Below are positions 1 to 59,717 of a stretch of DNA of 59,717 nt, one piece after another. A program made the position numbers and the translations under genes. Origin of the DNA: Acidobacteriaceae bacterium. Lineage in GTDB: Bacteria > Acidobacteriota > Terriglobia > Terriglobales > Acidobacteriaceae. The stretch spans positions 1 to 59,717 of the forward strand of contig CAJCIM010000133.1 in the NCBI GenBank assembly GCA_903970395.1. The letters run 5' to 3'. Positions within the stretch are counted from its first letter, which is position 1; each line of letters starts with the position of its first letter. The notes under the pieces were generated by a model that had not been told where the DNA came from, did not search any database, and saw nothing but the letters and a program-made list of their open reading frames with translations.

Positions 1-489
1 ATCCGCACCGGCCGCGACAAGCAGATGACCAATCCCAGCCGCGCCGCGGGCATGCGCGCTGCACGCCTGGTTCCCGCGGTCGAATACCTCCAGTCGCAGC
101 GTGCCCGCGCGATGATGATGGCCAAGCTCGCGGAGGCGACCGCCGAAGTCGATGTCTACCTCGCGCCCGCCGACCGCAGTGTGACCGGAGCCGACCCGGA
201 CAAGCCCGGAGCTTCCGCGGGCGCGGAAGGCGGCGCCGCCCGCGGGCCCCAGGGTCCGACCATCCGCCATTTCAACATGGCCAACCTCGCCTGCTATCCC
301 GCCCTGGCGCTCCCCAACGGATTCACCGACGCCGGAACGCCCGGCGCCATGATCTTCTATGGCCGCCCATTCACCGAGTCGAAGATCCTCGCCCTCGCCA
401 AGGCATATCAGGACGCCTCCGGCTTCCACCTCAAGCAGCCCAACCTCGACGCTCAGCCCATCCTCTCCCCACCCGCCGAAGCCTCCTGA
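1..489 (+). CDS. Amidase family protein, C-terminal part (5' end outside window)
   Basis: The frame is open from the first base, so this is the last ~162 residues of a longer gene. The visible part fits the C-terminal end of the amidase signature family (GatA-like amidases): a helix with AARLVPAVEYLQ, then MMMAKLAEATAEVDVYLAP, then the conserved end where the region around NMANLACYPALALPNGF leads to a FYGRPFTESKILALAKAYQ helix. The Ser-Ser-Lys catalytic triad of this family lies upstream and is not in the window, so neither activity nor substrate (Glu-tRNA amidotransferase subunit or a free amidase) can be assigned. A Gly/Ala-rich insert lies at about residues 65-85 of the visible part. Confidence 0.75.
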   Translation: MRTGRDKQMTNPSRAAGMRAARLVPAVEYLQSQRARAMMMAKLAEATAEVDVYLAPADRSVTGADPDKPGASAGAEGGAARGPQGPTIRHFNMANLACYPALALPNGFTDAGTPGAMIFYGRPFTESKILALAKAYQDASGFHLKQPNLDAQPILSPPAEAS

Positions 490-995
490 AACTGAATCCG
501 GGTGAATGAATCCGGGGTGCCCAATGTCAGACAGTTTCACCGTCTGACTTGGGGACAATCCTTCATCAAGCCGAGCCACCTCGATCATCCAAACGTCAAG
601 CCTCCCAAAGCTTGGATTCCGATGAGACTCGTGTTCAATGGCGCTCTTGTCGAAGGAGCGAACAGCACCACCAATCCTGCACCCACACGAAGAGCATTCT
701 GAGAATCGCGAGCCCTGCTTCAGGCTGCCACGCGGGAATGAGGACCGCGACTCGATCGTTTGTCGGCGACGTCAGCTCTGGAAAATTCACGTCCAGAGCA
801 GCGCACACGCGTCTCCGAGCGCCCGCACATGGATTTGGTTATCGCGGTTTCATTTTGGGAAATGACCACCTAGCCGTTCCCGCACGACGGCCCGTCAATT
901 TTCACGCCTCCGCCGAAAGTCTTGCCGCAGGCTGGATTCCCGGGGAGGGCTCCAACCTGCGGCACGAAGGTGCAATGCATCCTGCGAATGCGACC
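490..995. other. Intergenic region, no gene recognised
   Basis: About 500 bases lie between the amidase stop and the convergent end of the efflux operon. Short open frames here have no recognisable protein signature. The longest one on the plus strand continues antisense through the outer-membrane-factor gene and is treated as a shadow. The only structure seen is the hairpin at 521-552. Confidence 0.5.
521..552 (+). repeat. Hairpin (possible terminator or interspersed repeat)
   Basis: GTCAGAC at 526-532 and GTCTGAC at 542-548 are perfect inverted repeats around a 9-nt loop. The stem extends by CCAA/TTGG across one bulged T. It begins 32 nt after the amidase stop. No T-run follows, so a classical intrinsic terminator is doubtful. 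The flanks (GGGTGCCC, TTGGGGACAATCC) resemble dispersed elements I associate with acidobacterial genomes, which is inference only. Confidence 0.4.
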
Positions 996-2510
996 TTACT
1001 GCCAGCCGCCACCCAGTGCGTTGTAGAGCTGCACCAGCGTCAGCGCCTCCCCTTGCTGTGCCGTCGCCAGGTTCAACTGCGCCGTATACAGCGCGGTGTC
1101 GTTGGTCAGCACCTCAAGGTAGCTCGTCGCCCCGCCCTGATACCGCATCCGTGCCAGCCGCGACGAGTCCTGCGCGGCAGCCACGAGCTTCTCCTGCTGC
1201 TCGCGATAGACCCGCTGCTTGTTCAGCGCGATCAGCGCATTCGAGACGTCGCGGAAGGCGCCCGCGATCGTCTTCTGATAGTTCAGCAGCATCTCCTCTT
1301 CGGTCGCCTTCGAGAGATTCAGCTGCCCGCGCAGCTTGCCGCCCTCAAAGATGGGCTGCGCCAGCTGGCCGAGCCCGTAGATCGTCCGCGAGTCGCTGCC
1401 GAAGATCGACGGAAAGCTGTTGCCCCCGATGCCGGCCGACGCGCTCAACGAGAGCTGGGGGAAGAACTGCGCCCGCGCAACGCCGATGTTGGCATTCGCG
1501 GACTTCAGCTGCGCCTCAGCCTGCTCGATGTCCGGACGCCGCTCCAGCAGCTGCGAGGGAATCCCCGTCGGCAGGTTCTGCGGAGGCGGCGTCAGCGCGT
1601 TCGGATCGGTATGGGCGATTGGCCCCGGGTTCGCGCCCAGCAGCAGATTCAGCGCGTTCTCTTCCTGCTGCACCTGCTGTTCGAGCTGCGGCAGCTGCGA
1701 GGTCGCCGTGTAGAGCAGCTGCTCCGCCTGCCGCAGGTCGGACATCGGGATCGATCCCGCGCGTTCGAGCGTAGTGTTTAGGTCGACGGCATCCTGCCGC
1801 GCCTTGATGGTGGCCTTGGTAATCTCCACCTCGCGATCCAGCGCGCGCAGTTGGATGTAGTCCGTCACGACCTCCTGCACCAGCGTCATGCGCACCGCGC
1901 GCTGCGCCCAGGTCTGGGCGAGCAGCGTCGCGCGCGCCGCCTCCGTCTGCCGGCGATACAGCCCCCAGAAGTCAGGATTCCACGCCGCGGACAAGCTGAA
2001 CGAGCCTTCCACGAGTGGGCTGCTGAGAGCGCTGGAGTTTGAGTTCGAATTCGAGCTTGAACTGGAGTTGGAGTTCGAGCCGTTCAGCGCGGGAATATCC
2101 GCGCCCACGCCCAGCCCGCCCACGCTCAGGGTAGGGAACTGCCCGGCGCGCGTGACCTGCACTTGCGCCTGCTGCTCCAGCACACGCTGCGCGGCAATGC
2201 GGACGTCGTAGTTATTCGTCAGCGCAGTCCGGATCAGAGCCTGCAGCTCAGGCTCCTGAAACACCTGCGCCCAGGTTTGATCGCCGAGCGAATTCTGCGC
2301 GTCGCCGGGAACGGCCGCATCGTCCGCGCCACGCAGCGTCGGCGGCACAACCACCGCCGGCCGTTTGTAGTTCGGGCCAACCGTGCAGCCCGCGAGCGCG
2401 CTCAGCAACAGCCCGCCCACAGCGGCGGCACACATGCGGCTTAGTCCCTTCTGTTTCAGGTCCATCTGTTTTATGCCCATCTCTTTGACATCCAACGAGG
2501 AGTTCCTCAT
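996..2510 (-). CDS. RND efflux outer-membrane lipoprotein, NodT/OprM family
   Basis: Outer-membrane channel of a tripartite RND exporter. The ATG at 2510 overlaps the pump stop codon as ATGA, giving 504 aa; the longer open frame upstream is antisense to nothing but in-frame shadow of the pump gene. A lipoprotein signal peptide ends in LSALAGC (Cys42, or Cys27 if translation starts at the internal MDLKQKG). The mature start CTVGPNYKRPAV is the classic family opening. Two TolC-like repeats follow, with WWDL-type helices such as DVRIAAQRVLEQQAQVQ and a second half with RRPDIEQAEAQLKSAN. A Ser/Asn-rich stretch (about residues 135-155) is a family-atypical low-complexity insert. It completes the three-gene efflux operon. 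Confidence is high for family and low for substrate. Confidence 0.93.
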   Translation of the reverse strand: MRNSSLDVKEMGIKQMDLKQKGLSRMCAAAVGGLLLSALAGCTVGPNYKRPAVVVPPTLRGADDAAVPGDAQNSLGDQTWAQVFQEPELQALIRTALTNNYDVRIAAQRVLEQQAQVQVTRAGQFPTLSVGGLGVGADIPALNGSNSNSSSSSNSNSNSSALSSPLVEGSFSLSAAWNPDFWGLYRRQTEAARATLLAQTWAQRAVRMTLVQEVVTDYIQLRALDREVEITKATIKARQDAVDLNTTLERAGSIPMSDLRQAEQLLYTATSQLPQLEQQVQQEENALNLLLGANPGPIAHTDPNALTPPPQNLPTGIPSQLLERRPDIEQAEAQLKSANANIGVARAQFFPQLSLSASAGIGGNSFPSIFGSDSRTIYGLGQLAQPIFEGGKLRGQLNLSKATEEEMLLNYQKTIAGAFRDVSNALIALNKQRVYREQQEKLVAAAQDSSRLARMRYQGGATSYLEVLTNDTALYTAQLNLATAQQGEALTLVQLYNALGGGWQ

Positions 2511-5500
2511 GCGTGACCTCCTTGGGTCGGGGTCTGTGGTCCGCCTCCGGCAGCTTTGCCGGCGGCCACTGGATCGAAGTCCGCCTTCGAGTCCATCGTT
2601 GTTCCCTTGCCGCCTCGCGAGAAGCGGTGCGTAAGATACTCGACGACCGAAAAGGTGACAGGGATAAAGATGAGCCCGATGGCGGTCGAGAGGAACATAC
2701 CGCCGATGACCACGGTGCCCAGAATCTGCCGCGAGGCAGCCCCGGCGCCGTGAGCCGTCCACAGCGGCAAGCATCCGAAGATGAAGGCAAGCGCCGTCAT
2801 CACGATCGGCCGGAAGCGCAGCCGGGCTGCGCCGAGTGCGGCCTCCGAGATGCTCTGGCCGCCTTCGTAGTTGGTCTTCGCGAACTCGACGATCAGGATG
2901 GCGTTCTTCGCCGAGAGTCCGATCAGCATGACCAGTCCGATCGTGGCGAAGATGTCGTTCTCGAACGACCGGATGTGCAGCGCGATATACGCGCCGAGAA
3001 TCGCGACCGGCGTGCTCAGCAGCACGCTGAACGGCAGGCTCCAGCTCTCATAGAGAGCCGCCAGGATCAGAAAAACGAACAGCAGCGACAGGGCGAAGAC
3101 AGCCCACGACGGGATGCCAAGCTCCGCCTGCTGCTCCTGGTACGACATGCCGGTGTAGTCGAAGCCTGCGCCCGGCGGCATCGTCTTCTTGAACGTATCC
3201 TCAAGCGCGGCACGGATCTGCCCCGAGCTGTACCCCGGATTCCCCGTGATGTTCAGCTGCGCCGCGTTGAACTCATTGAACCGGTAGACAAACTCAGGGC
3301 CCGTGATCTGCTTCACCTTCACCAGCGACGCCAGCGGAACCTGGCTGCCGTTGGCGCTGCGCACGTAGAACTGATCGATGTTCGAAATGCTCGTGCGCGA
3401 CGTGCCTTCGGCTTCGACGTAGGTCTGCCACTGCCGGCCGAAGCGGTTGAAGTAGTTCACCAGGCTGCCGCCCAGGAACGCCTGCATGGTTGTGTAGACG
3501 TCGGAGAGCTGCACCTGCTGCTGCTCTACCTTTTCGCGGTCGACGTCCACGTAGAGTTGTGGCACGGCAGGATAGTAGGTAGGAATCGCTGCGGCGATAA
3601 TCTGATGGTTTTGCGAGATCGCGCCCAGGTATTTGTAGAGGTTCTGGGTAAGGAATTGAGGATCATTATTGCCGGAGCGGTCTTCGAGCACCATGGAGAC
3701 GCCGCCCGACGTGCCCAGACCGGCAATGGCTGGCGGCGCAAAGGAGAAGGCAATACCCTGTTTGATCCCGCCTAGCGCCTTAGCGAGGTTCAGCTGAACG
3801 GCGTTGAACTGCTCGTCCTTGCTCTTGCGTTGGTCCCAGTCCTTGAGCGTGACGAAGTAGAACGCGTTGTACGTGGACTGTGTACCGGAGAGCAAGCTGA
3901 AGCCGACGACGGAGATAACGCTCTCCACGCCAGGCACCTTGTGGAGTGCCGCTTCTACGTCTGCGGAAGCGGCCGAGGTGCGCTGTAACGAGGCACCCTG
4001 CGGCAGTTGCAGGTTGACGAAAGCGTAGCCCTGATCCTCAGTGGGCAGGAAGCCACCGGGCAGGTGGTCGCCGATCAGCAGAACCAGCGCGCTGACGCCG
4101 AGGATGATGAATACAACGACGATGGACTTGCGCACCAGCCATCCTGAACCGCTGACGTATCCATTGGTCACACGGCCGAATAGATTGTTGAAGCTGTTGA
4201 AGAACTTCTGCACCAGGCCTTTGTTCTTCTTCTTGGGCTTGAGCAACAGGGCGCAGAGCGCGGGGCTGAGGGTGAGCGCGTTGAAGGCCGAAAAGATGAC
4301 CGAGATCGCGATCGTTACGGCAAACTGCTGGTAGAGACGGCCTGTGATGCCGGGAATGAAGGCTGTTGGGATGAATACGGCGGACAGGATGAGAGCGATA
4401 GCGATAACCGGGCTGGAGACCTGCTCCATGGCGGCATAGCTTGCATCGACCGGGCTCATCCCCTCTTCAATGTGGTGCTCGACGGCTTCGACGACCACAA
4501 TGGCGTCATCAACGACCAGACCGATGGCGAGTACGAGGCCGAAGAGCGAGAGCGTGTTGATGGAGAAGCCCAGCATCGGGAAGACGATGAAGGTGCCGAT
4601 GAGCGAGACGGGCACCGCGAGCAGCGGGATCAGCGTCGCGCGCCAGCCCTGGAGGAAGATGTACACGACCAGGATGACAAGCACGAGCGCGATGATGAGC
4701 GTGATGAGGATCTCATGGATACCCGCGTTGACGGCCTTCGTTGTGTCGAGCGGAATGGAAGTCGCGATGTCCGGTGGGAAGCTCGTGGAAAGCGTTGCAA
4801 GCTCGGCCTGGACGTTCTTCGCGGTTTGTACGGCGTTGGAGCCAGGCAACTGGTAAACAGCGAGAACGGCGGCAGGCTTGCCATTGAAGCGGCCGTTCAG
4901 GTTATAGGTCTGCGAACCGAGTTCGAGCCGGGCGACGTCGCGAAGATGAAGCACGGAGCCGTCGGGATTGGAGCGCAGAATGATGTCGCCGAACTCCTTC
5001 TCGGTGATGAGGCGTCCCTGCGTGCGCACGGTGTAGGTCATCTCCTGACCGTTGGGTACAGGTTCGCCGCCGATCTGACCGGAGGGATTCACGTTGTTTT
5101 GCACGGAGAGGGCAGCTGTGATCTGGGGAATCGTAACGCCGAGCTTGGCGAGCTGGTCAGGCTTGACCCATACGCGCAACGCATATGGACCTGCGCCGAA
5201 GACCTGCACGCGCGCCACGCCCTTGACGCGCGTGATGGCGTCCACCATGTTGATGTTGGCGTAGTTTGCAAGAAAGATGCCGTCGTAGGTGGAGTTCGGC
5301 GAGGAAACGGCGAGCAGCATCAGCGGTGAGCTGAGCGACTTGTTTACGGTGAGTCCTGCGATCTGCACGATCGAAGGCAACTGAGACTGCGCCTGCGAGA
5401 CGCGCAGCTGCGACAGGATTTGATCCGTGTCCGAGTTGGTGGCGACGTCGAAGTCCACCGTCAGCTGAGTCAGACCGTTGCTCGCGTTCGTGGACTCCAT

Positions 5501-5731
5501 GTAGTTCATGTTGTCCACGCCGTTCATCTGCTGCTCGATCGGCGTCGCGACTGCTTGCTCCAGCGTCTTGGCATCGGCGCCGGGATACGTCGCCTGCACA
5601 AGAATTTCAGGAGGAACGATGTTTGGGAACTGCGCGGTGGGAAGGCTGAGCATCGATACGACTCCGCCGATCACCATCAGGATCGCAATCACCATGGCCA
5701 CGATGGGCCGGCGAATAAAAAACTTCGACAT
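2507..5731 (-). CDS. RND multidrug efflux pump, HAE1 family (AcrB/MexB-like)
   Basis: Inner-membrane proton-driven pump of 1074 aa, close to the usual ~1040. It begins MSKFFIRRPIVAMVIAI, typical of the family. The proton-relay pair is visible as Asp408-Asp409 in GLVVDDAIVVVE (TM4), and the partner lysine lies in LSAKNAILIVEF (TM10). Large periplasmic loops occupy about residues 40-335 and 560-860. The C-terminus is extended with a Gly/Pro/Thr tail. The start lies 3 nt downstream of the adaptor stop and the stop overlaps the outer-membrane-factor start by 4 nt, so the three genes are almost certainly one transcript. HAE1 pumps expel hydrophobic or amphiphilic compounds; the actual substrates here are unknown. 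Confidence 0.97.
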   Translation of the reverse strand: MSKFFIRRPIVAMVIAILMVIGGVVSMLSLPTAQFPNIVPPEILVQATYPGADAKTLEQAVATPIEQQMNGVDNMNYMESTNASNGLTQLTVDFDVATNSDTDQILSQLRVSQAQSQLPSIVQIAGLTVNKSLSSPLMLLAVSSPNSTYDGIFLANYANINMVDAITRVKGVARVQVFGAGPYALRVWVKPDQLAKLGVTIPQITAALSVQNNVNPSGQIGGEPVPNGQEMTYTVRTQGRLITEKEFGDIILRSNPDGSVLHLRDVARLELGSQTYNLNGRFNGKPAAVLAVYQLPGSNAVQTAKNVQAELATLSTSFPPDIATSIPLDTTKAVNAGIHEILITLIIALVLVILVVYIFLQGWRATLIPLLAVPVSLIGTFIVFPMLGFSINTLSLFGLVLAIGLVVDDAIVVVEAVEHHIEEGMSPVDASYAAMEQVSSPVIAIALILSAVFIPTAFIPGITGRLYQQFAVTIAISVIFSAFNALTLSPALCALLLKPKKKNKGLVQKFFNSFNNLFGRVTNGYVSGSGWLVRKSIVVVFIILGVSALVLLIGDHLPGGFLPTEDQGYAFVNLQLPQGASLQRTSAASADVEAALHKVPGVESVISVVGFSLLSGTQSTYNAFYFVTLKDWDQRKSKDEQFNAVQLNLAKALGGIKQGIAFSFAPPAIAGLGTSGGVSMVLEDRSGNNDPQFLTQNLYKYLGAISQNHQIIAAAIPTYYPAVPQLYVDVDREKVEQQQVQLSDVYTTMQAFLGGSLVNYFNRFGRQWQTYVEAEGTSRTSISNIDQFYVRSANGSQVPLASLVKVKQITGPEFVYRFNEFNAAQLNITGNPGYSSGQIRAALEDTFKKTMPPGAGFDYTGMSYQEQQAELGIPSWAVFALSLLFVFLILAALYESWSLPFSVLLSTPVAILGAYIALHIRSFENDIFATIGLVMLIGLSAKNAILIVEFAKTNYEGGQSISEAALGAARLRFRPIVMTALAFIFGCLPLWTAHGAGAASRQILGTVVIGGMFLSTAIGLIFIPVTFSVVEYLTHRFSRGGKGTTMDSKADFDPVAAGKAAGGGPQTPTQGGHA

Positions 5732-5734
5732 GGA

Positions 5735-6928
5735 TCAGCTCCCCTGTATCGTCTGTGCGCTTGGCGCGTTCAACGAGGTGTCCGGCTGTGTGGAGACCTT
5801 TATGCCATCCTTGACCTTGTCGAGACCTTCGGTGATGACGGTGTCGCCACTCTGCACGCCACTCGAGATGATGATGTTTGTCCCAACCTGCGCGCCGAGC
5901 TGTACGTTGCGGATGCGCGCCACATTGTCCGTGCCGACGACGTAGACCTGGTTGATGCCTTGCAGCTCCGTAACTGCGCGCTGTGGCACCAGAATGGCGT
6001 TATGCGCTACCTGAGTCTGCGCACTGATGCGACCGAACTGGCCGGGCCGGAGCACGTTGCCGGGATTCGCGAACTGCGCCGCGATGCGGAGACTGCCCGT
6101 CTGTGCACTTACGCTACGGTCGACGAAGATGATGCGCCCCGTCTGCGGATAGACCTGTCCATTGGACAGTGTGAGCTTCAGCGGGATCGCATCGCCGGCG
6201 TTCAGAAGGTCAGCGCGGCCACCCTGCTTCGCCTTTGTCACCAGTGCGAGATACTCCTGTTCGCTGATGGAGAAGTACACCTTGAGCGGGTTCAGCTGAG
6301 AGACCTCAGTAAGCACCGAAGTCGGGCTAACGAGATTGCCCACCTGCACCGTCGCCTGGCCGGCAATACCATCAATCAACGAACGAACTTTGGTGAAGCC
6401 GACGTTTAGCTGCGCCGCATCTACTTGGGCCTCCGCCGATACCACCGATGCCTTGTCGGATGCCAGCGTCTGCGTCTCGGTATCAAGCTGGCTCTGCGCA
6501 ATGGCGTGCGCTTCAGCGAGCGGCGTATCGCGCTTCACATTGATTTCGTCGAGCGCCACCTTGGCCTCGGCCTGCGCAACTTGGCCCTTCGCCTGATCCA
6601 GCGTGGCCTGGAAGGGGCGTGGGTCGATCTCAAAGAGGACCTGGCCCTTGCCGACCTGGCTGCCCTCCTTGTAATCCTGGCGAATCAGGTAGCCGGAGAC
6701 CTGTGGCTGAATCTGGGCATTCACAAACCCATCTGTCAGTGCCACCCACTCGCCGGTCAACGGAACGTCCTGCTCGGATGCTTTGGCTACCTGCACAGGC
6801 AAGGCCTCCCCGGCTCCTGGCATGGCTCCAGCAGGTGCGGGTTTGCATCCGGTGAAAAACAATAGTGATACGGCACTCAAGCTGGCAGCTGTTACAGCAG
6901 CTTTCAGCGGTCGATAGCGATAAAACAT
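5735..6928 (-). CDS. RND efflux periplasmic adaptor (membrane fusion protein)
   Basis: Periplasmic adaptor joining pump and channel, 397 aa from the ATG at 6928. An AGAGGT ribosome site sits about 9 nt before it; an upstream in-frame TTG at 6967 falls closer to the operator and is less likely. The lipobox LLFFTGC places the lipidated Cys at 28. Domain order fits MFP: biotinyl-lipoyl half (QIQPQVSGYLIRQDYKEGS), alpha-hairpin (about 90-165; QAKGQVAQAEAKVALDE), second lipoyl half (GIAGQATVQVGNLVS), beta-barrel and membrane-proximal domain (GVQSGDTVITEGLDKVKDG). It is the first gene of the operon, divergent from the TetR-type regulator. Confidence 0.95.
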   Translation of the reverse strand: MFYRYRPLKAAVTAASLSAVSLLFFTGCKPAPAGAMPGAGEALPVQVAKASEQDVPLTGEWVALTDGFVNAQIQPQVSGYLIRQDYKEGSQVGKGQVLFEIDPRPFQATLDQAKGQVAQAEAKVALDEINVKRDTPLAEAHAIAQSQLDTETQTLASDKASVVSAEAQVDAAQLNVGFTKVRSLIDGIAGQATVQVGNLVSPTSVLTEVSQLNPLKVYFSISEQEYLALVTKAKQGGRADLLNAGDAIPLKLTLSNGQVYPQTGRIIFVDRSVSAQTGSLRIAAQFANPGNVLRPGQFGRISAQTQVAHNAILVPQRAVTELQGINQVYVVGTDNVARIRNVQLGAQVGTNIIISSGVQSGDTVITEGLDKVKDGIKVSTQPDTSLNAPSAQTIQGS

Positions 6929-6987
6929 AAAGGTGTGACCTCTAATAGGTGAGATAGCCGCGCTCAAATCTCTCTTCTATTGAAAAC

Positions 6988-7001
6988 ATACATGCATGTA
7001 T
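6988..7001. promoter_or_regulatory. Candidate TetR/AcrR-type operator in divergent promoter
   Basis: ATACATGCATGTAT is a perfect 14-bp palindrome centred between 6994 and 6995, inside the 106-bp gap between the adaptor ATG (6928) and the regulator ATG (7035). AcrR-type repressors are known to bind TACAT-rich inverted repeats in exactly this position. An ATG inside the palindrome (6996) is in frame with the regulator but would place the operator in the coding region, which favours the 7035 start. Confidence 0.6.
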
Positions 7002-7034
7002 ATATGCTCTACAGATGCCGGGCGGTGCAAAAAG

Positions 7035-7679
7035 ATGGCTGAAAAGACAAAAGAAATTACTGAAGAGGAGACCGCGCCCAAGTCGGGACTTCAGGCCCTC
7101 CGCTCAGAACGTACTCGTGCTGCACTTCTGGCCGCCGCGGAAAAGATATTTGCTCGTGATGGCTTTGAGGCTTCCAGGATTGAGGATATCGCAGCAGAAG
7201 CTGGCCGCAGCCGCGGTGCCTTCTATGCCAACTTCCTGAACAAGACCGACGTCTTTCTGGAACTTCGCGCTCGAGCCATGCAGAAGAGGGCGCGTGAAAT
7301 CCGGATGCGTCTCAGCAGAGCCTCGGACGAAGCCGCACGAACCGCAGCCGTGAATCTGCATATCATCGAGCAGATCTGCGACACGCAGTCGCTGCTGCTC
7401 CAGATTGAGTTCAAGCTCTTCGCTCTGCGTCATCCGGAGATGCTCGCCGAACTCGCTGAAAAGCATCTCGAAGCCAGCACCCGGGTTCATGAACAGGAAC
7501 TCTCCGAATACTTCTCCCATCTCTCCGACGTTGAGCCGATGCGACGCAAGACTCTCGCCATCGAAGCCCTGCTTGAAGGCTTTGCCTTGAATGCACTCTT
7601 CAGCCCTCAGATACTTGATCGCCAATACCTGGAAACGCTCATGCCCGGATTGCTCGGCGAAGTTCTCCCGACGCCCTGA
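7035..7679 (+). CDS. TetR/AcrR family transcriptional regulator
   Basis: Probable repressor of the divergent RND efflux operon, 214 aa from ATG 7035. The N-terminal helix-turn-helix spans about residues 25-70: LRSERTRAALLAAAEKIFAR, then IEDIAAEAGRSRGAFYANF, the recognition-helix signature of the family, followed by the usual KTDVFLEL. The rest is an all-helical ligand-binding and dimerisation domain (for example LQIEFKLFALRHPEMLAEL). The ATG at 6996 would add 13 residues encoded by the operator-like palindrome and is disfavoured. Divergent placement next to adaptor-pump-channel genes is the standard AcrR/TtgR arrangement; drug ligands cannot be inferred. Confidence 0.93.
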   Translation: MAEKTKEITEEETAPKSGLQALRSERTRAALLAAAEKIFARDGFEASRIEDIAAEAGRSRGAFYANFLNKTDVFLELRARAMQKRAREIRMRLSRASDEAARTAAVNLHIIEQICDTQSLLLQIEFKLFALRHPEMLAELAEKHLEASTRVHEQELSEYFSHLSDVEPMRRKTLAIEALLEGFALNALFSPQILDRQYLETLMPGLLGEVLPTP

Positions 7680-7745
7680 GGCTATTTGCGCCTCCTCTCT
7701 TCCCGCACAGCACGGATGGTTGAACTAACAGGTTAGGGAGCTGCG

Positions 7746-8410
7746 GTGGCCGAAACGCGGTATGGAGGTACGAACGCAGCTCAGGCGGTCGTGGGCGTAC
7801 TTACGGGAGTCGTAAATCCATCCGGCCGCTTGCCTATCACCTTTCCCAAGGCCGATGCAGATCTTCCACATCCTGTACTCACGACGCCACCTCCAGCTTC
7901 GACAGAGGACTTCTATGGGGCCGCGGGTGAAGAGCACGACCGCTCAGGCCTTCCAAAGTTCGATGTGAACTATGACGAAGGTCATCTGGTCGGTACAAGT
8001 GGTATGCGGCGAAGGGGAAACAGGTGTTGTTTCCGCTCGGCCATGGTCTGTCCTACACAACGTTCACGTTCACCGGCCTGCAGGTGTCGCCAGGCGGAAG
8101 CTCGGCACTGGTGACCGTGAGCAATACCGAGTCGCGCGCGGGAAGAGCCGTGGCGGAGCTGTACGCGTCCTTGCTGTCCCCAGCGGGTGGACTGGACCGG
8201 TTAGTTGGCTGGGCAGCCGTGAACCTGCAGCCAAATGAGAGCCGCGAGGTGACGATAGCCATTGAGCCGCTCACTCTGGCGGCCTATGACATCAAGAGCA
8301 AACGGTTTGTGAGATCGTCAGGCAGATACACCTTTCATTCGGGCAGCACGTCCATTGATCTGCCGGCGGTTGAGGCGGTCTTGTTGGCAGGACAGGATAG
8401 GGTTCCATGA
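7746..8410 (+). pseudogene. GH3 beta-glucosidase-like C-terminal remnant, frameshifted
   Basis: Two plus-strand frames together spell the C-terminal ~220 residues of a glycoside hydrolase family 3 enzyme. Frame one reads GGTNAAQAVVGVLTG, NPSGRLPITFPK and FDVNYDEGHLVG. Frame two continues KWYAAKGKQVLFPLGHGLSYT and a fibronectin-III-like domain to the stop. The break is at about 7995, where one T appears to be missing (GGTACAAG where GGTTACAAG would restore YKWY). A stop at 7734-7736 lies just upstream in frame one, and the catalytic (beta/alpha)8 and nucleophile domains are absent. It is a dead fragment, one of three glycan-related remnants around the LacI gene. Confidence 0.8.
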
Positions 8411-8508
8411 GAGCCGCTTCAAAGTCCGTGTCCTGAAGATATTGCGGGACAGACGCTTTGAACAGCAGATCCCAAGCGACGTGCGACTGTGCCTTTGGCA
8501 ACTCTGTT

Positions 8509-9534
8509 CTAAGCGCTTCCTGTCTTTGCAGCGGCATGCGCACCGCACGAGTTGCGGATAATAAGTTCAACGGGTTTGACCGTACGTATGGGCTTCTCTA
8601 GGTGATTGTCGGAGGAAAGCCTCGCAAAAAGGAGTTCGGCGGCGGTGCGGCCCAGGATATCGACAGGTTGCCGTACGACGGTAATAGCCGGCTTGATGAT
8701 GTCGGCCATATCGAAGTCGTCGAAGCCGACAAGCGCCATGTCTTGAGGGATGTTTACGTTCAGCGTTGAGAGCGAATGCAGGGCGTTTCTGGTTGTCAGA
8801 TTATTCGTGCAAAAGAGCGCCGTGGGCGGCTTGGATCGCGCGATCATCTCCCGGATGGCGACTAACATCTCATCCTCGGAATCGCCAATTTGACAGATGT
8901 CCGGCTTTAGATCGGCGGCGTTCATGGCATTGCAGTAGCCGTCGAACCTCCTCTTCACCGTCCACAGCTGACGGCTGAGTCCTATGCACGTTATGCGTCG
9001 GTGGCGATGCTCGATCAGGTGACGAGTCGCCATCTCCGAGCCTCTCTTGTTCTGCACCAGGACACAATCGAATCCGCCGCTGGGAATTGGCCGATCCAGG
9101 GTGACGATCGGCATCTCCATAAAGTCAGGTGCGCGCAGTTTGGAGCGGTGAGACGTTGGTATGACGATCAGGCCGTCCAAGTGACGTCGAAGCATACGCT
9201 GTGCTTCCGTATGCTCGATGAGCGGATCCTCGTCGGACGTTGTGATCACGGTCGAGTATCCACGCTGCTTGGCGACCAGGCTGATGGCATTGGCGCAGAC
9301 GGCAAAGAACGGATCGTCGAGATTCGGTACGATCACGCCGATTTGATGCGTGCTGCTCATGCGAAGGGACCGGGCGACCTCGTTGGGCAGGTAGCTGAGA
9401 GTGGCAACCGCCTTTAGAACGCGCGCCCGGGCATCATCACTGACCTTGACCGTGCCATTGAGCACTCTGGAAACGGTCATGATACTTACGCCGGCGAGCT
9501 TGGCGACGTCTCTCATCCGAGCGGGACGGTTCAA
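8509..9534 (-). CDS. LacI family transcriptional regulator
   Basis: Sugar-responsive DNA-binding regulator of 341 aa. The helix-turn-helix MRDVAKLAGVSIMTVSRVLNG is at residues 7-27, followed by the hinge helix (NEVARSLRM) and a periplasmic-binding-protein-like effector domain (IGVIVPNLDDPFFA, GLIVIPTS, PQDMALVGFDDFDMADIIKP, PAITVVRQPV). The frame opens with TTG at 9534, preceded by GGAGA at about 7 nt; the ATG at 9516 is the alternative but lies ~25 nt from that site. The gene sits between a GH3 remnant and a VWFA/GH39 remnant, with the intact GH31 gene ~1.3 kb away, so its original targets may be partly lost. GH31 is a plausible remaining target (inference). Confidence 0.93.
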   Translation of the reverse strand: MNRPARMRDVAKLAGVSIMTVSRVLNGTVKVSDDARARVLKAVATLSYLPNEVARSLRMSSTHQIGVIVPNLDDPFFAVCANAISLVAKQRGYSTVITTSDEDPLIEHTEAQRMLRRHLDGLIVIPTSHRSKLRAPDFMEMPIVTLDRPIPSGGFDCVLVQNKRGSEMATRHLIEHRHRRITCIGLSRQLWTVKRRFDGYCNAMNAADLKPDICQIGDSEDEMLVAIREMIARSKPPTALFCTNNLTTRNALHSLSTLNVNIPQDMALVGFDDFDMADIIKPAITVVRQPVDILGRTAAELLFARLSSDNHLEKPIRTVKPVELIIRNSCGAHAAAKTGSA

Positions 9535-9919
9535 GAGATTTCTCCAGTAGAAGTGTCAATTAGCATCGGCAAACTCCGTGCAACGTCGTTCAGCAATAGA
9601 CGAGTATAGCGCAGGGCACATGCCTGTCCTGACGATTCAGTCAGTGTTTACGGCCTCAATAAGAGCGGAGTGCCAAAACTCGAGTTCGATATGCGCTGCA
9701 GGTGCCGGGATGCAGGTCAGCCGTCATTCGAATGTGATATCGTTCACAGTCGAACGGTGGGCCTTCGGGCTTGGCCACCTCCGCGCATCGTTGTCTCGAT
9801 GGATGGGAGAAGACAAGTTAAGAATCTGCGCTTTTAGCGGTGCAGTATTGGATCAGCATACTATCAAAAAATCCCAACCCGAACCTAGGTACTGAGCATC
9901 TCAAAACCGGAGGTCCACC
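9535..9919. other. Upstream region of LacI gene, no gene recognised
   Basis: About 385 bases between the divergent LacI start and the VWFA-like pseudogene. One short plus-strand frame (9578-9895) has no recognisable signature. Promoters for both directions should lie here, but I cannot point to convincing -35/-10 boxes or a LacI palindrome. Confidence 0.4.
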
Positions 9920-10378
9920 TTGCACACACCCACCAGTCTGAAGCTCCTGACATGGCTTCTTGGCGCGATTACCCTCGTAAAAGCCTATGGCCAGCAGAAC
10001 AACGCTTAATTATCCGGTACGAATGCTACCGTTCTGCAGGTGAGTACACAGCTGGTGATCGTCGACGTGGTGGTGCAGAGCAAGAACGGGCATCTGGTCC
10101 ATGGGCTGAAGGAGGAGATGTTTCACCTGACGGAGGACGGCGTTCCGCAAAAGATCAGCACTTCGAGGAACACACCAATCTGCGTCAGCCAAGCAATATG
10201 TCGGCTGTTCCCAAGCTGCCCGCGGGTACCTTTACGGATTATTCTCCCGTGCCTCCCGACGACACTCTGAACATCCTGCTGCTCGATGCGCTCAATACGC
10301 CCACGAAGGATCAAAGCTACGTTCGCAATCGGTTGCAGGAGTATGTGAATCATGCAAATGCTGTCGGCAGAAGAGGGT
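9920..10378 (+). pseudogene. Acidobacterial VWFA-related protein, N-terminal remnant
   Basis: A TTG at 9920 with CGGAGG upstream opens a signal-peptide-like stretch (LKLLTWLLGAITLVKAYGQQ) that hits TAA at 10007-10009. The same frame then resumes with VSTQLVIVDVVVQSKNGHL and GLKEEMFHLTEDGVPQKIS, the characteristic start of the acidobacterial VWFA-related family (VxVVVTDKxGxxVxGLxxxDFxLxEDGxxQ). After about 10160 the reading moves to another frame, where DDTLNILLLDALNTPTKDQ (start of the VWA fold) is seen until a stop at 10380. One nonsense change, one frameshift and loss of the C-terminal two thirds make it a clear pseudogene. Confidence 0.7.
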
Positions 10379-10744
10379 AACATCGCGGCTGTAATCTGGG
10401 ACTTTTTTACAAAGATAATCCCGTCGCATCCCGCGGTGCCGGTGACCATAAAGGCGAAGCACCTCTTGCCCGGCGTCACCTATCAGGTCACGATGCGTCG
10501 AACCGGATTCCACTGCAATGATGCCTACTCCGCTTATCTCGAGATGGGTGCACCTAAGGACCTGACCGTGGCGCAGGTCGATCGCCTGAACTACCTCACC
10601 CGGGATCTTCCTGAGATGCAGAAGATGTTGAAGGCTGGAAAAGACGGCTCTTTGCAGATGACGGTACCGATGAATAGCAACGATATCGTGTTGATCACAA
10701 TCCAGCAAGACGGCGAACAGAAAGCCGTCAGCTCTCTTAATTGA
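10361..10744 (+). pseudogene. GH39-like beta-xylosidase C-terminal remnant
   Basis: An open frame to the stop at 10744 resembles the last ~125 residues of bacterial GH39-type beta-xylosidases: NIAAVIWDF, then a beta-rich region with VTMRRTGFHCNDAYSAYLEMG, a helix after LTVAQVDRLNYLTRDLPEMQ, and an ending like SLQMTVPMNSNDIVLITI. The catalytic barrel is missing. A small internal deletion after WDF is likely compared with family members (from memory). The fragment abuts the VWFA-like remnant with no spacer, so the two were joined by deletion. It ends 74 nt before the GH31 start and suggests that GH31 was once part of a larger hemicellulose locus. Confidence 0.55.
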
Positions 10745-10817
10745 CATTCAAGTCGTCCAGGGCAGTCCAAGATTTATTTTGGTTATAGTAGGTCAAAGAA
10801 ATTTCGAGGGAACGTTT

Positions 10818-13169
10818 ATGGTTGGTCGCGGGTGGTTGGTGAGTGTGGTTTTGGCGGGATCCACGTCTTTGGCTTGCGCTCAGCAGTGGGAGTTGCCGCG
10901 AGGGAAGGCGACTGTGGTGATCGAGGCCTACGCCCCGAACATCGTGCGCGTAAGCATGAGTCTCGACGAGGCCCGGGCGATGTCCGCGCCTGGATACGGT
11001 TTTCTTGCGAAACCGGATGAAGCGGGATGGTCAAGGGCCACCGACGAAGGCGGCGATACGCTGGCTTCATCGCGGATGGTGGTAAAGGTTCAAGCGCAGT
11101 CCAAGCCTTATACAGGGCCGCTGCCGGACACGGCGAAGTTCTTCAACGGCTATACACCGTATGTGGGGCTGTCGATCAAGACACCTCAGGGCGATACGCT
11201 GCTGGACATGCACGGGTGGGAGATGTCCGTACCGAACCACAAGGACGGCAATGCCGGCGTACTGTATGAGCGGCGGGACACAGACGATCCTTATTACGAG
11301 GTGGGCGCCTCGTTTGCTGCGCCGAAGGACGAGCACTACTACGGCCTGGGACAGAACCAGGAGGGCTACTTCGACCGGCGCGGACATGTGGTGCGGTGTG
11401 CGCATGACTACAACGCTCCCGGAGGCCAGAGCGTTTGCGTTCCGTTCGTGGTAACGAACAAGGGTTATGGGATTGTGTGGGACAATCCTGCGCGGACGAC
11501 GGTGTCGTTTGCGATTGGCGACACGACGACATGGAAGAGCGATGTCGGACAGCGAGTTTCGTTCTTCGTCATTGCAGGCAAGACATACGACGAGATCTAT
11601 GAGGGATACCGCAAACTGACGGGCGATGTGGCTATGCTGCCGAAGTCGGCGTACGGATACATCCAATGCAAGCAGAGGTACTCAAGCCAGGCGGAGATCA
11701 TGGGCGTGGCGAAGGGCTACCGCGATAGGCACCTGCCAATCGACGACCTGGTGATTGACTGGTTCACCTACACCAAGATGGGCCAGATGGATATGGACCC
11801 AGAGAAGTGGCCCGATCCGGTTGCGATGCTACAGCAGTTGCACACGATGAACTATCACGTGATGATCAGCGTTTGGCCGCGATTTGTGAAAGACAGCCGC
11901 TACTATCCAATGCTGGCGAAAAACGGTTGGTTTGAGCACCTGAAGGATGGAACGCCAACCAACGGTGAGCCGTACGACCATGCCGGTTCGGACATCGATA
12001 CGACGAACCCGGACGCCGCGAAGTGGTACTGGCAGACGATCAACGAGAACTATGTGAAGAAGGGCTTCGATGCTTTCTGGGCGGACGAAACAGAGCCGGA
12101 CCTCTCGCCGAACGACAGCTACTTCCATATCGGACCGGGAACGGAGTTCTTCAACACATACCCCCTGTTTCATACGAAGGCGTTCTATCAGGGGATGCGG
12201 AAAGACATGCCGGAGCGGGCATTAATTCTGGCGAGGGACGCTTATCTCGGGGCGCAGCACAATGGAGCGATCTTCTGGTCGTCGGATATTAGCCCAAACT
12301 GGGACGTGCTGAAGCGGCAGGTGCCCACGGGGATCAACTTTGTGGCGTCGGGTATGCCGTACTGGAGCACCGACATTGGGGGATGGCAGGACCTGCCATA
12401 CTCGCACAAACCGGAGCGGCCAGTATTGATTGATCCAAGCGATGCGCGTGACGAAGTCCATCAGTACGATGACTATCCTGAACTATATGTCCGGTGGTTT
12501 GAGTATGGTGCGTTCCAGCCGAACTTCCGGACGCATGGGACGCGCCCGCAGAATGAGGTCTGGAGCTATGGCAAACAGGCCGAGCCTATTTTGGAGAAGT
12601 ATCTGCGCTTGCGGTATGAGCTGATGCCCTATATCTACTCGCTGGGCCATGGTGTCAACCAGACCGGTGCGCCGTTCATGCGGGGGTTGTTCATGGACTT
12701 CAAGGACGATCCGCAGGTGGCGAACATTGGAGATGAGTACATGTTCGGCCCGGCATTCCTGGTTGCTCCGGTAACGGACCAGGGGATGACGTCGCGGAAG
12801 GTGTATCTACCTGCGGGAACGGACTGGTACAACTTCTGGACAAACGAGCGACTGAATGGTGGCCAAACGATAACGGCAGATGCACCGATCGATCGCATAC
12901 CTTTGTTTGTGCGGGCAGGGTCGATTGTCCCACTTGGAACCGTGGTTGAGAGCACGAACGAAGTGCAGAAGATCGCGAAGCTCAAGGTGTATCCCGGAGC
13001 GAACGGGGCATTCAATCTCTATACGGATGATGGAAAGACGTATGCGTATGAGAAAGGTGAATTCCAGGTGTCTCATCTGCACTGGGATGATGCGGAACAC
13101 AAGCTGACACATACCGGTGCGGGCATTGGATTTGCCGGAAGCGAATCGGTTGAGGTGGTGACGCCGTAA
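10818..13169 (+). CDS. Exported glycoside hydrolase family 31 enzyme (alpha-glucosidase/alpha-xylosidase type)
   Basis: Retaining alpha-glycosidase, 783 aa from ATG 10818 (GAGGGAA 5-10 nt upstream; an in-frame TTG at 10779 is less likely). A Sec signal peptide ends at about ACA-QQ, residue 22. A beta-sandwich of GH31 N-domain type (YYGLGQNQEGYFDRRG) precedes the (beta/alpha)8 barrel from about residue 280. The catalytic nucleophile is probably Asp423 in FWADETEP, and the acid/base candidate is Asp490 in FWSSDISPNW. GH31-type C-terminal beta domains follow, including a DUF5110-like end (YPGANGAFNLYTDDG). FWADETEP is more like xylosidase and transferase branches than classical maltases, so alpha-xylosidase (xyloglucan) is plausible but not proven. 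Confidence 0.93.
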   Translation: MVGRGWLVSVVLAGSTSLACAQQWELPRGKATVVIEAYAPNIVRVSMSLDEARAMSAPGYGFLAKPDEAGWSRATDEGGDTLASSRMVVKVQAQSKPYTGPLPDTAKFFNGYTPYVGLSIKTPQGDTLLDMHGWEMSVPNHKDGNAGVLYERRDTDDPYYEVGASFAAPKDEHYYGLGQNQEGYFDRRGHVVRCAHDYNAPGGQSVCVPFVVTNKGYGIVWDNPARTTVSFAIGDTTTWKSDVGQRVSFFVIAGKTYDEIYEGYRKLTGDVAMLPKSAYGYIQCKQRYSSQAEIMGVAKGYRDRHLPIDDLVIDWFTYTKMGQMDMDPEKWPDPVAMLQQLHTMNYHVMISVWPRFVKDSRYYPMLAKNGWFEHLKDGTPTNGEPYDHAGSDIDTTNPDAAKWYWQTINENYVKKGFDAFWADETEPDLSPNDSYFHIGPGTEFFNTYPLFHTKAFYQGMRKDMPERALILARDAYLGAQHNGAIFWSSDISPNWDVLKRQVPTGINFVASGMPYWSTDIGGWQDLPYSHKPERPVLIDPSDARDEVHQYDDYPELYVRWFEYGAFQPNFRTHGTRPQNEVWSYGKQAEPILEKYLRLRYELMPYIYSLGHGVNQTGAPFMRGLFMDFKDDPQVANIGDEYMFGPAFLVAPVTDQGMTSRKVYLPAGTDWYNFWTNERLNGGQTITADAPIDRIPLFVRAGSIVPLGTVVESTNEVQKIAKLKVYPGANGAFNLYTDDGKTYAYEKGEFQVSHLHWDDAEHKLTHTGAGIGFAGSESVEVVTP

Positions 13170-13320
13170 GAGGGCATTTTGTCCTGAAAGCTCTGGGCCG
13201 TGTGGTTACACAGACGGCTACCGGCCCTTCGACTGCGCGCTGCGATAGGACTTCGAAGCCTCTCGCAAGCCGCTAGTTTCCCGGAAATTTTCGCAAGCTA
13301 AAACGCGGGTCAAGGTTAGA

Positions 13321-14775
13321 CTAGGACAACCCCTCGTGCAAATGGATGGCGACAACACGCGCGGGCCCGGACCCTTCGCCCAACACATCGCTTTCGATCA
13401 ACATTTCGAAGTGGGGCAAAGATCCATCGGGCCGACGGATTGTCTTCAGAATTGGCAGTAGCTTCGTGTCATCAATGGCAAGGTCAATCGCCGCTTCGGT
13501 TCCAACCATCGATAGTCCTTCCAGAATCAATGCATTCCCCGTACCTCTGAGGTTCGGTAGAAACGCGATCACTCCGTACACCTTTGCCTTCGTCTCCGGC
13601 GTGTAGGAGTTATAGTCCATGCGTTCACCCATGTGAGGGTGTCGATTGAGAAAGGCGGAGTGCTTTTCGGCACCTTCGAGGCTGAAGACGAAGTCCATGT
13701 GGTTTTCGAAAAGATCTAGCCATGGGACAGCCTCCTGCGCACCGATGATGATGAGATTACTCGAATAGAAATCTTCGGCATGCATATCCCGGCTGTAATT
13801 CACGAGCGTGCGTTCCGGAACCGCCTCCGGCAAACGTAGCAGATGGGCAAGCGTCATCGCATCCGCCATGGACGTATAACGGCGATGAAGGAGAAAGTCC
13901 GCGAGCTTCGGGTCAACGGGTTGATGGTCCCATTCCAGGTATGGCACTTGCTGGGTGTAATCGTTATTCAGGTAATCGTGAAGACTGACGTGCGTTCGGG
14001 CGACGGCATGAAACAGGACCAAGCCGGAGTCGCCAAGGACGATCCGCGTCGGCTGATCCCCGGTGAAGAGCCGTCCCCACAAAAGGTGCCGCCTTTCGGC
14101 TCGAAAGTGAGTACGCAGATGCAATCCAAATGCAGCGGCCAGACCGATGAAAAGCATGGCCAGAAATCCCGACGACACCCGGTAGCGCCAGAGCACCGAA
14201 CGATGGCGTTTGGCAGGCACCGTCATGAAGGGCTCTTCGGTGCGGACTTCTGCCCCGATGACAGGAACCACATGCGCAGGGTCAGAGGTAAGACCGAAAC
14301 TAAGGTTGGGAGTACGTCCAGCGATCGCAGGCACAGCATCCGCTAATGATGCTCCTGGAACATCTCCGGGCAGCACGGGTGCTAAGCGTTCCGGGGCAGA
14401 CATAAAAACCGGCATGTAGCTACCGCGAGGCACGATGAGATGAACCGGCTCGTCGCGGCCGGCGCGCTGAAAGTATTGCTCCAGACGCTTGCGTAGACGG
14501 AGCGCATGGGAGCGCACGATAGTATCCGCGGCGGAGTCGAAGTCCGGTTCCCGCCCGAATACCTCAACACCTATGTGCTGCTCATTAAGATTTTGGCCGC
14601 TGCCCTGAAGCGACACCGTGCAGATGTACAAAAGAAATTTGGAGAGCTGAGGGGATCGTACGAAGTCGGGTGATGCAAGTATTCGTTGCACGAGTTCGAC
14701 GCGGGAATCTTTATTCCGTTCTGTCTCACCTGCTGAGGCGTTACTCGGGATGTCTACAGACGCTCCATCTGCCAT
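13321..14775 (-). CDS. Membrane-anchored putative regulator with conserved N-terminal domain, function unknown
   Basis: Protein of 484 aa. Residues ~25-123 match a domain I know from the N-terminus of various predicted regulators and TPR/cyclase-like proteins: an RILASPDFVRSPQLSKFLLY helix, EQHIGVEVFGREPDFDSA, IVRSHALRLRKRLEQYF and a terminal IVPRGSYMPVF strand. It looks winged-helix-like and may bind DNA, but this is inference. A single TM segment lies at about 200-220 (SSGFLAMLFIGLAAAFGLHL) with Arg/His-rich flanks. The ~260-residue C-terminal domain is not recognised. It is divergent from the TonB-dependent receptor at 15058 and convergent with GH31. The position suggests one-component control of the receptor by an external signal. 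Confidence 0.75.
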   Translation of the reverse strand: MADGASVDIPSNASAGETERNKDSRVELVQRILASPDFVRSPQLSKFLLYICTVSLQGSGQNLNEQHIGVEVFGREPDFDSAADTIVRSHALRLRKRLEQYFQRAGRDEPVHLIVPRGSYMPVFMSAPERLAPVLPGDVPGASLADAVPAIAGRTPNLSFGLTSDPAHVVPVIGAEVRTEEPFMTVPAKRHRSVLWRYRVSSGFLAMLFIGLAAAFGLHLRTHFRAERRHLLWGRLFTGDQPTRIVLGDSGLVLFHAVARTHVSLHDYLNNDYTQQVPYLEWDHQPVDPKLADFLLHRRYTSMADAMTLAHLLRLPEAVPERTLVNYSRDMHAEDFYSSNLIIIGAQEAVPWLDLFENHMDFVFSLEGAEKHSAFLNRHPHMGERMDYNSYTPETKAKVYGVIAFLPNLRGTGNALILEGLSMVGTEAAIDLAIDDTKLLPILKTIRRPDGSLPHFEMLIESDVLGEGSGPARVVAIHLHEGLS

Positions 14776-15057
14776 GGGATTTTCTAATGCTCATCACCAA
14801 ACTAATGCCTGCATTGTTACAAAGTTGTAAATCACCTGCATTTCACCTCAGTCATTGTTGCGTTGACACCTACCTTTTATCTCCGCTGAATTCCTAGCGC
14901 AGCCAATACGCTGACAAGAATCTCCGAGAAATCACTGAACTTCTCCTGTGTACATCGTCTACTTTCGGCACAGTGATCGACGGGCATCTCTCCGGTCCGT
15001 CTCCGACCGAACTTGAAACCAGTGAATGTGCATGCCTTTGGCTAATGGAGGTTCTTG

Positions 15058-18000
15058 ATGAAGACGAAGAGCGAGATTCCCGGTTGGTTTAGATACCAGC
15101 TTGTCCTATGCTTATTAATGGTGCTCTGCCGCGCCGGATTTGCCCAGGACACTGGGGCCAGCCTGCTTGGTGTTGTCCGCGATAGCGGCGGTGCGACCAT
15201 TAGCAGCGCGACCGTTGCAGCGACAAACAGCGCAACCGATGCTCGGACGGTCGTGACGACCAACCAGAAGGGCGAGTACTTACTCCTGAACCTTCCTCCC
15301 GGCACGTACTCTCTGGAAGTAAAAGCGATCGGCTTTGAAAGCTATACCCAAACCGGCATCGTTCTTGAGTTGGACCAGCACGCCAGCCAGGAGGTTCGGC
15401 TAGGCGTCGGTCCGGTGCAGCAAAGCATCACCGTTGACGCGAACGTCTCCGGTTTGGATACCGTCTCTTCGCAGGTAAGCGACGAAGTCAACGGCAAACA
15501 ATTACGGGATCTGCCTCTGAATACTCGCAATCCCTACGCCTTACTCGAACTCATCCCCAGTTACTCAGGTACAACGGGCGATGACTACAACTCCAATAGT
15601 TTCTCGATCAGTGGCGGACGCCAAGGCTACCACGACACCCTCGTTGACGGAACGCCGGCCGGCTTCCCGACTGTCAACGGCAACGCTGGCATCGGCGTCT
15701 TCCCATCAATCGATGCCATCGGAGAATTCCACGTCCTCGCGCAAAACTTCCCGGCAGAATATGGTCGTACGTTGGACGGTATCATCAACGTCGTCTTCAA
15801 GTCCGGCGAGAACCTCTTCCACGGCAGTGCGTTCGAGTTTATTCGGAACTCGGCGCTCGATTCGAATACCTATTTCGCGAACCAGCACCATCAGCCACTG
15901 CCTTTGTTCCATCGCAACCAGTTTGGCGGCGAGTTGAGCGGCCCGATCTTCAAGAACCGCACCTTCTTCATGGTATCCACCGAGTTGTTGCGTTCAAACC
16001 AGTCAACCGAAATCACTGATACGGTCCCCACGGATGCGGAGCGCACAGGCGATTTCTCCCAGAGCGGGCAGACGATCTACAACCCTTTCACAACACAGTG
16101 CGCCGTTGCCGCTCAGAGCCCCTGTCAGAAATACGTTCGGACTCCCTTCCAAGGTAATGTCATTACCAACGACCAGTTGGCACCGTATGGTGCGCACATC
16201 AGTCAGGTCGCGCTCAATGCTCTGAAGTATTACCCGGAACCAAACGTACCCGGCGCGACAGTCAACAACTTTTATGCCACAGGCGGCAGCCCGACGGCGA
16301 CCACTGCCTGGGATGTGCGTGCCGATCACACTATTGACGATAAGCAGAAGCTCTTCGTTCGTTACTCGAACCGCGTCTTTCAATCAAACCCAGACCCCCT
16401 CTGGCCGAAGCAGGACGCCGTAGCCGAAGGTTTGATCGACGGCGATGATTACTCGCGCGGCATCACTGCTGCGTACACCCTCTTGCCCAAACCGAATATG
16501 ATATTCGACACGCGCTTGGGATTCGCACGTACGCTCTTCTTGTACCAAAACACGAGCCTCGGATTCAATGAAAATACGCAGCTGGGTCTTCCGGCGGACA
16601 TCAACCAATTCAGTGGCACGCCGCTCTTCCCGGTTCTGTCGCCGCAAGCCTATACGGGCCTCGGCAACAACGGGTATCGACACAATGCCTTCATGACTTA
16701 TAGTTTGCTCTCGTCTCTCACTTGGACTCACGGACAGCACACGTTCAAGTTTGGTTTCGATGGTCGCATGCTGCGCGTCAACGACCGTGAGACTGCCGAC
16801 AGTTCTGGCAACTTCAGCTTTGGCACCAACTGGACCCAAGAGCCAAACGTAGCCTCGGCTGTTACTGGAAACGGCATCGCCACCCTGCTGCTCGGCGTTG
16901 GTACGGGCGACATGATTCAGGACTACAAGAACGTCGCCACCCAGAGCTTCTACTACGCGGGGTATGCACAGGATGACTGGCATCTGCTCTCGCATCTCAC
17001 TTTGAACCTGGGTCTCCGTTATGACATCGATATTCCCCGCACCGAACGCTACAACCGCATGAACTACTTCAACCCAACGATCGCCTCGCCACTTGCATCG
17101 GTCGTACCTGGACTCGAAGGCGGATTGGTCTTCGTAGGCGTGGATGGTAACAGCCGCCATCAATATCACATTGATGCCAATAACTTCGCACCCCGCTTCG
17201 GTTTCGCGTACCAGGCTGCGAAGAACCTCGTTGTGCATGGCGGGGCGGCCATCGTGTATGGTCCATCGGCGCAAGCTGCTGCAGGAACCGTGGGGCCCTA
17301 TGGCTGGCGTGTTCAGAACAACTGGATTGCTTCAGAGAACAACGATGGTATTCACCCAAATATCTCCAGCCTACTGGATAGTCCATTTCCGCAAGGCTTC
17401 ACGAATCCTCCAGGTGCGGCGGATGGCTTGTTGACAGGCGTAGGCGGCCAGATCGAGGGCGTGCTGCAAAATACTCCTACGCCGTACGTTGAGCAGTACA
17501 CTCTCGACGTCCAGCAGCAATTTCGAGGGAATACAACCCTTGATATTGCCTATGTCGGCGACCGGGGACGCAAGCAACAACAGAGTCGCGAAGGCGGTAT
17601 CGATTTCGACCAGGTACCGGCCGATGAAATCCTCGCCGAGGGCGCGAACCTTGAGACCGCAGTAGCAAATCCCTACTTCGGTAAGATCACTACAGGCGGC
17701 GCCATCAATGGGGCCACGACAACAGTAGCGCAACTGCTCAAGCGGTACTCGCAGTACACCAGCACGCTGCCGCTGTTCCTCGCGGGCGGCAGCAACCAGT
17801 ATGATGCTTTACAGGTGCGCGTCAGCAAGCGCTTCTCACAAGGACTTCAGCTTGAGGGCTCTTATGTCTGGGGCAAGAACTTCGACAACGGAACCAACCA
17901 TCAGGATAGCTTCGACCCATTGAAGGACTATGCCGTTACGCCGTATGACGTTAGGCAACGCTTCATTGCCAGCTACATCTACGATCTTCCCTTCGGACGT

Positions 18001-18504
18001 GGGCGTCGCTTCGGCAGTCATGTCAATGGCGCAGAGAATGCGATCCTTGGTGGATGGCAGATCAATGGCATCACCACACTGCAGGGTGGCAACCCGCTGC
18101 AGATCAGCGCAAGCAATAACCTGTCGAGTTTCAACGTGCAGACGCTTTACGCCAATACCACTGGCCAGAATGCCACGCTACACGGCAATATTCATAACCG
18201 GCTGAACGCATACTTCAACAAGGCGGTCTTCAGTCAGCCGCTGCCCTATCATCTGGGCAATGGGCCGGCCTACTACGATAACCTGCGCGGGCCCGGCCTT
18301 GCCAGCACAGATCTCTCTTTGTTCAAAGAGTTCCACGCAGTTGAAAGGCTAAACGTGCAGTTCCGCGCCGAAGCCTTCAACGCCTTCAACCATGTACAGT
18401 TCGGCAATCCCGATACGACCGTGACCGACCAGGCGTTCGGCACAATCACGTCGCAGAATAACTTGCCACGGCAGATTCAGGTCGGCCTCAAACTCCTCTT
18501 CTAG
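15058..18504 (+). CDS. TonB-dependent receptor with N-terminal carboxypeptidase-regulatory-like domain
   Basis: Outer-membrane receptor of 1148 aa. ATG 15058 has GGAGG 7 nt upstream and is preferred over the adjacent TTG. Signal peptide ends near CRAGFA-QD. Residues ~30-115 form the carboxypeptidase-regulatory-like beta-sandwich (LLGVVRDSGGATISSATV, YLLLNLPPGTYSLEV). A plug domain follows (LRDLPLNTRNPYALLELIP; EFHVLAQNFPAEYGRTLDG; INVVFKSGENLFHGSAFEF). A long beta-barrel ends in the strand QIQVGLKLLF, with C-terminal Phe as expected for BAM recognition. The type is expanded in Acidobacteriota and is thought to import oligosaccharides or other large ligands with TonB. A terminator follows at 18520-18542. 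The substrate is unknown. Confidence 0.93.
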   Translation: MKTKSEIPGWFRYQLVLCLLMVLCRAGFAQDTGASLLGVVRDSGGATISSATVAATNSATDARTVVTTNQKGEYLLLNLPPGTYSLEVKAIGFESYTQTGIVLELDQHASQEVRLGVGPVQQSITVDANVSGLDTVSSQVSDEVNGKQLRDLPLNTRNPYALLELIPSYSGTTGDDYNSNSFSISGGRQGYHDTLVDGTPAGFPTVNGNAGIGVFPSIDAIGEFHVLAQNFPAEYGRTLDGIINVVFKSGENLFHGSAFEFIRNSALDSNTYFANQHHQPLPLFHRNQFGGELSGPIFKNRTFFMVSTELLRSNQSTEITDTVPTDAERTGDFSQSGQTIYNPFTTQCAVAAQSPCQKYVRTPFQGNVITNDQLAPYGAHISQVALNALKYYPEPNVPGATVNNFYATGGSPTATTAWDVRADHTIDDKQKLFVRYSNRVFQSNPDPLWPKQDAVAEGLIDGDDYSRGITAAYTLLPKPNMIFDTRLGFARTLFLYQNTSLGFNENTQLGLPADINQFSGTPLFPVLSPQAYTGLGNNGYRHNAFMTYSLLSSLTWTHGQHTFKFGFDGRMLRVNDRETADSSGNFSFGTNWTQEPNVASAVTGNGIATLLLGVGTGDMIQDYKNVATQSFYYAGYAQDDWHLLSHLTLNLGLRYDIDIPRTERYNRMNYFNPTIASPLASVVPGLEGGLVFVGVDGNSRHQYHIDANNFAPRFGFAYQAAKNLVVHGGAAIVYGPSAQAAAGTVGPYGWRVQNNWIASENNDGIHPNISSLLDSPFPQGFTNPPGAADGLLTGVGGQIEGVLQNTPTPYVEQYTLDVQQQFRGNTTLDIAYVGDRGRKQQQSREGGIDFDQVPADEILAEGANLETAVANPYFGKITTGGAINGATTTVAQLLKRYSQYTSTLPLFLAGGSNQYDALQVRVSKRFSQGLQLEGSYVWGKNFDNGTNHQDSFDPLKDYAVTPYDVRQRFIASYIYDLPFGRGRRFGSHVNGAENAILGGWQINGITTLQGGNPLQISASNNLSSFNVQTLYANTTGQNATLHGNIHNRLNAYFNKAVFSQPLPYHLGNGPAYYDNLRGPGLASTDLSLFKEFHAVERLNVQFRAEAFNAFNHVQFGNPDTTVTDQAFGTITSQNNLPRQIQVGLKLLF

Positions 18505-18519
18505 CCCTTGCAACCCGGA

Positions 18520-18542
18520 AGGGGCTGCACCCAGCAGCCCCT
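18520..18542 (+). terminator. Intrinsic terminator after TonB-dependent receptor
   Basis: AGGGGCTGC (18520-18528) and GCAGCCCCT (18534-18542) form a perfect 9-bp GC-rich stem with a 5-nt loop, followed by a T-rich CTTCCTTT. It begins 16 nt after the receptor stop and separates it from the phosphodiesterase gene. Confidence 0.75.
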
Positions 18543-18629
18543 CTTCCTTTGATCCATCGACAAGTTGGAGCGACACATATTCTCGAACGCGATCCTAGTC
18601 CACACAGACACCTACAAGAACAGGCCCAA

Positions 18630-19994
18630 TTGATCAAATCCCTATTCCGTCTCTTCTCGTGCACCCTCATCTTTCTTGGTGCGACGGTGACAAGCACAGC
18701 ACAGTCCGCTGCAGCCGCAAGAACACAAAGCCCGATCGTCATTGTGATCACGCTTGACGGCTTTCCGGCGCGTGCGCTCGAAGACCCTCGTCTCCCCATG
18801 CCAGTCCTGCGCTCTATCGCCGCCCACGGTGCGGTCGCACAAGCGATGAAGCCGATCAATCCAACGGTCACTTGGCCCAATCACACAGCATTGGTCACCG
18901 GAGTAGATGCCAGCCAGCACCACGTCATGGCCAACGGCTTAATCGAAATTCCTACTGACGGCTCCCAGCTCAAGATCGAGCCGTGGGTCGATAAGGACCG
19001 ATTGGTACATGCCCGCACCCTTTACGAAGCAGCCACGGAGAAAAGCCTTATCACGGCACAGGTAGACTGGGTCGCCATCTACGGCGCAAAGGGCGTCCGC
19101 TGGCAGTTCGGCGAAGAACCCAACATCCACGACGAGATTCCGCAGGAGATGGTTGCAAGCGGCATCGTTACGCGTGAGCAGATCGAACAGTTCGGAGATC
19201 ACAGCTCTCCCGCCTGGCGCGACGAGGTTTGGACGGACGCCGCCGTCGATATTATCGATAAGCACGCGCCAAACCTTCTGCTGCTGCATCTACTTGAGAC
19301 CGATACAATTCAGCACGAGTACGCCCCCTTGACCAGTGCTGCCTACGCTGCGTACGCTTACGCTGACCACTGCATCGGGCGAGTCGTCGAAGCGGTACGC
19401 GCTGCGGGCATACTTGACCGCACTACATTTTTCATCCTCTCCGACCACGGCTTCGCAACCTATACCCATACCATCAGTCCAAATGTAGCCCTCCTCGAAC
19501 AAGGATTTATTACCAAGGATGGCAATCGCTACAAGGGAGATGTCTGGATCAAAGCCGAGGGTGGAGCAGCCGAGCTATATATTCGAAACTCGGCACAACG
19601 TACGGAGTTGGTGCCAAAGCTAAAGGCATACTTTGCTGGCGTTCCCGGCATCCAGAGCATTTACACCAACGAGGAGGCGACTGCCCTCGGTATTCCCTCC
19701 GATGCCAACACCGATCAAGCGCCGCAGCTCTACCTCACGGCAGCTCCCGATTACGCCTTCAGCGACGACCTCACCGGCCAACTTACACGCCAACATGCGC
19801 CTCTGGGGGCTCACGGTTACCCAAACAGTATGTCCGACATGCAAGCGCTCTTCGTTGCATCCGGCGCAGCGGTGAAGCCGGGCATCACACTCGGCACGAT
19901 TTCCAACCTGCGGGTGGCACCGACCATCGCCAGAATACTTGATCTTTCATTGCCCGACGCTAAAGAACAAGCGCTCGACGAAATCTTGCGTTAG
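18630..19994 (+). CDS. Exported type I phosphodiesterase/nucleotide pyrophosphatase (ENPP-like, alkaline phosphatase superfamily)
   Basis: Metal-dependent hydrolase of phosphodiesters or pyrophosphates. The family core is clear: IVIVITLDGFPARAL (metal-binding Asp), the nucleophile region NPTVTWPNHTALVTG with Thr in PTVTWPNH, NLLLLHLLETDTIQHEYAP (metal-binding Asp and His), TFFILSDHGFATY (Asp-His pair) and a final metal His in PLGAHGYPNS. I prefer TTG 18630 because it places a Sec signal peptide (KSLFRLFSCTLIFLGA) at the N-terminus; the frame also opens at TTG 18549. The protein is 454 aa with the earlier terminator upstream, so it probably has its own promoter. Its substrate could be nucleotides or phosphodiester-decorated glycans; nothing in the sequence decides this. 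Confidence 0.9.
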   Translation: MIKSLFRLFSCTLIFLGATVTSTAQSAAAARTQSPIVIVITLDGFPARALEDPRLPMPVLRSIAAHGAVAQAMKPINPTVTWPNHTALVTGVDASQHHVMANGLIEIPTDGSQLKIEPWVDKDRLVHARTLYEAATEKSLITAQVDWVAIYGAKGVRWQFGEEPNIHDEIPQEMVASGIVTREQIEQFGDHSSPAWRDEVWTDAAVDIIDKHAPNLLLLHLLETDTIQHEYAPLTSAAYAAYAYADHCIGRVVEAVRAAGILDRTTFFILSDHGFATYTHTISPNVALLEQGFITKDGNRYKGDVWIKAEGGAAELYIRNSAQRTELVPKLKAYFAGVPGIQSIYTNEEATALGIPSDANTDQAPQLYLTAAPDYAFSDDLTGQLTRQHAPLGAHGYPNSMSDMQALFVASGAAVKPGITLGTISNLRVAPTIARILDLSLPDAKEQALDEILR

Positions 19995-20037
19995 AGAGCG
20001 TAGGCCACTTGATTCTGAGAGATGCCAGTGACGCGTA

Positions 20038-20235
20038 AGTGGAACCTTCAGCCCCTCGCGACGCCAGATTCTCTCAACTCGGTCCTTGCCAACATGCAGC
20101 CTGCGTAACGCAGCAGAACTGTAATCCGGCGGTAACCATAGCGGCCATACTGACTGGCTAGGGCCACGATGGCCTGGATGAGAGCATCTTCATCCGCTCG
20201 CTGTGTCGGCCAGTATGGAACTTCTTCAGCTCGCA
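20038..20235 (-). mobile_element. IS3 family transposase (OrfB) fragment, frameshifted
   Basis: The minus strand encodes QRADEDALIQAIVALASQYGRYGYRRITVLLRYAG, the conserved start of an IS3-family OrfB. One base is missing after the TG of the next codon (Trp expected), and the other frame continues HVGKDRVERIWRREGLKVP. Only this ~65-residue stretch remains; the DDE catalytic core and inverted repeats are absent. Inactive remnant. Confidence 0.8.
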
Positions 20236-20450
20236 CATCCGCAACCCAGCAACGATGCGGACCGTTTACGGTTGGCGAAGAGGCCGAAGTGACGGATGCG
20301 AACCAGACCCTTGGGCAGGATGTGGATGAGGAAGCGTCGCAGGAACTCGTGGGCTGGAACGGTCATGATCTTCTGCTGGCTGCCATATGCATAATCCTTC
20401 AAGCGGAAGGAGACACGGTTACTCCTCGGCGGCGGTCTACTTTCTATCAA
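20226..20450 (-). mobile_element. IS91-like transposase C-terminal fragment
   Basis: The minus frame reads RVSFRLKDYAYGSQQKIMT, then HEFLRRFLIHILPKGLVRI and RHFGLFANRKR. This matches the C-terminal part of Y2-type IS91 transposases (VxFRWKDY...MTL...EFIRRFLLHVLP.GF.RIRHYGLLANR). The HUH/Y2 catalytic region is missing. It directly abuts the IS3 fragment, so the two were truncated against each other. Confidence 0.8.
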
Positions 20451-20453
20451 TGC

Positions 20454-21309
20454 CTAACATGTGCTGGTTGGGGAAACAGATTCATTCCTTAGGAAACATT
20501 GCTGCCAGCCGAAATTGCAAACTTCGCGAACTGTTCCGGGTGTGACATCTCGCCCAACTGCGATCCGTGCGGCCTCTCGGATGGTGTCGATCATTTGTTG
20601 AAAGTGGATATCCGCGGCGCCGGAAACCTCACGCGCCGCCTTGGGATGGAGTCTAGGTTTAACACGCCTCTCCCAGTCCTCCCGGATCGCGGGCAGGCTT
20701 GCGCTGAAGGTCTCGATAGTGTCGTGAATGTAACGGATGTCCTTCGCTCTGTCGGCACGACTTCGTTTGCTGTGGATGAGCATTTTCTGGGCCAAGAAAG
20801 CTGCTGCGTTGGGAACAAGAACACGTCGTGCCTCGGTCGTGGGGTAGCCGGCGGCGGGAGCGATCTCTACATTCCAGGGAGCCTCCAGCAGCAGCTCCAA
20901 GTGCCGGAGCTTTTGGACGAGCACACCCGCAATCTGTGTGGTCACGTCGCTTGCCACCCCGCTTGATTACGCTACCGATTAGAGGAGTGAGGAACTCTGC
21001 GTAGAAACCATTTTCGGCGGCGGCAACGTGGTAGTGAGCTGCTGGGCTCCATGCGCCTAATAATTCTTCGTGGAATCCGTTTGCTAGCAGGCTCTGTCGG
21101 ATGTCGTTTTCGTTGGTGGGCAACTGGGGCGGCACCGCGACGTCGGCGTCCAAGGCTCCAAGAGGTTCATAGTTGAGCCTCTGCGCCAGCGTGTGAAGGC
21201 GGTAGAGCCTATGGCCCCAACCTCCAATAATGACGACTTGGTCGAGCCATGAGTGAAGAGTGTCGATCAAACGAGCGAAATGCTCGACTTCAGGATCGGT
21301 GGCCGTCAT
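20454..21309 (-). pseudogene. Nucleotidyltransferase-fold protein (GSU2403/AbiEii-like), frameshifted
   Basis: The N-terminal frame (start 21309) carries VVIIGGWGHRLYRLHTLAQ and LGALDADVAVP, fitting the GG...D.D core of nucleotidyltransferase-fold proteins of the GSU2403 or AbiEii-toxin type. It continues to NGFYAEFLTPLIGSVIKRGG. At about 20950-20970 the reading shifts into a second frame, which continues SDVTTQIAGVLVQKLRHLELL, AAFLAQKMLIHSKRSRADRAKD (helical region) and DTIRVA-type helices to about 20500. Joined, the product would be ~280 aa. The start overlaps the preceding antitoxin-like fragment as ATGA, a typical toxin-antitoxin style coupling. Because of the frameshift it is likely inactive unless translation is rescued. 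Confidence 0.7.
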
Positions 21310-21545
21310 GGTCTCTCCTCGAATATGCGGGAGAGAACACGCCTCGAGATTTGTTCTGCTTGCGCTGCGCCGCGAGCTGGGTGTGAGGATGCGTCAAGCC
21401 AGACCTGCAAGATATCTGCCACGGGAACGCCATTGCGCTCGACCATGCCGCGAAACACCGATTCTCGAAACGCAGGAACTCGCACATAAAGGTTGGGGGA
21501 ACCCGTGCCAAAGATTCGTACCAGACTATGCTCTGAGTCTTTCAT
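21306..21545 (-). pseudogene. C-terminal fragment of an AbiEi-like antitoxin/partner protein
   Basis: The minus frame ends RIFGTGSPNLYVRVPAFRE, then VFRGMVERNGVPVADILQVWL and SHPARGAAQAEQI before the stop TGA at 21306-21308, which overlaps the nucleotidyltransferase start. From memory this matches the C-terminal end of proteins encoded directly before GSU2403-like nucleotidyltransferases and resembling AbiEi antitoxins. The N-terminal DNA-binding part is missing; upstream the sequence changes to the HEPN fragment. The identity is tentative; the truncation is clear. Confidence 0.5.
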
Positions 21546-21800
21546 CCAGCATCTTACGAAAACGCTCTTGTTCCACGCGGTATCCGTTCAAGAAGAAGGC
21601 GATCTTATCAAAGAGCGAGTAGGCCATACGGAAAGCGATCTTGGTCTTCTCCACGGTTAGCGAGTGACATGAGTAATCCAGCGTGTTACACAGCCTCACG
21701 TCATGATCGGAGAAGTGAACGCGATCCTCTTGCAATCCTTCATAGAGAAGCCAGCGGGCAGACGCATATTCCTGTTTCATCTGATTGAAGAAGCCCTGAA
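21526..21800 (-). pseudogene. LA2681-like HEPN-domain protein, internal fragment
   Basis: The minus frame encodes FNQMKQEYASARWLLYEGL, HFSDHDVRLCNTLDYSCHSL and KIAFRMAYSLFDKIAFFLNGY. This fits the LA2681-type HEPN domain (KQEF.SARYL.YEGL...HFSD.DV.L.NTLDY...VE..K.AYR.AYS.FDKIA.FLN), which is associated with RNase-like defence or stress proteins. It is fused in frame, without start codon of its own, to an ISAs1 fragment at about residue 61 of the shared open frame, and it ends in unrelated sequence. It is a chimera produced by insertion and deletion, not a functional gene. Confidence 0.6.
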
Positions 21801-22105
21801 GGGCCACCACACCCTGGCATGCTTCGGAGAACTTGGTCATGAACCGCTGAAATGCAGCCTGGAACTGCTCCGGATCGAGGTTGCGAAACAGACGGCTGAA
21901 GGTGTCGTGGCTCGGTGGGCCGTTCTTCAGCTTCAGAAATCCCCGCAGATAGGGCTCTCTCGCCTTCGCAAACAGGGCCATGTCTCACGACCCTGGTCAC
22001 CGCAGAGCACCGCACACAACGCAATCAACAAAAGGTCATGGAAATCATAAAGCGTCGTGTTCCCGACTGCGGGGTCTTCCAGCTCTCCCACCACTCACTA
22101 AACTG
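21801..22105 (-). mobile_element. ISAs1 family transposase N-terminal fragment, frameshifted
   Basis: Two minus-strand frames carry the start of an ISAs1 transposase: NTTLYDFHDLLLIALCAVLCG (about 21985-22061), then after a frameshift MALFAKAREPYLRGFLKLKN, SHDTFSRLFRNLDPEQFQAAF and FSEACQGVVAL. The sequence stops where the family would continue with the catalytic Asp (GVVAIDGK), and the HEPN fragment follows. Inactive. Confidence 0.75.
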
Positions 22106-22501
22106 ATCCAAACTCTCTTCGCAGGACAACGGCCGTATGCCTCCGGCTACCTTCTCCTAACTATGCCTCAAACATCAAGTGGCTCCCTCGCTTCTGGCTC
22201 AGTTCAAATGCGATTGCCTTGGCGTCAATGGTCTTCTCGCCAATGGATTTACTAATACTTAATGGCCGCTGCGTTGAGATGGAGTGGGTTCAAAAGTCAA
22301 TACCGGTAGATCCATAACAGCGTTAGACGCGCAGCGCGAGAGTTGGAGCATGGCATCGCGGGTTGCGTTGTAGTTGGAATGCACGTACAGATGTAGGCCA
22401 CGTTCGACAAGGTTCCCCGAGCATCTCTTCGATTTTCTCAGCAGTGCATGAAAATCGGATCAGATTTCATCCATTCAACTCAACCTAATGAAGGAGATTC
22501 C
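22106..22501. other. Intergenic region, no gene recognised
   Basis: About 395 bases between the ISAs1 remnant and the YncE-like gene. On the minus strand (about 22259-22420) a frame with LVERGLHLYVHSNYNATRD and MDLPVLTFEPTPS looks somewhat protein-like, but I do not recognise it and it has no start. It may be one more remnant. The promoter of the YncE-like gene should lie in the last ~100 bases. Confidence 0.35.
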
Positions 22502-23491
22502 ATGCTTAATCACGTATTCAGATTTATGGCCTTGGCGACTCTCGCTGCAGCTACTTCGGTAGTCGGCGCGCAAACGATCTCGACCGTCATCCCTTTCTCG
22601 ACCGCGACGAACGGCATCTCCGTCGATCCGGTGCGGAACAAGATTTATGTTGTAGCATCTGACCCAACCGACACAGTCTTCAACCTCGCCGTTATCGACG
22701 GGACCTCCAACACGGTCGCGATGAACATTCCGCTCCCTTCAGGAGCATCGTTACCCACGGTGGACTATCTGTCCAACCGGATCTACGTAGCTGGCTGCAA
22801 TAGTTTGGTTGCACCGACCGACTGCACCGTGACAGTGATCGACGGCAATAAGGACAGTGTTGTGACGACCATTCCGATCTCCACGACCCGTGGTGGCGGC
22901 TTGACCGGAATCACCGTGAATCCGCTGACTGGGCTGGTATATGTAGCCAATGCAAACGATAACGTGATCGACATTATCAACGGGCGGTTATCCAAGGTAA
23001 TCGACTCGATCAACCTCAACGGCAACTCTCCCAGCTCGGTTGCCCTAAATCCGGTTCTGAACTTGCTCTATGTTCCCTATGGCACGAACCAGACCGCCGT
23101 TGTCAACGCCTCGACCAAGCAGATTGTGACGACAAACACCTTCGGTAGCTCGACAGTCGGCGCGACGGTGAACTTGCTTACTGGAAATGTGTTTGTAGCG
23201 GACCAGGAGTTCAACGGCTCGTCGTTAGTAGGTGTGCTCGGCCCGCTGGGTCGCAATGTGACGAATATTCCGGTTTCTGCTTTTCCGACGGGTGTGGATG
23301 TGGATTCATTCACAAATCTGATCTTTGTCGCGAGCCCCCTGACTGGACAGATTGCCGTGATCAATGGTTCCAACAACACGCTCCAGGCGACGGTGTCTAA
23401 TGTTCAGGCGCAATACATTGCTGTGAACCTCGTTACCCAGATGGTCTATGCCTCCGGCCAAAATGGCGTGACTGTCCTGACGGAGAAGTAA
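22502..23491 (+). CDS. Exported YncE-like beta-propeller protein
   Basis: ATG 22502 has AAGGAGA 5-11 nt upstream; the earlier in-frame ATG at 22448 lacks one. 329 aa. A Sec signal peptide (FRFMALATLAAATSVVGA) is followed by about seven 40-45-residue blades of YncE/YVTN type: ISVDPVRNKIYVVAS, VDYLSNRIYVAGC, ITVNPLTGLVYVANAND, VALNPVLNLLYVPYG, VNLLTGNVFVADQ, VDVDSFTNLIFVASP and IAVNLVTQMVYASG. The repeating VIDGTSNTV/VINGSNNTL unit is also typical. Such proteins are periplasmic or secreted scaffolds; binding partners are unknown. A strong terminator follows, so it is probably monocistronic. Confidence 0.88.
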   Translation: MLNHVFRFMALATLAAATSVVGAQTISTVIPFSTATNGISVDPVRNKIYVVASDPTDTVFNLAVIDGTSNTVAMNIPLPSGASLPTVDYLSNRIYVAGCNSLVAPTDCTVTVIDGNKDSVVTTIPISTTRGGGLTGITVNPLTGLVYVANANDNVIDIINGRLSKVIDSINLNGNSPSSVALNPVLNLLYVPYGTNQTAVVNASTKQIVTTNTFGSSTVGATVNLLTGNVFVADQEFNGSSLVGVLGPLGRNVTNIPVSAFPTGVDVDSFTNLIFVASPLTGQIAVINGSNNTLQATVSNVQAQYIAVNLVTQMVYASGQNGVTVLTEK

Positions 23492-23568
23492 CCCAGTGTA
23501 ATCTGTGAAGCAGTTGCGCCACTTTAACCAGAATACTTGCTTCCAAAGTTAGCTAGCGGCATGTGCAG

Positions 23569-23617
23569 CACATAGCCCCTGGGGATCGCCTTCTGGCTTT
23601 CAGGGGCTATGTGTTTA
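23569..23617 (+). terminator. Strong intrinsic terminator after YncE-like gene
   Basis: CACATAGCCCCTG (23569-23581) pairs perfectly with CAGGGGCTATGTG (23601-23613), a 13-bp stem with a 19-nt loop, followed by TTTAATC. It could serve plus-strand transcription; on the minus strand no T-run follows the stem. Confidence 0.8.
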
Positions 23618-23730
23618 ATCAGGATACGGTATCACCCACATGGAGTTTTATCGGGATAAGGATCGTTCGATCGGCAACGGCAGTTTCCTGGAGCGAGGCG
23701 TGCTGAGAGGCACGAAGGACAGAGCAACTC

Positions 23731-24774
23731 TCAGTGGACACTCTTCACCTCGGTGATATTTCCAGAACCTAATTGTTTTCCCAGCCATTTGACAATACCG
23801 TTTGTTCCCAATGCCTGTGCTTCCGCAGCGATGTCTGGATAGCGCGTTACTTCGTGCGGAGCAGGCGCAGCTTTGGCAATCTTGTCTTTTGCTATATCCG
23901 GTGTCCTTGAGTCGGTAAGGACCTGTTGGATTCGGATCGCTCTCCCTTGGAGTTGAGGTAGGTAGACGACCGGGTCGAGGTCGGAGACCCGCTGTAGGAA
24001 CTCCGGTTTGAGATATGCCGCCCGCTCCTCTTCTGGAATCTGTTTCGAGCCCCTCAACCAGTCAGGCCAATCGCCCCAGAGATCCATCAAATCGAGCGCA
24101 CGGATGCGGGGATCGGCGGCAGCGGCGAGAACTGCAATGGCTCCTCCCGAACCCTGGCCTACCACGCCCACATGCTCCACATCAAGGTCGCCGCGCGTTT
24201 TCATATAATTCAGCACCATCTGCACATCGTGTGTGGAGGTTGCCAGCGCTTCCTGCAGTTCGCTCACGAACCACTCCCGCAAGGGGCGCGGAGAGCGAAT
24301 TCGCTGGAAGGAGAGCGCAGATGCAAAACCAGCCACGGCAAATCCGTTGTGCGTGGCCACATCGCACCAGTGGTCCTGCTGGAAAGTTGCTGTCGCGTCG
24401 ACTGTGTAGTCATAAAGAAACAGAACGACTGGCAGTTTTTGCTGTCCCCGTGGCCGAATGATGTAGAGGTCTACAGGATCGTTAGCCCGCCAGGTCAGGC
24501 GATGCAGTTCTCGCGTACACCCCTTTACGTCGGCCTTGCTCAGGGGAACGCTTCCGGTTGCATCGAGCGGAAGACCGCTCTTGGCGAGGTCAATCTTGGT
24601 CCAGTCCTCATAGGTAGACGTTTGTTTGGAGAGCGAGTGGGGAGGTACCTGGATCGGCGGCTCGAGGAACGGTGTAGCCAGAGCCGGCTGTTGAGAAGGC
24701 GTTGCCGTTTGCGCTGTCAGAATCGTAGCTGCGAACGTAACTCCTATGAACAGGGCTATACGAGTGCAAAACAT
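23731..24774 (-). CDS. Exported alpha/beta hydrolase (esterase/dienelactone-hydrolase-like)
   Basis: 347 aa from ATG 24774, which has AAGGAG 8 nt upstream (TCTCTAAGGAGCTAAGAATG); a longer in-frame extension upstream is unlikely. Signal peptide: FCTRIALFIGVTFAATILTAQ. The alpha/beta hydrolase fold is seen from about residue 110: LPVVLFLYDYTVDA (strand and oxyanion region), HVGVVGQGSGGAIAVLAA with the nucleophile Ser in GQGSG, and a late His in PAPHEVTRYPD as triad candidate. The acid residue is less clear. Substrate is unknown; an esterase acting on acylated polysaccharides is possible. It is isolated between the YncE-like gene (convergent) and the terminator of the next minus-strand gene. Confidence 0.8.
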   Translation of the reverse strand: MFCTRIALFIGVTFAATILTAQTATPSQQPALATPFLEPPIQVPPHSLSKQTSTYEDWTKIDLAKSGLPLDATGSVPLSKADVKGCTRELHRLTWRANDPVDLYIIRPRGQQKLPVVLFLYDYTVDATATFQQDHWCDVATHNGFAVAGFASALSFQRIRSPRPLREWFVSELQEALATSTHDVQMVLNYMKTRGDLDVEHVGVVGQGSGGAIAVLAAAADPRIRALDLMDLWGDWPDWLRGSKQIPEEERAAYLKPEFLQRVSDLDPVVYLPQLQGRAIRIQQVLTDSRTPDIAKDKIAKAAPAPHEVTRYPDIAAEAQALGTNGIVKWLGKQLGSGNITEVKSVH

Positions 24775-24915
24775 TCTTAGCTCCTTAGAGACGGGTGATT
24801 GGCAGCGGGTTATAGAAGCTCCTACTACATTTGAGAAGTCTGGAAGAGGCGGCTTTGTGAAGTCTTTCATTGATGCTCCCCTCAATGGAAGCAGAAAGGA
24901 TGCCATAAAAAGTTA

Positions 24916-24942
24916 GGCAGACCCCGCTGTGCGGGGTCTGCC
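24916..24942 (-). terminator. Intrinsic terminator of the PstS-like gene
   Basis: GGCAGACCCCGC (24916-24927) and GCGGGGTCTGCC (24931-24942) form a perfect 12-bp stem with a 3-nt loop. Read on the minus strand it is followed by TAACTTTTTATGG, so it ends transcription of the gene at 24983-26773. Confidence 0.88.
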
Positions 24943-24982
24943 GGGTTGAAACATGCAGCAGAAAATACAGTCATGCCGAAGT

Positions 24983-26773
24983 TTAGCGGCGATGTCCTGT
25001 CTGCCCTGTGGCGCTGTTGGTCGTGCAGAAGGACTCGTCGCTAAGGGTCAACGGGCTTTGGCTCAAGGAGTTTGTCTTGAGGCCAATAACCACGCCGCCT
25101 ACATCGCCACCGGTCTCGGTAGCGGAGCAGGCAGTGGCTTTGTTGCTTCCGAACGTTGCGCTGCCGCTGCCATCAGAAGCCGTGAGGGTCTGGCTCGGAG
25201 GAACAAAGTGGGAACGAACCACTTCCATATCGTCCAGGGGAACGAAGTCAGGATGAGCGGCGACGGAAAAATTTTGTGCCGAGGCGGCCAAGGCAGCGAC
25301 AGAGCTGTTTTCAGCGCCGACGTTTACGAGGCGAAGCATCGACCAGATGGGATATTGTCCATCGGCTATTGTCGTAAGATGGACGTTTGCCAGCTGGGCT
25401 GAGGTGGTGGGGATGGTGCCACTTACCCCCAACGGGTCGATACCGTCAACGGTATAGTACTTGGCTGTGGTCTTTCCGGCGAAACCGGCGAAGTTCGCTG
25501 CGCTCCAAAAGCCATAGCCCAGTGTGTCGCCAGTTGTGGCGCCTGATACTGCGCTGAGCTCCTGGCCGGTGCCGATGGCACGCAGACGCGAGCCGCCGCT
25601 GGTGGTTGTGAAGTTCAGGGAGGTCTTGAGGACAGCAGAGGGGGTCGTCGCAGGAACAGGCCACGGCGAGGTCACGGTGCAATTTCTCTGGCTGGCGGGC
25701 TGGTTGAGGCCTACATCCTGCGAAGTTGCGAAGCTACCACCGAGGGTACCAACCCGGTTTGGAACATTGAACTCCATGGTGTTGTAGGTTCCGGAAAGAG
25801 GTTCACGGACGTAAACCGTTACGGCTGCGCCTGTTGCGGTTGGCGAAGTGGAGACCTGATTGGCGAAGGAGTAGGTTCCATCGAAGAAGCTCGCGAGCGC
25901 CTGACTGCTGATGTTCGAGAAAGAGCCAAGACCGGTGCCGGTAACGTCGTTGATGGCAATGATGATGGGTGTGGCGCCGACCGGGGTAACCGTGACCGTG
26001 GAGGGAAGCGCGAAGTTAATTACGTTGAAGGAGCTGGTCGAACCCGCGACAGCGGTGTTGATGGTGCTGCCATTGGCGTAACCGAGGCCCAGGTATTGTG
26101 TGCTCGAGCCTACAACAGAACCGCAGTTTGCCAGAGCGCGTGTGATCGCGAACTCAGCATCTTCCGGACGGATGTCGGTGCCCGCGAAGTTGACTACCGT
26201 GGCAGCATTGAGCGCTGACACAATAGCTGCGGGAAGCGCGCATTCTCCAGTGGTTCCGCAGTTTGCGAGGGTGATGGTAGGCGTCGTTGAAGGCGGTACC
26301 GGAGGAACGATGGTTCCAGCGGGGAGAATCAGTCCTGCGCTGGTCACACCGGTGGTGGAGGTAGCGGCAGGATAGGCGATGGAGCACTGCGACGTTGAGA
26401 GATTTGAGTTATACAGGCAGCGGTTACCAACTACAGAGTCCGTCGACAGGTAAGCGTAAACCTCTGCGTTCGCTGCCGGAGAGGTGCAGCTTGCGCCCGT
26501 TCCAGTTCCTGTCGTCCACGCAACCCAGGCACTGCCTTTGTCTTGCAGGGTCGAACCGGTGCTGGTGTCGCTAGCAATGACAGCGTTCGAGCCCTCGCTC
26601 CAAACGCAGGAAGCCTTGAGTGTTCCACTGCTGCTGTTTGCTCCCAGTCCGAGTTCGAGGAACAAACCGGAAGAGCCTAGTCCGTTGAGTACAACGGTCT
26701 GTGCATTGAGTGACGTCGAGCCTGCGACGACCGCTAGGCAAGCGGCGAATGCAAATTTCAGAATGCCTTTCAT
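24983..26773 (-). CDS. Large exported protein with PstS/substrate-binding-like features, function unknown
   Basis: 596 aa. ATG 26773 has AAGGAG 9 nt upstream. Signal peptide MKGILKFAFAACLAVVAGST ends near LNA-QT. The middle part recalls phosphate-binding PstS-type periplasmic proteins: PIIIAINDVTG, then NISSQALASFFDGTYSF (like the LxxIFxGxIxNW motif), then VYVREPLSGTYNTMEF (like VxREEGSGTRDTF), and later GDTLGYGFWSAANFAGF with KYYTVDGIDPLG. Segment order fits a two-lobe binding protein, with a long Ser/Thr/Ala-rich N-terminal part (~1-180) of unknown role. Composition is rich in Ser, Thr, Ala and Gly, with several Cys, as expected for an exported protein. No ABC permease genes are adjacent. 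The assignment is by pattern only and moderate. Confidence 0.65.
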   Translation of the reverse strand: MKGILKFAFAACLAVVAGSTSLNAQTVVLNGLGSSGLFLELGLGANSSSGTLKASCVWSEGSNAVIASDTSTGSTLQDKGSAWVAWTTGTGTGASCTSPAANAEVYAYLSTDSVVGNRCLYNSNLSTSQCSIAYPAATSTTGVTSAGLILPAGTIVPPVPPSTTPTITLANCGTTGECALPAAIVSALNAATVVNFAGTDIRPEDAEFAITRALANCGSVVGSSTQYLGLGYANGSTINTAVAGSTSSFNVINFALPSTVTVTPVGATPIIIAINDVTGTGLGSFSNISSQALASFFDGTYSFANQVSTSPTATGAAVTVYVREPLSGTYNTMEFNVPNRVGTLGGSFATSQDVGLNQPASQRNCTVTSPWPVPATTPSAVLKTSLNFTTTSGGSRLRAIGTGQELSAVSGATTGDTLGYGFWSAANFAGFAGKTTAKYYTVDGIDPLGVSGTIPTTSAQLANVHLTTIADGQYPIWSMLRLVNVGAENSSVAALAASAQNFSVAAHPDFVPLDDMEVVRSHFVPPSQTLTASDGSGSATFGSNKATACSATETGGDVGGVVIGLKTNSLSQSPLTLSDESFCTTNSATGQTGHRR

Positions 26774-27642
26774 AGCAACTGCTCCTTAATTGCTGCTCTG
26801 GTTTTGGAGAATGACCTGGCTTGAAGAACCGCGATGAGAACAAGCCAAAGCCTTTTACCCGGCTCGCCTCTGTAAAGACGAGAGATTTGCCGAGTGCTTC
26901 TGTAAGACATGAGACTTGCTGATGTTCTTTCGTGAAGAGCGCATAGATGAGTGCGCCCCTGTCCACGTAGACAATGGGCGGACACACTCTCAACAGCACG
27001 TGATCACATTTCACCGCAGCGCAATGCGAGATTTACGGCTTATTCAAAAGAAGCTCACTCAACCCGAAATTCCAGCGTTGCCGAAGCTTTATTCGCTGAA
27101 CGAAAGGGGAGGAACGATGGAGCGAAGCTGCTTTAGGTGCCGACCGACACCCGATACCGTCAGTTCTTTCAAGACTCTTGCAGCTGGTGATATGCCATTC
27201 GGAATCTTGCTTGTGCCGCTACCTAAGCCGCACCGGTTGAGGTGAACATGGAGATGTGAGATCTGTTCGCTGCCACTGCCTATGTATGAGCAGTTTTTAC
27301 ATATCGTTAACATGCGTTAGTGGTGCCATGTGTAAATATCGTTTTGAAAGAGCCCAAAAGTTAGTTGCTCGATGCGAGCTTGCTCTCGAACTATATGGGG
27401 GCGGAATTCTGCTACGTTCCTTTTGGAACTAAGAGGCTTACACCTCAGGCTCTTTTCTTCTTCATCCCTTCCCCGGCAACAGCAAAATCATAATCCTGAA
27501 AATAATCGCGGATAGCTATTGAGAATTGCGTTCTCGATTGTCATTTAAGCGGAGCTATACTCGAAATTTTTTGCACTATCGAGAATTCAGAATAACTAGA
27601 CCTCCATTGCGGTTCGGGAGGCTGAGGGATAAGGTGCGTCGC
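26774..27642. other. Long divergent intergenic region
   Basis: About 870 bases between the PstS-like gene (minus) and the first lipoprotein of the sigma-factor cluster (plus). No protein with a recognisable signature is seen; overlapping short frames on both strands look like noise. The part after ~27300 is AT-richer than its surroundings and contains small inverted repeats: GCTCG/CGAGC at about 27367-27379, GAGAA/TTCTC at about 27521-27535, and a separated TTCTCGAT/ATCGAGAA pair between ~27530 and 27585. The promoter of the large cluster probably lies here. Confidence 0.4.
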
Positions 27643-30600
27643 ATGCAGGATGGAATCGGTAAGTTGCATAAGGTTGCCGGGAAGTTTTTGATCGTCGGTG
27701 TGGTTCTGCTGGCGATGGCGGGATGCGGTGGCAGCAGTTCTTCTTCTGGTTCAAGCAATCAAACCGCGACACCCGCCTTCAGCCCCGGCGGCGGCACGTA
27801 CACAGGGTCAAAGCCCATTACCATCTCAGACGCGACCCCAGGAGCAGTGCTCTACTGCACAACGGACGGAACAACGCCGACTACATCCTCGCCTCAATGC
27901 AGCCAGCCGACTACGGTATTCAAGTCGGAGTTCCTGCAGGCCATCGCCGTCGCTCCGAATATGTCGCCTAGCGCGGTGGCTTCGGCCGGCTACACCATTG
28001 GTTTTAACTCCGTGGCAACACCAACATTCATGCCCGCCGGTGGGACGTATACCTCCGTACAGACTGTGGCGATCGGTGATACGACGTCTGGCGCGAACAT
28101 CTACTACACCACCGACGGCAGCGCGCCTGTACCGCCCTCGTCCACAACGACAACGACCGCGAAGCTCTATACCGGCGCAGTGACGGTTGCAGCGAGCGAA
28201 ACGCTCAACGCCATCGCGACGGCGTCGGGTTACGACGACAGCATCGTGGCGAGCGCGAACTATACCATCAGCGTTTCTAGTGTGCCAACCATCACTGGGC
28301 TTTCCCCTGCCTCTGCCACGGCAGGTGGCGCGGCCTTCACCCTGACGGTCAATGGTACGAACTTCGTCCCAGGTTCTATGGTGCAATGGGCAGGCACGGC
28401 GCTGACGACGACATTTGTAAGCGCAACCCAGATAACTGCAGCGGTTCCGGCTAACCTGATCGCTACCGCCAGTTCGGCGAACGTAACAGTGACTGGCCCG
28501 GGAGGTGTGTCGGCGGGGGCTGCATTCACTATCTCTCCCGCCATTCTAGCTCCCACGATCGCCAGCCTCTCACCCTCTTCCGCTACGGCGGGCAGCGCGG
28601 CGTTTACCCTGACCATCAATGGTGCGAACTTTGACTCGGGCACAACCGTGCAGTGGGGAACCACAGCATTGGCAAGGACGTTTGTGAGTGCGACGCAGTT
28701 GACTGCCGTTGTTCCTGCAAGCCTGATTGCGGCCTCCGGTTCAGCAAGCGTGACCGTAACCAGTTCGGGCGGAACATCGTCCGGTGCCACCTTTACTATC
28801 AATGCTGTTCCTCCAACTATCACCAGCCTTTCACCCTCTTCTGCTACGGCGGGTGGCGCGGCGTTTACCCTGACTGTCAATGGTATGAACTTCGTTTCGG
28901 GGACAACGGTGCAATGGAATGGCACTGCTGTGACAACGACGTTTGTGAGCGCAACGCAGTTGACGGCTGCTATCCCTGCCAGCCTGATTGCGACCGCTGG
29001 TTCTGAGAGCGTCACTGTGGCGGATGCTGGTGGTACATCTTCTGCAGCAGCTTTCACCGTCAACTCGGCTCTCCCTACGATCAGCGGTTTCTCGCCAGCG
29101 ACTGTGAACGCAGGTGGCGCGGCGTTCACCCTCACCGTTACTGGTACGAACTTCGTCTCGGGTGCAACCGTACAGTGGAACGCTACCGGGTTGACAACGA
29201 CGTTCGTGAGTGCGACGCAGTTGACGGCAGAAGTCCCCGCCAACCTGATTGCGACCACCGGCTCAGCTAGTGTGACCGTGAAGGATGCAGCTGGTACGTC
29301 GACAGCGGCGACCTACACTATCAGCGCTCCCAATGCACCGACGATTAGCAGCCTTTCACCGAGCTCAGCCATGGCAGGCGGAACTGCGTTTACTTTGACC
29401 GTCAATGGAATGAACTTCAACTCCAGCGCCACCGTGGAGTGGGGCAATACGGCATTGACGACGACGTCTGTGAGCGCAACGCAGTTGACGGCAGCGGTCC
29501 CCCCCAGTCTGATAGCAACCGCAGGTTCCGTGAATGTAACCGTGGCCGACGCTGGCCTTACGTCAGTAGCGGCGATCTTTACCATCAATGCCGTTCCTCC
29601 CACGATCACCACCCTTTCCCCAGCTTCGGCTGCACCGGGCGGCCCTGCATTCACCCTAACCGTGAATGGTGCGAACTTCGACTCCAGCGCAAGCGTGAAA
29701 TGGAATAGCACGGCGTTGTCGACGATGTTTCTAAGTGCAACGCAGTTGACGGCGGTAGTTCCCGCCAATTTGATAGCGACTGCGGGTTCCGCGAGTGTGA
29801 CGGTTACCACGACTGCTGGCGGCCCCTCATCCGCTGCGACCTTTAACATTGTGGCAACCCTCACCGGAACGGTCCTGAGCGGTGCATTGCCGATCGCGGG
29901 TGCGACCGTGCAGTTGTATGCTGCGGGTACCAGCGGTTACGGCGCGGGCTCCAGCGCGCTTACAACTGTACCTGCCACCCTTACCACGGACTCCAGCGGG
30001 AAGTTCTCGCTTCAATACGCGTGCCCTGCGTTGGGGGCACCAGGAGACCAGATGTATCTCGTGGCTACCGGGGGCGACAGCGGAAGCGGGCCGAACTCCA
30101 GCATCGCGCTGATGGCGGCTCTGGGTACCTGCAGCAAACTTCCCTCCTTCGTCACAGTGAATGAAGTGACGACAGTGGCATCGGCCTATGCACTCTCCGC
30201 CTTTGCAACTGTCAACACGAGCGGCGGAGGCATCGCGGTGGGCGCTCCTACCTCAGGATCGGCCTGCAATGCTGCAGGAGGTTGGGTAAGCACACATCCG
30301 AACACCTGCAACTACACGGGGCTGGTCAACGCCTTCAATGCGGTGAACAACCTGGTGTCGATAAGTACGGGCACTGCGCTCACTAATACTCCGGCGTATC
30401 CTACGAATCTGGCGGGCGATCCGAATATCCTGAACAACAGCACGGTGCCGACAACGCGCATCGACGCGCTGGCGGATATGCTGGCCTCCTGCGTAGAGAG
30501 TAGCGGTTCCACCTGCAGCGGCGACCTGTTTACCGCGGCACAGCCCTCCGGCGGTACGCAACCGGACGACACCCTGCAGGCTGCGCTGGACATCGCGCAA

Positions 30601-31953
30601 AATCCCGGCAACAACGTCTCCACGCTGCTTGGTCTGGTCTCGTCCATGACGCCGCCGCCTTACAGCATAGGTGTCGGCGCAAACACCTTGCTCCTAAGCG
30701 GGACCGGTGCGCCCACTGATCTGACCCTGGCTCTCACCTTCACCGGGGCAGGACTGGGGATTGCACCCGGCCTCACGCTTTCGGACGGAGTTGGTGGGGT
30801 TGTTAATGCGGGTCTCGGCATTGATGGTGCGGGGAACGTCTGGGTCGCCGCATATCTCTACAACCCAAGCATGTTTGTAGGCAACGGTGAGATGATTGCG
30901 GAGTTCAACGCCCTGGGCGGGCCCGTAACTCAGGCGACGCAGTTGAGTTCAGATCCGACGCCGGTCCCGACCTATGGGGGCTACAACCCGCAGCCGGGCA
31001 GCACGTCGGGGATCCAGATGAATATGCTCGCCATCGACCAGTCGGAGAACCTGTGGACATATGAGAATGGTTTCTCCGGCAACACTCAGAACGTGCTAGA
31101 AATCAGCACCAGCCCCAACCTTTCCGTGCTGAACACGGTTCCTGCGCCCCAGGTGAACGCTGTCGCCATCGACGCCAGTGGCGACGCGTGGTTTGTGACG
31201 AACTCCAACAACTTGATAGAGCTGCAGGGTAACGGAAAACCTGGTATCACCGGAGGGGCGCTTAGTGGCTATAGCGATCTGTCCTATTCGACTTTCGACT
31301 CCAACGGGGGGCTGTGGACTGTCGGCATCAGCCCTTCTTTCGGTTTGGATGTGCTTCAGCTCAGCACGTCGGACGGAAGCCTAGTTTACGACGCCTTTCC
31401 ATCGTCCACCAGCGATGTTGCGGCACGACCGAGTCTGGTCGCTGACGGCTTAGGGAATGTCTATGGATGCGACCCAACGGGTTCGAACCTGGACGTGTTC
31501 AACGCGGGCGTACTGGTGCAATCCTACCCAATCACGAATCAAAGAGCCTGTGGTACGCAACTGGTGATCGATGGGCAAGGTCATATTTTCTCGGTGCTTG
31601 ACGGGGTCTTCAACCAATTGAGTGGCCGTTTCTTTGGGAATATTGACGAGTTCACAGCTAAGGGCACTCTGATTTCACCTCAAGCGAACGGCTACACCGG
31701 CAGCAGCAGTACTGAGGCGCCGACATTGAACCCCGATTTACTTTTCACAAGTGATACGGTTCCTGGGGTCAGCGCGGCCATTGACGGCTCCGGCAACCTC
31801 TGGGTTCTGAATACCGATACGGACGGCACCAACACGAGCAACTTCAATATTCTTCCGGGCAACGTGTTGGTGGAGTATATCGGCATCGGAGCGCCGGTAC
31901 TTACGCCTGCGGCGACCGCTCTCACGAACGGCATGTTGGGAGCACGCCCATGA
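27643..31953 (+). CDS. Giant surface lipoprotein: chitobiase-C repeats, six IPT/TIG repeats, regulatory-like domain and C-terminal propeller
   Basis: 1436 aa from ATG 27643; the ORF extends upstream, but the lipobox LLAMAGC (Cys28) fixes the N-terminus. Two chitobiase/beta-hexosaminidase C-terminal-like units (about 34-115 and 122-207; FSPGGGTYTGSKPITISDAT, FMPAGGTYTSVQTVAIGDTT) precede six ~87-residue IPT/TIG Ig-like repeats (about 212-736; LSP..ATAGG.AFTLTVNG.NF). Then a carboxypeptidase-regulatory-like domain (~737-830; ALPIAGATVQLYAAGTSGY), a ~200-residue helical region (VNEVTTVASAYALSAFATV, DTLQAALDIAQNPGNN) and a propeller with GLGIDGAGNVWVA-type blades to the end (VEYIGIGAPVLTP). First gene of the sigma-factor cluster and paralogous at its C-terminal ~700 residues to the lipoprotein at 34653. 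Likely an outer-surface adhesin, binder or sensor; no catalytic motif seen. Confidence 0.85.
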   Translation: MQDGIGKLHKVAGKFLIVGVVLLAMAGCGGSSSSSGSSNQTATPAFSPGGGTYTGSKPITISDATPGAVLYCTTDGTTPTTSSPQCSQPTTVFKSEFLQAIAVAPNMSPSAVASAGYTIGFNSVATPTFMPAGGTYTSVQTVAIGDTTSGANIYYTTDGSAPVPPSSTTTTTAKLYTGAVTVAASETLNAIATASGYDDSIVASANYTISVSSVPTITGLSPASATAGGAAFTLTVNGTNFVPGSMVQWAGTALTTTFVSATQITAAVPANLIATASSANVTVTGPGGVSAGAAFTISPAILAPTIASLSPSSATAGSAAFTLTINGANFDSGTTVQWGTTALARTFVSATQLTAVVPASLIAASGSASVTVTSSGGTSSGATFTINAVPPTITSLSPSSATAGGAAFTLTVNGMNFVSGTTVQWNGTAVTTTFVSATQLTAAIPASLIATAGSESVTVADAGGTSSAAAFTVNSALPTISGFSPATVNAGGAAFTLTVTGTNFVSGATVQWNATGLTTTFVSATQLTAEVPANLIATTGSASVTVKDAAGTSTAATYTISAPNAPTISSLSPSSAMAGGTAFTLTVNGMNFNSSATVEWGNTALTTTSVSATQLTAAVPPSLIATAGSVNVTVADAGLTSVAAIFTINAVPPTITTLSPASAAPGGPAFTLTVNGANFDSSASVKWNSTALSTMFLSATQLTAVVPANLIATAGSASVTVTTTAGGPSSAATFNIVATLTGTVLSGALPIAGATVQLYAAGTSGYGAGSSALTTVPATLTTDSSGKFSLQYACPALGAPGDQMYLVATGGDSGSGPNSSIALMAALGTCSKLPSFVTVNEVTTVASAYALSAFATVNTSGGGIAVGAPTSGSACNAAGGWVSTHPNTCNYTGLVNAFNAVNNLVSISTGTALTNTPAYPTNLAGDPNILNNSTVPTTRIDALADMLASCVESSGSTCSGDLFTAAQPSGGTQPDDTLQAALDIAQNPGNNVSTLLGLVSSMTPPPYSIGVGANTLLLSGTGAPTDLTLALTFTGAGLGIAPGLTLSDGVGGVVNAGLGIDGAGNVWVAAYLYNPSMFVGNGEMIAEFNALGGPVTQATQLSSDPTPVPTYGGYNPQPGSTSGIQMNMLAIDQSENLWTYENGFSGNTQNVLEISTSPNLSVLNTVPAPQVNAVAIDASGDAWFVTNSNNLIELQGNGKPGITGGALSGYSDLSYSTFDSNGGLWTVGISPSFGLDVLQLSTSDGSLVYDAFPSSTSDVAARPSLVADGLGNVYGCDPTGSNLDVFNAGVLVQSYPITNQRACGTQLVIDGQGHIFSVLDGVFNQLSGRFFGNIDEFTAKGTLISPQANGYTGSSSTEAPTLNPDLLFTSDTVPGVSAAIDGSGNLWVLNTDTDGTNTSNFNILPGNVLVEYIGIGAPVLTPAATALTNGMLGARP
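28278..29853 (+). repeat. Six tandem ~260-bp coding repeats (IPT/TIG domains)
   Basis: Six consecutive units of about 258-270 bp inside the lipoprotein gene share long near-identical DNA stretches, for example GCGACGCAGTTGAC and GGCGCGGCGTTTACCCTGAC-like segments. Unit starts are near 28278, 28548, 28806, 29067, 29331 and 29595. The protein units share the LSPxSATAGGxAFTLTVNG and SATQLTAxVPAxLIATxGS cores. Confidence 0.85.
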
Positions 31954-32047
31954 TGAGCGCAAGCAAGAACCGAAAATACTCGGAGAAATAATGTGGGCAT
32001 CGCATCCGATTCGCACACGCATGCCAATCTCGATTCTGCTTTCACCG

Positions 32048-32085
32048 CCCTCTATATCCATAGGTACCTCTCTGGATATAGAGGG
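32048..32085 (+). promoter_or_regulatory. Long perfect hairpin in the leader of the ECF sigma gene
   Basis: CCCTCTATATCCA (32048-32060) pairs perfectly with TGGATATAGAGGG (32073-32085); the 12-nt loop contains the palindrome AGGTACCT. It lies 95 nt after the first lipoprotein stop and 82 nt before the preferred sigma start. No T-run follows, so it may be an attenuator, mRNA-processing site or operator instead of a plain terminator. Confidence 0.6.
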
Positions 32086-32167
32086 GAGACGACATCCGTC
32101 TTCGCTGAGAGATGCGAAGCGTCAAGGACGAGTTGCGCCCTTCAGGCAGGGTGCAGGAGCAGCGAGA

Positions 32168-32866
32168 ATGCACATCTGTCAGAGAACGGAGATTCATATT
32201 CGGCGAAACAGCGGCGCAGGCTTTACGGAGCCGGAGTTAACCACGGAGGATGCAACCTATCTTGCGCCGACACTGCTTGAAGAGTCCGCTTCAACTGAAG
32301 ACAAGGAACGCCAGGATCCCGTGCAGAGTCTTAAACGCGATTCAAGGGAAGAGTTCATCCTCGCTCTGTACGACGAGTACCGGCCAAGGCTCTACCGTTA
32401 CATGCACAGCATGCAGTTGGGACGCGATCATGCGGACGAGATCATCCAGGAAACCTTTATGCGCCTGACCACGGAACTTCTCAAGGATACCAAGATCGAG
32501 AACGTCCAGGGATGGATTGTCCGGGTGGCCCACAATCTTGCCATCAACGTGTTGAAGAAGGAGCACGGAACCGTAGTGAATGAAGAGGCTCGAAGTTTTG
32601 CCATGGAGAACCTAGCCGATCCGGCATTGAGTCCGGAAGAGAGCTACTCGAACAAGGAGCAAGTCAAACTCATGAGGACGGTGCTTTCAAGCTTGAAGCC
32701 TCAGCATCGACAGTGTTTTCAAATGCGGGCGCAAGGTTTTCCTTACAAGGATATCGGTCTTGCGCTTGGATTCAGCGAACAGCGCGCTGCCTTCGTGGTG
32801 AAGCAGGTGGCTGTTCGTCTGGCGGCAGTATATGGGTTGCGGAATGGTGGGCAGGGTGAAGGATAA
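32168..32866 (+). CDS. RNA polymerase ECF sigma factor
   Basis: Sigma-70 family, extracytoplasmic-function type, 232 aa. Region 2 is at about residues 60-110 (EEFILALYDEYRPRLYRYMH, HADEIIQETFMRLTTELL, VQGWIVRVAHNLAINVLKKE) and region 4 at about 170-220 (LSSLKPQHRQCFQMRAQG, YKDIGLALGFSEQRAAFVVK). ATG 32168 has AGGAG 8 nt upstream. The frame also opens at ATG 31991 with GGAG 5 nt upstream, but that would translate the hairpin and add an Arg/Pro/Ser-rich stretch that does not look like protein. The stop overlaps the next gene by 35 nt, and that gene encodes its probable anti-sigma factor. It should control this cluster and perhaps itself. Confidence 0.92.
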   Translation: MHICQRTEIHIRRNSGAGFTEPELTTEDATYLAPTLLEESASTEDKERQDPVQSLKRDSREEFILALYDEYRPRLYRYMHSMQLGRDHADEIIQETFMRLTTELLKDTKIENVQGWIVRVAHNLAINVLKKEHGTVVNEEARSFAMENLADPALSPEESYSNKEQVKLMRTVLSSLKPQHRQCFQMRAQGFPYKDIGLALGFSEQRAAFVVKQVAVRLAAVYGLRNGGQGEG

Positions 32867-34640
32867 GCTGCTGCACTATCTTCTCCCCGATTCCGACACC
32901 CATCTCTCCGATGAGCGATTGGCTGATTTGTTTTGCGGTGAGCTCTCACTTTTTACGAGGCGGGCAGCGCGGCGGCATCTGGCTAAGTGTGCAGAATGCC
33001 GGATGCAGCAACGGAGTCTTGAAGGCCCACGCGCCGAATACATGATCGAGCTTTATCGTGAGAGCCTGGAGGGTCCGGACACTGTTCTTGATGATGGCCA
33101 ACGTATGGCCTTTGCCTTGTGGCTGGAGTTTCAGTTGCGGCGGGAGTCTTCGCGGCAAAAACAGACCGTTTCAGCTTATATAACCTGGTGGCGCAGCCTC
33201 TCATCGGTTCTCCCGTCGGCATCCATCGGGGTGGTTATTGGACTGGTTGCGGCAGTTTTGGTCTTGCTGTTTTTGTGGCGGGAACGCGCTCCTGCTATCA
33301 GTCCCAGTTCTCTGCTAGTTCGCGCTGAGAATTTGGACACGCCCAACACTGCGGCGGACCCCGGAGTGGCACACCAGACGATTCAGATCAAGACGGCGAA
33401 ACAGACGTTGAATCGATCGGTCTATTGGGATGTGCAGGGAAGACATAGGCCGAAGCCTGCCACTTTGTCCGCTGCTGAAGAGAAGCTCCGTTCGACATTG
33501 GGTGAAGCAGGAGTTGACTGGAATCAGCCTATATCCGCATCCACATATCAGGCATGGCACGATCGCCAGCACGTGCATGCCGATCGTATCGACCGTAGCG
33601 GTCTGCATCTGTTAACACTGACCACAACTGTGCCGGAAGGCAAAGTATCGGAAGAATCGCTGACGGTGCGGGATACAGATTTTCATCCAGTGGCGCGGCG
33701 AGTCGGTTTCCGGGACAACGAGACCGTAGAGATTGCCGAAGTTGATTTCACGATCCTGCCGTGGAGCGCTGTCGACCCAAGCGTCTTTGAGCCGATGGGA
33801 GAGGTGGTACGAGAAGACCACAAACTGGTTGGGTTGCAGCCTCTTCTCCCCTTGTTGCGTCCCCAACTGGCACCGACTCCCGAACAACTGGATGAGACTG
33901 AGCTTACCGTCAGGCTCATTCTGAATCAGCTTGCCGCAGATACTGGTGAGCAAATCGAGATCCATCGGCTTCCGCAGGCAGTCGAGGTGGATGGTCTGGT
34001 TGAGACAGAAGAGCGCAAGCGGGAATTGGTATCTCGCCTTGTATCGGTGCCACGATTGAAGCTCGAGCTCCAGAGTGTGGCGCATATGCGGGAAGCCCCC
34101 CATACTGGGAGTGAATCGGTCAGTGTGCAGGCGGCGTCTATGCCTGATCTTCCGTCGGCGCTGGAGAAATATCTTCAGGCGCGCGGGCAGAAGGTTGGCG
34201 ACATCAATGCCATGGCGCAACAGGTCTTCACCGACGCTCTCACGATCAGCCAGGAGAGCAGTGCGATGGTCGATTTGAAGACGCGCTTTGCGTCGACAGA
34301 TCAGACGCCTGTCATAACTTCGGCGACGGTTGTGGAGTTGCTCTACAGTCACCACTCACGCCTGGAAACCGCTCTGCACCAAGAGCGCGCGCTATTGGCG
34401 GAGATGGAGGGGGTCGCCGCTTCCAAGGGACACGCACCTGCACGTGGCGAAGTCTCGCTTAGCGATGAGGCGTCCAGGAATCTGGTCTTTGTAAAAGAGC
34501 TGACGCAGACGGACGCTCCGGCTGAGCGAAGTGCGGAAGCGATCTTCACGGACATGTCCTCAACGCTGGATCGCATCGCTGCCGCTGCGGACCAAGCATA
34601 TGGGGAGTCTGAAGACTCTCTCCGGAATACAGAGAGGTAG
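32832..34640 (+). CDS. Zinc-finger anti-sigma factor with very large extracytoplasmic domain
   Basis: 602 aa from ATG 32832 (ATG 32844 also possible), overlapping the sigma gene by 35 nt. The cytoplasmic N-terminus has an HxxxCxxC zinc-binding anti-sigma motif (His49, Cys53, Cys56 in RRHLAKCAECRM) after the usual LADLFCGEL helix. One TM helix lies at about 127-148 (SASIGVVIGLVAAVLVLLFL). The remaining ~450 residues face outward and are not a FecR domain. They begin with a region resembling an outer-surface beta domain (SVYWDVQGRHRPKP; HLLTLTTTVPEGKVSEESLT) and continue into mostly helical sequence. Most zinc anti-sigma factors are 80-250 aa, so this one likely senses something directly in the periplasm. 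Ligand unknown. Confidence 0.85.
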   Translation: MGCGMVGRVKDKLLHYLLPDSDTHLSDERLADLFCGELSLFTRRAARRHLAKCAECRMQQRSLEGPRAEYMIELYRESLEGPDTVLDDGQRMAFALWLEFQLRRESSRQKQTVSAYITWWRSLSSVLPSASIGVVIGLVAAVLVLLFLWRERAPAISPSSLLVRAENLDTPNTAADPGVAHQTIQIKTAKQTLNRSVYWDVQGRHRPKPATLSAAEEKLRSTLGEAGVDWNQPISASTYQAWHDRQHVHADRIDRSGLHLLTLTTTVPEGKVSEESLTVRDTDFHPVARRVGFRDNETVEIAEVDFTILPWSAVDPSVFEPMGEVVREDHKLVGLQPLLPLLRPQLAPTPEQLDETELTVRLILNQLAADTGEQIEIHRLPQAVEVDGLVETEERKRELVSRLVSVPRLKLELQSVAHMREAPHTGSESVSVQAASMPDLPSALEKYLQARGQKVGDINAMAQQVFTDALTISQESSAMVDLKTRFASTDQTPVITSATVVELLYSHHSRLETALHQERALLAEMEGVAASKGHAPARGEVSLSDEASRNLVFVKELTQTDAPAERSAEAIFTDMSSTLDRIAAAADQAYGESEDSLRNTER

Positions 34641-34652
34641 GAGAGCCCGGTT

Positions 34653-37600
34653 ATGCAGCCCATCATCATTTCCCGCCCGCTTTTACGTTATGAACCTGCC
34701 CGGCTACGCCGACGGCGGCAGGATGGACGTGCAGCGACCGGTATCCTTCGCGCTCTATGTATGACGGTCTTGGCAGCAGCGACAGTCGGATGTAGCAGCG
34801 TTTCTACCTTGAAGGCGACCGCTGGACCAATTGCAATGAGTACATCCAGCGGAACGGCGGTGAAGATCAGCACCCTTGCCGTGGGTTCCGCTCTGAAGTT
34901 CAGCATGATGCCAGTTGGAGACAGCAGTGCTGCAGGCGTCGATTGGATCGTGACCTGCGAGGGTAATCCGGTCACCGGCAGCATCGTTAATGGCGCGTGC
35001 GGCAGTCTGGCTCCGTCTCATACCGCGGACGGTGCGGCTACGGTTTACACTGCGCCCTCCGTGGCACCGATCGGCGGCACCATTACCGTCACTGCGACAG
35101 TGACCGGCAATCCCTCGCAAACCAATAGCGTGAGCCTCACAATCTTGGCATCGCCGATTGGAGTTGCGTTCGAGGAAAACGGCGGTCCAATTCCGGGGTC
35201 TTTGCAGATCAGTACAGCGCTAGGTCTTACTGCCGTGGTAACCAACGACCCGTTGGCGGCAGGAGTGTTTTGGACGGCGACCTGTGGATCGAGTGTCTGT
35301 GGATCGTTCAGCCCCACCTCAACTCTATCGCTGGGTGACACAACGTATACGGCTCCCTCTCTCGTGCCGGCGGGCAGCAAGGTAACCCTTACGGCGACCT
35401 CGCTGACGGACACTACCAAGTTCGCGAGAGTAACGCTGACGATCACTGCGCCGCCGCCGCCCGTTCCGGTAACGGTGAGCGTGCTGCCATCGAGCGTGTA
35501 TGTGGAAACTAATGGCTCAGCTCACTCGGCCTCATTGGCTGCGATCGTTGGCAACGATCTGGCTGTCGCTGGTGTCGACTGGTCTCTCAGTTGCGGCGCA
35601 TCGAGTTGCGGAACGGTCAATGGATCGACGAAAACGCATACAGCGAGTGGGGCTTTGGTAACCTATGTGAGCCCTTCCGCGATTCCTCCCGGTGGCACCG
35701 TCACCATTACGGCGAATTCCACGACGAATCCAGCGGTATCGGCATCGGCCATCGCGACAATCGTTACAACGATGCCGATTGTTGTGAAGATCTCCTCCGC
35801 CCCTCCTGCGACGCTGACTGTGGGAACGCAGGCGACGTTTGCGGCTACGGTAACTTCCGATCCGAACAACCTGGGCGTGAACTGGACGGCAAGCTGCGGA
35901 GGTACAGGCGGATGTGGCAGCTTCAATCTGTCTCCCGCACACACGGCAAGTGCAGGGCAGATTGTTTACACGGCCCCTGGCACGGTTCCCACGGGCGGTC
36001 TCGTGACGATCACTGCATCTTCGCCCGCGTCTACGTCGTCGAATTCCGCCATCGCCTTCACTACGGTGATCGCTGCGCCGCCCTCTCTTGCTTTTACGCA
36101 GGTGCCGACTGCTCCGCTGACAGCTTTAGCGCAGGCTCCTGTAAGTGCCACGGTTGCGAACGATGTTTCTCCGGGCGGCGTCAACTGGTCGGTGCAGTGC
36201 AGCAGCGCAGTTCCCGGCGGTTGCGGCTGGATCGCTCCTATCCAGACGGCGAGCGGCGCGACAGCCGTGTACACCGCGCCGCCAGTTACGTCGACCGGAA
36301 CCTCAGTGACGATCATTGCAACATCGGTTGCAGACCCGAGCGTGACTAGTAGTTCAAGTCCTGTTGAGATCAAGCCGTCGATGGTTCTTTCGGTTGGTTT
36401 CGTCCCGTCACTGCCGGCGCAGATCCAGACCAATGCAACCGTGAATCTAACTGCTGCGGTGGCCAACGATCCGATGAATGCGGGCGTTGACTGGCAGGTA
36501 TGCGCGAGCGGTTGTGGATTTTTTACGGTGAAGCCTGCGATTCCGGCGATTCCAGCCACTGCGACGACGCCTTATGTTCCAGCAGTTCCAGCCGTGACGG
36601 CGACCACCGTCTCGGCCTGGTCCAACGGCCTGCCGATTCTGTATACAGCTCCATCTGAGCCGCCCACATCGGGTGTAGTCGCGGTGGAGGCCCTCTCTGA
36701 GGCAGATAGGACAACGGCGAACTCGGGAACGATCGCCATCACCACCAGCCCGGCCGGGCCGGTGGTGGGCGGCTCGGTTCAGGCAGGGACGCTGCCGGTT
36801 GTGGGTGCCTCCGTCTTCTTGTATGCCGCCGGGACAAGCGGATATGCTTCGGCATCTTCGCAGATTGCGGCAACGACGACGGACAAGAACGGAAACTTCA
36901 CGGTACCTGCCGGCTATGCATGCCCCTCCCCCGTCAGCCAGATGTATTTGGTGGCGACCGGCGGCAAAGTTGGAACCAACGCCGCGAATCCGAATCTCTC
37001 CCTGATGACGGCGCTGGGAAGCTGCAACGGGCTTGGCTCCAGTGCGGTTGTTATCAATGAGGTTACGACCATTGCTTCGGCATGGGCAACAGCTCCCTTT
37101 GCGGCTAATGATGAGCTTACCGGCGATAGCAGTGCTCTTTACCTGGGCACGAGCAGCGGGAATCTCTCCGGGCTGGCGAATGCGTTTGCTACGGTGAACA
37201 ACCTCGTCGACATCACGACCGGGAAGGCAAGATTCGTGGTTCCCGCCGCGAACGCCGCGGTCCCTTATGTGGAGATCGGCACGCTGGCCGATTTTCTGAA
37301 TGCCTGCACAGCAACCGCTGGAGGAGTGGAAGGAGACGGAAGCCCTTGCGGAGTGTTGTTCACCGCGACCGATACGCTCCCGGCAGGAACGTACAGCGGG
37401 TCTATTGCTCCGTCCGACACCTTGCAGGCTGCATTCAACATCGCACAGCAACCCGGAGGCAGAACCGATGGCTATACCCTAGGTTCCCTCAACCTCTTCA
37501 CTCTAGCGACCTCCGGGTCTCCTTTTCAGCCGATTCTTGCGACGAACCCGGGGGAATGGTCGATCTCGCTGAACTATACCGGCGGGGGTGGTCTTAATAC

Positions 37601-38594
37601 TGCAACGAGCACAGCCGGCTCGTTCGCGGTTGACGCAATCGGCAATCTTTGGATCACAGAACCTGCAAGCGGCACGGTCATCGAATGGAACGCCGTCGGC
37701 GCAGTGGTTTCACCGGCCGCCGGTTTCCCCGCAGGCGGCGGTCCCATTGCGATCGACGCTAACGGAAATGTATGGGTCTCCGGCAACGGTGTCCTGAGTG
37801 AACTGACTAATCTGGGAAGCCCCGAGTCGGGAAGCCCCTTTGCAGGAGTGGCCGGAGGCGGCAACGATATGGCCTTCGACGCTCAGGACAATCTGTGGAT
37901 TGCCAGCGGAGGGGGGATAAACGAATTCAGCAACCTTGGAGTGGAGCTGTCACCGGCGTCCGGGTTTATCAACAATGGGATATCCGGCATCGCGGCTGTC
38001 GCTGCCGACAGCTCCGACAACGTGTGGATCGCAAATGCGAACACCTCGCAACCAGCTCTTTTTTCTGAGCTGACGAACCCGGGTGGAGAGTTAATCGTCA
38101 ATAGCGGCCCTGCATTGAACGGGAATGGGCTAATGAACCTTCCGCAATTGGCGGCAGATGGCAAGGGCGATGTTTGGGGCATTTCCAGCACCAACGGATC
38201 CAATAATGTTTGCGAGGTTCCACCCTACGGTGGGCAAGGCACAGTTCCTATACCAGTGTGCTACTCGGGAAACGATGTCCCTGGCTCGGGCTACGCTCCT
38301 ATTGCCTCCGCATCGCAAGGACTCGCATTCGATGGCGCGGGAGGTTTATGGATCGCAGGGCCGGGTGGTGCGGTAGCCCTCCGTGATGCGATGGGAAATT
38401 ACGGCATTGCTAACACATCCATTCCTGTTCCAGTTCTTAACGCTGGATCGTTGCGCGCTGCCGTGGATGGATCCGGCAATGTTTGGGTACTGCTTGCCAG
38501 CAACATAGTGGTCGAACACATCGGTGCTGCCACACCGGTGGTGACGCCTATCGCGCTTGGCGTGAAGAACGGGAAACTGGCGGCGAAACCATGA
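34653..38594 (+). CDS. Giant surface lipoprotein: six Cys-paired Ig-like repeats, regulatory-like domain and C-terminal propeller
   Basis: 1313 aa; ATG 34653 follows AGGAG and lies 12 nt after the anti-sigma stop. Lipobox AAATVGC gives Cys47 after a long Arg-rich n-region. About six Ig-like repeats (~60-700) share a core such as GVNWTASCGGTGGCGSF, then YTAPGTVPTGGLVTITASS; each has two Cys, probably disulfide-bonded outside the cell. The sixth carries a Pro-Ala-rich insert (PAIPAIPAT...VPAVPAV). From ~702 the domains match the lipoprotein at 27643: regulatory-like (TLPVVGASVFLYAAGTSGY), helical part (INEVTTIASAWATAPFAAND) and a propeller (NVWVSGNGVLSELTNLG) ending VEHIGAATPVVTP. Its stop overlaps the next start as ATGA. 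Role is likely surface binding or scaffolding for the receptor/porin pair encoded downstream. Confidence 0.85.
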   Translation: MQPIIISRPLLRYEPARLRRRRQDGRAATGILRALCMTVLAAATVGCSSVSTLKATAGPIAMSTSSGTAVKISTLAVGSALKFSMMPVGDSSAAGVDWIVTCEGNPVTGSIVNGACGSLAPSHTADGAATVYTAPSVAPIGGTITVTATVTGNPSQTNSVSLTILASPIGVAFEENGGPIPGSLQISTALGLTAVVTNDPLAAGVFWTATCGSSVCGSFSPTSTLSLGDTTYTAPSLVPAGSKVTLTATSLTDTTKFARVTLTITAPPPPVPVTVSVLPSSVYVETNGSAHSASLAAIVGNDLAVAGVDWSLSCGASSCGTVNGSTKTHTASGALVTYVSPSAIPPGGTVTITANSTTNPAVSASAIATIVTTMPIVVKISSAPPATLTVGTQATFAATVTSDPNNLGVNWTASCGGTGGCGSFNLSPAHTASAGQIVYTAPGTVPTGGLVTITASSPASTSSNSAIAFTTVIAAPPSLAFTQVPTAPLTALAQAPVSATVANDVSPGGVNWSVQCSSAVPGGCGWIAPIQTASGATAVYTAPPVTSTGTSVTIIATSVADPSVTSSSSPVEIKPSMVLSVGFVPSLPAQIQTNATVNLTAAVANDPMNAGVDWQVCASGCGFFTVKPAIPAIPATATTPYVPAVPAVTATTVSAWSNGLPILYTAPSEPPTSGVVAVEALSEADRTTANSGTIAITTSPAGPVVGGSVQAGTLPVVGASVFLYAAGTSGYASASSQIAATTTDKNGNFTVPAGYACPSPVSQMYLVATGGKVGTNAANPNLSLMTALGSCNGLGSSAVVINEVTTIASAWATAPFAANDELTGDSSALYLGTSSGNLSGLANAFATVNNLVDITTGKARFVVPAANAAVPYVEIGTLADFLNACTATAGGVEGDGSPCGVLFTATDTLPAGTYSGSIAPSDTLQAAFNIAQQPGGRTDGYTLGSLNLFTLATSGSPFQPILATNPGEWSISLNYTGGGGLNTATSTAGSFAVDAIGNLWITEPASGTVIEWNAVGAVVSPAAGFPAGGGPIAIDANGNVWVSGNGVLSELTNLGSPESGSPFAGVAGGGNDMAFDAQDNLWIASGGGINEFSNLGVELSPASGFINNGISGIAAVAADSSDNVWIANANTSQPALFSELTNPGGELIVNSGPALNGNGLMNLPQLAADGKGDVWGISSTNGSNNVCEVPPYGGQGTVPIPVCYSGNDVPGSGYAPIASASQGLAFDGAGGLWIAGPGGAVALRDAMGNYGIANTSIPVPVLNAGSLRAAVDGSGNVWVLLASNIVVEHIGAATPVVTPIALGVKNGKLAAKP

Positions 38595-39481
38595 GCTGCG
38601 TTTATCAACTACTGTCCGGCCATCTGCTTCGGCGCTTTGAGGAAAAGCCGTTAAAGGATCCCATGAACATGTTCAGTCGAATCTCTATCTCAGCCTTCAC
38701 CAGCTCGATACTCCCGGTAGCGTTAGGACTGGCAGCCGCCGCTTCGATGGCTATGTCAGGCTGCGGCTCCGGCAGTTCCGTATCCAATATCCAAGTCGGG
38801 CCGATTACCTTCACCGACATGAATGGATCGCCTCTGAAGAATCCTCCGACCGCGCTCACCACAGGAGAACCCACCTACGTAGACGTAACATTGACAAACG
38901 ATCCTCAGTTATTGGGGGCGGACTGGAGCGTTTACTGCGGAAGCGCGCTTCCGCCGGGCACGCCACTGCCTCCCGGAGAGCCACAGAATGAAACCTGCGG
39001 CACCTTCACTCCGGCTCACACGATGAGCACGATAAACGGCCTTCCGCCCAGTTACGTAACCAGTGGGGCCGGCTATGTGGCTTTCTATACTGCTCCCCCC
39101 TCCACACCGAAGCTGGGGACGGTCACGCTCTATGCCGTCTCGACTAGCGACCACAGCAAGTTCTCCAGTACAACGCTGACTATCGGCGGTCTTCCCATCT
39201 CGGTAGGATTCGCGCCGACGCCGCCAGCCACACTACAGACATCCTTTCCAACTCAGCTCAGAGTGGTGCTGAATAACGACGTAGCCGACGCCGGGGTGAA
39301 TTGGACCGTTATCTGTGGATCGAGCGACTGCGGGTCCTTCAATCCAACCAAGACCACAAGCGCTGTGGATACGATCTACACTGCTCCCGCAACTGTGCCG
39401 ATCGGAGGCTCTATAAAAGTGACCGCCACTTCGATTGCGGACCCAACAAAGGCCGCCACCGCCACGATCTCGATCCAATGA
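38591..39481 (+). CDS. Ig-like repeat lipoprotein, short paralogue of the preceding gene's repeats
   Basis: 296 aa from the ATG that overlaps the previous stop (ATGA at 38591-38594); an internal start at 38669 would give a more standard lipoprotein signal (MFSRISISAFTSS...MAMSGC; Cys58 or Cys32). After the lipidated Cys come two Ig-like repeats of the same Cys-paired kind as in the 34653 gene: GADWSVYCGSALPPG...CGTFTPAHT and GVNWTVICGSSDCGSFNPTK, each followed by YTAP and a T.T.TS.AD strand. No propeller, regulatory or enzyme domain is present. Being coupled to the large lipoprotein and followed by a porin 48 nt later, it may be an assembly partner or outer-face spacer of the same complex. 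Confidence 0.82.
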   Translation: MSCVYQLLSGHLLRRFEEKPLKDPMNMFSRISISAFTSSILPVALGLAAAASMAMSGCGSGSSVSNIQVGPITFTDMNGSPLKNPPTALTTGEPTYVDVTLTNDPQLLGADWSVYCGSALPPGTPLPPGEPQNETCGTFTPAHTMSTINGLPPSYVTSGAGYVAFYTAPPSTPKLGTVTLYAVSTSDHSKFSSTTLTIGGLPISVGFAPTPPATLQTSFPTQLRVVLNNDVADAGVNWTVICGSSDCGSFNPTKTTSAVDTIYTAPATVPIGGSIKVTATSIADPTKAATATISIQ

Positions 39482-39529
39482 CAATGCTATTTCCTCATAG
39501 GGCAAGACAGGAACCAAGGGAGAAGAACA

Positions 39530-41422
39530 ATGAAGAGGTTTAGACAGATTGTGGCGGGACTGGTTCTAACATCGTGTGTCGTGGCGCAGGCGCAGAGCGG
39601 TTCGGAACAGACCACAGCCAAATCAACCAAGACAAAGTCTATGAAAGCCAAGGCGAAGGCTCCGACACAGGAAGAGATTCTTCTGCGGCAGTTGAACGAA
39701 AGGTTTCAAAAACTCGACCAGGTCAACAGCAAGCTGAACGACCTGGAGCAGAAGTACGACGCCCTCCAGCAGCGATTGACAGCGCGAGATGCCGAGTTGG
39801 AGCAGGCCCACAAGGATGCAGCCGAGGCCAAGCAGAAGCTCGAAGCCACACAGGCTGTGATCGGCACAGATGGCTCCGCGGTGACGACGTTGCAGAGCGA
39901 TGTAGCAGGCCTGAAGACGGCATCGAGTTCGCTTTCATCGCAGGTTCAGGAGAGCCAGGAGGAGACGAAGAAGCTCGAAAATCCTGACAGGATTCGCTTC
40001 ATGGGAGTCGCCCTCAAGCCGGGTGGCTTCCTGGCGGCCGAAACCGTCGACCGGCAACGCGCGATCGGCGGGGATGTGAACACCCAGTTCACCGGAATCC
40101 CGTTCGCCGGTTCAACGGCTGGCGTACTGTCGGAGTTCAACGCCAGTGGTCGACAGTCGCGTATCTCGCTGTTGGCGGAAGGCAAGATTCCAGCCGCGAT
40201 AGTGCGCGGATATTTCGAGGCGGATTTTCTATCTGCGGGAACTACCTCGAACGACAACCAGAGCAACAGCTACCCGTTGCGCCTGCGCCAGGCTTGGGCT
40301 CAGGCCGCACTGAACGATGGGTGGACTCTGACAGGTGGGCAGATGTGGTCGCTCGCTACCGAATACCGGCACGGCTTAGACAACAACTCCGAAGCCGTTC
40401 CGCTGACGATCGATGCACTATACAACGTCGGGTTCACCTGGGAGCGGCAGTATGGCTTGCGTGTCGTGAAGCGGCTGACAAACAAGTTCTGGATCGGCGC
40501 GTCCCTCGAAGAGCCGCAGACGCTCAACATAGGGGGGCACAATCTTCCGACAATCGCTTATCAGCAGACAGGGAATGGAGGCGGGCTTTATAACTCCACG
40601 GCGAACTATAGCTTCAACGAAGCTCCGGACCTGATTGCGAAGGCCTCCTACGAAACTAACTGGGGGCACTTCGAACTCTTCGGCATTAGCCGCTTCTTCC
40701 GCGACCGTGTCTACCCGAATGGTCCCACTCCGACCAGCGCTTCTCAGCCAGTGACGACCTCCGCTCTTGGTGCTTACACCTCGAAGGCCGATGGTGGCGG
40801 CATAGGCGCGAATGCGCGAGTGTTGTTGTTTGCCAAGCGGTTGGAGATTGACGCGCATATTCTCGGCGGAAACGGTATCGGTCGTTACAGCTCCGCGCAG
40901 TTGCCAGACGCCACTGCCCATCCTGACGGCTCGCTCGAACTGCTTACGGGCGGTTCGGCGCTGGGTTCAACCGAATGGCATGCAACGCCGCGTCTAGATC
41001 TGTACGGGTATTACGGCGGCGAATACACAAAGCGTGCCTGGTACAACACCGGATATACCGTCACGACTGCCGGACCCACGCTGGGTCAGCCAATCCTGGG
41101 CGGTTATGGCGCTCCCACCAACAATGTTGCCGGCTGCTATGTGGAGGTGTTGCCCGTCACCTCGCCGAACGGCGGCGGCAACGTGGCTTCCAACCCCTCC
41201 AACTGCAATGCGGATAACCGCAATATCCAGGAAGGAACCTTCGGCTACTGGTTCCGCTTCTACAGGGGAACACGCGGAACGCTGCAGCAAGGGATTCAGT
41301 ACTCCTATGCTGAGCGCCGAACCTGGCAGGGCATCGGTGATCCTGCAGCCGGCTTGACCAACTCGCCCAAGGCCATTGACAACATGTGGTTCACCTCTCT
41401 TCGCTACTACCTGCCTCAATGA
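39530..41422 (+). CDS. Outer-membrane porin with N-terminal coiled coil
   Basis: 630 aa; ATG 39530 follows AAGGGAGAAGAACA. Signal peptide MKRFRQIVAGLVLTSCVVAQA. Residues ~20-60 are Lys/Thr/Ala-rich. Residues ~50-160 form a coiled coil with heptads (QLNERFQKLDQVNSKLNDLEQ, ARDAELEQAHKDAAEAKQK). From ~170 a beta-barrel of the DcaP/trimeric-porin type follows (IRFMGVALKPGGFLAAETV, WAQAALNDGWTLTGGQMWS), ending in FTSLRYYLPQ. The coiled coil probably mediates trimerisation or peptidoglycan contact, as in related porins. The stop codon overlaps the start of the TonB-dependent receptor (ATGA at 41419-41422). The solute is unknown. DcaP-type identity is by pattern; a porin is the safe statement. Confidence 0.83.
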   Translation: MKRFRQIVAGLVLTSCVVAQAQSGSEQTTAKSTKTKSMKAKAKAPTQEEILLRQLNERFQKLDQVNSKLNDLEQKYDALQQRLTARDAELEQAHKDAAEAKQKLEATQAVIGTDGSAVTTLQSDVAGLKTASSSLSSQVQESQEETKKLENPDRIRFMGVALKPGGFLAAETVDRQRAIGGDVNTQFTGIPFAGSTAGVLSEFNASGRQSRISLLAEGKIPAAIVRGYFEADFLSAGTTSNDNQSNSYPLRLRQAWAQAALNDGWTLTGGQMWSLATEYRHGLDNNSEAVPLTIDALYNVGFTWERQYGLRVVKRLTNKFWIGASLEEPQTLNIGGHNLPTIAYQQTGNGGGLYNSTANYSFNEAPDLIAKASYETNWGHFELFGISRFFRDRVYPNGPTPTSASQPVTTSALGAYTSKADGGGIGANARVLLFAKRLEIDAHILGGNGIGRYSSAQLPDATAHPDGSLELLTGGSALGSTEWHATPRLDLYGYYGGEYTKRAWYNTGYTVTTAGPTLGQPILGGYGAPTNNVAGCYVEVLPVTSPNGGGNVASNPSNCNADNRNIQEGTFGYWFRFYRGTRGTLQQGIQYSYAERRTWQGIGDPAAGLTNSPKAIDNMWFTSLRYYLPQ

Positions 41423-44400
41423 AGGCAGGGATGGGAACGGCGAAGCGAAAAGAAGGACAAGGACTAGGAGCCTTTCAAAAGATGTTTCGATCATTTCGAT
41501 GGCTGCTGCTCGCGATGGCGCTGATCCCGATGTTCAGCGCCCTGCGCCTTGCCGGGCAGACTGCAGCCGGGCACTTTTCGGGCCAGATCACCGATCCGGA
41601 TGGAGCCGCAATTCCTGCGGCAACCATCCAGATTGTCAATCAGGACACGCTCGTGAAGCGTGAAGTCAAAACAGACAACTCCGGGTCGTACATCGTTCCG
41701 GGGCTTCCCCCGGGCAGTTATCAGCTCATCGTGGAGGCGCATGGATTCAGCCGGAGATCGAGCCAGATTCTTTCTCTTGCCGCAGGGCAGACGCTGGTCT
41801 TCAATGCTCAAATCGCAGTCAATACCGTCAGCCAGGATGTAGATGTCAGCGCTGGGGCACTCACCACGGTCGATACAGGCTCGGCGTCCATATCTACGAC
41901 CTTGAACAGCAAGGAGGTCACCGGCTACGGACTGAATGGACGCAATTTCCTGTCCCTCAGCGCTCTCTCTCCCGGTGTCAGTAACCAGACAGGCCAGGAC
42001 GAGGCCAAAGTCGGCGTATCGGGAAGCGCGAAGTTCAGCGTCAACGGCGGCCGCGTGGAATATAACACCTTCGAAGTGGACGGCAGCGATGTGCTCAACA
42101 CCAGCATCAATGCCAGCCGCGGGCAAGGCGAGCCGCTCGTCGTCTATCCCAGCATTGACTCCATTCAGGACATGAAGATCCTGACCGCTGATTACAGCGC
42201 GCTCTACGGTAAAAGCGCCTCGGGAAGCGTTCTGGTGACAACGAAATCGGGCACCGATCAGTTTCACGGTGTCGCCTATGGTTTCATCCGTAATGAAATT
42301 TTCAACGCAAGAAATTATTTTGATCAACCGAACGCAGAGCCTGAAGGTTTCCAGGGCAAGGCCGTCTACCGCACGCCACTCTACAGACGACTCGATTTCG
42401 GTGGCACCCTTGGCGGCCCTATCTACATCCCTGGTGTTTACAACACCGGCAAGACGAAGACTTTCTTTTTCTTTTCCGAAGAGATTCGCCGCGAAAAGAC
42501 CCCGGTCGATTACAACCAGGCTGTGCCTACCATGGCCGAGCGGGCCGGGAACTTTTTCGACGTCTGCCCGACGCCGACTCCAGGCGTGAGCGGAACGTTC
42601 AGCCCGTCACAGTATCCCGATTGCCCGCAAGCAGGCATAAGCAGCAGCACATCTTTCAACAGCCTTGCGGGTGCAACCTACAATGCCGGCTTGCAGGTAC
42701 CGGTGGATTACATCAGTTCGGCGATTCTCAACTCCGGACTGATTCCAGCACCCAACTCGGCCAGCGGTTGCAATTCGACCAATCCTTCGCCACTGTTTCA
42801 TTGTTTCGTTACCGCCGTTTCGCCGCCGACCCACTGGCGCGAGGAGTTGTTTCGTATCGACCACAATCTGACGGAACGAGAACGCCTGTCGTTTCGCTAT
42901 GTGCACGATGACTGGGACACAGTGACGCTTGCTCCGCAATGGGGCGTCGTCCAGAACAGCTTTCCTACGGTCGAAAACCAGTTCGACGGCCCTGGACTAG
43001 ACATGGTTGTGATGCTGGCGCAGGTGCTGCCACATGGAATCAGCAACCTGATGTCGGCAGGCTACGAGGTCGAACACATCTCTCTCGCTCCGCAGCCAGG
43101 ACCCGGTGTCGCGTCGCTCAACAGGCCTCCGACACTGAACGATCCAGCCTCGCAAGGAGGAACGCCGGTCACTGGCAGCCCGGGCTGTGCTGTATTCTCG
43201 GCTCCGAGCGCTGCCTTTACTCCTCAGTCCGTGACCGAGTGCCCGATGGGTTCCATCTTCAGCAACAGCAGTAACGCCCTAACGGGAGGTGACAACGAAC
43301 TGCCGGGATTGGTCTTTCAAGGGACGAATGGCGCGTATGGGGGACATGGCTTTGCCGCAGATACGGGGTACGCGCCCTGGGCCCAAGACAACCCTACCTT
43401 TACCGTCCGCGATGACGCCAGCATGATCGTCGGAAAACATATCCTGCAGTGGGGATTCTTGGGATCGTACGTGCAGCAGAACGAACTAAGCGCTGTTACC
43501 GGAGCTAACTCCGGTGACCTTCAGGGATTGCTCACCTTCAGCAACCAGCAATCGATCCACACCTCGGGCAATGCGTTCGCAGACTTTCTATCCGGCTCAG
43601 GCTTCCTGCCAAGTTCTAACGGAAATACAAATGGAGTCATCCTCCCTGTGACTGCCATCAAAAGCTACACGCAGGACAGCGGAAAGTCGGAGTATCACAG
43701 CCGTTACAAGACAGCCGACCTTTATCTGCAGGACGATTGGCGGATACTTCCTCACCTGACGATCAACGCCGGCTTCCGAGCCAGCCTCTTCGGAGCTTGG
43801 TACAACCCCAACGGCACGGCCTATAACTGGCGGCCTGAGGCCTTCAACCAATCCCTTGGCTCGTCCATCTATATCGACCAGAACCAGGGAAATCTGGTCT
43901 ACAAGAACAGCGGCGTTCAGATTCCCTTGAGTCTCACCTCTCTTGCTCCTGCGATCGTGAACGGACTGGTGCGGTGCGGCGTCAACGGTGTGTCCGATAG
44001 CTGCATGTCCAATAGCGTGTTCCATCCCTCGCCGCGGGTAGGCTTTTCCTGGGACCCATGGGGCGATGGCAAGACCGCCGTCCACGGCGGTTATGGTCTC
44101 TTTTGGGAGCACGGAACCGGTTATGAAGCCAATGTCGGTTCGCTGATCGGCAGCGCCCCCCTTGTCCTGAGCGAGACCCAGTCGAATATTCAGGGTAATG
44201 CTTCCGGCAACGCCTATAGCCACATTGGGCAAGGCGCTGGGCAGGCGGGGAGCAATCCCTCCTCTAATGGAGGAGCCACCTTCCCCTTGAATGTAACCTC
44301 TATTCCCACAAAGGCTGTGTACTCCTACACTCAGCAATGGAGCCTAAGTATTCAACGCGAAGTCAGCAAGGGTATGGTCGCCCAGATCGCCTACGTCGGT

Positions 44401-45675
44401 ACCAAGGGCACGCATCTGACGGCAGTGAGCGATCTCAATCAGTTGCAGCCGCTCAGCACAAGCTTGAATCCCTTTGGGGCAGGGCAACCGATCACCTCTG
44501 GCGTCTGTACCACGGGAGCCAACAATGGTGCTTTTTCGGTAGCAGGCCAAAATACCAGCGGCGGGTCTGGTGGCGGCATCACCATCCCCAGTTCTCCAGC
44601 CATCAGCCCCAACGATCCGGGCTATGCCAATATGTTTATCGCCTGCACTGGTAATCCGGGGTTCGGAGCCGGAACCTCAGCAGAAACGTTCAAAAAGCTG
44701 GGTGTAAGCGCCGATGTCTTGCGGCCCTATCGCGGGTTCAGCAACATCATCTCGGTTCAGAACATAGCCGACTCGGAGTACAACGCCCTTCAGGCCACGC
44801 TCCGACAGACGACTGGACCTCTGACCATCGGCATCGCCTATACCTACAGCCACTCCCTCGACGACTCCTCCGACCGTGCCTCGGCTAACTTTGCCAACTC
44901 GCTCGATGTCCACTCCAACCACGCCACCTCGGACTTCGATCAGCGGCAACTGCTGAACATTAGCTACATCTACGATCTTCCGCTGCTTCGCCTGCTTCAT
45001 GGCTTCACCCACCTGGTGGGCACCGGCGGCGACTCAGATGACACGGCCGCCGTCTCCGATCACGCCACGCCGGATTACTCACCTGTTGTGAAGACAGTGC
45101 TGGGAGGATGGCAGATCAGCGGTATCACCAGCTATGCGACCGGTACGCCCTTCAGTGTCATAAACGGGGGCGGTTCGGACGGCACCGGCGCGGCAGACAA
45201 TGCGGGTGTAGGCGATGGGCTGGGCGTTGGGTCCTACCCGGATATGATCGGCAAAGCGCGTGTTGGCAAGCCCTTTGTCGCTCAGAACGCCAATAACGTC
45301 GGGCCGCTGCTGCTGAACCCGGGTGCCTTTGCAGCCCCGCGCGGCCTTACCTTCGGCGACGCCGGGCGCAACTCTCTGAACAATCCTTCGCGCATTAACT
45401 TCAACGCCTCTCTGTTCAAACACTTTAAGCCAGTGAAGCGTCTGGATATCGAGTTTCGCGCCGAAGCCTTCAATGTCTTCAATCACACTCAGTTCCGCAT
45501 CACCGACCCCAGTCATCCGGGCAATACCGGCAACAACGTCATCAACTGCTACGGGAGCCAGACCGAACGCTACTCTGCGGGCGCTACTGGCTGCCTCGCC
45601 GGAAACTCCTTCCTGCATCCGGTGGACGCTCACGACCCCCGCATCCTGCAGTTCGGCCTGAAGGGCACCTTCTAG
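41419..45675 (+). CDS. TonB-dependent receptor, large, in sigma-factor cluster
   Basis: 1418 aa from ATG 41419, which overlaps the porin stop; starts at 41431 or 41482 would still give a signal peptide (MFRSFRWLLLAMALIPMFSA). Domain order: carboxypeptidase-regulatory-like domain (~60-145; GQITDPDGAAIPAATIQI, GLPPGSYQLIVEAHGF), plug (LNGRNFLSLSALSPGVSN; DMKILTADYSALYGKSASGS; VTTKSGTDQFHGVAYGFI) and a long barrel with TonB-receptor strand spacing, ending ILQFGLKGTF with C-terminal Phe. It is larger than the receptor at 15058 because of loops rich in Gly, Asn and Ser. Co-transcription with a sigma/anti-sigma pair recalls transducer-regulated receptors, although no FecA-type signalling domain is visible at its N-terminus. 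Confidence 0.92.
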   Translation: MKAGMGTAKRKEGQGLGAFQKMFRSFRWLLLAMALIPMFSALRLAGQTAAGHFSGQITDPDGAAIPAATIQIVNQDTLVKREVKTDNSGSYIVPGLPPGSYQLIVEAHGFSRRSSQILSLAAGQTLVFNAQIAVNTVSQDVDVSAGALTTVDTGSASISTTLNSKEVTGYGLNGRNFLSLSALSPGVSNQTGQDEAKVGVSGSAKFSVNGGRVEYNTFEVDGSDVLNTSINASRGQGEPLVVYPSIDSIQDMKILTADYSALYGKSASGSVLVTTKSGTDQFHGVAYGFIRNEIFNARNYFDQPNAEPEGFQGKAVYRTPLYRRLDFGGTLGGPIYIPGVYNTGKTKTFFFFSEEIRREKTPVDYNQAVPTMAERAGNFFDVCPTPTPGVSGTFSPSQYPDCPQAGISSSTSFNSLAGATYNAGLQVPVDYISSAILNSGLIPAPNSASGCNSTNPSPLFHCFVTAVSPPTHWREELFRIDHNLTERERLSFRYVHDDWDTVTLAPQWGVVQNSFPTVENQFDGPGLDMVVMLAQVLPHGISNLMSAGYEVEHISLAPQPGPGVASLNRPPTLNDPASQGGTPVTGSPGCAVFSAPSAAFTPQSVTECPMGSIFSNSSNALTGGDNELPGLVFQGTNGAYGGHGFAADTGYAPWAQDNPTFTVRDDASMIVGKHILQWGFLGSYVQQNELSAVTGANSGDLQGLLTFSNQQSIHTSGNAFADFLSGSGFLPSSNGNTNGVILPVTAIKSYTQDSGKSEYHSRYKTADLYLQDDWRILPHLTINAGFRASLFGAWYNPNGTAYNWRPEAFNQSLGSSIYIDQNQGNLVYKNSGVQIPLSLTSLAPAIVNGLVRCGVNGVSDSCMSNSVFHPSPRVGFSWDPWGDGKTAVHGGYGLFWEHGTGYEANVGSLIGSAPLVLSETQSNIQGNASGNAYSHIGQGAGQAGSNPSSNGGATFPLNVTSIPTKAVYSYTQQWSLSIQREVSKGMVAQIAYVGTKGTHLTAVSDLNQLQPLSTSLNPFGAGQPITSGVCTTGANNGAFSVAGQNTSGGSGGGITIPSSPAISPNDPGYANMFIACTGNPGFGAGTSAETFKKLGVSADVLRPYRGFSNIISVQNIADSEYNALQATLRQTTGPLTIGIAYTYSHSLDDSSDRASANFANSLDVHSNHATSDFDQRQLLNISYIYDLPLLRLLHGFTHLVGTGGDSDDTAAVSDHATPDYSPVVKTVLGGWQISGITSYATGTPFSVINGGGSDGTGAADNAGVGDGLGVGSYPDMIGKARVGKPFVAQNANNVGPLLLNPGAFAAPRGLTFGDAGRNSLNNPSRINFNASLFKHFKPVKRLDIEFRAEAFNVFNHTQFRITDPSHPGNTGNNVINCYGSQTERYSAGATGCLAGNSFLHPVDAHDPRILQFGLKGTF

Positions 45676-45691
45676 CAAAGAGGAAATCGTC

Positions 45692-47248
45692 ATGCAGCAT
45701 TTCGAATCTCAATCCGAACCATTCATGAGGGTGGCAACTCGTCCGGTGGCAGTCCTGTTTCTCGGCTGGCTTGCCGGATGCAGTTCAAGTCCGATTCCCG
45801 TCACGCAGGCGCCCGCACCTCCACCGAACGTGCAAATCTACTTCGCGCCGTATGTTGAAGGGAGCAGCGTTCCAATAGCCCCTCTGACTTATACCCTCGA
45901 CGATGTTGTGGGTGCTGATGGGACGGGGAATTTTTCACAGACAACCTACCGGCCTCAGACCCAACCCGGCCCTCAGGTTCTTAATGCCGGTAGTCTCGCG
46001 ATCGGACAGCGCGGCTTGCGAAGCCTCGGCGTTACAGCCACTTATAACTACATCAACAGTGGCACGCCTTCGTATGAGGCTACGACTTACAACCCGGCTC
46101 AACCCGGCAGCTTCGCAGTGGAACTTGCCGCTCAGGCCGGAGGGCTGGTGCAGATGGTTGGGCAGCCGGTCCAGCCTCTCGTCGCCGCGACGCAATGCCC
46201 TAATTTCTCTTCCGCGCAGACCTACCAGTTCATCACTATCCCGGCACCGGCGAGCGATCAACTCTCAGTCGGTCCACCCGGCGGCCCATCAACTTATGAG
46301 CCAGAGGGCAACTGGAACCCAACAACCGATACCGCATACGGCAGCGTGGACGTCATCTCCAGCGGCAGCACCGTCACATTCCAGAACATTCATCAGTACA
46401 TCCTGCCTCCTGCGGGGGGAGCGACAGCACCTCCAAAGCCTCCCCAGGAGCCGGCCCAGTTAAATGGTTCATCGATAACCGGAGCTTGCGGGCCCACGTT
46501 CTTTGGCAATACCATCAACGTTCCTGGGCAGTTAATCGTCACCGATCCTGGAAGCGGTCAATCGAGTCCGCCGCAGGCTGTGGTGGGCATCGGTCCGACC
46601 GGCCTTCTGGTCGAAGATAACGGGCACAATGGGCAGGACTTTCTACCCAATACGCCCAAGGCATTACCTGGCCTTCAATACAACAACGTTCTCGGCGCGG
46701 GTACTGGCGCCGTCGGCCTGCCTCAGCCGCCCAGCCCACTAGACACCAGCACAGTCGTCAGCAAACAATATCTTGGCTTCATCTATGAAGCCGGGAACAA
46801 CGACCAAGGTGTGACTGGGTCGTCGAACCTCGTCTCGTTCGGCTTCCCCAGTCTGCCCACCGGGACCACCGGTTGTCCGTCCGTAGACGCTGACGCCTCC
46901 AACTCTATCCTGATCTACGGCGGAGACTTCCCGGTGAACCCGAAGACGGGCCTGCCTGACCCTGGCCCCAACAATAGCAGTAACCCAAACTATCCGTATG
47001 GCAAATACGACTTCACCATCGACCTCGGCCCGCAGGACACTTCGAATAACGGCCTATATCGCCAGGCTAAAGTTTGCGTTGGCAAATCGTATCCGGGCAA
47101 TTCAACCGGCATCGCATATCCCTTCCAGGCCGTGGCCGTCGCCGGACAAGTGGGTAGCCAATATGCCATCTTCCTCATAGGGCAGTACTCCCCAACTGGG
47201 CTGGACTCCGCTCAGCCCTGGGCCATCTACCTCCTATCGTCGAATTGA
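45692..47248 (+). CDS. Uncharacterised lipoprotein closing the sigma-factor cluster
   Basis: 518 aa; AAAGAGGAAA precedes ATG 45692, 16 nt after the receptor stop. Lipobox LGWLAGC gives Cys30 (Cys19 if translation starts at 45725). The mature part begins SSSPIPVTQAPAPPPN (linker), then beta-rich sequence: YFAPYVEGSSVPIAPLTYTL, repeated NxG-S-T and QPGPQV-like motifs, and late IDLGPQDTSNNGLYRQAKV. It ends with AIFLIGQYSPTGLDSAQPW. I recognise no family. High Pro, Gly, Asn and Ser content fits an extracytoplasmic beta protein. Its position as last gene before a hairpin suggests a ligand-binding lipoprotein for the receptor, but there is no direct evidence for that. Confidence 0.8.
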   Translation: MQHFESQSEPFMRVATRPVAVLFLGWLAGCSSSPIPVTQAPAPPPNVQIYFAPYVEGSSVPIAPLTYTLDDVVGADGTGNFSQTTYRPQTQPGPQVLNAGSLAIGQRGLRSLGVTATYNYINSGTPSYEATTYNPAQPGSFAVELAAQAGGLVQMVGQPVQPLVAATQCPNFSSAQTYQFITIPAPASDQLSVGPPGGPSTYEPEGNWNPTTDTAYGSVDVISSGSTVTFQNIHQYILPPAGGATAPPKPPQEPAQLNGSSITGACGPTFFGNTINVPGQLIVTDPGSGQSSPPQAVVGIGPTGLLVEDNGHNGQDFLPNTPKALPGLQYNNVLGAGTGAVGLPQPPSPLDTSTVVSKQYLGFIYEAGNNDQGVTGSSNLVSFGFPSLPTGTTGCPSVDADASNSILIYGGDFPVNPKTGLPDPGPNNSSNPNYPYGKYDFTIDLGPQDTSNNGLYRQAKVCVGKSYPGNSTGIAYPFQAVAVAGQVGSQYAIFLIGQYSPTGLDSAQPWAIYLLSSN

Positions 47249-47823
47249 AGTAGGGCTGTGGAGCCACCTTAGCCGCAGCGGAAGGGTAATCGCGATGAAC
47301 AGATTTCCGAGATTTGGATTCGCTATGTACCTGGCGGTTGTGGCAGGTAAAGCACAAACCGTTGTACTCGAGGTCCTGATAGCGCAGGAACGTTAGATTT
47401 GGGGCTGTCCTCGCCTACTACCAAACCGTGGTAGTCATCTAGGACAGCCCCTTTCAAAATATCTGAATATTGAACCTGTAGCGGAGACGGTTGCCTGGCA
47501 AGCAGGCATAAGTTCACTCGTTGACTCCTTGCGATCTGCAAACTTCCGCTAATGCGGTCAGCTAGTCAGCCTTCAACCAACTGCGTCCTTTGTAGGTAAT
47601 TCCCACTGGATGTTGATAAATTATGACAATGATTGCGTTATCCATGTGATTATTTACCATTGATTCACAGCCGATAGCTATTTTAGTTTTGTCCGCTCCG
47701 TCTTGAGCGCAGCTTTGCTTCGAGGTACGGATCTGTTCAAAAAGAACAACGATAGAACGGGAGACGGTGTCCCTTTCTATCGCCCTTGTTCTACTTCACG
47801 CTTCGTCTGGAGGAGCGCCAATT
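47249..47823. other. Intergenic region holding a terminator and the promoter of the phosphatase operon
   Basis: About 575 bases between the sigma-factor cluster and the phosphatase. Apart from the hairpin at 47401-47451 I see no gene. The stretch 47590-47700 is AT-rich (TTGATAAATTATGACAATG) and is a likely promoter region; exact boxes cannot be fixed. Confidence 0.4.
47401..47451 (+). terminator. Two-part hairpin, probable terminator of the sigma-factor cluster
   Basis: GGGGCTGTCCT (47401-47411) pairs with AGGACAGCCCC (47441-47451), 11 bp; inside it ACTACC (47417-47422) pairs with GGTAGT (47430-47435). CTTTCAAAAT follows, so the T-tract is weak. It lies about 150 nt after the last lipoprotein stop. 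Confidence 0.6.
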
Positions 47824-49221
47824 TTGCTGCAATCGTCGTTACGCCATCCCGTTCTCCTGTTGATCTTTGCTGCCCCCTTAATATCGTTGGAACTCACTGC
47901 CGAGGCGCAGTCCAAGCCTCCATCGGTGCCGTTGTCTGAATCGATCCTGGCTCGCATCCCAACTGCTTACCGCGCCGAGGTAAGCGCGAAGATCAGGCAG
48001 ACCGAAGAGATCCAGCAGCAGGCCGAAAAGATGCCGGGCGATGAACTCGTCGCAACCGTGCTCCACGTTCTCGGGGATATGCCCTCGGAGTCCACGTTCC
48101 TGCTCGACCAGCTCGAAAGAGAGCCCTCGACGGCTCTCCGCATCGACCTCATTCAAGCACTCGAAAAGCACTGGCAAAGCAACCAGGATCTGTCGGTCCT
48201 TGAGAGTCATGCAGCGTCCGACGCTGACGTGACCGTCTCGATCGCCGCCGCCGAGATGCTCAAGACTATCCGCATCGACTCTCTGAACCGTCTGCTGAAC
48301 ACCCGAATGGGGGCGGCCATGGCCGCCCGCGACGCGCGCAGCACGGGTCTCGTGCTTGACGAGCAAAAGCTGCTGCAGCAGACGCGCTACGGCATCGCCT
48401 TTCCATCATTCATGCGTGTTCCGCCTCCACTCTTCTCTGTCGTCCCGGCAGCCAAGCCGATTCGGGTCTTGGCGTTTGGGGACTTTGGAACCGGCTCAGC
48501 AGCGCAGAAGCAGACCGCAGCGGCGATGGTGGCTTATCACAAGACCCATCCGTTTGACTTTGGCTTAACTCTCGGCGACAACTTCTACGTGCGCGGCATG
48601 TCAAGCCCCGACGATCCGCGTTGGCAGACGCAGTGGGAACAGCTATACAGCCCAATGCACATTCCGTTCTATGCCGTGCTCGGCAATCATGACTGGAGCG
48701 GCCCCGATAGCCCGGCGGCAGAGGTGCTTTACTCGGCCAAAAGTCAAAGCTGGCATATGCCTTCGCCGTACTACACGTTCACCGCCGGTTCGGTACAGTT
48801 CTTCGCATTCGACACTCCAGGGATCGATGAGGCAGAGCTGAAGTGGCTGGATGAGGAATTGACCAAGAGCACCGCGCAGTGGAAAGTCGTCTACGGCCAC
48901 TATCACATCTATTCGGCGACACGCGGCGACAACAAAGAGCTCATCGCAAGGCTTCTACCCGTACTAAAAAAACACAACGTCGATGTCTATCTGAATGGTC
49001 ACGACCACAACCTGCAGGAGCTGCGTCCAGAGGGAAGCGTCCACTTCTTTGTCAGTGGCGGAGGCGGCGCTGGTCTCTACGAGATGAATCCGTATGACCG
49101 CTCCGTCTTTCGGCAGAAGGTCAACGGCTTCACGGTTCTTGAGGCCGATAACAATACCCTTGCAATTCTTTTTGTTGGCACGGATGGAAGTGAACTCTAT
49201 CGTCGCACCCTCACCAAATAA
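47824..49221 (+). CDS. Exported metallophosphoesterase (purple acid phosphatase-like)
   Basis: Calcineurin-like phosphoesterase of 465 aa. I take TTG 47824 as start because GGAGGAG lies 8 nt upstream and translation then begins directly with a Sec signal (LQSSLRHPVLLLIFAAPLISL); the frame also opens at GTG 47767. Residues ~35-195 are helical with HEAT-like look (DLIQALEKHWQSNQDLSVLE), unusual for the family. The catalytic domain has metal ligands in FGDFGTGS (Asp220), LTLGDNFYVRGM, LGNHDW (Asn288, His289), YGHYHIYS and NGHDHNLQ (His393, His395), the TRAP/ACP5-like pattern. It probably releases phosphate from phosphomonoesters. It ends 7 nt before the multicopper oxidase start. Confidence 0.9.
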   Translation: MLQSSLRHPVLLLIFAAPLISLELTAEAQSKPPSVPLSESILARIPTAYRAEVSAKIRQTEEIQQQAEKMPGDELVATVLHVLGDMPSESTFLLDQLEREPSTALRIDLIQALEKHWQSNQDLSVLESHAASDADVTVSIAAAEMLKTIRIDSLNRLLNTRMGAAMAARDARSTGLVLDEQKLLQQTRYGIAFPSFMRVPPPLFSVVPAAKPIRVLAFGDFGTGSAAQKQTAAAMVAYHKTHPFDFGLTLGDNFYVRGMSSPDDPRWQTQWEQLYSPMHIPFYAVLGNHDWSGPDSPAAEVLYSAKSQSWHMPSPYYTFTAGSVQFFAFDTPGIDEAELKWLDEELTKSTAQWKVVYGHYHIYSATRGDNKELIARLLPVLKKHNVDVYLNGHDHNLQELRPEGSVHFFVSGGGGAGLYEMNPYDRSVFRQKVNGFTVLEADNNTLAILFVGTDGSELYRRTLTK

Positions 49222-49228
49222 ATTGCTC

Positions 49229-50635
49229 ATGAATGATAGGCGCTTGACGCGCCGCGGCTTTCTCTCTGGAGCTGCGGCGGCTCTCACCGGACTTGCCGCA
49301 GTCCCCGCATGGGCAGCTCGCAGTGTGCCAGCCGATATAACACTGCGCATTGGCCCGATAAAGGTCGACGTCGCTCCCGGAAGGACGATCCTCACTACGG
49401 GATACAACGGCGCAGCACCGGGGACCCTGATTCGTCTGCAGGAAGGCGTCCCTGTCACCGTGGACCTTTTCAATAACACAGACACTCAGGAGTATGTGCA
49501 CTGGCATGGATTTCCATTGAGTGCGGCCCTCGATGGCACGCAGGACGAGAACAGTCTTCCTGTTCCTCCATATGGGCATCTCCGCTATCGCATGACTCCG
49601 CAGGTTGCCGGCTCGCGATGGGTTCATTCGCATGTGATGACGATGGACAACCTCACCGCAGGCGTATACAGCGGCCAGTTCTCCTTTGTCTATGTTGAGC
49701 CGAAGGAGAATCCCGGTCGCTATGACCAGGAGATCTTTCTCTCCACGCATGAATGGGAGCCTTTCTTCATCGATATGGACAACGATGAAGATCTCTCTGC
49801 CGTGGAGGAGTTCGGCGAAACCGATTGGGGTCCCAGCACGGTCGAGGTCGGATACCGCATCGGTTCGATCAATGGCAAATCGCTTGGCCACGGGGAACCA
49901 ATTCGTGTAAGAGAAAGGCAGCGCGTTCTGCTTCACATTCTCAACGCCAGCGCGACCGAAAATATTCAGATTGCTCTTCCTGGTCACGAATTTCTTGTCA
50001 CCGCATTGGATGGAAATCCCGTGCCGCAGCCTCGTAAAGTTCCTTCGCTTGATTTGGGAGCTGGCGAACGCATCGACACAATCGTCGAGATGAACCATCC
50101 TGGCGTGTGGATTCTGGGCTCGACTAACGACGACGTGCGCGGCGCGGGTCTCGGCATCTTAGTTGAGTATGCAGGCTGCCGCGGCATTGAAAGGAGAGCG
50201 CGCGCTACCGTTGCGCCGTGGGATTACGCGCAGTTTAGTTTTCCTGGGCCGCAGCCGTCTGCCGACGTAATACTACCGATGGTCATCGCGCGTGTCCCTC
50301 CCGGCGAGAACGGCATGGAACGATGGACGATCAACGGTAAGAGCTATCGTTCATCAGACCCGCCAATGGCTTTGCACAAGGGCGTGCGCCATCGCTTCGC
50401 ATTTCACAACACTAGTTCCGACGCACACCCACTGCATCTTCATCGCAGCTCGTTTGAGCTGACGTCTATTGACGGCAAGGCCACCCGCGGCCTCCTGAAG
50501 GATGTTGTGCTCATCGGCGCCCACCAGCGGATGGAACTCGATTGGACGCCCGAGGGAGAAGGCCCGACGCTCTTTCATTGCCACAACCAATTCCATATGG
50601 ATTGCGGATTGCAGATGTTGTTTGACGTGACGTAG
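49229..50635 (+). CDS. Tat-exported multicopper oxidase
   Basis: 468 aa; starts 7 nt after the phosphatase stop. The frame extends upstream but MNDRRLTRRGFLSGAAAA is a textbook Tat signal (twin Arg in RRLTRRGFLSG). Three cupredoxin domains. Copper ligands: HWHG (His91, His93) and WVHSHV in domain 1, HPLHLH in domain 3, and FHCHNQFHMDCGLQM near the C-terminus (His450, Cys451 for T1 copper, His452, His456). The pattern places it with laccase/CueO-like oxidases that oxidise phenols or metal ions with oxygen. Being between a phosphatase and an alpha-mannosidase is odd for a copper-resistance enzyme and suggests a role in opening a phenol-linked or metal-containing substrate, which is inference. 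Confidence 0.92.
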   Translation: MNDRRLTRRGFLSGAAAALTGLAAVPAWAARSVPADITLRIGPIKVDVAPGRTILTTGYNGAAPGTLIRLQEGVPVTVDLFNNTDTQEYVHWHGFPLSAALDGTQDENSLPVPPYGHLRYRMTPQVAGSRWVHSHVMTMDNLTAGVYSGQFSFVYVEPKENPGRYDQEIFLSTHEWEPFFIDMDNDEDLSAVEEFGETDWGPSTVEVGYRIGSINGKSLGHGEPIRVRERQRVLLHILNASATENIQIALPGHEFLVTALDGNPVPQPRKVPSLDLGAGERIDTIVEMNHPGVWILGSTNDDVRGAGLGILVEYAGCRGIERRARATVAPWDYAQFSFPGPQPSADVILPMVIARVPPGENGMERWTINGKSYRSSDPPMALHKGVRHRFAFHNTSSDAHPLHLHRSSFELTSIDGKATRGLLKDVVLIGAHQRMELDWTPEGEGPTLFHCHNQFHMDCGLQMLFDVT

Positions 50636-50693
50636 GCGACAACGGAGCCTCGCGTTGCTTTGTGCTTAAACGATTTTCAGGGAGAGATTCAAA

Positions 50694-53600
50694 ATGGTTG
50701 TTGCGTTCCGTGCTCTTTGCGCCTCTGTGCGGCACCCTTTGCGATCCGTTGCAACAGCAGCGGCGATGTTGGCCTTCGTCACGACAGCCTATGGTCAGAC
50801 CATGGCCGCACCGGACATCACACGGACGCCTACACTTTTCATCGTCCCATATGCTCATCTGGATACCCAATGGAGATGGGAGTTTCCGCAGACCATCAGC
50901 CAGTTCCTTCCTAAAACGATGCAGTCGAACTTCGAGTACATGGATAAATATCCGCACTATGTCTTCAACTGGACCGGCGCGAATCGTTACCGCTTGATGA
51001 AGGAGTATTTCCCCAACGACTATGCGCGAATCAAGGGATATGTTGAGCGTGGACAGTGGTTTCCCGCAGGCTCTTCGGTGGAAGAGGGCGACGTGAACTT
51101 GCCCAGCGCTGAAGGAATCTTCCGTCAGGTGCTGTATGCCAATGCGTATTTTCGCCATGAGTTCGGCAAGGCTAGCAACGAATTTATGCTGCCAGATAGT
51201 TTCGGATTTCCAGCTTCGCTGCCTACGATCCTTGCTCACGCCGGACTCAAGGGATTTTCGACCCAAAAGGTCGGTGGGCGCTGGCCCGCGGTCCCGGTAG
51301 CAGGTGGCCCCGATTCAGTCGAACAAACACCGGACGGCGTACCCTTCAACGTCGGCGTGTGGGTTGGGCCAGACGGAAAGAGCGTGATTGCGGCATTGCA
51401 TCCTGGGGCGTATGGCAGCAGCATCTACACCGACATAAGTGAAGCTCCCAGCACGTCCATGGAACAGACACTGCTAAGCAGCGAGCAAAAGCCACCGCTC
51501 ACCGACGAGCAGGCCAATGCGCTTCACCGTCTTGTCGCGGCCGATACAGACTGGGTAAAGCGCATCGACATTGATGGCAAGGCGTCAGGCGTATTCGCTG
51601 ATTACCGCTACGTGGGTATCGGAGACATCGGAGGAGCGCCGCAGGAGTCTACGGTCAAACTCCTTGAATCCATTACAACCCACACCGACACAATCCTGCC
51701 GGCCCTGCCCAAGCTGAACGGCGCGCCGGCCTTCCCTGCACATTCGGTCACGATACGCGTGGGAGAAGGTCCGGTGCATGTGGTTGAATCTTCCGCCGAT
51801 CAGATGTTCCGTGCGATCACGCCCGAGCTAGCCTCGCACATGCCGCACTATGAGGGCGATCTAGAACTAACCGATCACTCTGCCGGATCGCTTACGTCGC
51901 AGGCATATCACAAGCGATGGATCATCAAGGATGAGAATCTTGCCGATGCCGCGGAGAAGGCTTCGATCGCCGCGCAGTGGCTTGGCGCGCGTGTTTATCC
52001 GCAGCAGCGTCTGAATGACGCATGGATGCTCTCGCTGGCCGGGCACTTTCACGACACGGCTGCGGGGACATCGACGCCGCGCGCCTATCAGTACACATGG
52101 AATGATGACGTGATCGCAGCGAATCAGTTTGCTGCTGTGCTTACCAATGCAAGCGCTGCTGTTGCTTCCAGTCTCGATACGCGCACACAAGGCGTTCCTG
52201 TCGTGGTCTACAACCCGCTCAACATCGCTCGCCAGGATCTGGTCGAGGCTGCAGTTGTCTTTCCTGGTGGCGCTCCTAAGGCAGTATGCGTCTATGGTCC
52301 CGACGGGAAGGAGACGCCGGCGCAGTGGGAAGACGGCAAAGTAGTATTCCTGGCGAGCGTTCCCTCGGTTGGCTATGCCGTCTTCGATGTGCGGCCGGTC
52401 GCGAGGGCAGCGGCGAATAAAGAACTGCACGCATCTGAACGCTCGCTCGAAAACCGGCGTTATCTCGTACTAGTCAACAATGATGGCGATGTATCGAGTG
52501 TCTATGACAAGAAGCTCGGCAGGGAACTCCTCTCCGCCCCTCTCAGGCTTTCAATTTCCACCGACATACCTCGCAACTACCCGGCTTGGAACATGGACTT
52601 CGCACAGGAGCAGGCACCACCGCATAGCTTTGTCAGCGGACCTGCGCAGATTCGCATCACTGAGAATGGCCCAGCGCGCATCTCGCTCGAAGTGACGCGC
52701 CAAGCCGAAGGCTCGCGGTTTGTCCAGACAGTCAGCCTCGCAGCGGGCGATGCTGGCAACCGTGTCGATCTTCACGATTCCATCGACTGGAAGACTGCGG
52801 GTGCCAATCTCAAAGCCGACTTTTCGCTAAGCGCTTCCAATCCGAAAGCAACCTATAGCTGGGATATCGGCACAATCGAGCGGTCCAACTCGCAACCGCG
52901 GCAATATGAGGTCGCCTCGCATCGCTGGATCGACCTGACCGACAACAGCAGAAGCTTTGGCGTTACTCTGCTGACTGATGTAAAGATCGGCTCAGACAAA
53001 CCCAGCGATCAGAAGATTCGCGTGACTCTGTTGCGTTCTCCCGGAGCCAGACCTAGCGCCGACGGCCATCCCAGCAACTACAGCGACCAGACTACTCAGG
53101 ACTGGGGACATCACGAGATTGCACTCGGCCTCGCCGGCCACTCAGGCGACTACCGCCAGGAACAGACGATGTGGCAGGCCTACCGCCTCAACGATCCGCT
53201 GATCGTCTTTACAACCGAGAGGCATCCAGGCACACTTGGCAAAACTCTCTCACTCGTCCGTGTCAGCGATCCCGCAATTCGTGTGCTCGCTTTCAAAAAG
53301 GCGGAGGATAGCGACGAGCTTATCCTCCGCATGGTCGAACTGAACGGCAAGTCGATGCCAAACCTGCGCGTCTCCTTTGTTGCGCCGGTCGCGTCGGCGC
53401 GCGAGATCAACGCGCAGGAGGAACCGATCGGACCCGCAGAGGTGAGTGGCGGCGACCTCACAACATCCTTCACGCCGTATCAGCCGCGCACCTTCGCTCT
53501 GCGCCTCGCACCGCCGCAAGCTCCACTTGCGCGCCCGCGCGCGCAATCAGTCGCACTGCATTACGACCATGCCATCGCCAGCAACGATGGGACGGAGATA

Positions 53601-54269
53601 AAAGACGGCGGCATCGACGGCAAAGGAAGTGCGTTGCCCGCCGAAATGCTTCCGGCTTCGATCGACTATGGTCCGGTCCGGTTCGAGCTTGCCGCCGCCC
53701 GGACCGGCGCGCAAAACGCTGTCACGGCCAGTGGCCAAACCATCGCACTCCCTCCCGGTCGATTCAACCGCATTTATATGCTGGCAGTGGCATCCTCCGA
53801 GGATGATCAGAAAGCGCTTTTCCGCGTGGGGAATCGCGCTACCGAGTTGAACATTCAATCGTGGACCGGTTGGATTGGACAGTGGGACACGCGCATCTGG
53901 AAGAACGCACCGGACCGAGATTGGGCCGTGTCTGCCAATCTCGCCACATGGAGCCCCCGCGATTGGACGAGCGAGCCCCGGCCAACATGGCGCTATCCCA
54001 ACGACTACGTTGGATTGAAGCCAGGCTACATCAAACAGGCTCCACTCGGCTGGTACGCGTCTCACTACCACACGGCAGAGGGACTTAACGAGCCGTACCA
54101 GTATTCCTACCTCTTTGTGTACTCGCTCGATCTACCTGCGGGAGTTCGCACACTTAGTCTCCCAAAAAACGATAAGATTCATATTTTGTCGCTCACAGTC
54201 GCCGTCGACGACCCATCTTTAATCTCCGCGTCCCCACTGTTCGATATGCTGGGTCGTTCGGAGCCGTGA
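50694..54269 (+). CDS. Exported glycoside hydrolase family 38 alpha-mannosidase
   Basis: 1191 aa; ATG 50694 preceded by AGGGAGA. Signal peptide ATAAAMLAFVTTAYGQ. GH38 catalytic domain from residue ~45: VPYAHLDTQWRWEF with zinc ligands His55 and Asp57, then LPDSFGFPASLPTI with the probable nucleophile Asp168, and LAGHFHDTAAGTS with the fourth zinc ligand His453. A long C-terminal beta-sandwich region completes the fold and is followed by an extra ~120-residue beta domain (RFNRIYMLAVASSEDDQK; SHYHTAEGLNEPYQYSY). Exo-acting alpha-mannosidase, probably on mannan or high-mannose glycan ends. It lies 58 nt after the multicopper oxidase and convergent with the Gfo/Idh/GH92 cluster, so both sides of 54.3 kb concern mannose. 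Confidence 0.94.
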   Translation: MVVAFRALCASVRHPLRSVATAAAMLAFVTTAYGQTMAAPDITRTPTLFIVPYAHLDTQWRWEFPQTISQFLPKTMQSNFEYMDKYPHYVFNWTGANRYRLMKEYFPNDYARIKGYVERGQWFPAGSSVEEGDVNLPSAEGIFRQVLYANAYFRHEFGKASNEFMLPDSFGFPASLPTILAHAGLKGFSTQKVGGRWPAVPVAGGPDSVEQTPDGVPFNVGVWVGPDGKSVIAALHPGAYGSSIYTDISEAPSTSMEQTLLSSEQKPPLTDEQANALHRLVAADTDWVKRIDIDGKASGVFADYRYVGIGDIGGAPQESTVKLLESITTHTDTILPALPKLNGAPAFPAHSVTIRVGEGPVHVVESSADQMFRAITPELASHMPHYEGDLELTDHSAGSLTSQAYHKRWIIKDENLADAAEKASIAAQWLGARVYPQQRLNDAWMLSLAGHFHDTAAGTSTPRAYQYTWNDDVIAANQFAAVLTNASAAVASSLDTRTQGVPVVVYNPLNIARQDLVEAAVVFPGGAPKAVCVYGPDGKETPAQWEDGKVVFLASVPSVGYAVFDVRPVARAAANKELHASERSLENRRYLVLVNNDGDVSSVYDKKLGRELLSAPLRLSISTDIPRNYPAWNMDFAQEQAPPHSFVSGPAQIRITENGPARISLEVTRQAEGSRFVQTVSLAAGDAGNRVDLHDSIDWKTAGANLKADFSLSASNPKATYSWDIGTIERSNSQPRQYEVASHRWIDLTDNSRSFGVTLLTDVKIGSDKPSDQKIRVTLLRSPGARPSADGHPSNYSDQTTQDWGHHEIALGLAGHSGDYRQEQTMWQAYRLNDPLIVFTTERHPGTLGKTLSLVRVSDPAIRVLAFKKAEDSDELILRMVELNGKSMPNLRVSFVAPVASAREINAQEEPIGPAEVSGGDLTTSFTPYQPRTFALRLAPPQAPLARPRAQSVALHYDHAIASNDGTEIKDGGIDGKGSALPAEMLPASIDYGPVRFELAAARTGAQNAVTASGQTIALPPGRFNRIYMLAVASSEDDQKALFRVGNRATELNIQSWTGWIGQWDTRIWKNAPDRDWAVSANLATWSPRDWTSEPRPTWRYPNDYVGLKPGYIKQAPLGWYASHYHTAEGLNEPYQYSYLFVYSLDLPAGVRTLSLPKNDKIHILSLTVAVDDPSLISASPLFDMLGRSEP

Positions 54270-54859
54270 AGCAATTTCTCTGGAAAGTGCCAGCGAAGCT
54301 AGGGGCAGAAGTCAAAGTGCCTGCCGAATTGATGACGCCAAATCCGCTTTCGCCAGTAACTGCTGTATTCGTTTATCCCGTTGAGCCGAACTTCGACCTA
54401 GTCGGCCTCGGCTTTCCTGCTCCGATGTTGGAGTATCTATTTGCTCACCGCTCTCTGGCCAATAACAACCGGCTGCGCCAGCGGCGGTTAGGGCAGCCAA
54501 GTGGGTATAGTTGACCCATGCGGACGAGAATCGACGCATGGCGAACGATAGAGGTCAGGCTGGCTCCCACACTGATCAGCCCGTGGCCATTCATAGCTGC
54601 GCTACACTAACTCCTCACTGGTACAAAACATCGGGCAATCCACGCCTTCCATGAGCACGTTGCTGTTCTCCTTGTTTCAATATGTCTCTCATTCACTGGT
54701 ACAAAGCAAGCTGGGCAGGCCACAACGGGCGTGGTGCAACCATGCTGACCTCGAATTCAAAGCTTTCGTCGGAGCGAATGCCCTCGTGCCGAAACGGGAG
54801 TGGCATCGAGATCAAACGCGGAGGCAACAGAGTTCTAGGTACTCCCCGACCGATCTTCG
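54270..54859. other. Convergent intergenic region, no gene recognised
   Basis: About 590 bases between the GH38 stop and the convergent Gfo/Idh stop. Short frames do not resemble known proteins. Two copies of CACTGGTACAAA, at about 54617 and 54696, form a direct repeat ~80 bp apart; their meaning is unknown. No convincing terminator hairpin was found for either gene. Confidence 0.4.
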
Positions 54860-55966
54860 TTACTGTGTCAGCGCGATGGTGTGATTGGTGCGCGCGGATT
54901 CGCGAGCAGCTTCGAGGATGCGCATGACTTTAACGTTGGTTTCGAGGCCGGAGGGATCGTTGGGGTCCTGGATCTGACCGTGGATGACGGCGGCGAGGTA
55001 GCTGAGGGGATTACTCTGTGCGCTGGTTAGAGGTTTGGCGGCTTCGAGAACTTCGTCGGACTGGCCGGTGCGGCGGACGCGGAGATGATCGAATTTGACG
55101 GTATTGACGTAGCCGGTAGCGCCGTAGACCTCCAAGTCCTTGCGGTCGTAGGGCCAGTTCCATGAGCCCTGAATGATGGCCTGAGTGTGCGGGTAGGTGA
55201 GCAGGATGGTGCTGTCGTCGTCAACGTTGGGGTAGATCTCGGGCTTGATGTGGAGGGTGATGGCGGTGACGGTGAGGGGGAGTTCGCCGTGCATGAGCCA
55301 GGTGGTGAGGTCGACGCCGTAGCAGCCGAAGTCGTAGAGGGCACCGGCACCGTTTTGTTTGGGGTCGGTGAGCCAGCTGAAGAACTCGGGAGAGACGCCG
55401 GTCTCTTTGGGGCCGCGGTGGCCGTCGTGGACGACGATCTTGCGGAGGTCGCCGATGGTGCCGCTGGCTAGGATGTCGGCGGCGGCGGTGTTGGACGGAA
55501 ACCAGGTGGTGGAGTAGTTGACCAACACCGGGACTTTGTATTCGAGCGAGGCACGCTGCATGGCGAGGGCGTCGGCGAGTGTAGTGCTGAAGGGCTTCTC
55601 GACCATGGAGGCAACGTGGTGGCGGGCGGCGAGTTCAACGGCGGCGCGGTGAGCGAGTGGAGATGTATAGACGAGGATTGCTTCGGGTTGGGCACGGTCG
55701 AGGAGCTCAGCCTCGGTTGTGTAGAAGATGTTGTCGGGTAGATGGAATAGGGATTTGTATTTTTCCCGGAGGGTGGCATCGGGTTCGGCGATGCCGACCA
55801 GGGTGATCTCGGGGTGTGAGGGGAGGAACTTGAGCAGGAGGGAGGTGTGGCCGTGGACCAAGCCGACGAGCCCGATTCGCATGGGGATGGGGGGTTGTGC
55901 TACGGCGGGGAGGGTGATGATCAGGATAACGAGGACGGCTTGCAGTAGGCGGAGGGACTTTGGCAT
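54860..55966 (-). CDS. Exported Gfo/Idh/MocA family oxidoreductase
   Basis: 368 aa from ATG 55966. Hydrophobic signal segment LLQAVLVILIITLPAVAQ; no twin arginine is seen. The Rossmann domain follows: MRIGLVGLVHGHTSLLL (variant of GxGxxG), ITLVGIAEPDATLREKY, PEAILVYTSP and the family marker VEKPF (Glu123-Lys124-Pro125). The C-terminal alpha/beta domain has GALYDFGCYGVDLTTWLM, the expected catalytic-type Asp-x-Gly-x-His/Tyr region. Family members are NAD(P)-dependent and act on sugars or, as GH109, on N-acetylgalactosamine. An exported form without Tat motif raises the question of how cofactor is loaded. It is 116 nt downstream of GH92 and on the same strand. Confidence 0.9.
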   Translation of the reverse strand: MPKSLRLLQAVLVILIITLPAVAQPPIPMRIGLVGLVHGHTSLLLKFLPSHPEITLVGIAEPDATLREKYKSLFHLPDNIFYTTEAELLDRAQPEAILVYTSPLAHRAAVELAARHHVASMVEKPFSTTLADALAMQRASLEYKVPVLVNYSTTWFPSNTAAADILASGTIGDLRKIVVHDGHRGPKETGVSPEFFSWLTDPKQNGAGALYDFGCYGVDLTTWLMHGELPLTVTAITLHIKPEIYPNVDDDSTILLTYPHTQAIIQGSWNWPYDRKDLEVYGATGYVNTVKFDHLRVRRTGQSDEVLEAAKPLTSAQSNPLSYLAAVIHGQIQDPNDPSGLETNVKVMRILEAARESARTNHTIALTQ

Positions 55967-56082
55967 TGGCGGCTCGGTTGGATTAGAGATGGTGGATGAG
56001 TGCGGGGACAGACAACGGTAGATACGGCGGTCTCTCCACCGCGCTGATCACGATCCGTATCTCGGCATGGAGCTGCGATGTG

Positions 56083-58386
56083 TTAGTTGGTGGAGTGATT
56101 GAACGGCTCGGGAACGCTGGAGCAGAGATGGGCGTTGGCGTCGCTCATCGATGGGGGTGGTGTGGTGGTGCCCCAGGTTGAAGGTGCCGAGCCCATCATC
56201 AGGACAAGGGTTGCTCCATCTTTAATCTGGGCGTGACGGAACCAGGCGTTGGGGAGATCGACTCCGTTGAGCGTGGCGGACTGGACGTAGCGGTTGAGGC
56301 CGTTGGGGTCGAGGTTCTTCGCGATGATGCGGAGTTTTTTGCCGTCGGCGAGAGTGAGCGAGGCATCGGGGATGCTGGGGGTGCTGATGAGGTAGACGTC
56401 CTGGCCGGCGACGGGGAAGATGCCGAGCGTGGAGAAGATGAGCCAACTGGACATCGCGCCGGAGTCGTCGTTGCCAGGGATGCCGGCGCGGTTGTCTGTG
56501 AAGGCTTTTTCTAGGAGGAGATGGACGATGTCGGCGGTCTTGTCGGGGCGGAGGGCGTAGTTGTAGAGAACGGGAATGAGGAAGCCGGGCTCGTTGGTAA
56601 CGTCGAAGTGGCGGCGACCGAAGATCCAGTCTAGGCGATGGACAAAGGTCTCGTTGCCGCCGGCCATCTCGATGAGGCGGCGCATGTCCTGGGGGGCGTA
56701 AATGGAGTAGGTCCAGATGTCGCCCTCGTAGAAGAAGTCGGGCCAGGTGCCGCGGACGACGAGGTAGGGCGGGGCCCAGGTGCCGTCGGGGTTGCGGGGG
56801 CGGAGGAAGCCGTGGAAGCCTTCGGCTGTCATGTCCTTGTCCCAGAGGTGCTCGAAGTTGTGGGTGCGACTGGCGTAAAGGGCGGCCTCTTTCGGTTTGC
56901 CAAGGCCGCAGGCCACTTCGGAGATGGCGAAGTCGTCGTAGCTGTACTCGGCGATGCGGGAGCCTGAGCGCTCGTCGGCGAGGGTGATGTAGCCCTTTTC
57001 GTTGTAGTCCTTGAGACCGCCGCGGCCCTCTTTTTGAGCGTTGGCGGGAGGGACCTCGGCGTCGTGGACCATGGCGGCGAAGGCGGTCTCGTAGTCGATG
57101 CCTTTGAGGCCTTTGACGTAGGCGTCGGCTACGACGACGTTGGCGTTGGAGCCGCCCTGGGTGCGGCCGTTGTCGTTGCCGCTGCGGGCGTCGGGCATGT
57201 AGCCGGTGTGACGGTAGATGTCGATGAGCGAGCGGATGATGTCGCGCTGGCGGTCTGGGGAGATGAGGGTGAGGAGCGGGCTGGAGGTGCGGTAGGTGTC
57301 CCAGATGGCGTAGTAGTCGTCGTAGTAAGGCTCGGTGGATTGCCAGCCGGGGTTTTCACCGGTGCGGTCGGTGGGCATGAGCATGATGTGGTACATCGCG
57401 GTGTAGAGCTGGCGACGCTGGGAGTCGGATTCGCCAGTGAGGTTGAGCTTGGATAGCTCGGTGTTCCAGAGGGCGGTGGCGGCGGAGTGGACGGCGGCGA
57501 AGCTCCAGGCCGGGATCTCTTGCTGGACGTTTTGTTTTGCCTGATCAGCGCTGATGAAGGAGATGCCGACTTTGGCCTGGATGACTTGATTGGCGTGGGT
57601 GGTGAAGTCGAAGGTGGCGCCGATGGGTGTGCCTGCTTCGGCGGTCGCGTCTTTGGCTTGGGTGAGGGTGGTGCCCGTCCAGGTTTGGGTGGCGGTGGCG
57701 GGGGTGTCGAGGACCATGTAGTAGTAGACCTTGTACTCGCCGCCTTTGTTCCAGCCGCCGGCGAAGCGAGCGACACCTTGCGCTTCGTGGTTGCTGGTGA
57801 GGTGGATCTCGGCGCCGAGGAAGCGCTGGGATTCGGAGCCGGGGCCGAGGTCGAGCGCGGAGGCTACGTTGATGGTGAGGTGGGATTGCTGTGATGCAGG
57901 GAAGGTGTAGCGGTGGAAGCCGACGCGACGGCTGCTGGTGAGCTCAGCCTTGACGTTGTAGCGGGTGAGCTTCGCTGCGTAGTAGCCGACATGGTTGACC
58001 TCATCGGTGCGTGGGGTCTTGATGTCGTTGAGGTCGAGCGGACCGGTGACGGGAGCTACGAGGATGTTGCCGTACTTGCCCTGCGCTCCGCTGAGGTGGA
58101 GGTGCGAGAAGCCGAGGATGACGCCGTTGCTGGAGTAGCCGAAGCCGGAGCGACGGCCGTCGAAGGTCTGCATGTCGGGGCCGACTTTGACGAGGCCGTA
58201 GGGGATGGCTGAGCCTACGAAGGTATTGCCGCCCCAATCGACGCCAATGAACGGATCGACGTTGTGGGTGTAGTCGGGTATGGGTTTGGGGGTGGGCTTT
58301 TGCGCTAGGGTCGGTGAAGCAAGCAACAGTGCGGTGAGGGAGAGGCGGAGTGAGCGCTGGAGGATGGAGTGCACTGCTGCTTGCAT
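56083..58386 (-). CDS. Exported glycoside hydrolase family 92 alpha-mannosidase
   Basis: 767 aa; signal peptide RLSLTALLLASPTLAQ. Family core: DPFIGVDWGGNTFVGSAIPYG at the N-terminal beta-sandwich, LTINVASALDLGPG, then the (alpha/alpha)6 catalytic domain with TAMYHIMLMPTDRTGEN, YYAIWDTYRTSSPLL, GNDNGRTQGGSNANVVVADAY, EYSYDDFAISEVACGLG, GTWPDFFYEGDIWTYSIYAP and GNDDSGAMSSWLIFSTLG (typical catalytic region of GH92, calcium-dependent, inverting). Exo-alpha-mannosidase, usually alpha-1,2 or related linkages of N-glycans or yeast mannan. It follows the TonB-dependent receptor and precedes Gfo/Idh on the same strand, forming a small import-and-degrade unit. Confidence 0.95.
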   Translation of the reverse strand: MQAAVHSILQRSLRLSLTALLLASPTLAQKPTPKPIPDYTHNVDPFIGVDWGGNTFVGSAIPYGLVKVGPDMQTFDGRRSGFGYSSNGVILGFSHLHLSGAQGKYGNILVAPVTGPLDLNDIKTPRTDEVNHVGYYAAKLTRYNVKAELTSSRRVGFHRYTFPASQQSHLTINVASALDLGPGSESQRFLGAEIHLTSNHEAQGVARFAGGWNKGGEYKVYYYMVLDTPATATQTWTGTTLTQAKDATAEAGTPIGATFDFTTHANQVIQAKVGISFISADQAKQNVQQEIPAWSFAAVHSAATALWNTELSKLNLTGESDSQRRQLYTAMYHIMLMPTDRTGENPGWQSTEPYYDDYYAIWDTYRTSSPLLTLISPDRQRDIIRSLIDIYRHTGYMPDARSGNDNGRTQGGSNANVVVADAYVKGLKGIDYETAFAAMVHDAEVPPANAQKEGRGGLKDYNEKGYITLADERSGSRIAEYSYDDFAISEVACGLGKPKEAALYASRTHNFEHLWDKDMTAEGFHGFLRPRNPDGTWAPPYLVVRGTWPDFFYEGDIWTYSIYAPQDMRRLIEMAGGNETFVHRLDWIFGRRHFDVTNEPGFLIPVLYNYALRPDKTADIVHLLLEKAFTDNRAGIPGNDDSGAMSSWLIFSTLGIFPVAGQDVYLISTPSIPDASLTLADGKKLRIIAKNLDPNGLNRYVQSATLNGVDLPNAWFRHAQIKDGATLVLMMGSAPSTWGTTTPPPSMSDANAHLCSSVPEPFNHSTN

Positions 58387-58432
58387 GAGGATCGGTCCCT
58401 TGGATGTGTTGAGTGCGGTGGAGATTTGTGAG

Positions 58433-58467
58433 GCGAGTGAGGCCTGTGTGGCGTAGACCTCACTCGC
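58433..58467 (-). repeat. Hairpin between TonB-dependent receptor and GH92 genes
   Basis: GCGAGTGAGG (58433-58442) pairs perfectly with CCTCACTCGC (58458-58467) around a 15-nt loop. It lies 35 nt after the receptor stop (minus strand) and 47 nt before the GH92 start. No T-run follows on either strand, so attenuation or mRNA protection is as likely as termination. Confidence 0.55.
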
Positions 58468-58501
58468 TTGTCGCTGTCCGTGCTGCTGTCATGGTAGAGC
58501 G

Positions 58502-59717
58502 TTAGAAGGAGTAGCGAAGGCTGGCCTGCATGGCGCGCTGGCCGGTCTTGCTGGTGACTTTGCCGAAGGAATTGGCTACGTTGCCGAAGGCGGTTGTATC
58601 TGTGTAGTTGGTGTCCGGCTGGGACAAGTTGGGGTGATTGGGGAAGTTGAAGGCGTCAAAGCGGAAGGAGAGTGCCTGTCCTTCAAAGGTGGCGAAGCGC
58701 TTTTGCAGACTTGCGTTGAAGCTTGCCTGGCCGGGCCCGTAGATCAGGTTGCGGTTGTGCTGCGAGGTGAATGTGCCGGGAGCCGGCAAGGAGAAGGCGC
58801 TGGCGTTGAACCAGGAGTTGCTGTCATTGCCTACCGAGAACTTTCCGTTGCCGCCGAGGTGAGCGCCGGGAGCAATCTGGAGGAACTGACCCTGAAAGCC
58901 TGCGCCGACGCCTGCGATGTCCTGACTGGTTAAGACGTTGAAGGGGGTGCCGGTCTGGAATTGATAGGCCTGCGAGAGCTGCCAGCCGCCGAGAGCTTCG
59001 TTGGCGAGACGGCTGCCGCTGCGGAAGGGGATATGGTAGACGGAGTTGAGGACGAGGACCTGACGCAGATCGTAGTCCGCCGTGCCGCAGAGGCCTTTGG
59101 GATCGTCGGCGTTGGGGAGGATATTCTTCTGGAACGAGCCGCAGTCGCGGGAGTGAGCGTAGGTGTACGCGACTCCGAAGCCGAGGCTGTGGCTGAAGCG
59201 GTGATTCACATCGATCTGCAGGCCCTGGTAGAAGGCGGTATCTCCCTGATAGACCTCCGTGATGGCCGCGTAACCGAGATAGGGACGATGGGCGTTGACA
59301 CCGTTAGTGCCGAAGGCCTGCGCGGTTCCTATGGGCGCCTGGTTCACGTCGGACTCAAACTGCTGATGCAGAGAGTGGCGGCCCACGTAGGAGACGTCAG
59401 CTACCGTATCGAAGCCGAGTTCGCGTTCAACAGACACATTCCAGATGTAGGCTTCGGGTTGTGGGGACTGCTGATTGATATCTCCGGTAAGCGTTGGGAA
59501 GGAGCCTGTGCCGATTGCGGTACCACCGGGGTTGTCTGCGCTGCCGCCAGTGATCGAAACCACCTGCTGTAATGGCGCGAAGCCGCCGAGAAATACGTTG
59601 TCGGAGGTACCCTGGCGGCTGGTGTAGCGGCCGAAGCCAGTGCGCAGAACCGTCTTGTTGTTGAGTGAGTACGCTATGCCGACGCGCGGCTGGAAGAGGA
59701 ACTTCTGCACATGAACG
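58502..59717 (-). CDS. TonB-dependent receptor, C-terminal part (N-terminus outside window)
   Basis: The minus frame is open to the window edge, so only the last ~404 residues are seen. They are beta-barrel strands of a regulatory-domain TonB-dependent receptor of the same kind as the other two: FQPRVGIAYSLNNKTVLRTGF, WNVSVERELGFDTVADVSYVG, IPFRSGSRLANEALGGWQLS, FRFDAFNFPNHPNLSQPD, ending MQASLRYSF with C-terminal Phe. It is upstream of GH92 and Gfo/Idh on the same strand, so it probably imports mannose-containing glycans for them (inference from context). Confidence 0.9.
   Translation of the reverse strand, partial: VHVQKFLFQPRVGIAYSLNNKTVLRTGFGRYTSRQGTSDNVFLGGFAPLQQVVSITGGSADNPGGTAIGTGSFPTLTGDINQQSPQPEAYIWNVSVERELGFDTVADVSYVGRHSLHQQFESDVNQAPIGTAQAFGTNGVNAHRPYLGYAAITEVYQGDTAFYQGLQIDVNHRFSHSLGFGVAYTYAHSRDCGSFQKNILPNADDPKGLCGTADYDLRQVLVLNSVYHIPFRSGSRLANEALGGWQLSQAYQFQTGTPFNVLTSQDIAGVGAGFQGQFLQIAPGAHLGGNGKFSVGNDSNSWFNASAFSLPAPGTFTSQHNRNLIYGPGQASFNASLQKRFATFEGQALSFRFDAFNFPNHPNLSQPDTNYTDTTAFGNVANSFGKVTSKTGQRAMQASLRYSF

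Follow-up and report, generated by a model that had tools for sequence, protein, structure and literature searches.

TonB-dependent receptors are numerous in Acidobacteria, a group abundant in soils, and to our knowledge the control of these receptors is largely unknown. The window analyzed here, a stretch of 59,717 nt from an Acidobacteriaceae bacterium, holds a row of genes in which a TonB-dependent receptor stands together with several lipoproteins and an ECF sigma/anti-sigma pair. Do these genes belong together, and does the sigma factor switch on its own receptor?

A conserved unit and its neighbors

The row consists of the following genes:

27643..31953, + strand: P1, lipoprotein with TIG/Ig repeats (Pfam TIG, 2.2e-59)
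32168..32866, + strand (open frame from 31991): P2, ECF sigma factor (Sigma70_r2, 2.8e-10; sigma70-ECF, 1.5e-18)
32832..34640, + strand: P3, putative anti-sigma factor (ChrR profile match, AlphaFold model, Foldseek and VIA-align matches)
34653..38594, + strand: P4, Ig-repeat lipoprotein with propeller-like C-terminus (Reg_prop barely above cut-off)
38591..39481, + strand: P5, small Ig-repeat lipoprotein (orthologues 48–78% identical in 13 other loci)
39530..41422, + strand: P6, coiled coil and predicted outer-membrane barrel (orthologues 64–89% identical in 13 other loci)
41419..45675, + strand: P7, TonB-dependent receptor with CarboxypepD_reg (PF25183, E 4.1e-144; CarboxypepD_reg, 3.6e-19)
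45692..47248, + strand: P8, lipoprotein, family not assigned (canonical lipobox)

As the original prediction stated, all eight open reading frames lie on the + strand, with 4-nt ATGA overlaps at 38591 and 41419, a 35-nt overlap (32832–32866) and gaps of 12, 48 and 16 nt. Family matches also support TIG repeats in P1, an ECF sigma factor in P2 and a TonB-dependent receptor in P7. The lipobox-like site of P1 is looser than the consensus. P1 and P4 have a C-terminal region in common, and the predicted propeller in P4 has a weak match to Reg_prop. The claim that the cluster has its own porin is unproven: P6 looks like an outer-membrane barrel by inspection only, no barrel family was matched, and the profile matches all fall on its coiled coil and give a porin no support. 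No Pfam family matched P5. A Pfam scan of P7 found CarboxypepD_reg, a weak Plug and the barrel; the PF25183 barrel together with CarboxypepD_reg is the combination of what we take to be the Oar-like type of receptor.

Comparison with other acidobacterial genomes, which the original prediction had suggested, identified the eight genes as a real, conserved unit. Six further loci (G002, G022, G010, G189, G239 and Paracidobacterium acidisoli, the last read through the overlapping L048 and L055) show the whole order P1–P8, and three others (L045, L047, and L049) have P1–P7 in order as far as the compared DNA reached; these counts are not independent because the compared loci are related. In other loci a variant order is seen, with the sigma gene first and P1 behind P8. 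P4 is present in all 14 loci compared, window included, and the pairwise identities of P2–P7 co-vary (Spearman 0.68–0.89, 13–14 loci).

Large-scale synteny alone can keep neighbors together in close relatives, and in G190 a P6 orthologue sits on a 5.5-kb contig with unrelated neighbors, outside any cluster. Both observations would fit genes that are merely adjacent, expressed independently and unrelated in function. Yet gene order is held although identities to the window drop to 29–64% and the flanks differ, and in G166 and G180 P1 has moved together with a neighboring gene while remaining within the unit, so that we regard chance adjacency as extremely unlikely. G180 has the sigma gene, P4–P8 and P1, and no anti-sigma gene in the 56 nt between sigma and P4; no anti-sigma match was found elsewhere in this genome at E 1e-3 (six best candidates per genome scored).

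Upstream of P1 lie three further genes for secreted proteins:

22448..23491, + strand: secreted YncE-like beta-propeller (NCBIfam PQQ_ABC_repeats, E 3.5e-11, below cut-off)
23731..24906, − strand: secreted alpha/beta-hydrolase, divergent to P1 (Pfam DLH barely above cut-off)
24983..26773, − strand: secreted protein, no assigned family, divergent to P1 and conserved beside it

The 24983 homologue is the gene that moves with P1: it adjoins P1 in nine of the 10 P1-first loci (window included; absent in L048), and in G166 and G180 it follows P1 on the same strand. The homologue of the 23731 hydrolase, in which a GQGSGG nucleophile motif can be read by eye, adjoins it in seven loci (L043, L044, L045, L046, L047, L049, and G239), and in G180 it comes after P1 and the 24983 homologue, with all three on one strand. 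The unit thus reaches beyond 27643..47248, to 23731–26773, a part that the original prediction overlooked. The 22448 gene is perhaps an additional member: a homologue precedes the unit in L043 and L044 and immediately follows P8 in G189 (three of the 16 stretches examined, 14 distinct loci). Eight to ten neighboring genes in soil Acidobacteria encode a surface receptor, several lipid-anchored partners and their own genetic switch.

Neither Pfam (at E 0.01) nor NCBIfam (above cut-off) gave a family for the 24983 protein, and its structure model reaches a pLDDT of only 32.5. Motifs seen by eye and an adjoining gene pair in G239, presumably PiT/DUF47-like, give the idea that it could be a PstS-like phosphate-binding protein.

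The sigma gene and its candidate promoter

The open frame of the sigma gene begins at 31991, and the original prediction missed its likely start. Among four close orthologues the first part of this open frame shows no third-position bias at variable sites; a bias sets in at about 32221, and from 32341 onward it is strong. In all 10 P1-first loci a start codon lies 162–177 nt 5′ of the sigma core after a Shine-Dalgarno-like stretch (a loose test), and in the window this is the ATG at 32168. Based on both observations P2 most likely spans 32168–32866 (232 aa), which would make the P1-sigma gap 214 nt, not 37. Alternative in-frame starts exist, e.g., GTG at 32321. The sigma70-ECF match is above cut-off, which places P2 among ECF sigma factors like that of the Sigma-E/RseA/RseB system.

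Three candidate signals were identified around the genes:

27519..27544, + strand: candidate ECF promoter TTGAGAA-N14-GTCAT, 124 nt before P1
32048..32085, + strand: 12-bp hairpin in the P1-sigma gap (the gap folds with z −3.39)
47401..47451, + strand: terminator-like hairpin (−33.2 kcal/mol, z −6.04)

Across loci the promoter pattern is TTGAGAA-N14/15-GTCAY, found before P1 in 8/10 P1-first loci and missing there in L048 and G239. The sigma-first loci all have a related TTGGGAA motif before the sigma gene (6/6), and the motif thus changes with the sigma clade. The window contains one match, against 0.11 expected. With the strict pattern, six genomes gave eight matches (none in G000, one or two in each of the other five), and in G002 and G022 the only match is the one at P1. 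P1 accounts for four of the eight, and the remaining four are about what a reversed-pattern control gives (three); therefore no broad regulon is seen with that strict pattern. None of 14 slices (104–877 nt) taken from in front of fused or distant loci contains the first half of the promoter.

A GGAAC −35 element was also considered and rejected: of the loci compared, only the window, L043 and L044 have the GTTCC/GGAAC palindrome upstream of P1. The hairpin in the P1-sigma gap was rejected as a conserved RNA, with one compensatory pair in four sequences, a result reached by 110/500 shuffles. Rfam gave no match at gathering score in 26700–47800. The terminator candidate at 47401 held up as a strong hairpin that none of 200 shuffles folds as well as; the T-run behind it is weak.

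The anti-sigma factor P3

The anti-sigma call of the original prediction was backed in part. The zinc-finger anti-sigma domain of P3 is weak alone (E 0.014), the profile match to ChrR reaches E 4.4e-4, and zf-HC2 is found in 10 of 22 P3 family members at E up to 1 (seven were given without their N-terminus). Judged by sequence and model, P3 would be a membrane anti-sigma factor with a cytoplasmic anti-sigma domain. Its predicted layout is a ZAS-like N-terminus, a membrane helix (residues 129–152 in the AlphaFold model), an RseB/LolA-like domain, an alpha-beta-beta-alpha-beta domain and a helical C-terminus. The third part, overlooked in the original prediction, carries the main new point:

33297..33809 (residues 156–326), + strand: RseB/MucB/LolA-like domain of P3, by predicted structure

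Foldseek and VIA-align comparisons of the model show that residues 156–326 resemble the LolA/RseB/MucB fold, with an overall pTM of 0.43 and structural matches at 5–15% identity; a shared fold does not show a ligand. Because this fold comes after the membrane helix, P3 appears to join RseA-like and RseB-like parts in one chain, an apparent fusion of proteins that other bacteria keep apart. In Sigma-E/RseA/RseB of E. coli and AlgU/MucA/MucB of Pseudomonas we likewise find an ECF sigma factor, a single-pass membrane anti-sigma factor and an RseB/MucB/LolA-like periplasmic domain. Here, in contrast, the anti-sigma factor itself contains the RseB-like fold rather than leaving it to a separate periplasmic protein, P3 has extra alpha/beta and helical domains behind it, and the candidate regulon is the unit's own operon with a receptor gene attached. 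Among open-licence papers we recognized none, by listing or abstract, as an account of the eight-gene unit or of an anti-sigma factor with an RseB-like domain in the same chain. The N-terminal domain of MucB is described as binding the lipid signal and as similar to LolA/LolB (PMC7400510).

With such a fold, the pair could respond to envelope stress in general, as sigma-E/RseA/RseB does, and merely lie beside surface genes. We consider this very unlikely, given the few strict promoter matches and the tie of the sigma/anti-sigma pair to a receptor gene.

Receptor-linked relatives and a proposed mechanism

This tie extends across the family. Beyond the eight-gene type, 25 distinct loci hold scored relatives of 100 bits or more (three of them outside the family), and in every one of these loci the next gene after the anti-sigma gene is a TonB-dependent receptor. 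Twelve of the 25 are sigma/anti-sigma fusions, also missed before, of about 845–1017 aa with sigma and membrane sensor in one chain. Some fused loci have a P8-like gene, which sits behind the receptor as in the eight-gene loci, and a large Ig/propeller protein; in the remaining relatives P4–P6 were not seen. The eight-gene cluster therefore reads as an elaboration of this arrangement, in which three genes separate the switch from the receptor. The original prediction raised the question whether the pair occurs without the surface genes: it does not for the receptor (25/25), and largely does for the others.

Fusions of an ECF sigma factor with a membrane-bound anti-sigma part are described for IutY and groups ECF48, ECF52, and ECF53 (PMC8999054). 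These resemble the fused relatives, which differ in carrying the P3 family region behind the membrane helix and in preceding TonB-dependent receptors; in the window itself, sigma and anti-sigma factor are separate proteins. Bacteroidota SusC/SusD loci with ECF sigma/anti-sigma genes also combine a switch pair, a TonB-dependent receptor and surface lipoproteins. Here, in another phylum, no SusD match was found in P1, P4, P5, and P8 (E up to 0.1) and a Pfam scan of P1–P8, the 23731 gene and the 24983 gene gave no glycoside hydrolase. The window also contains GH38 and GH92 genes (50694–58386), homologues of which were not seen near the unit in relatives.

The row of sigma, anti-sigma and receptor genes in the 25 relatives recalls FecI-FecR-FecA, in which case ligand-loaded P7 would touch periplasmic P3 and free the sigma factor. 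The contact might be P3 residues 350–421, modeled as alpha-beta-beta-alpha-beta, a topology that STN and BON domains have. Residues 345–425 of the window's P3, considered as a BON or STN domain, gave no Pfam match, and VIA-align barely covered the region. Signaling of this kind is possible but rather unlikely, since no STN was detected in P7 (Pfam, E up to 0.1), none of the 22 P3 relatives matched FecR at E up to 1, and the well-predicted sensor domain resembles RseB/LolA instead; in the window three surface genes also separate switch and receptor.

On balance we favor, by a little, a receptor assembly of the outer membrane that is self-switched. P3 would hold P2 at the inner membrane in resting cells through its RseA-type part, a zinc-finger-like anti-sigma domain and a membrane helix, with the RseB/LolA-type periplasmic domain as the likely sensor. 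What this domain senses would most likely be a lipid, an acylated molecule or a state of the receptor/lipoprotein complex; once the signal is bound, P3 would be inactivated, presumably by proteolysis. Freed P2 would transcribe its own operon from 27519–27544 and give more of P1, P2, P3, P4, P5, P6, P7, and P8, a TonB-dependent uptake complex with surface lipoproteins. The computations show the conserved unit, the promoter motif, the predicted fold of the P3 sensor domain and the constant link of the family to a TonB-dependent receptor; we infer the binding of P2 to this promoter, the ligand, the signal, proteolysis and uptake. Against this reading stand G180 with no anti-sigma gene, the P6 orthologue of G190 outside any cluster, and L048 and G239 with no promoter motif before P1. 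That one stimulus switches the whole assembly, as originally proposed, is the best reading because there is one conserved unit with a single candidate sigma promoter in front, and overall this interpretation is partly supported.

A more speculative and unlikely extension of the self-switched assembly is that the RseB/LolA-like domain senses acylated intermediates that arise during trafficking of the lipoproteins encoded by the operon itself, or of the molecule they import. If true, the switch would be a build-state sensor matching lipoprotein supply to receptor assembly, and P3 a one-chain RseA/RseB merger dedicated to a single outer-membrane machine.

In these soil bacteria an anti-sigma factor thus seems, by its model, to have absorbed the RseB sensor, within a sigma-switch family tied by position to TonB-dependent receptors. 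The promoter motif is directly testable, and the family offers a route to the substrates served by these receptors as well as a natural experiment in the evolution of split versus fused sigma/anti-sigma proteins.

The eight-gene cluster and the start of its sigma gene

The original prediction placed eight forward-strand genes between 27643 and 47248 of the window. They are named here, with the features now assigned to them, P1 (Ig lipoprotein), P2 (ECF sigma factor), P3 (anti-sigma factor with an RseB/LolA-like sensor domain), P4 (Ig/propeller lipoprotein), P5 (small Ig lipoprotein), P6 (coiled coil and predicted barrel), P7 (TonB-dependent receptor) and P8 (lipoprotein). Re-reading of this part of the 3.8 Mb host genome bore out the open reading frames, overlaps and gaps, sigma start apart, and the terminator candidate is a strong terminator-like hairpin that closes the cluster. 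The sigma start as first given was not upheld; the substitution pattern and a conserved start codon point to 32168. At sites variable among four close orthologues, the first part of the frame has no third-position bias, which is seen from ≈32221 and is strong from 32341. By a loose test, a start codon 162–177 nt 5' of the sigma core, after a Shine-Dalgarno-like stretch, occurs in all ten loci with P1 as the first gene (P1-first). Since the bias begins late and the start codon is placed alike in these ten loci, the sigma gene is most likely 32168–32866, 214 nt after P1, alternative in-frame starts being present (e.g., GTG at 32321). The gap between P1 and sigma holds a stable 12-bp hairpin (32048–32085), also present in the closest relatives, which could serve in attenuation or as a site of processing.

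Conservation of the unit

A search of 61 genomes with the P3 protein matched 10, the window's genome among them, and a scan of named genomes reduced 37 candidate stretches to 21 loci (below, G handles are genomes and L handles fetched stretches of DNA). The cluster is present in G010 and G022, of the same genus as the window genome. All of P1–P8 occur in order in G002, G022 (L043, Granulicella mallensis X5P3), G010 (L044, Granulicella sp. S156), G189 (L046, Silvibacterium bohemicum), G239 and Paracidobacterium acidisoli, the last read across L048 and L055, overlapping stretches of one contig. L045, L047 and L049 show P1–P7 as far as the fetched DNA extends, while L050, L051, L052, G166 and G180 have a sigma-first form; the DNA of L053 stops after the anti-sigma gene.

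Divergent to P1 lie genes for a secreted protein without family (24983–26773) and a secreted alpha/beta-hydrolase (23731–24906). A homologue of the former adjoins P1 in nine of the ten P1-first loci (window counted), accompanied in eight of these nine by the hydrolase; the DNA of G002 ends before the hydrolase position. Both are kept near P1 and are therefore members of the unit. G166 and G180 carry, behind P8, first a P1-like gene and then the 24983–26773 homologue. Homologues of the propeller gene 22448–23491 precede the unit in L043 and L044 and follow P8 in G189. In G239 (L125) the unit is adjoined, next to the 23731 homologue, by a pair of genes that we take to resemble a phosphate transporter of the PiT type and a regulator of the DUF47 type.

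Identity to the window is 76–90% in the three nearest loci and falls to 29% (P2) and 64% (P6) in the farthest. Pairwise identities correlate among the unit's genes (Spearman 0.68–0.89), which shows co-inheritance and is no proof of independent events, because the compared loci share ancestry. No gene inside the conserved unit was recognised as a glycoside hydrolase. Behind the window's cluster, GH38 and GH92 mannosidase-type genes flank a GFO/IDH/MocA oxidoreductase gene (50694–58386); homologues of the GH38 and GH92 genes were not seen adjoining the unit in relatives. At 15055–19994 the window also carries another Oar-like TonB-dependent receptor and, behind it, a type I phosphodiesterase/sulfatase-like gene.

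Among 200 sampled family genomes (six best candidates per genome scored), P6 gave nine matches above 950 bits, in eight genomes, and at seven of these a split P3 relative adjoins P6 on the same strand. In G180 (L129/L130) no anti-sigma gene stands between the sigma gene and P4, and among the six best candidates scored no P3-family anti-sigma matched in the rest of the genome (E 1e-3). The P6 orthologue of G190 sits among unrelated genes on a contig of 5.5 kb. Distant P6-like proteins (≤678 bits) are common, and since some match occurs in 168 of the 200 genomes, P6 is one branch of a common family.

A candidate promoter upstream of the unit

TTGAGAA-N14/15-GTCAY lies upstream of P1 in 8/10 P1-first loci, roughly 80–150 nt before P1 (approximate, as are the known P1 starts), and is absent in L048 and G239. 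In the window it is found at:

27519–27544, candidate ECF promoter, 124 nt before P1

The six upstream regions of sigma-first loci all contain TTGGGAA, followed at matching distance by CGTTA or CGTCA in five and by CGTTT in G166. Gapped words were common to 5–6 of 13 upstream regions vs three in each of ten shuffled sets. The first half of the motif occurs in none of 14 slices (104–877 nt) upstream of distant loci or of fused ones (sigma and anti-sigma in one chain), and across the whole of the fetched DNA either full form has just two off-site matches, one on the minus strand of L047 and one in G116. The strict form GTTGAGAA has eight matches in six genomes, where the reversed control has three. 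Four lie at P1, this being the only match in G002 and G022; G239 has two, neither at P1. The window sequence ATTGAGAA falls outside the strict form; a looser form has a single match there vs 0.11 expected. Because the motif changes along with the sigma clade, these comparisons suggest that a P2-type sigma would read it.

The wider family and its receptor

The fetched DNA was scanned with anti-sigma, sigma and receptor profiles, doubly fetched loci being counted once. In each of the 25 distinct loci that are not of the eight-gene type, the gene after the anti-sigma gene is a TonB-dependent receptor (199 nt overlap to 330 nt gap), truncated in L055 and L059 where the DNA ends; six of the 25 receptors, originally identified by comparing them to receptors of the window, also went into the receptor profile. 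Three of the 25 loci (L150, L151, L152) come from other families of the phylum. Anti-sigma matches of 61–97 bits (L154, G022b, G002c, G027 and a fragment in L054) stand outside the count: L154 has an adjoining receptor as well, G022b and G002c have receptor-like genes upstream and no receptor downstream, and G027 has a weak receptor 1.1 kb off. Matches below 60 bits are unlisted, e.g., the fused chain of G008/L041, which has a receptor-like gene behind it. P4–P6 separate anti-sigma and receptor in 12 distinct eight-gene loci (6.8–8.4 kb) and in the window, the DNA of L050 and L053 stopping short of the receptor. A match at E 1e-20 was obtained in 8 of 297 sampled genomes of the phylum; the family is therefore patchy across it.

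Twelve of the 25 loci are labelled fused, with one chain of ≈845–1017 aa and the sigma part ahead of the same membrane sensor, a label that depends on a profile for which six of these chains were used. Of three chains scanned, one passed the Pfam cut-off for Sigma70_r2 and two fell short of it.

Fused chains (sigma, membrane helix, P3-like sensor region)
L034:12126–14981, minus strand, before a TonB-dependent receptor
L041:10790–13798, minus strand, before a TonB-dependent receptor
L054, L055, L057–L061, L138–L141, further fused chains before TonB-dependent receptors

Excerpts of PMC8999054 describe ECF sigma factors of a fused kind, IutY and ECF52 among them, which are the nearest precedent for these relatives. 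Some fused loci have a P8-like lipoprotein behind the receptor, and two large proteins scanned from this position have Ig and NHL-propeller domains. In P. acidisoli (L055) a fused gene lies behind P8 of the eight-gene cluster.

Receptor operons under their own sigma factor are known from FecI and from Bacteroidota loci, and RseB-type sensing is known as well. We found no description of the two combined in such form in the portions of open-licence literature covered, and excerpts of PMC3174227 and PMC7074687 make no mention of it. The simplest history is that a core of sigma factor, anti-sigma factor and receptor came first, and that the lipoproteins and P6 were added later.
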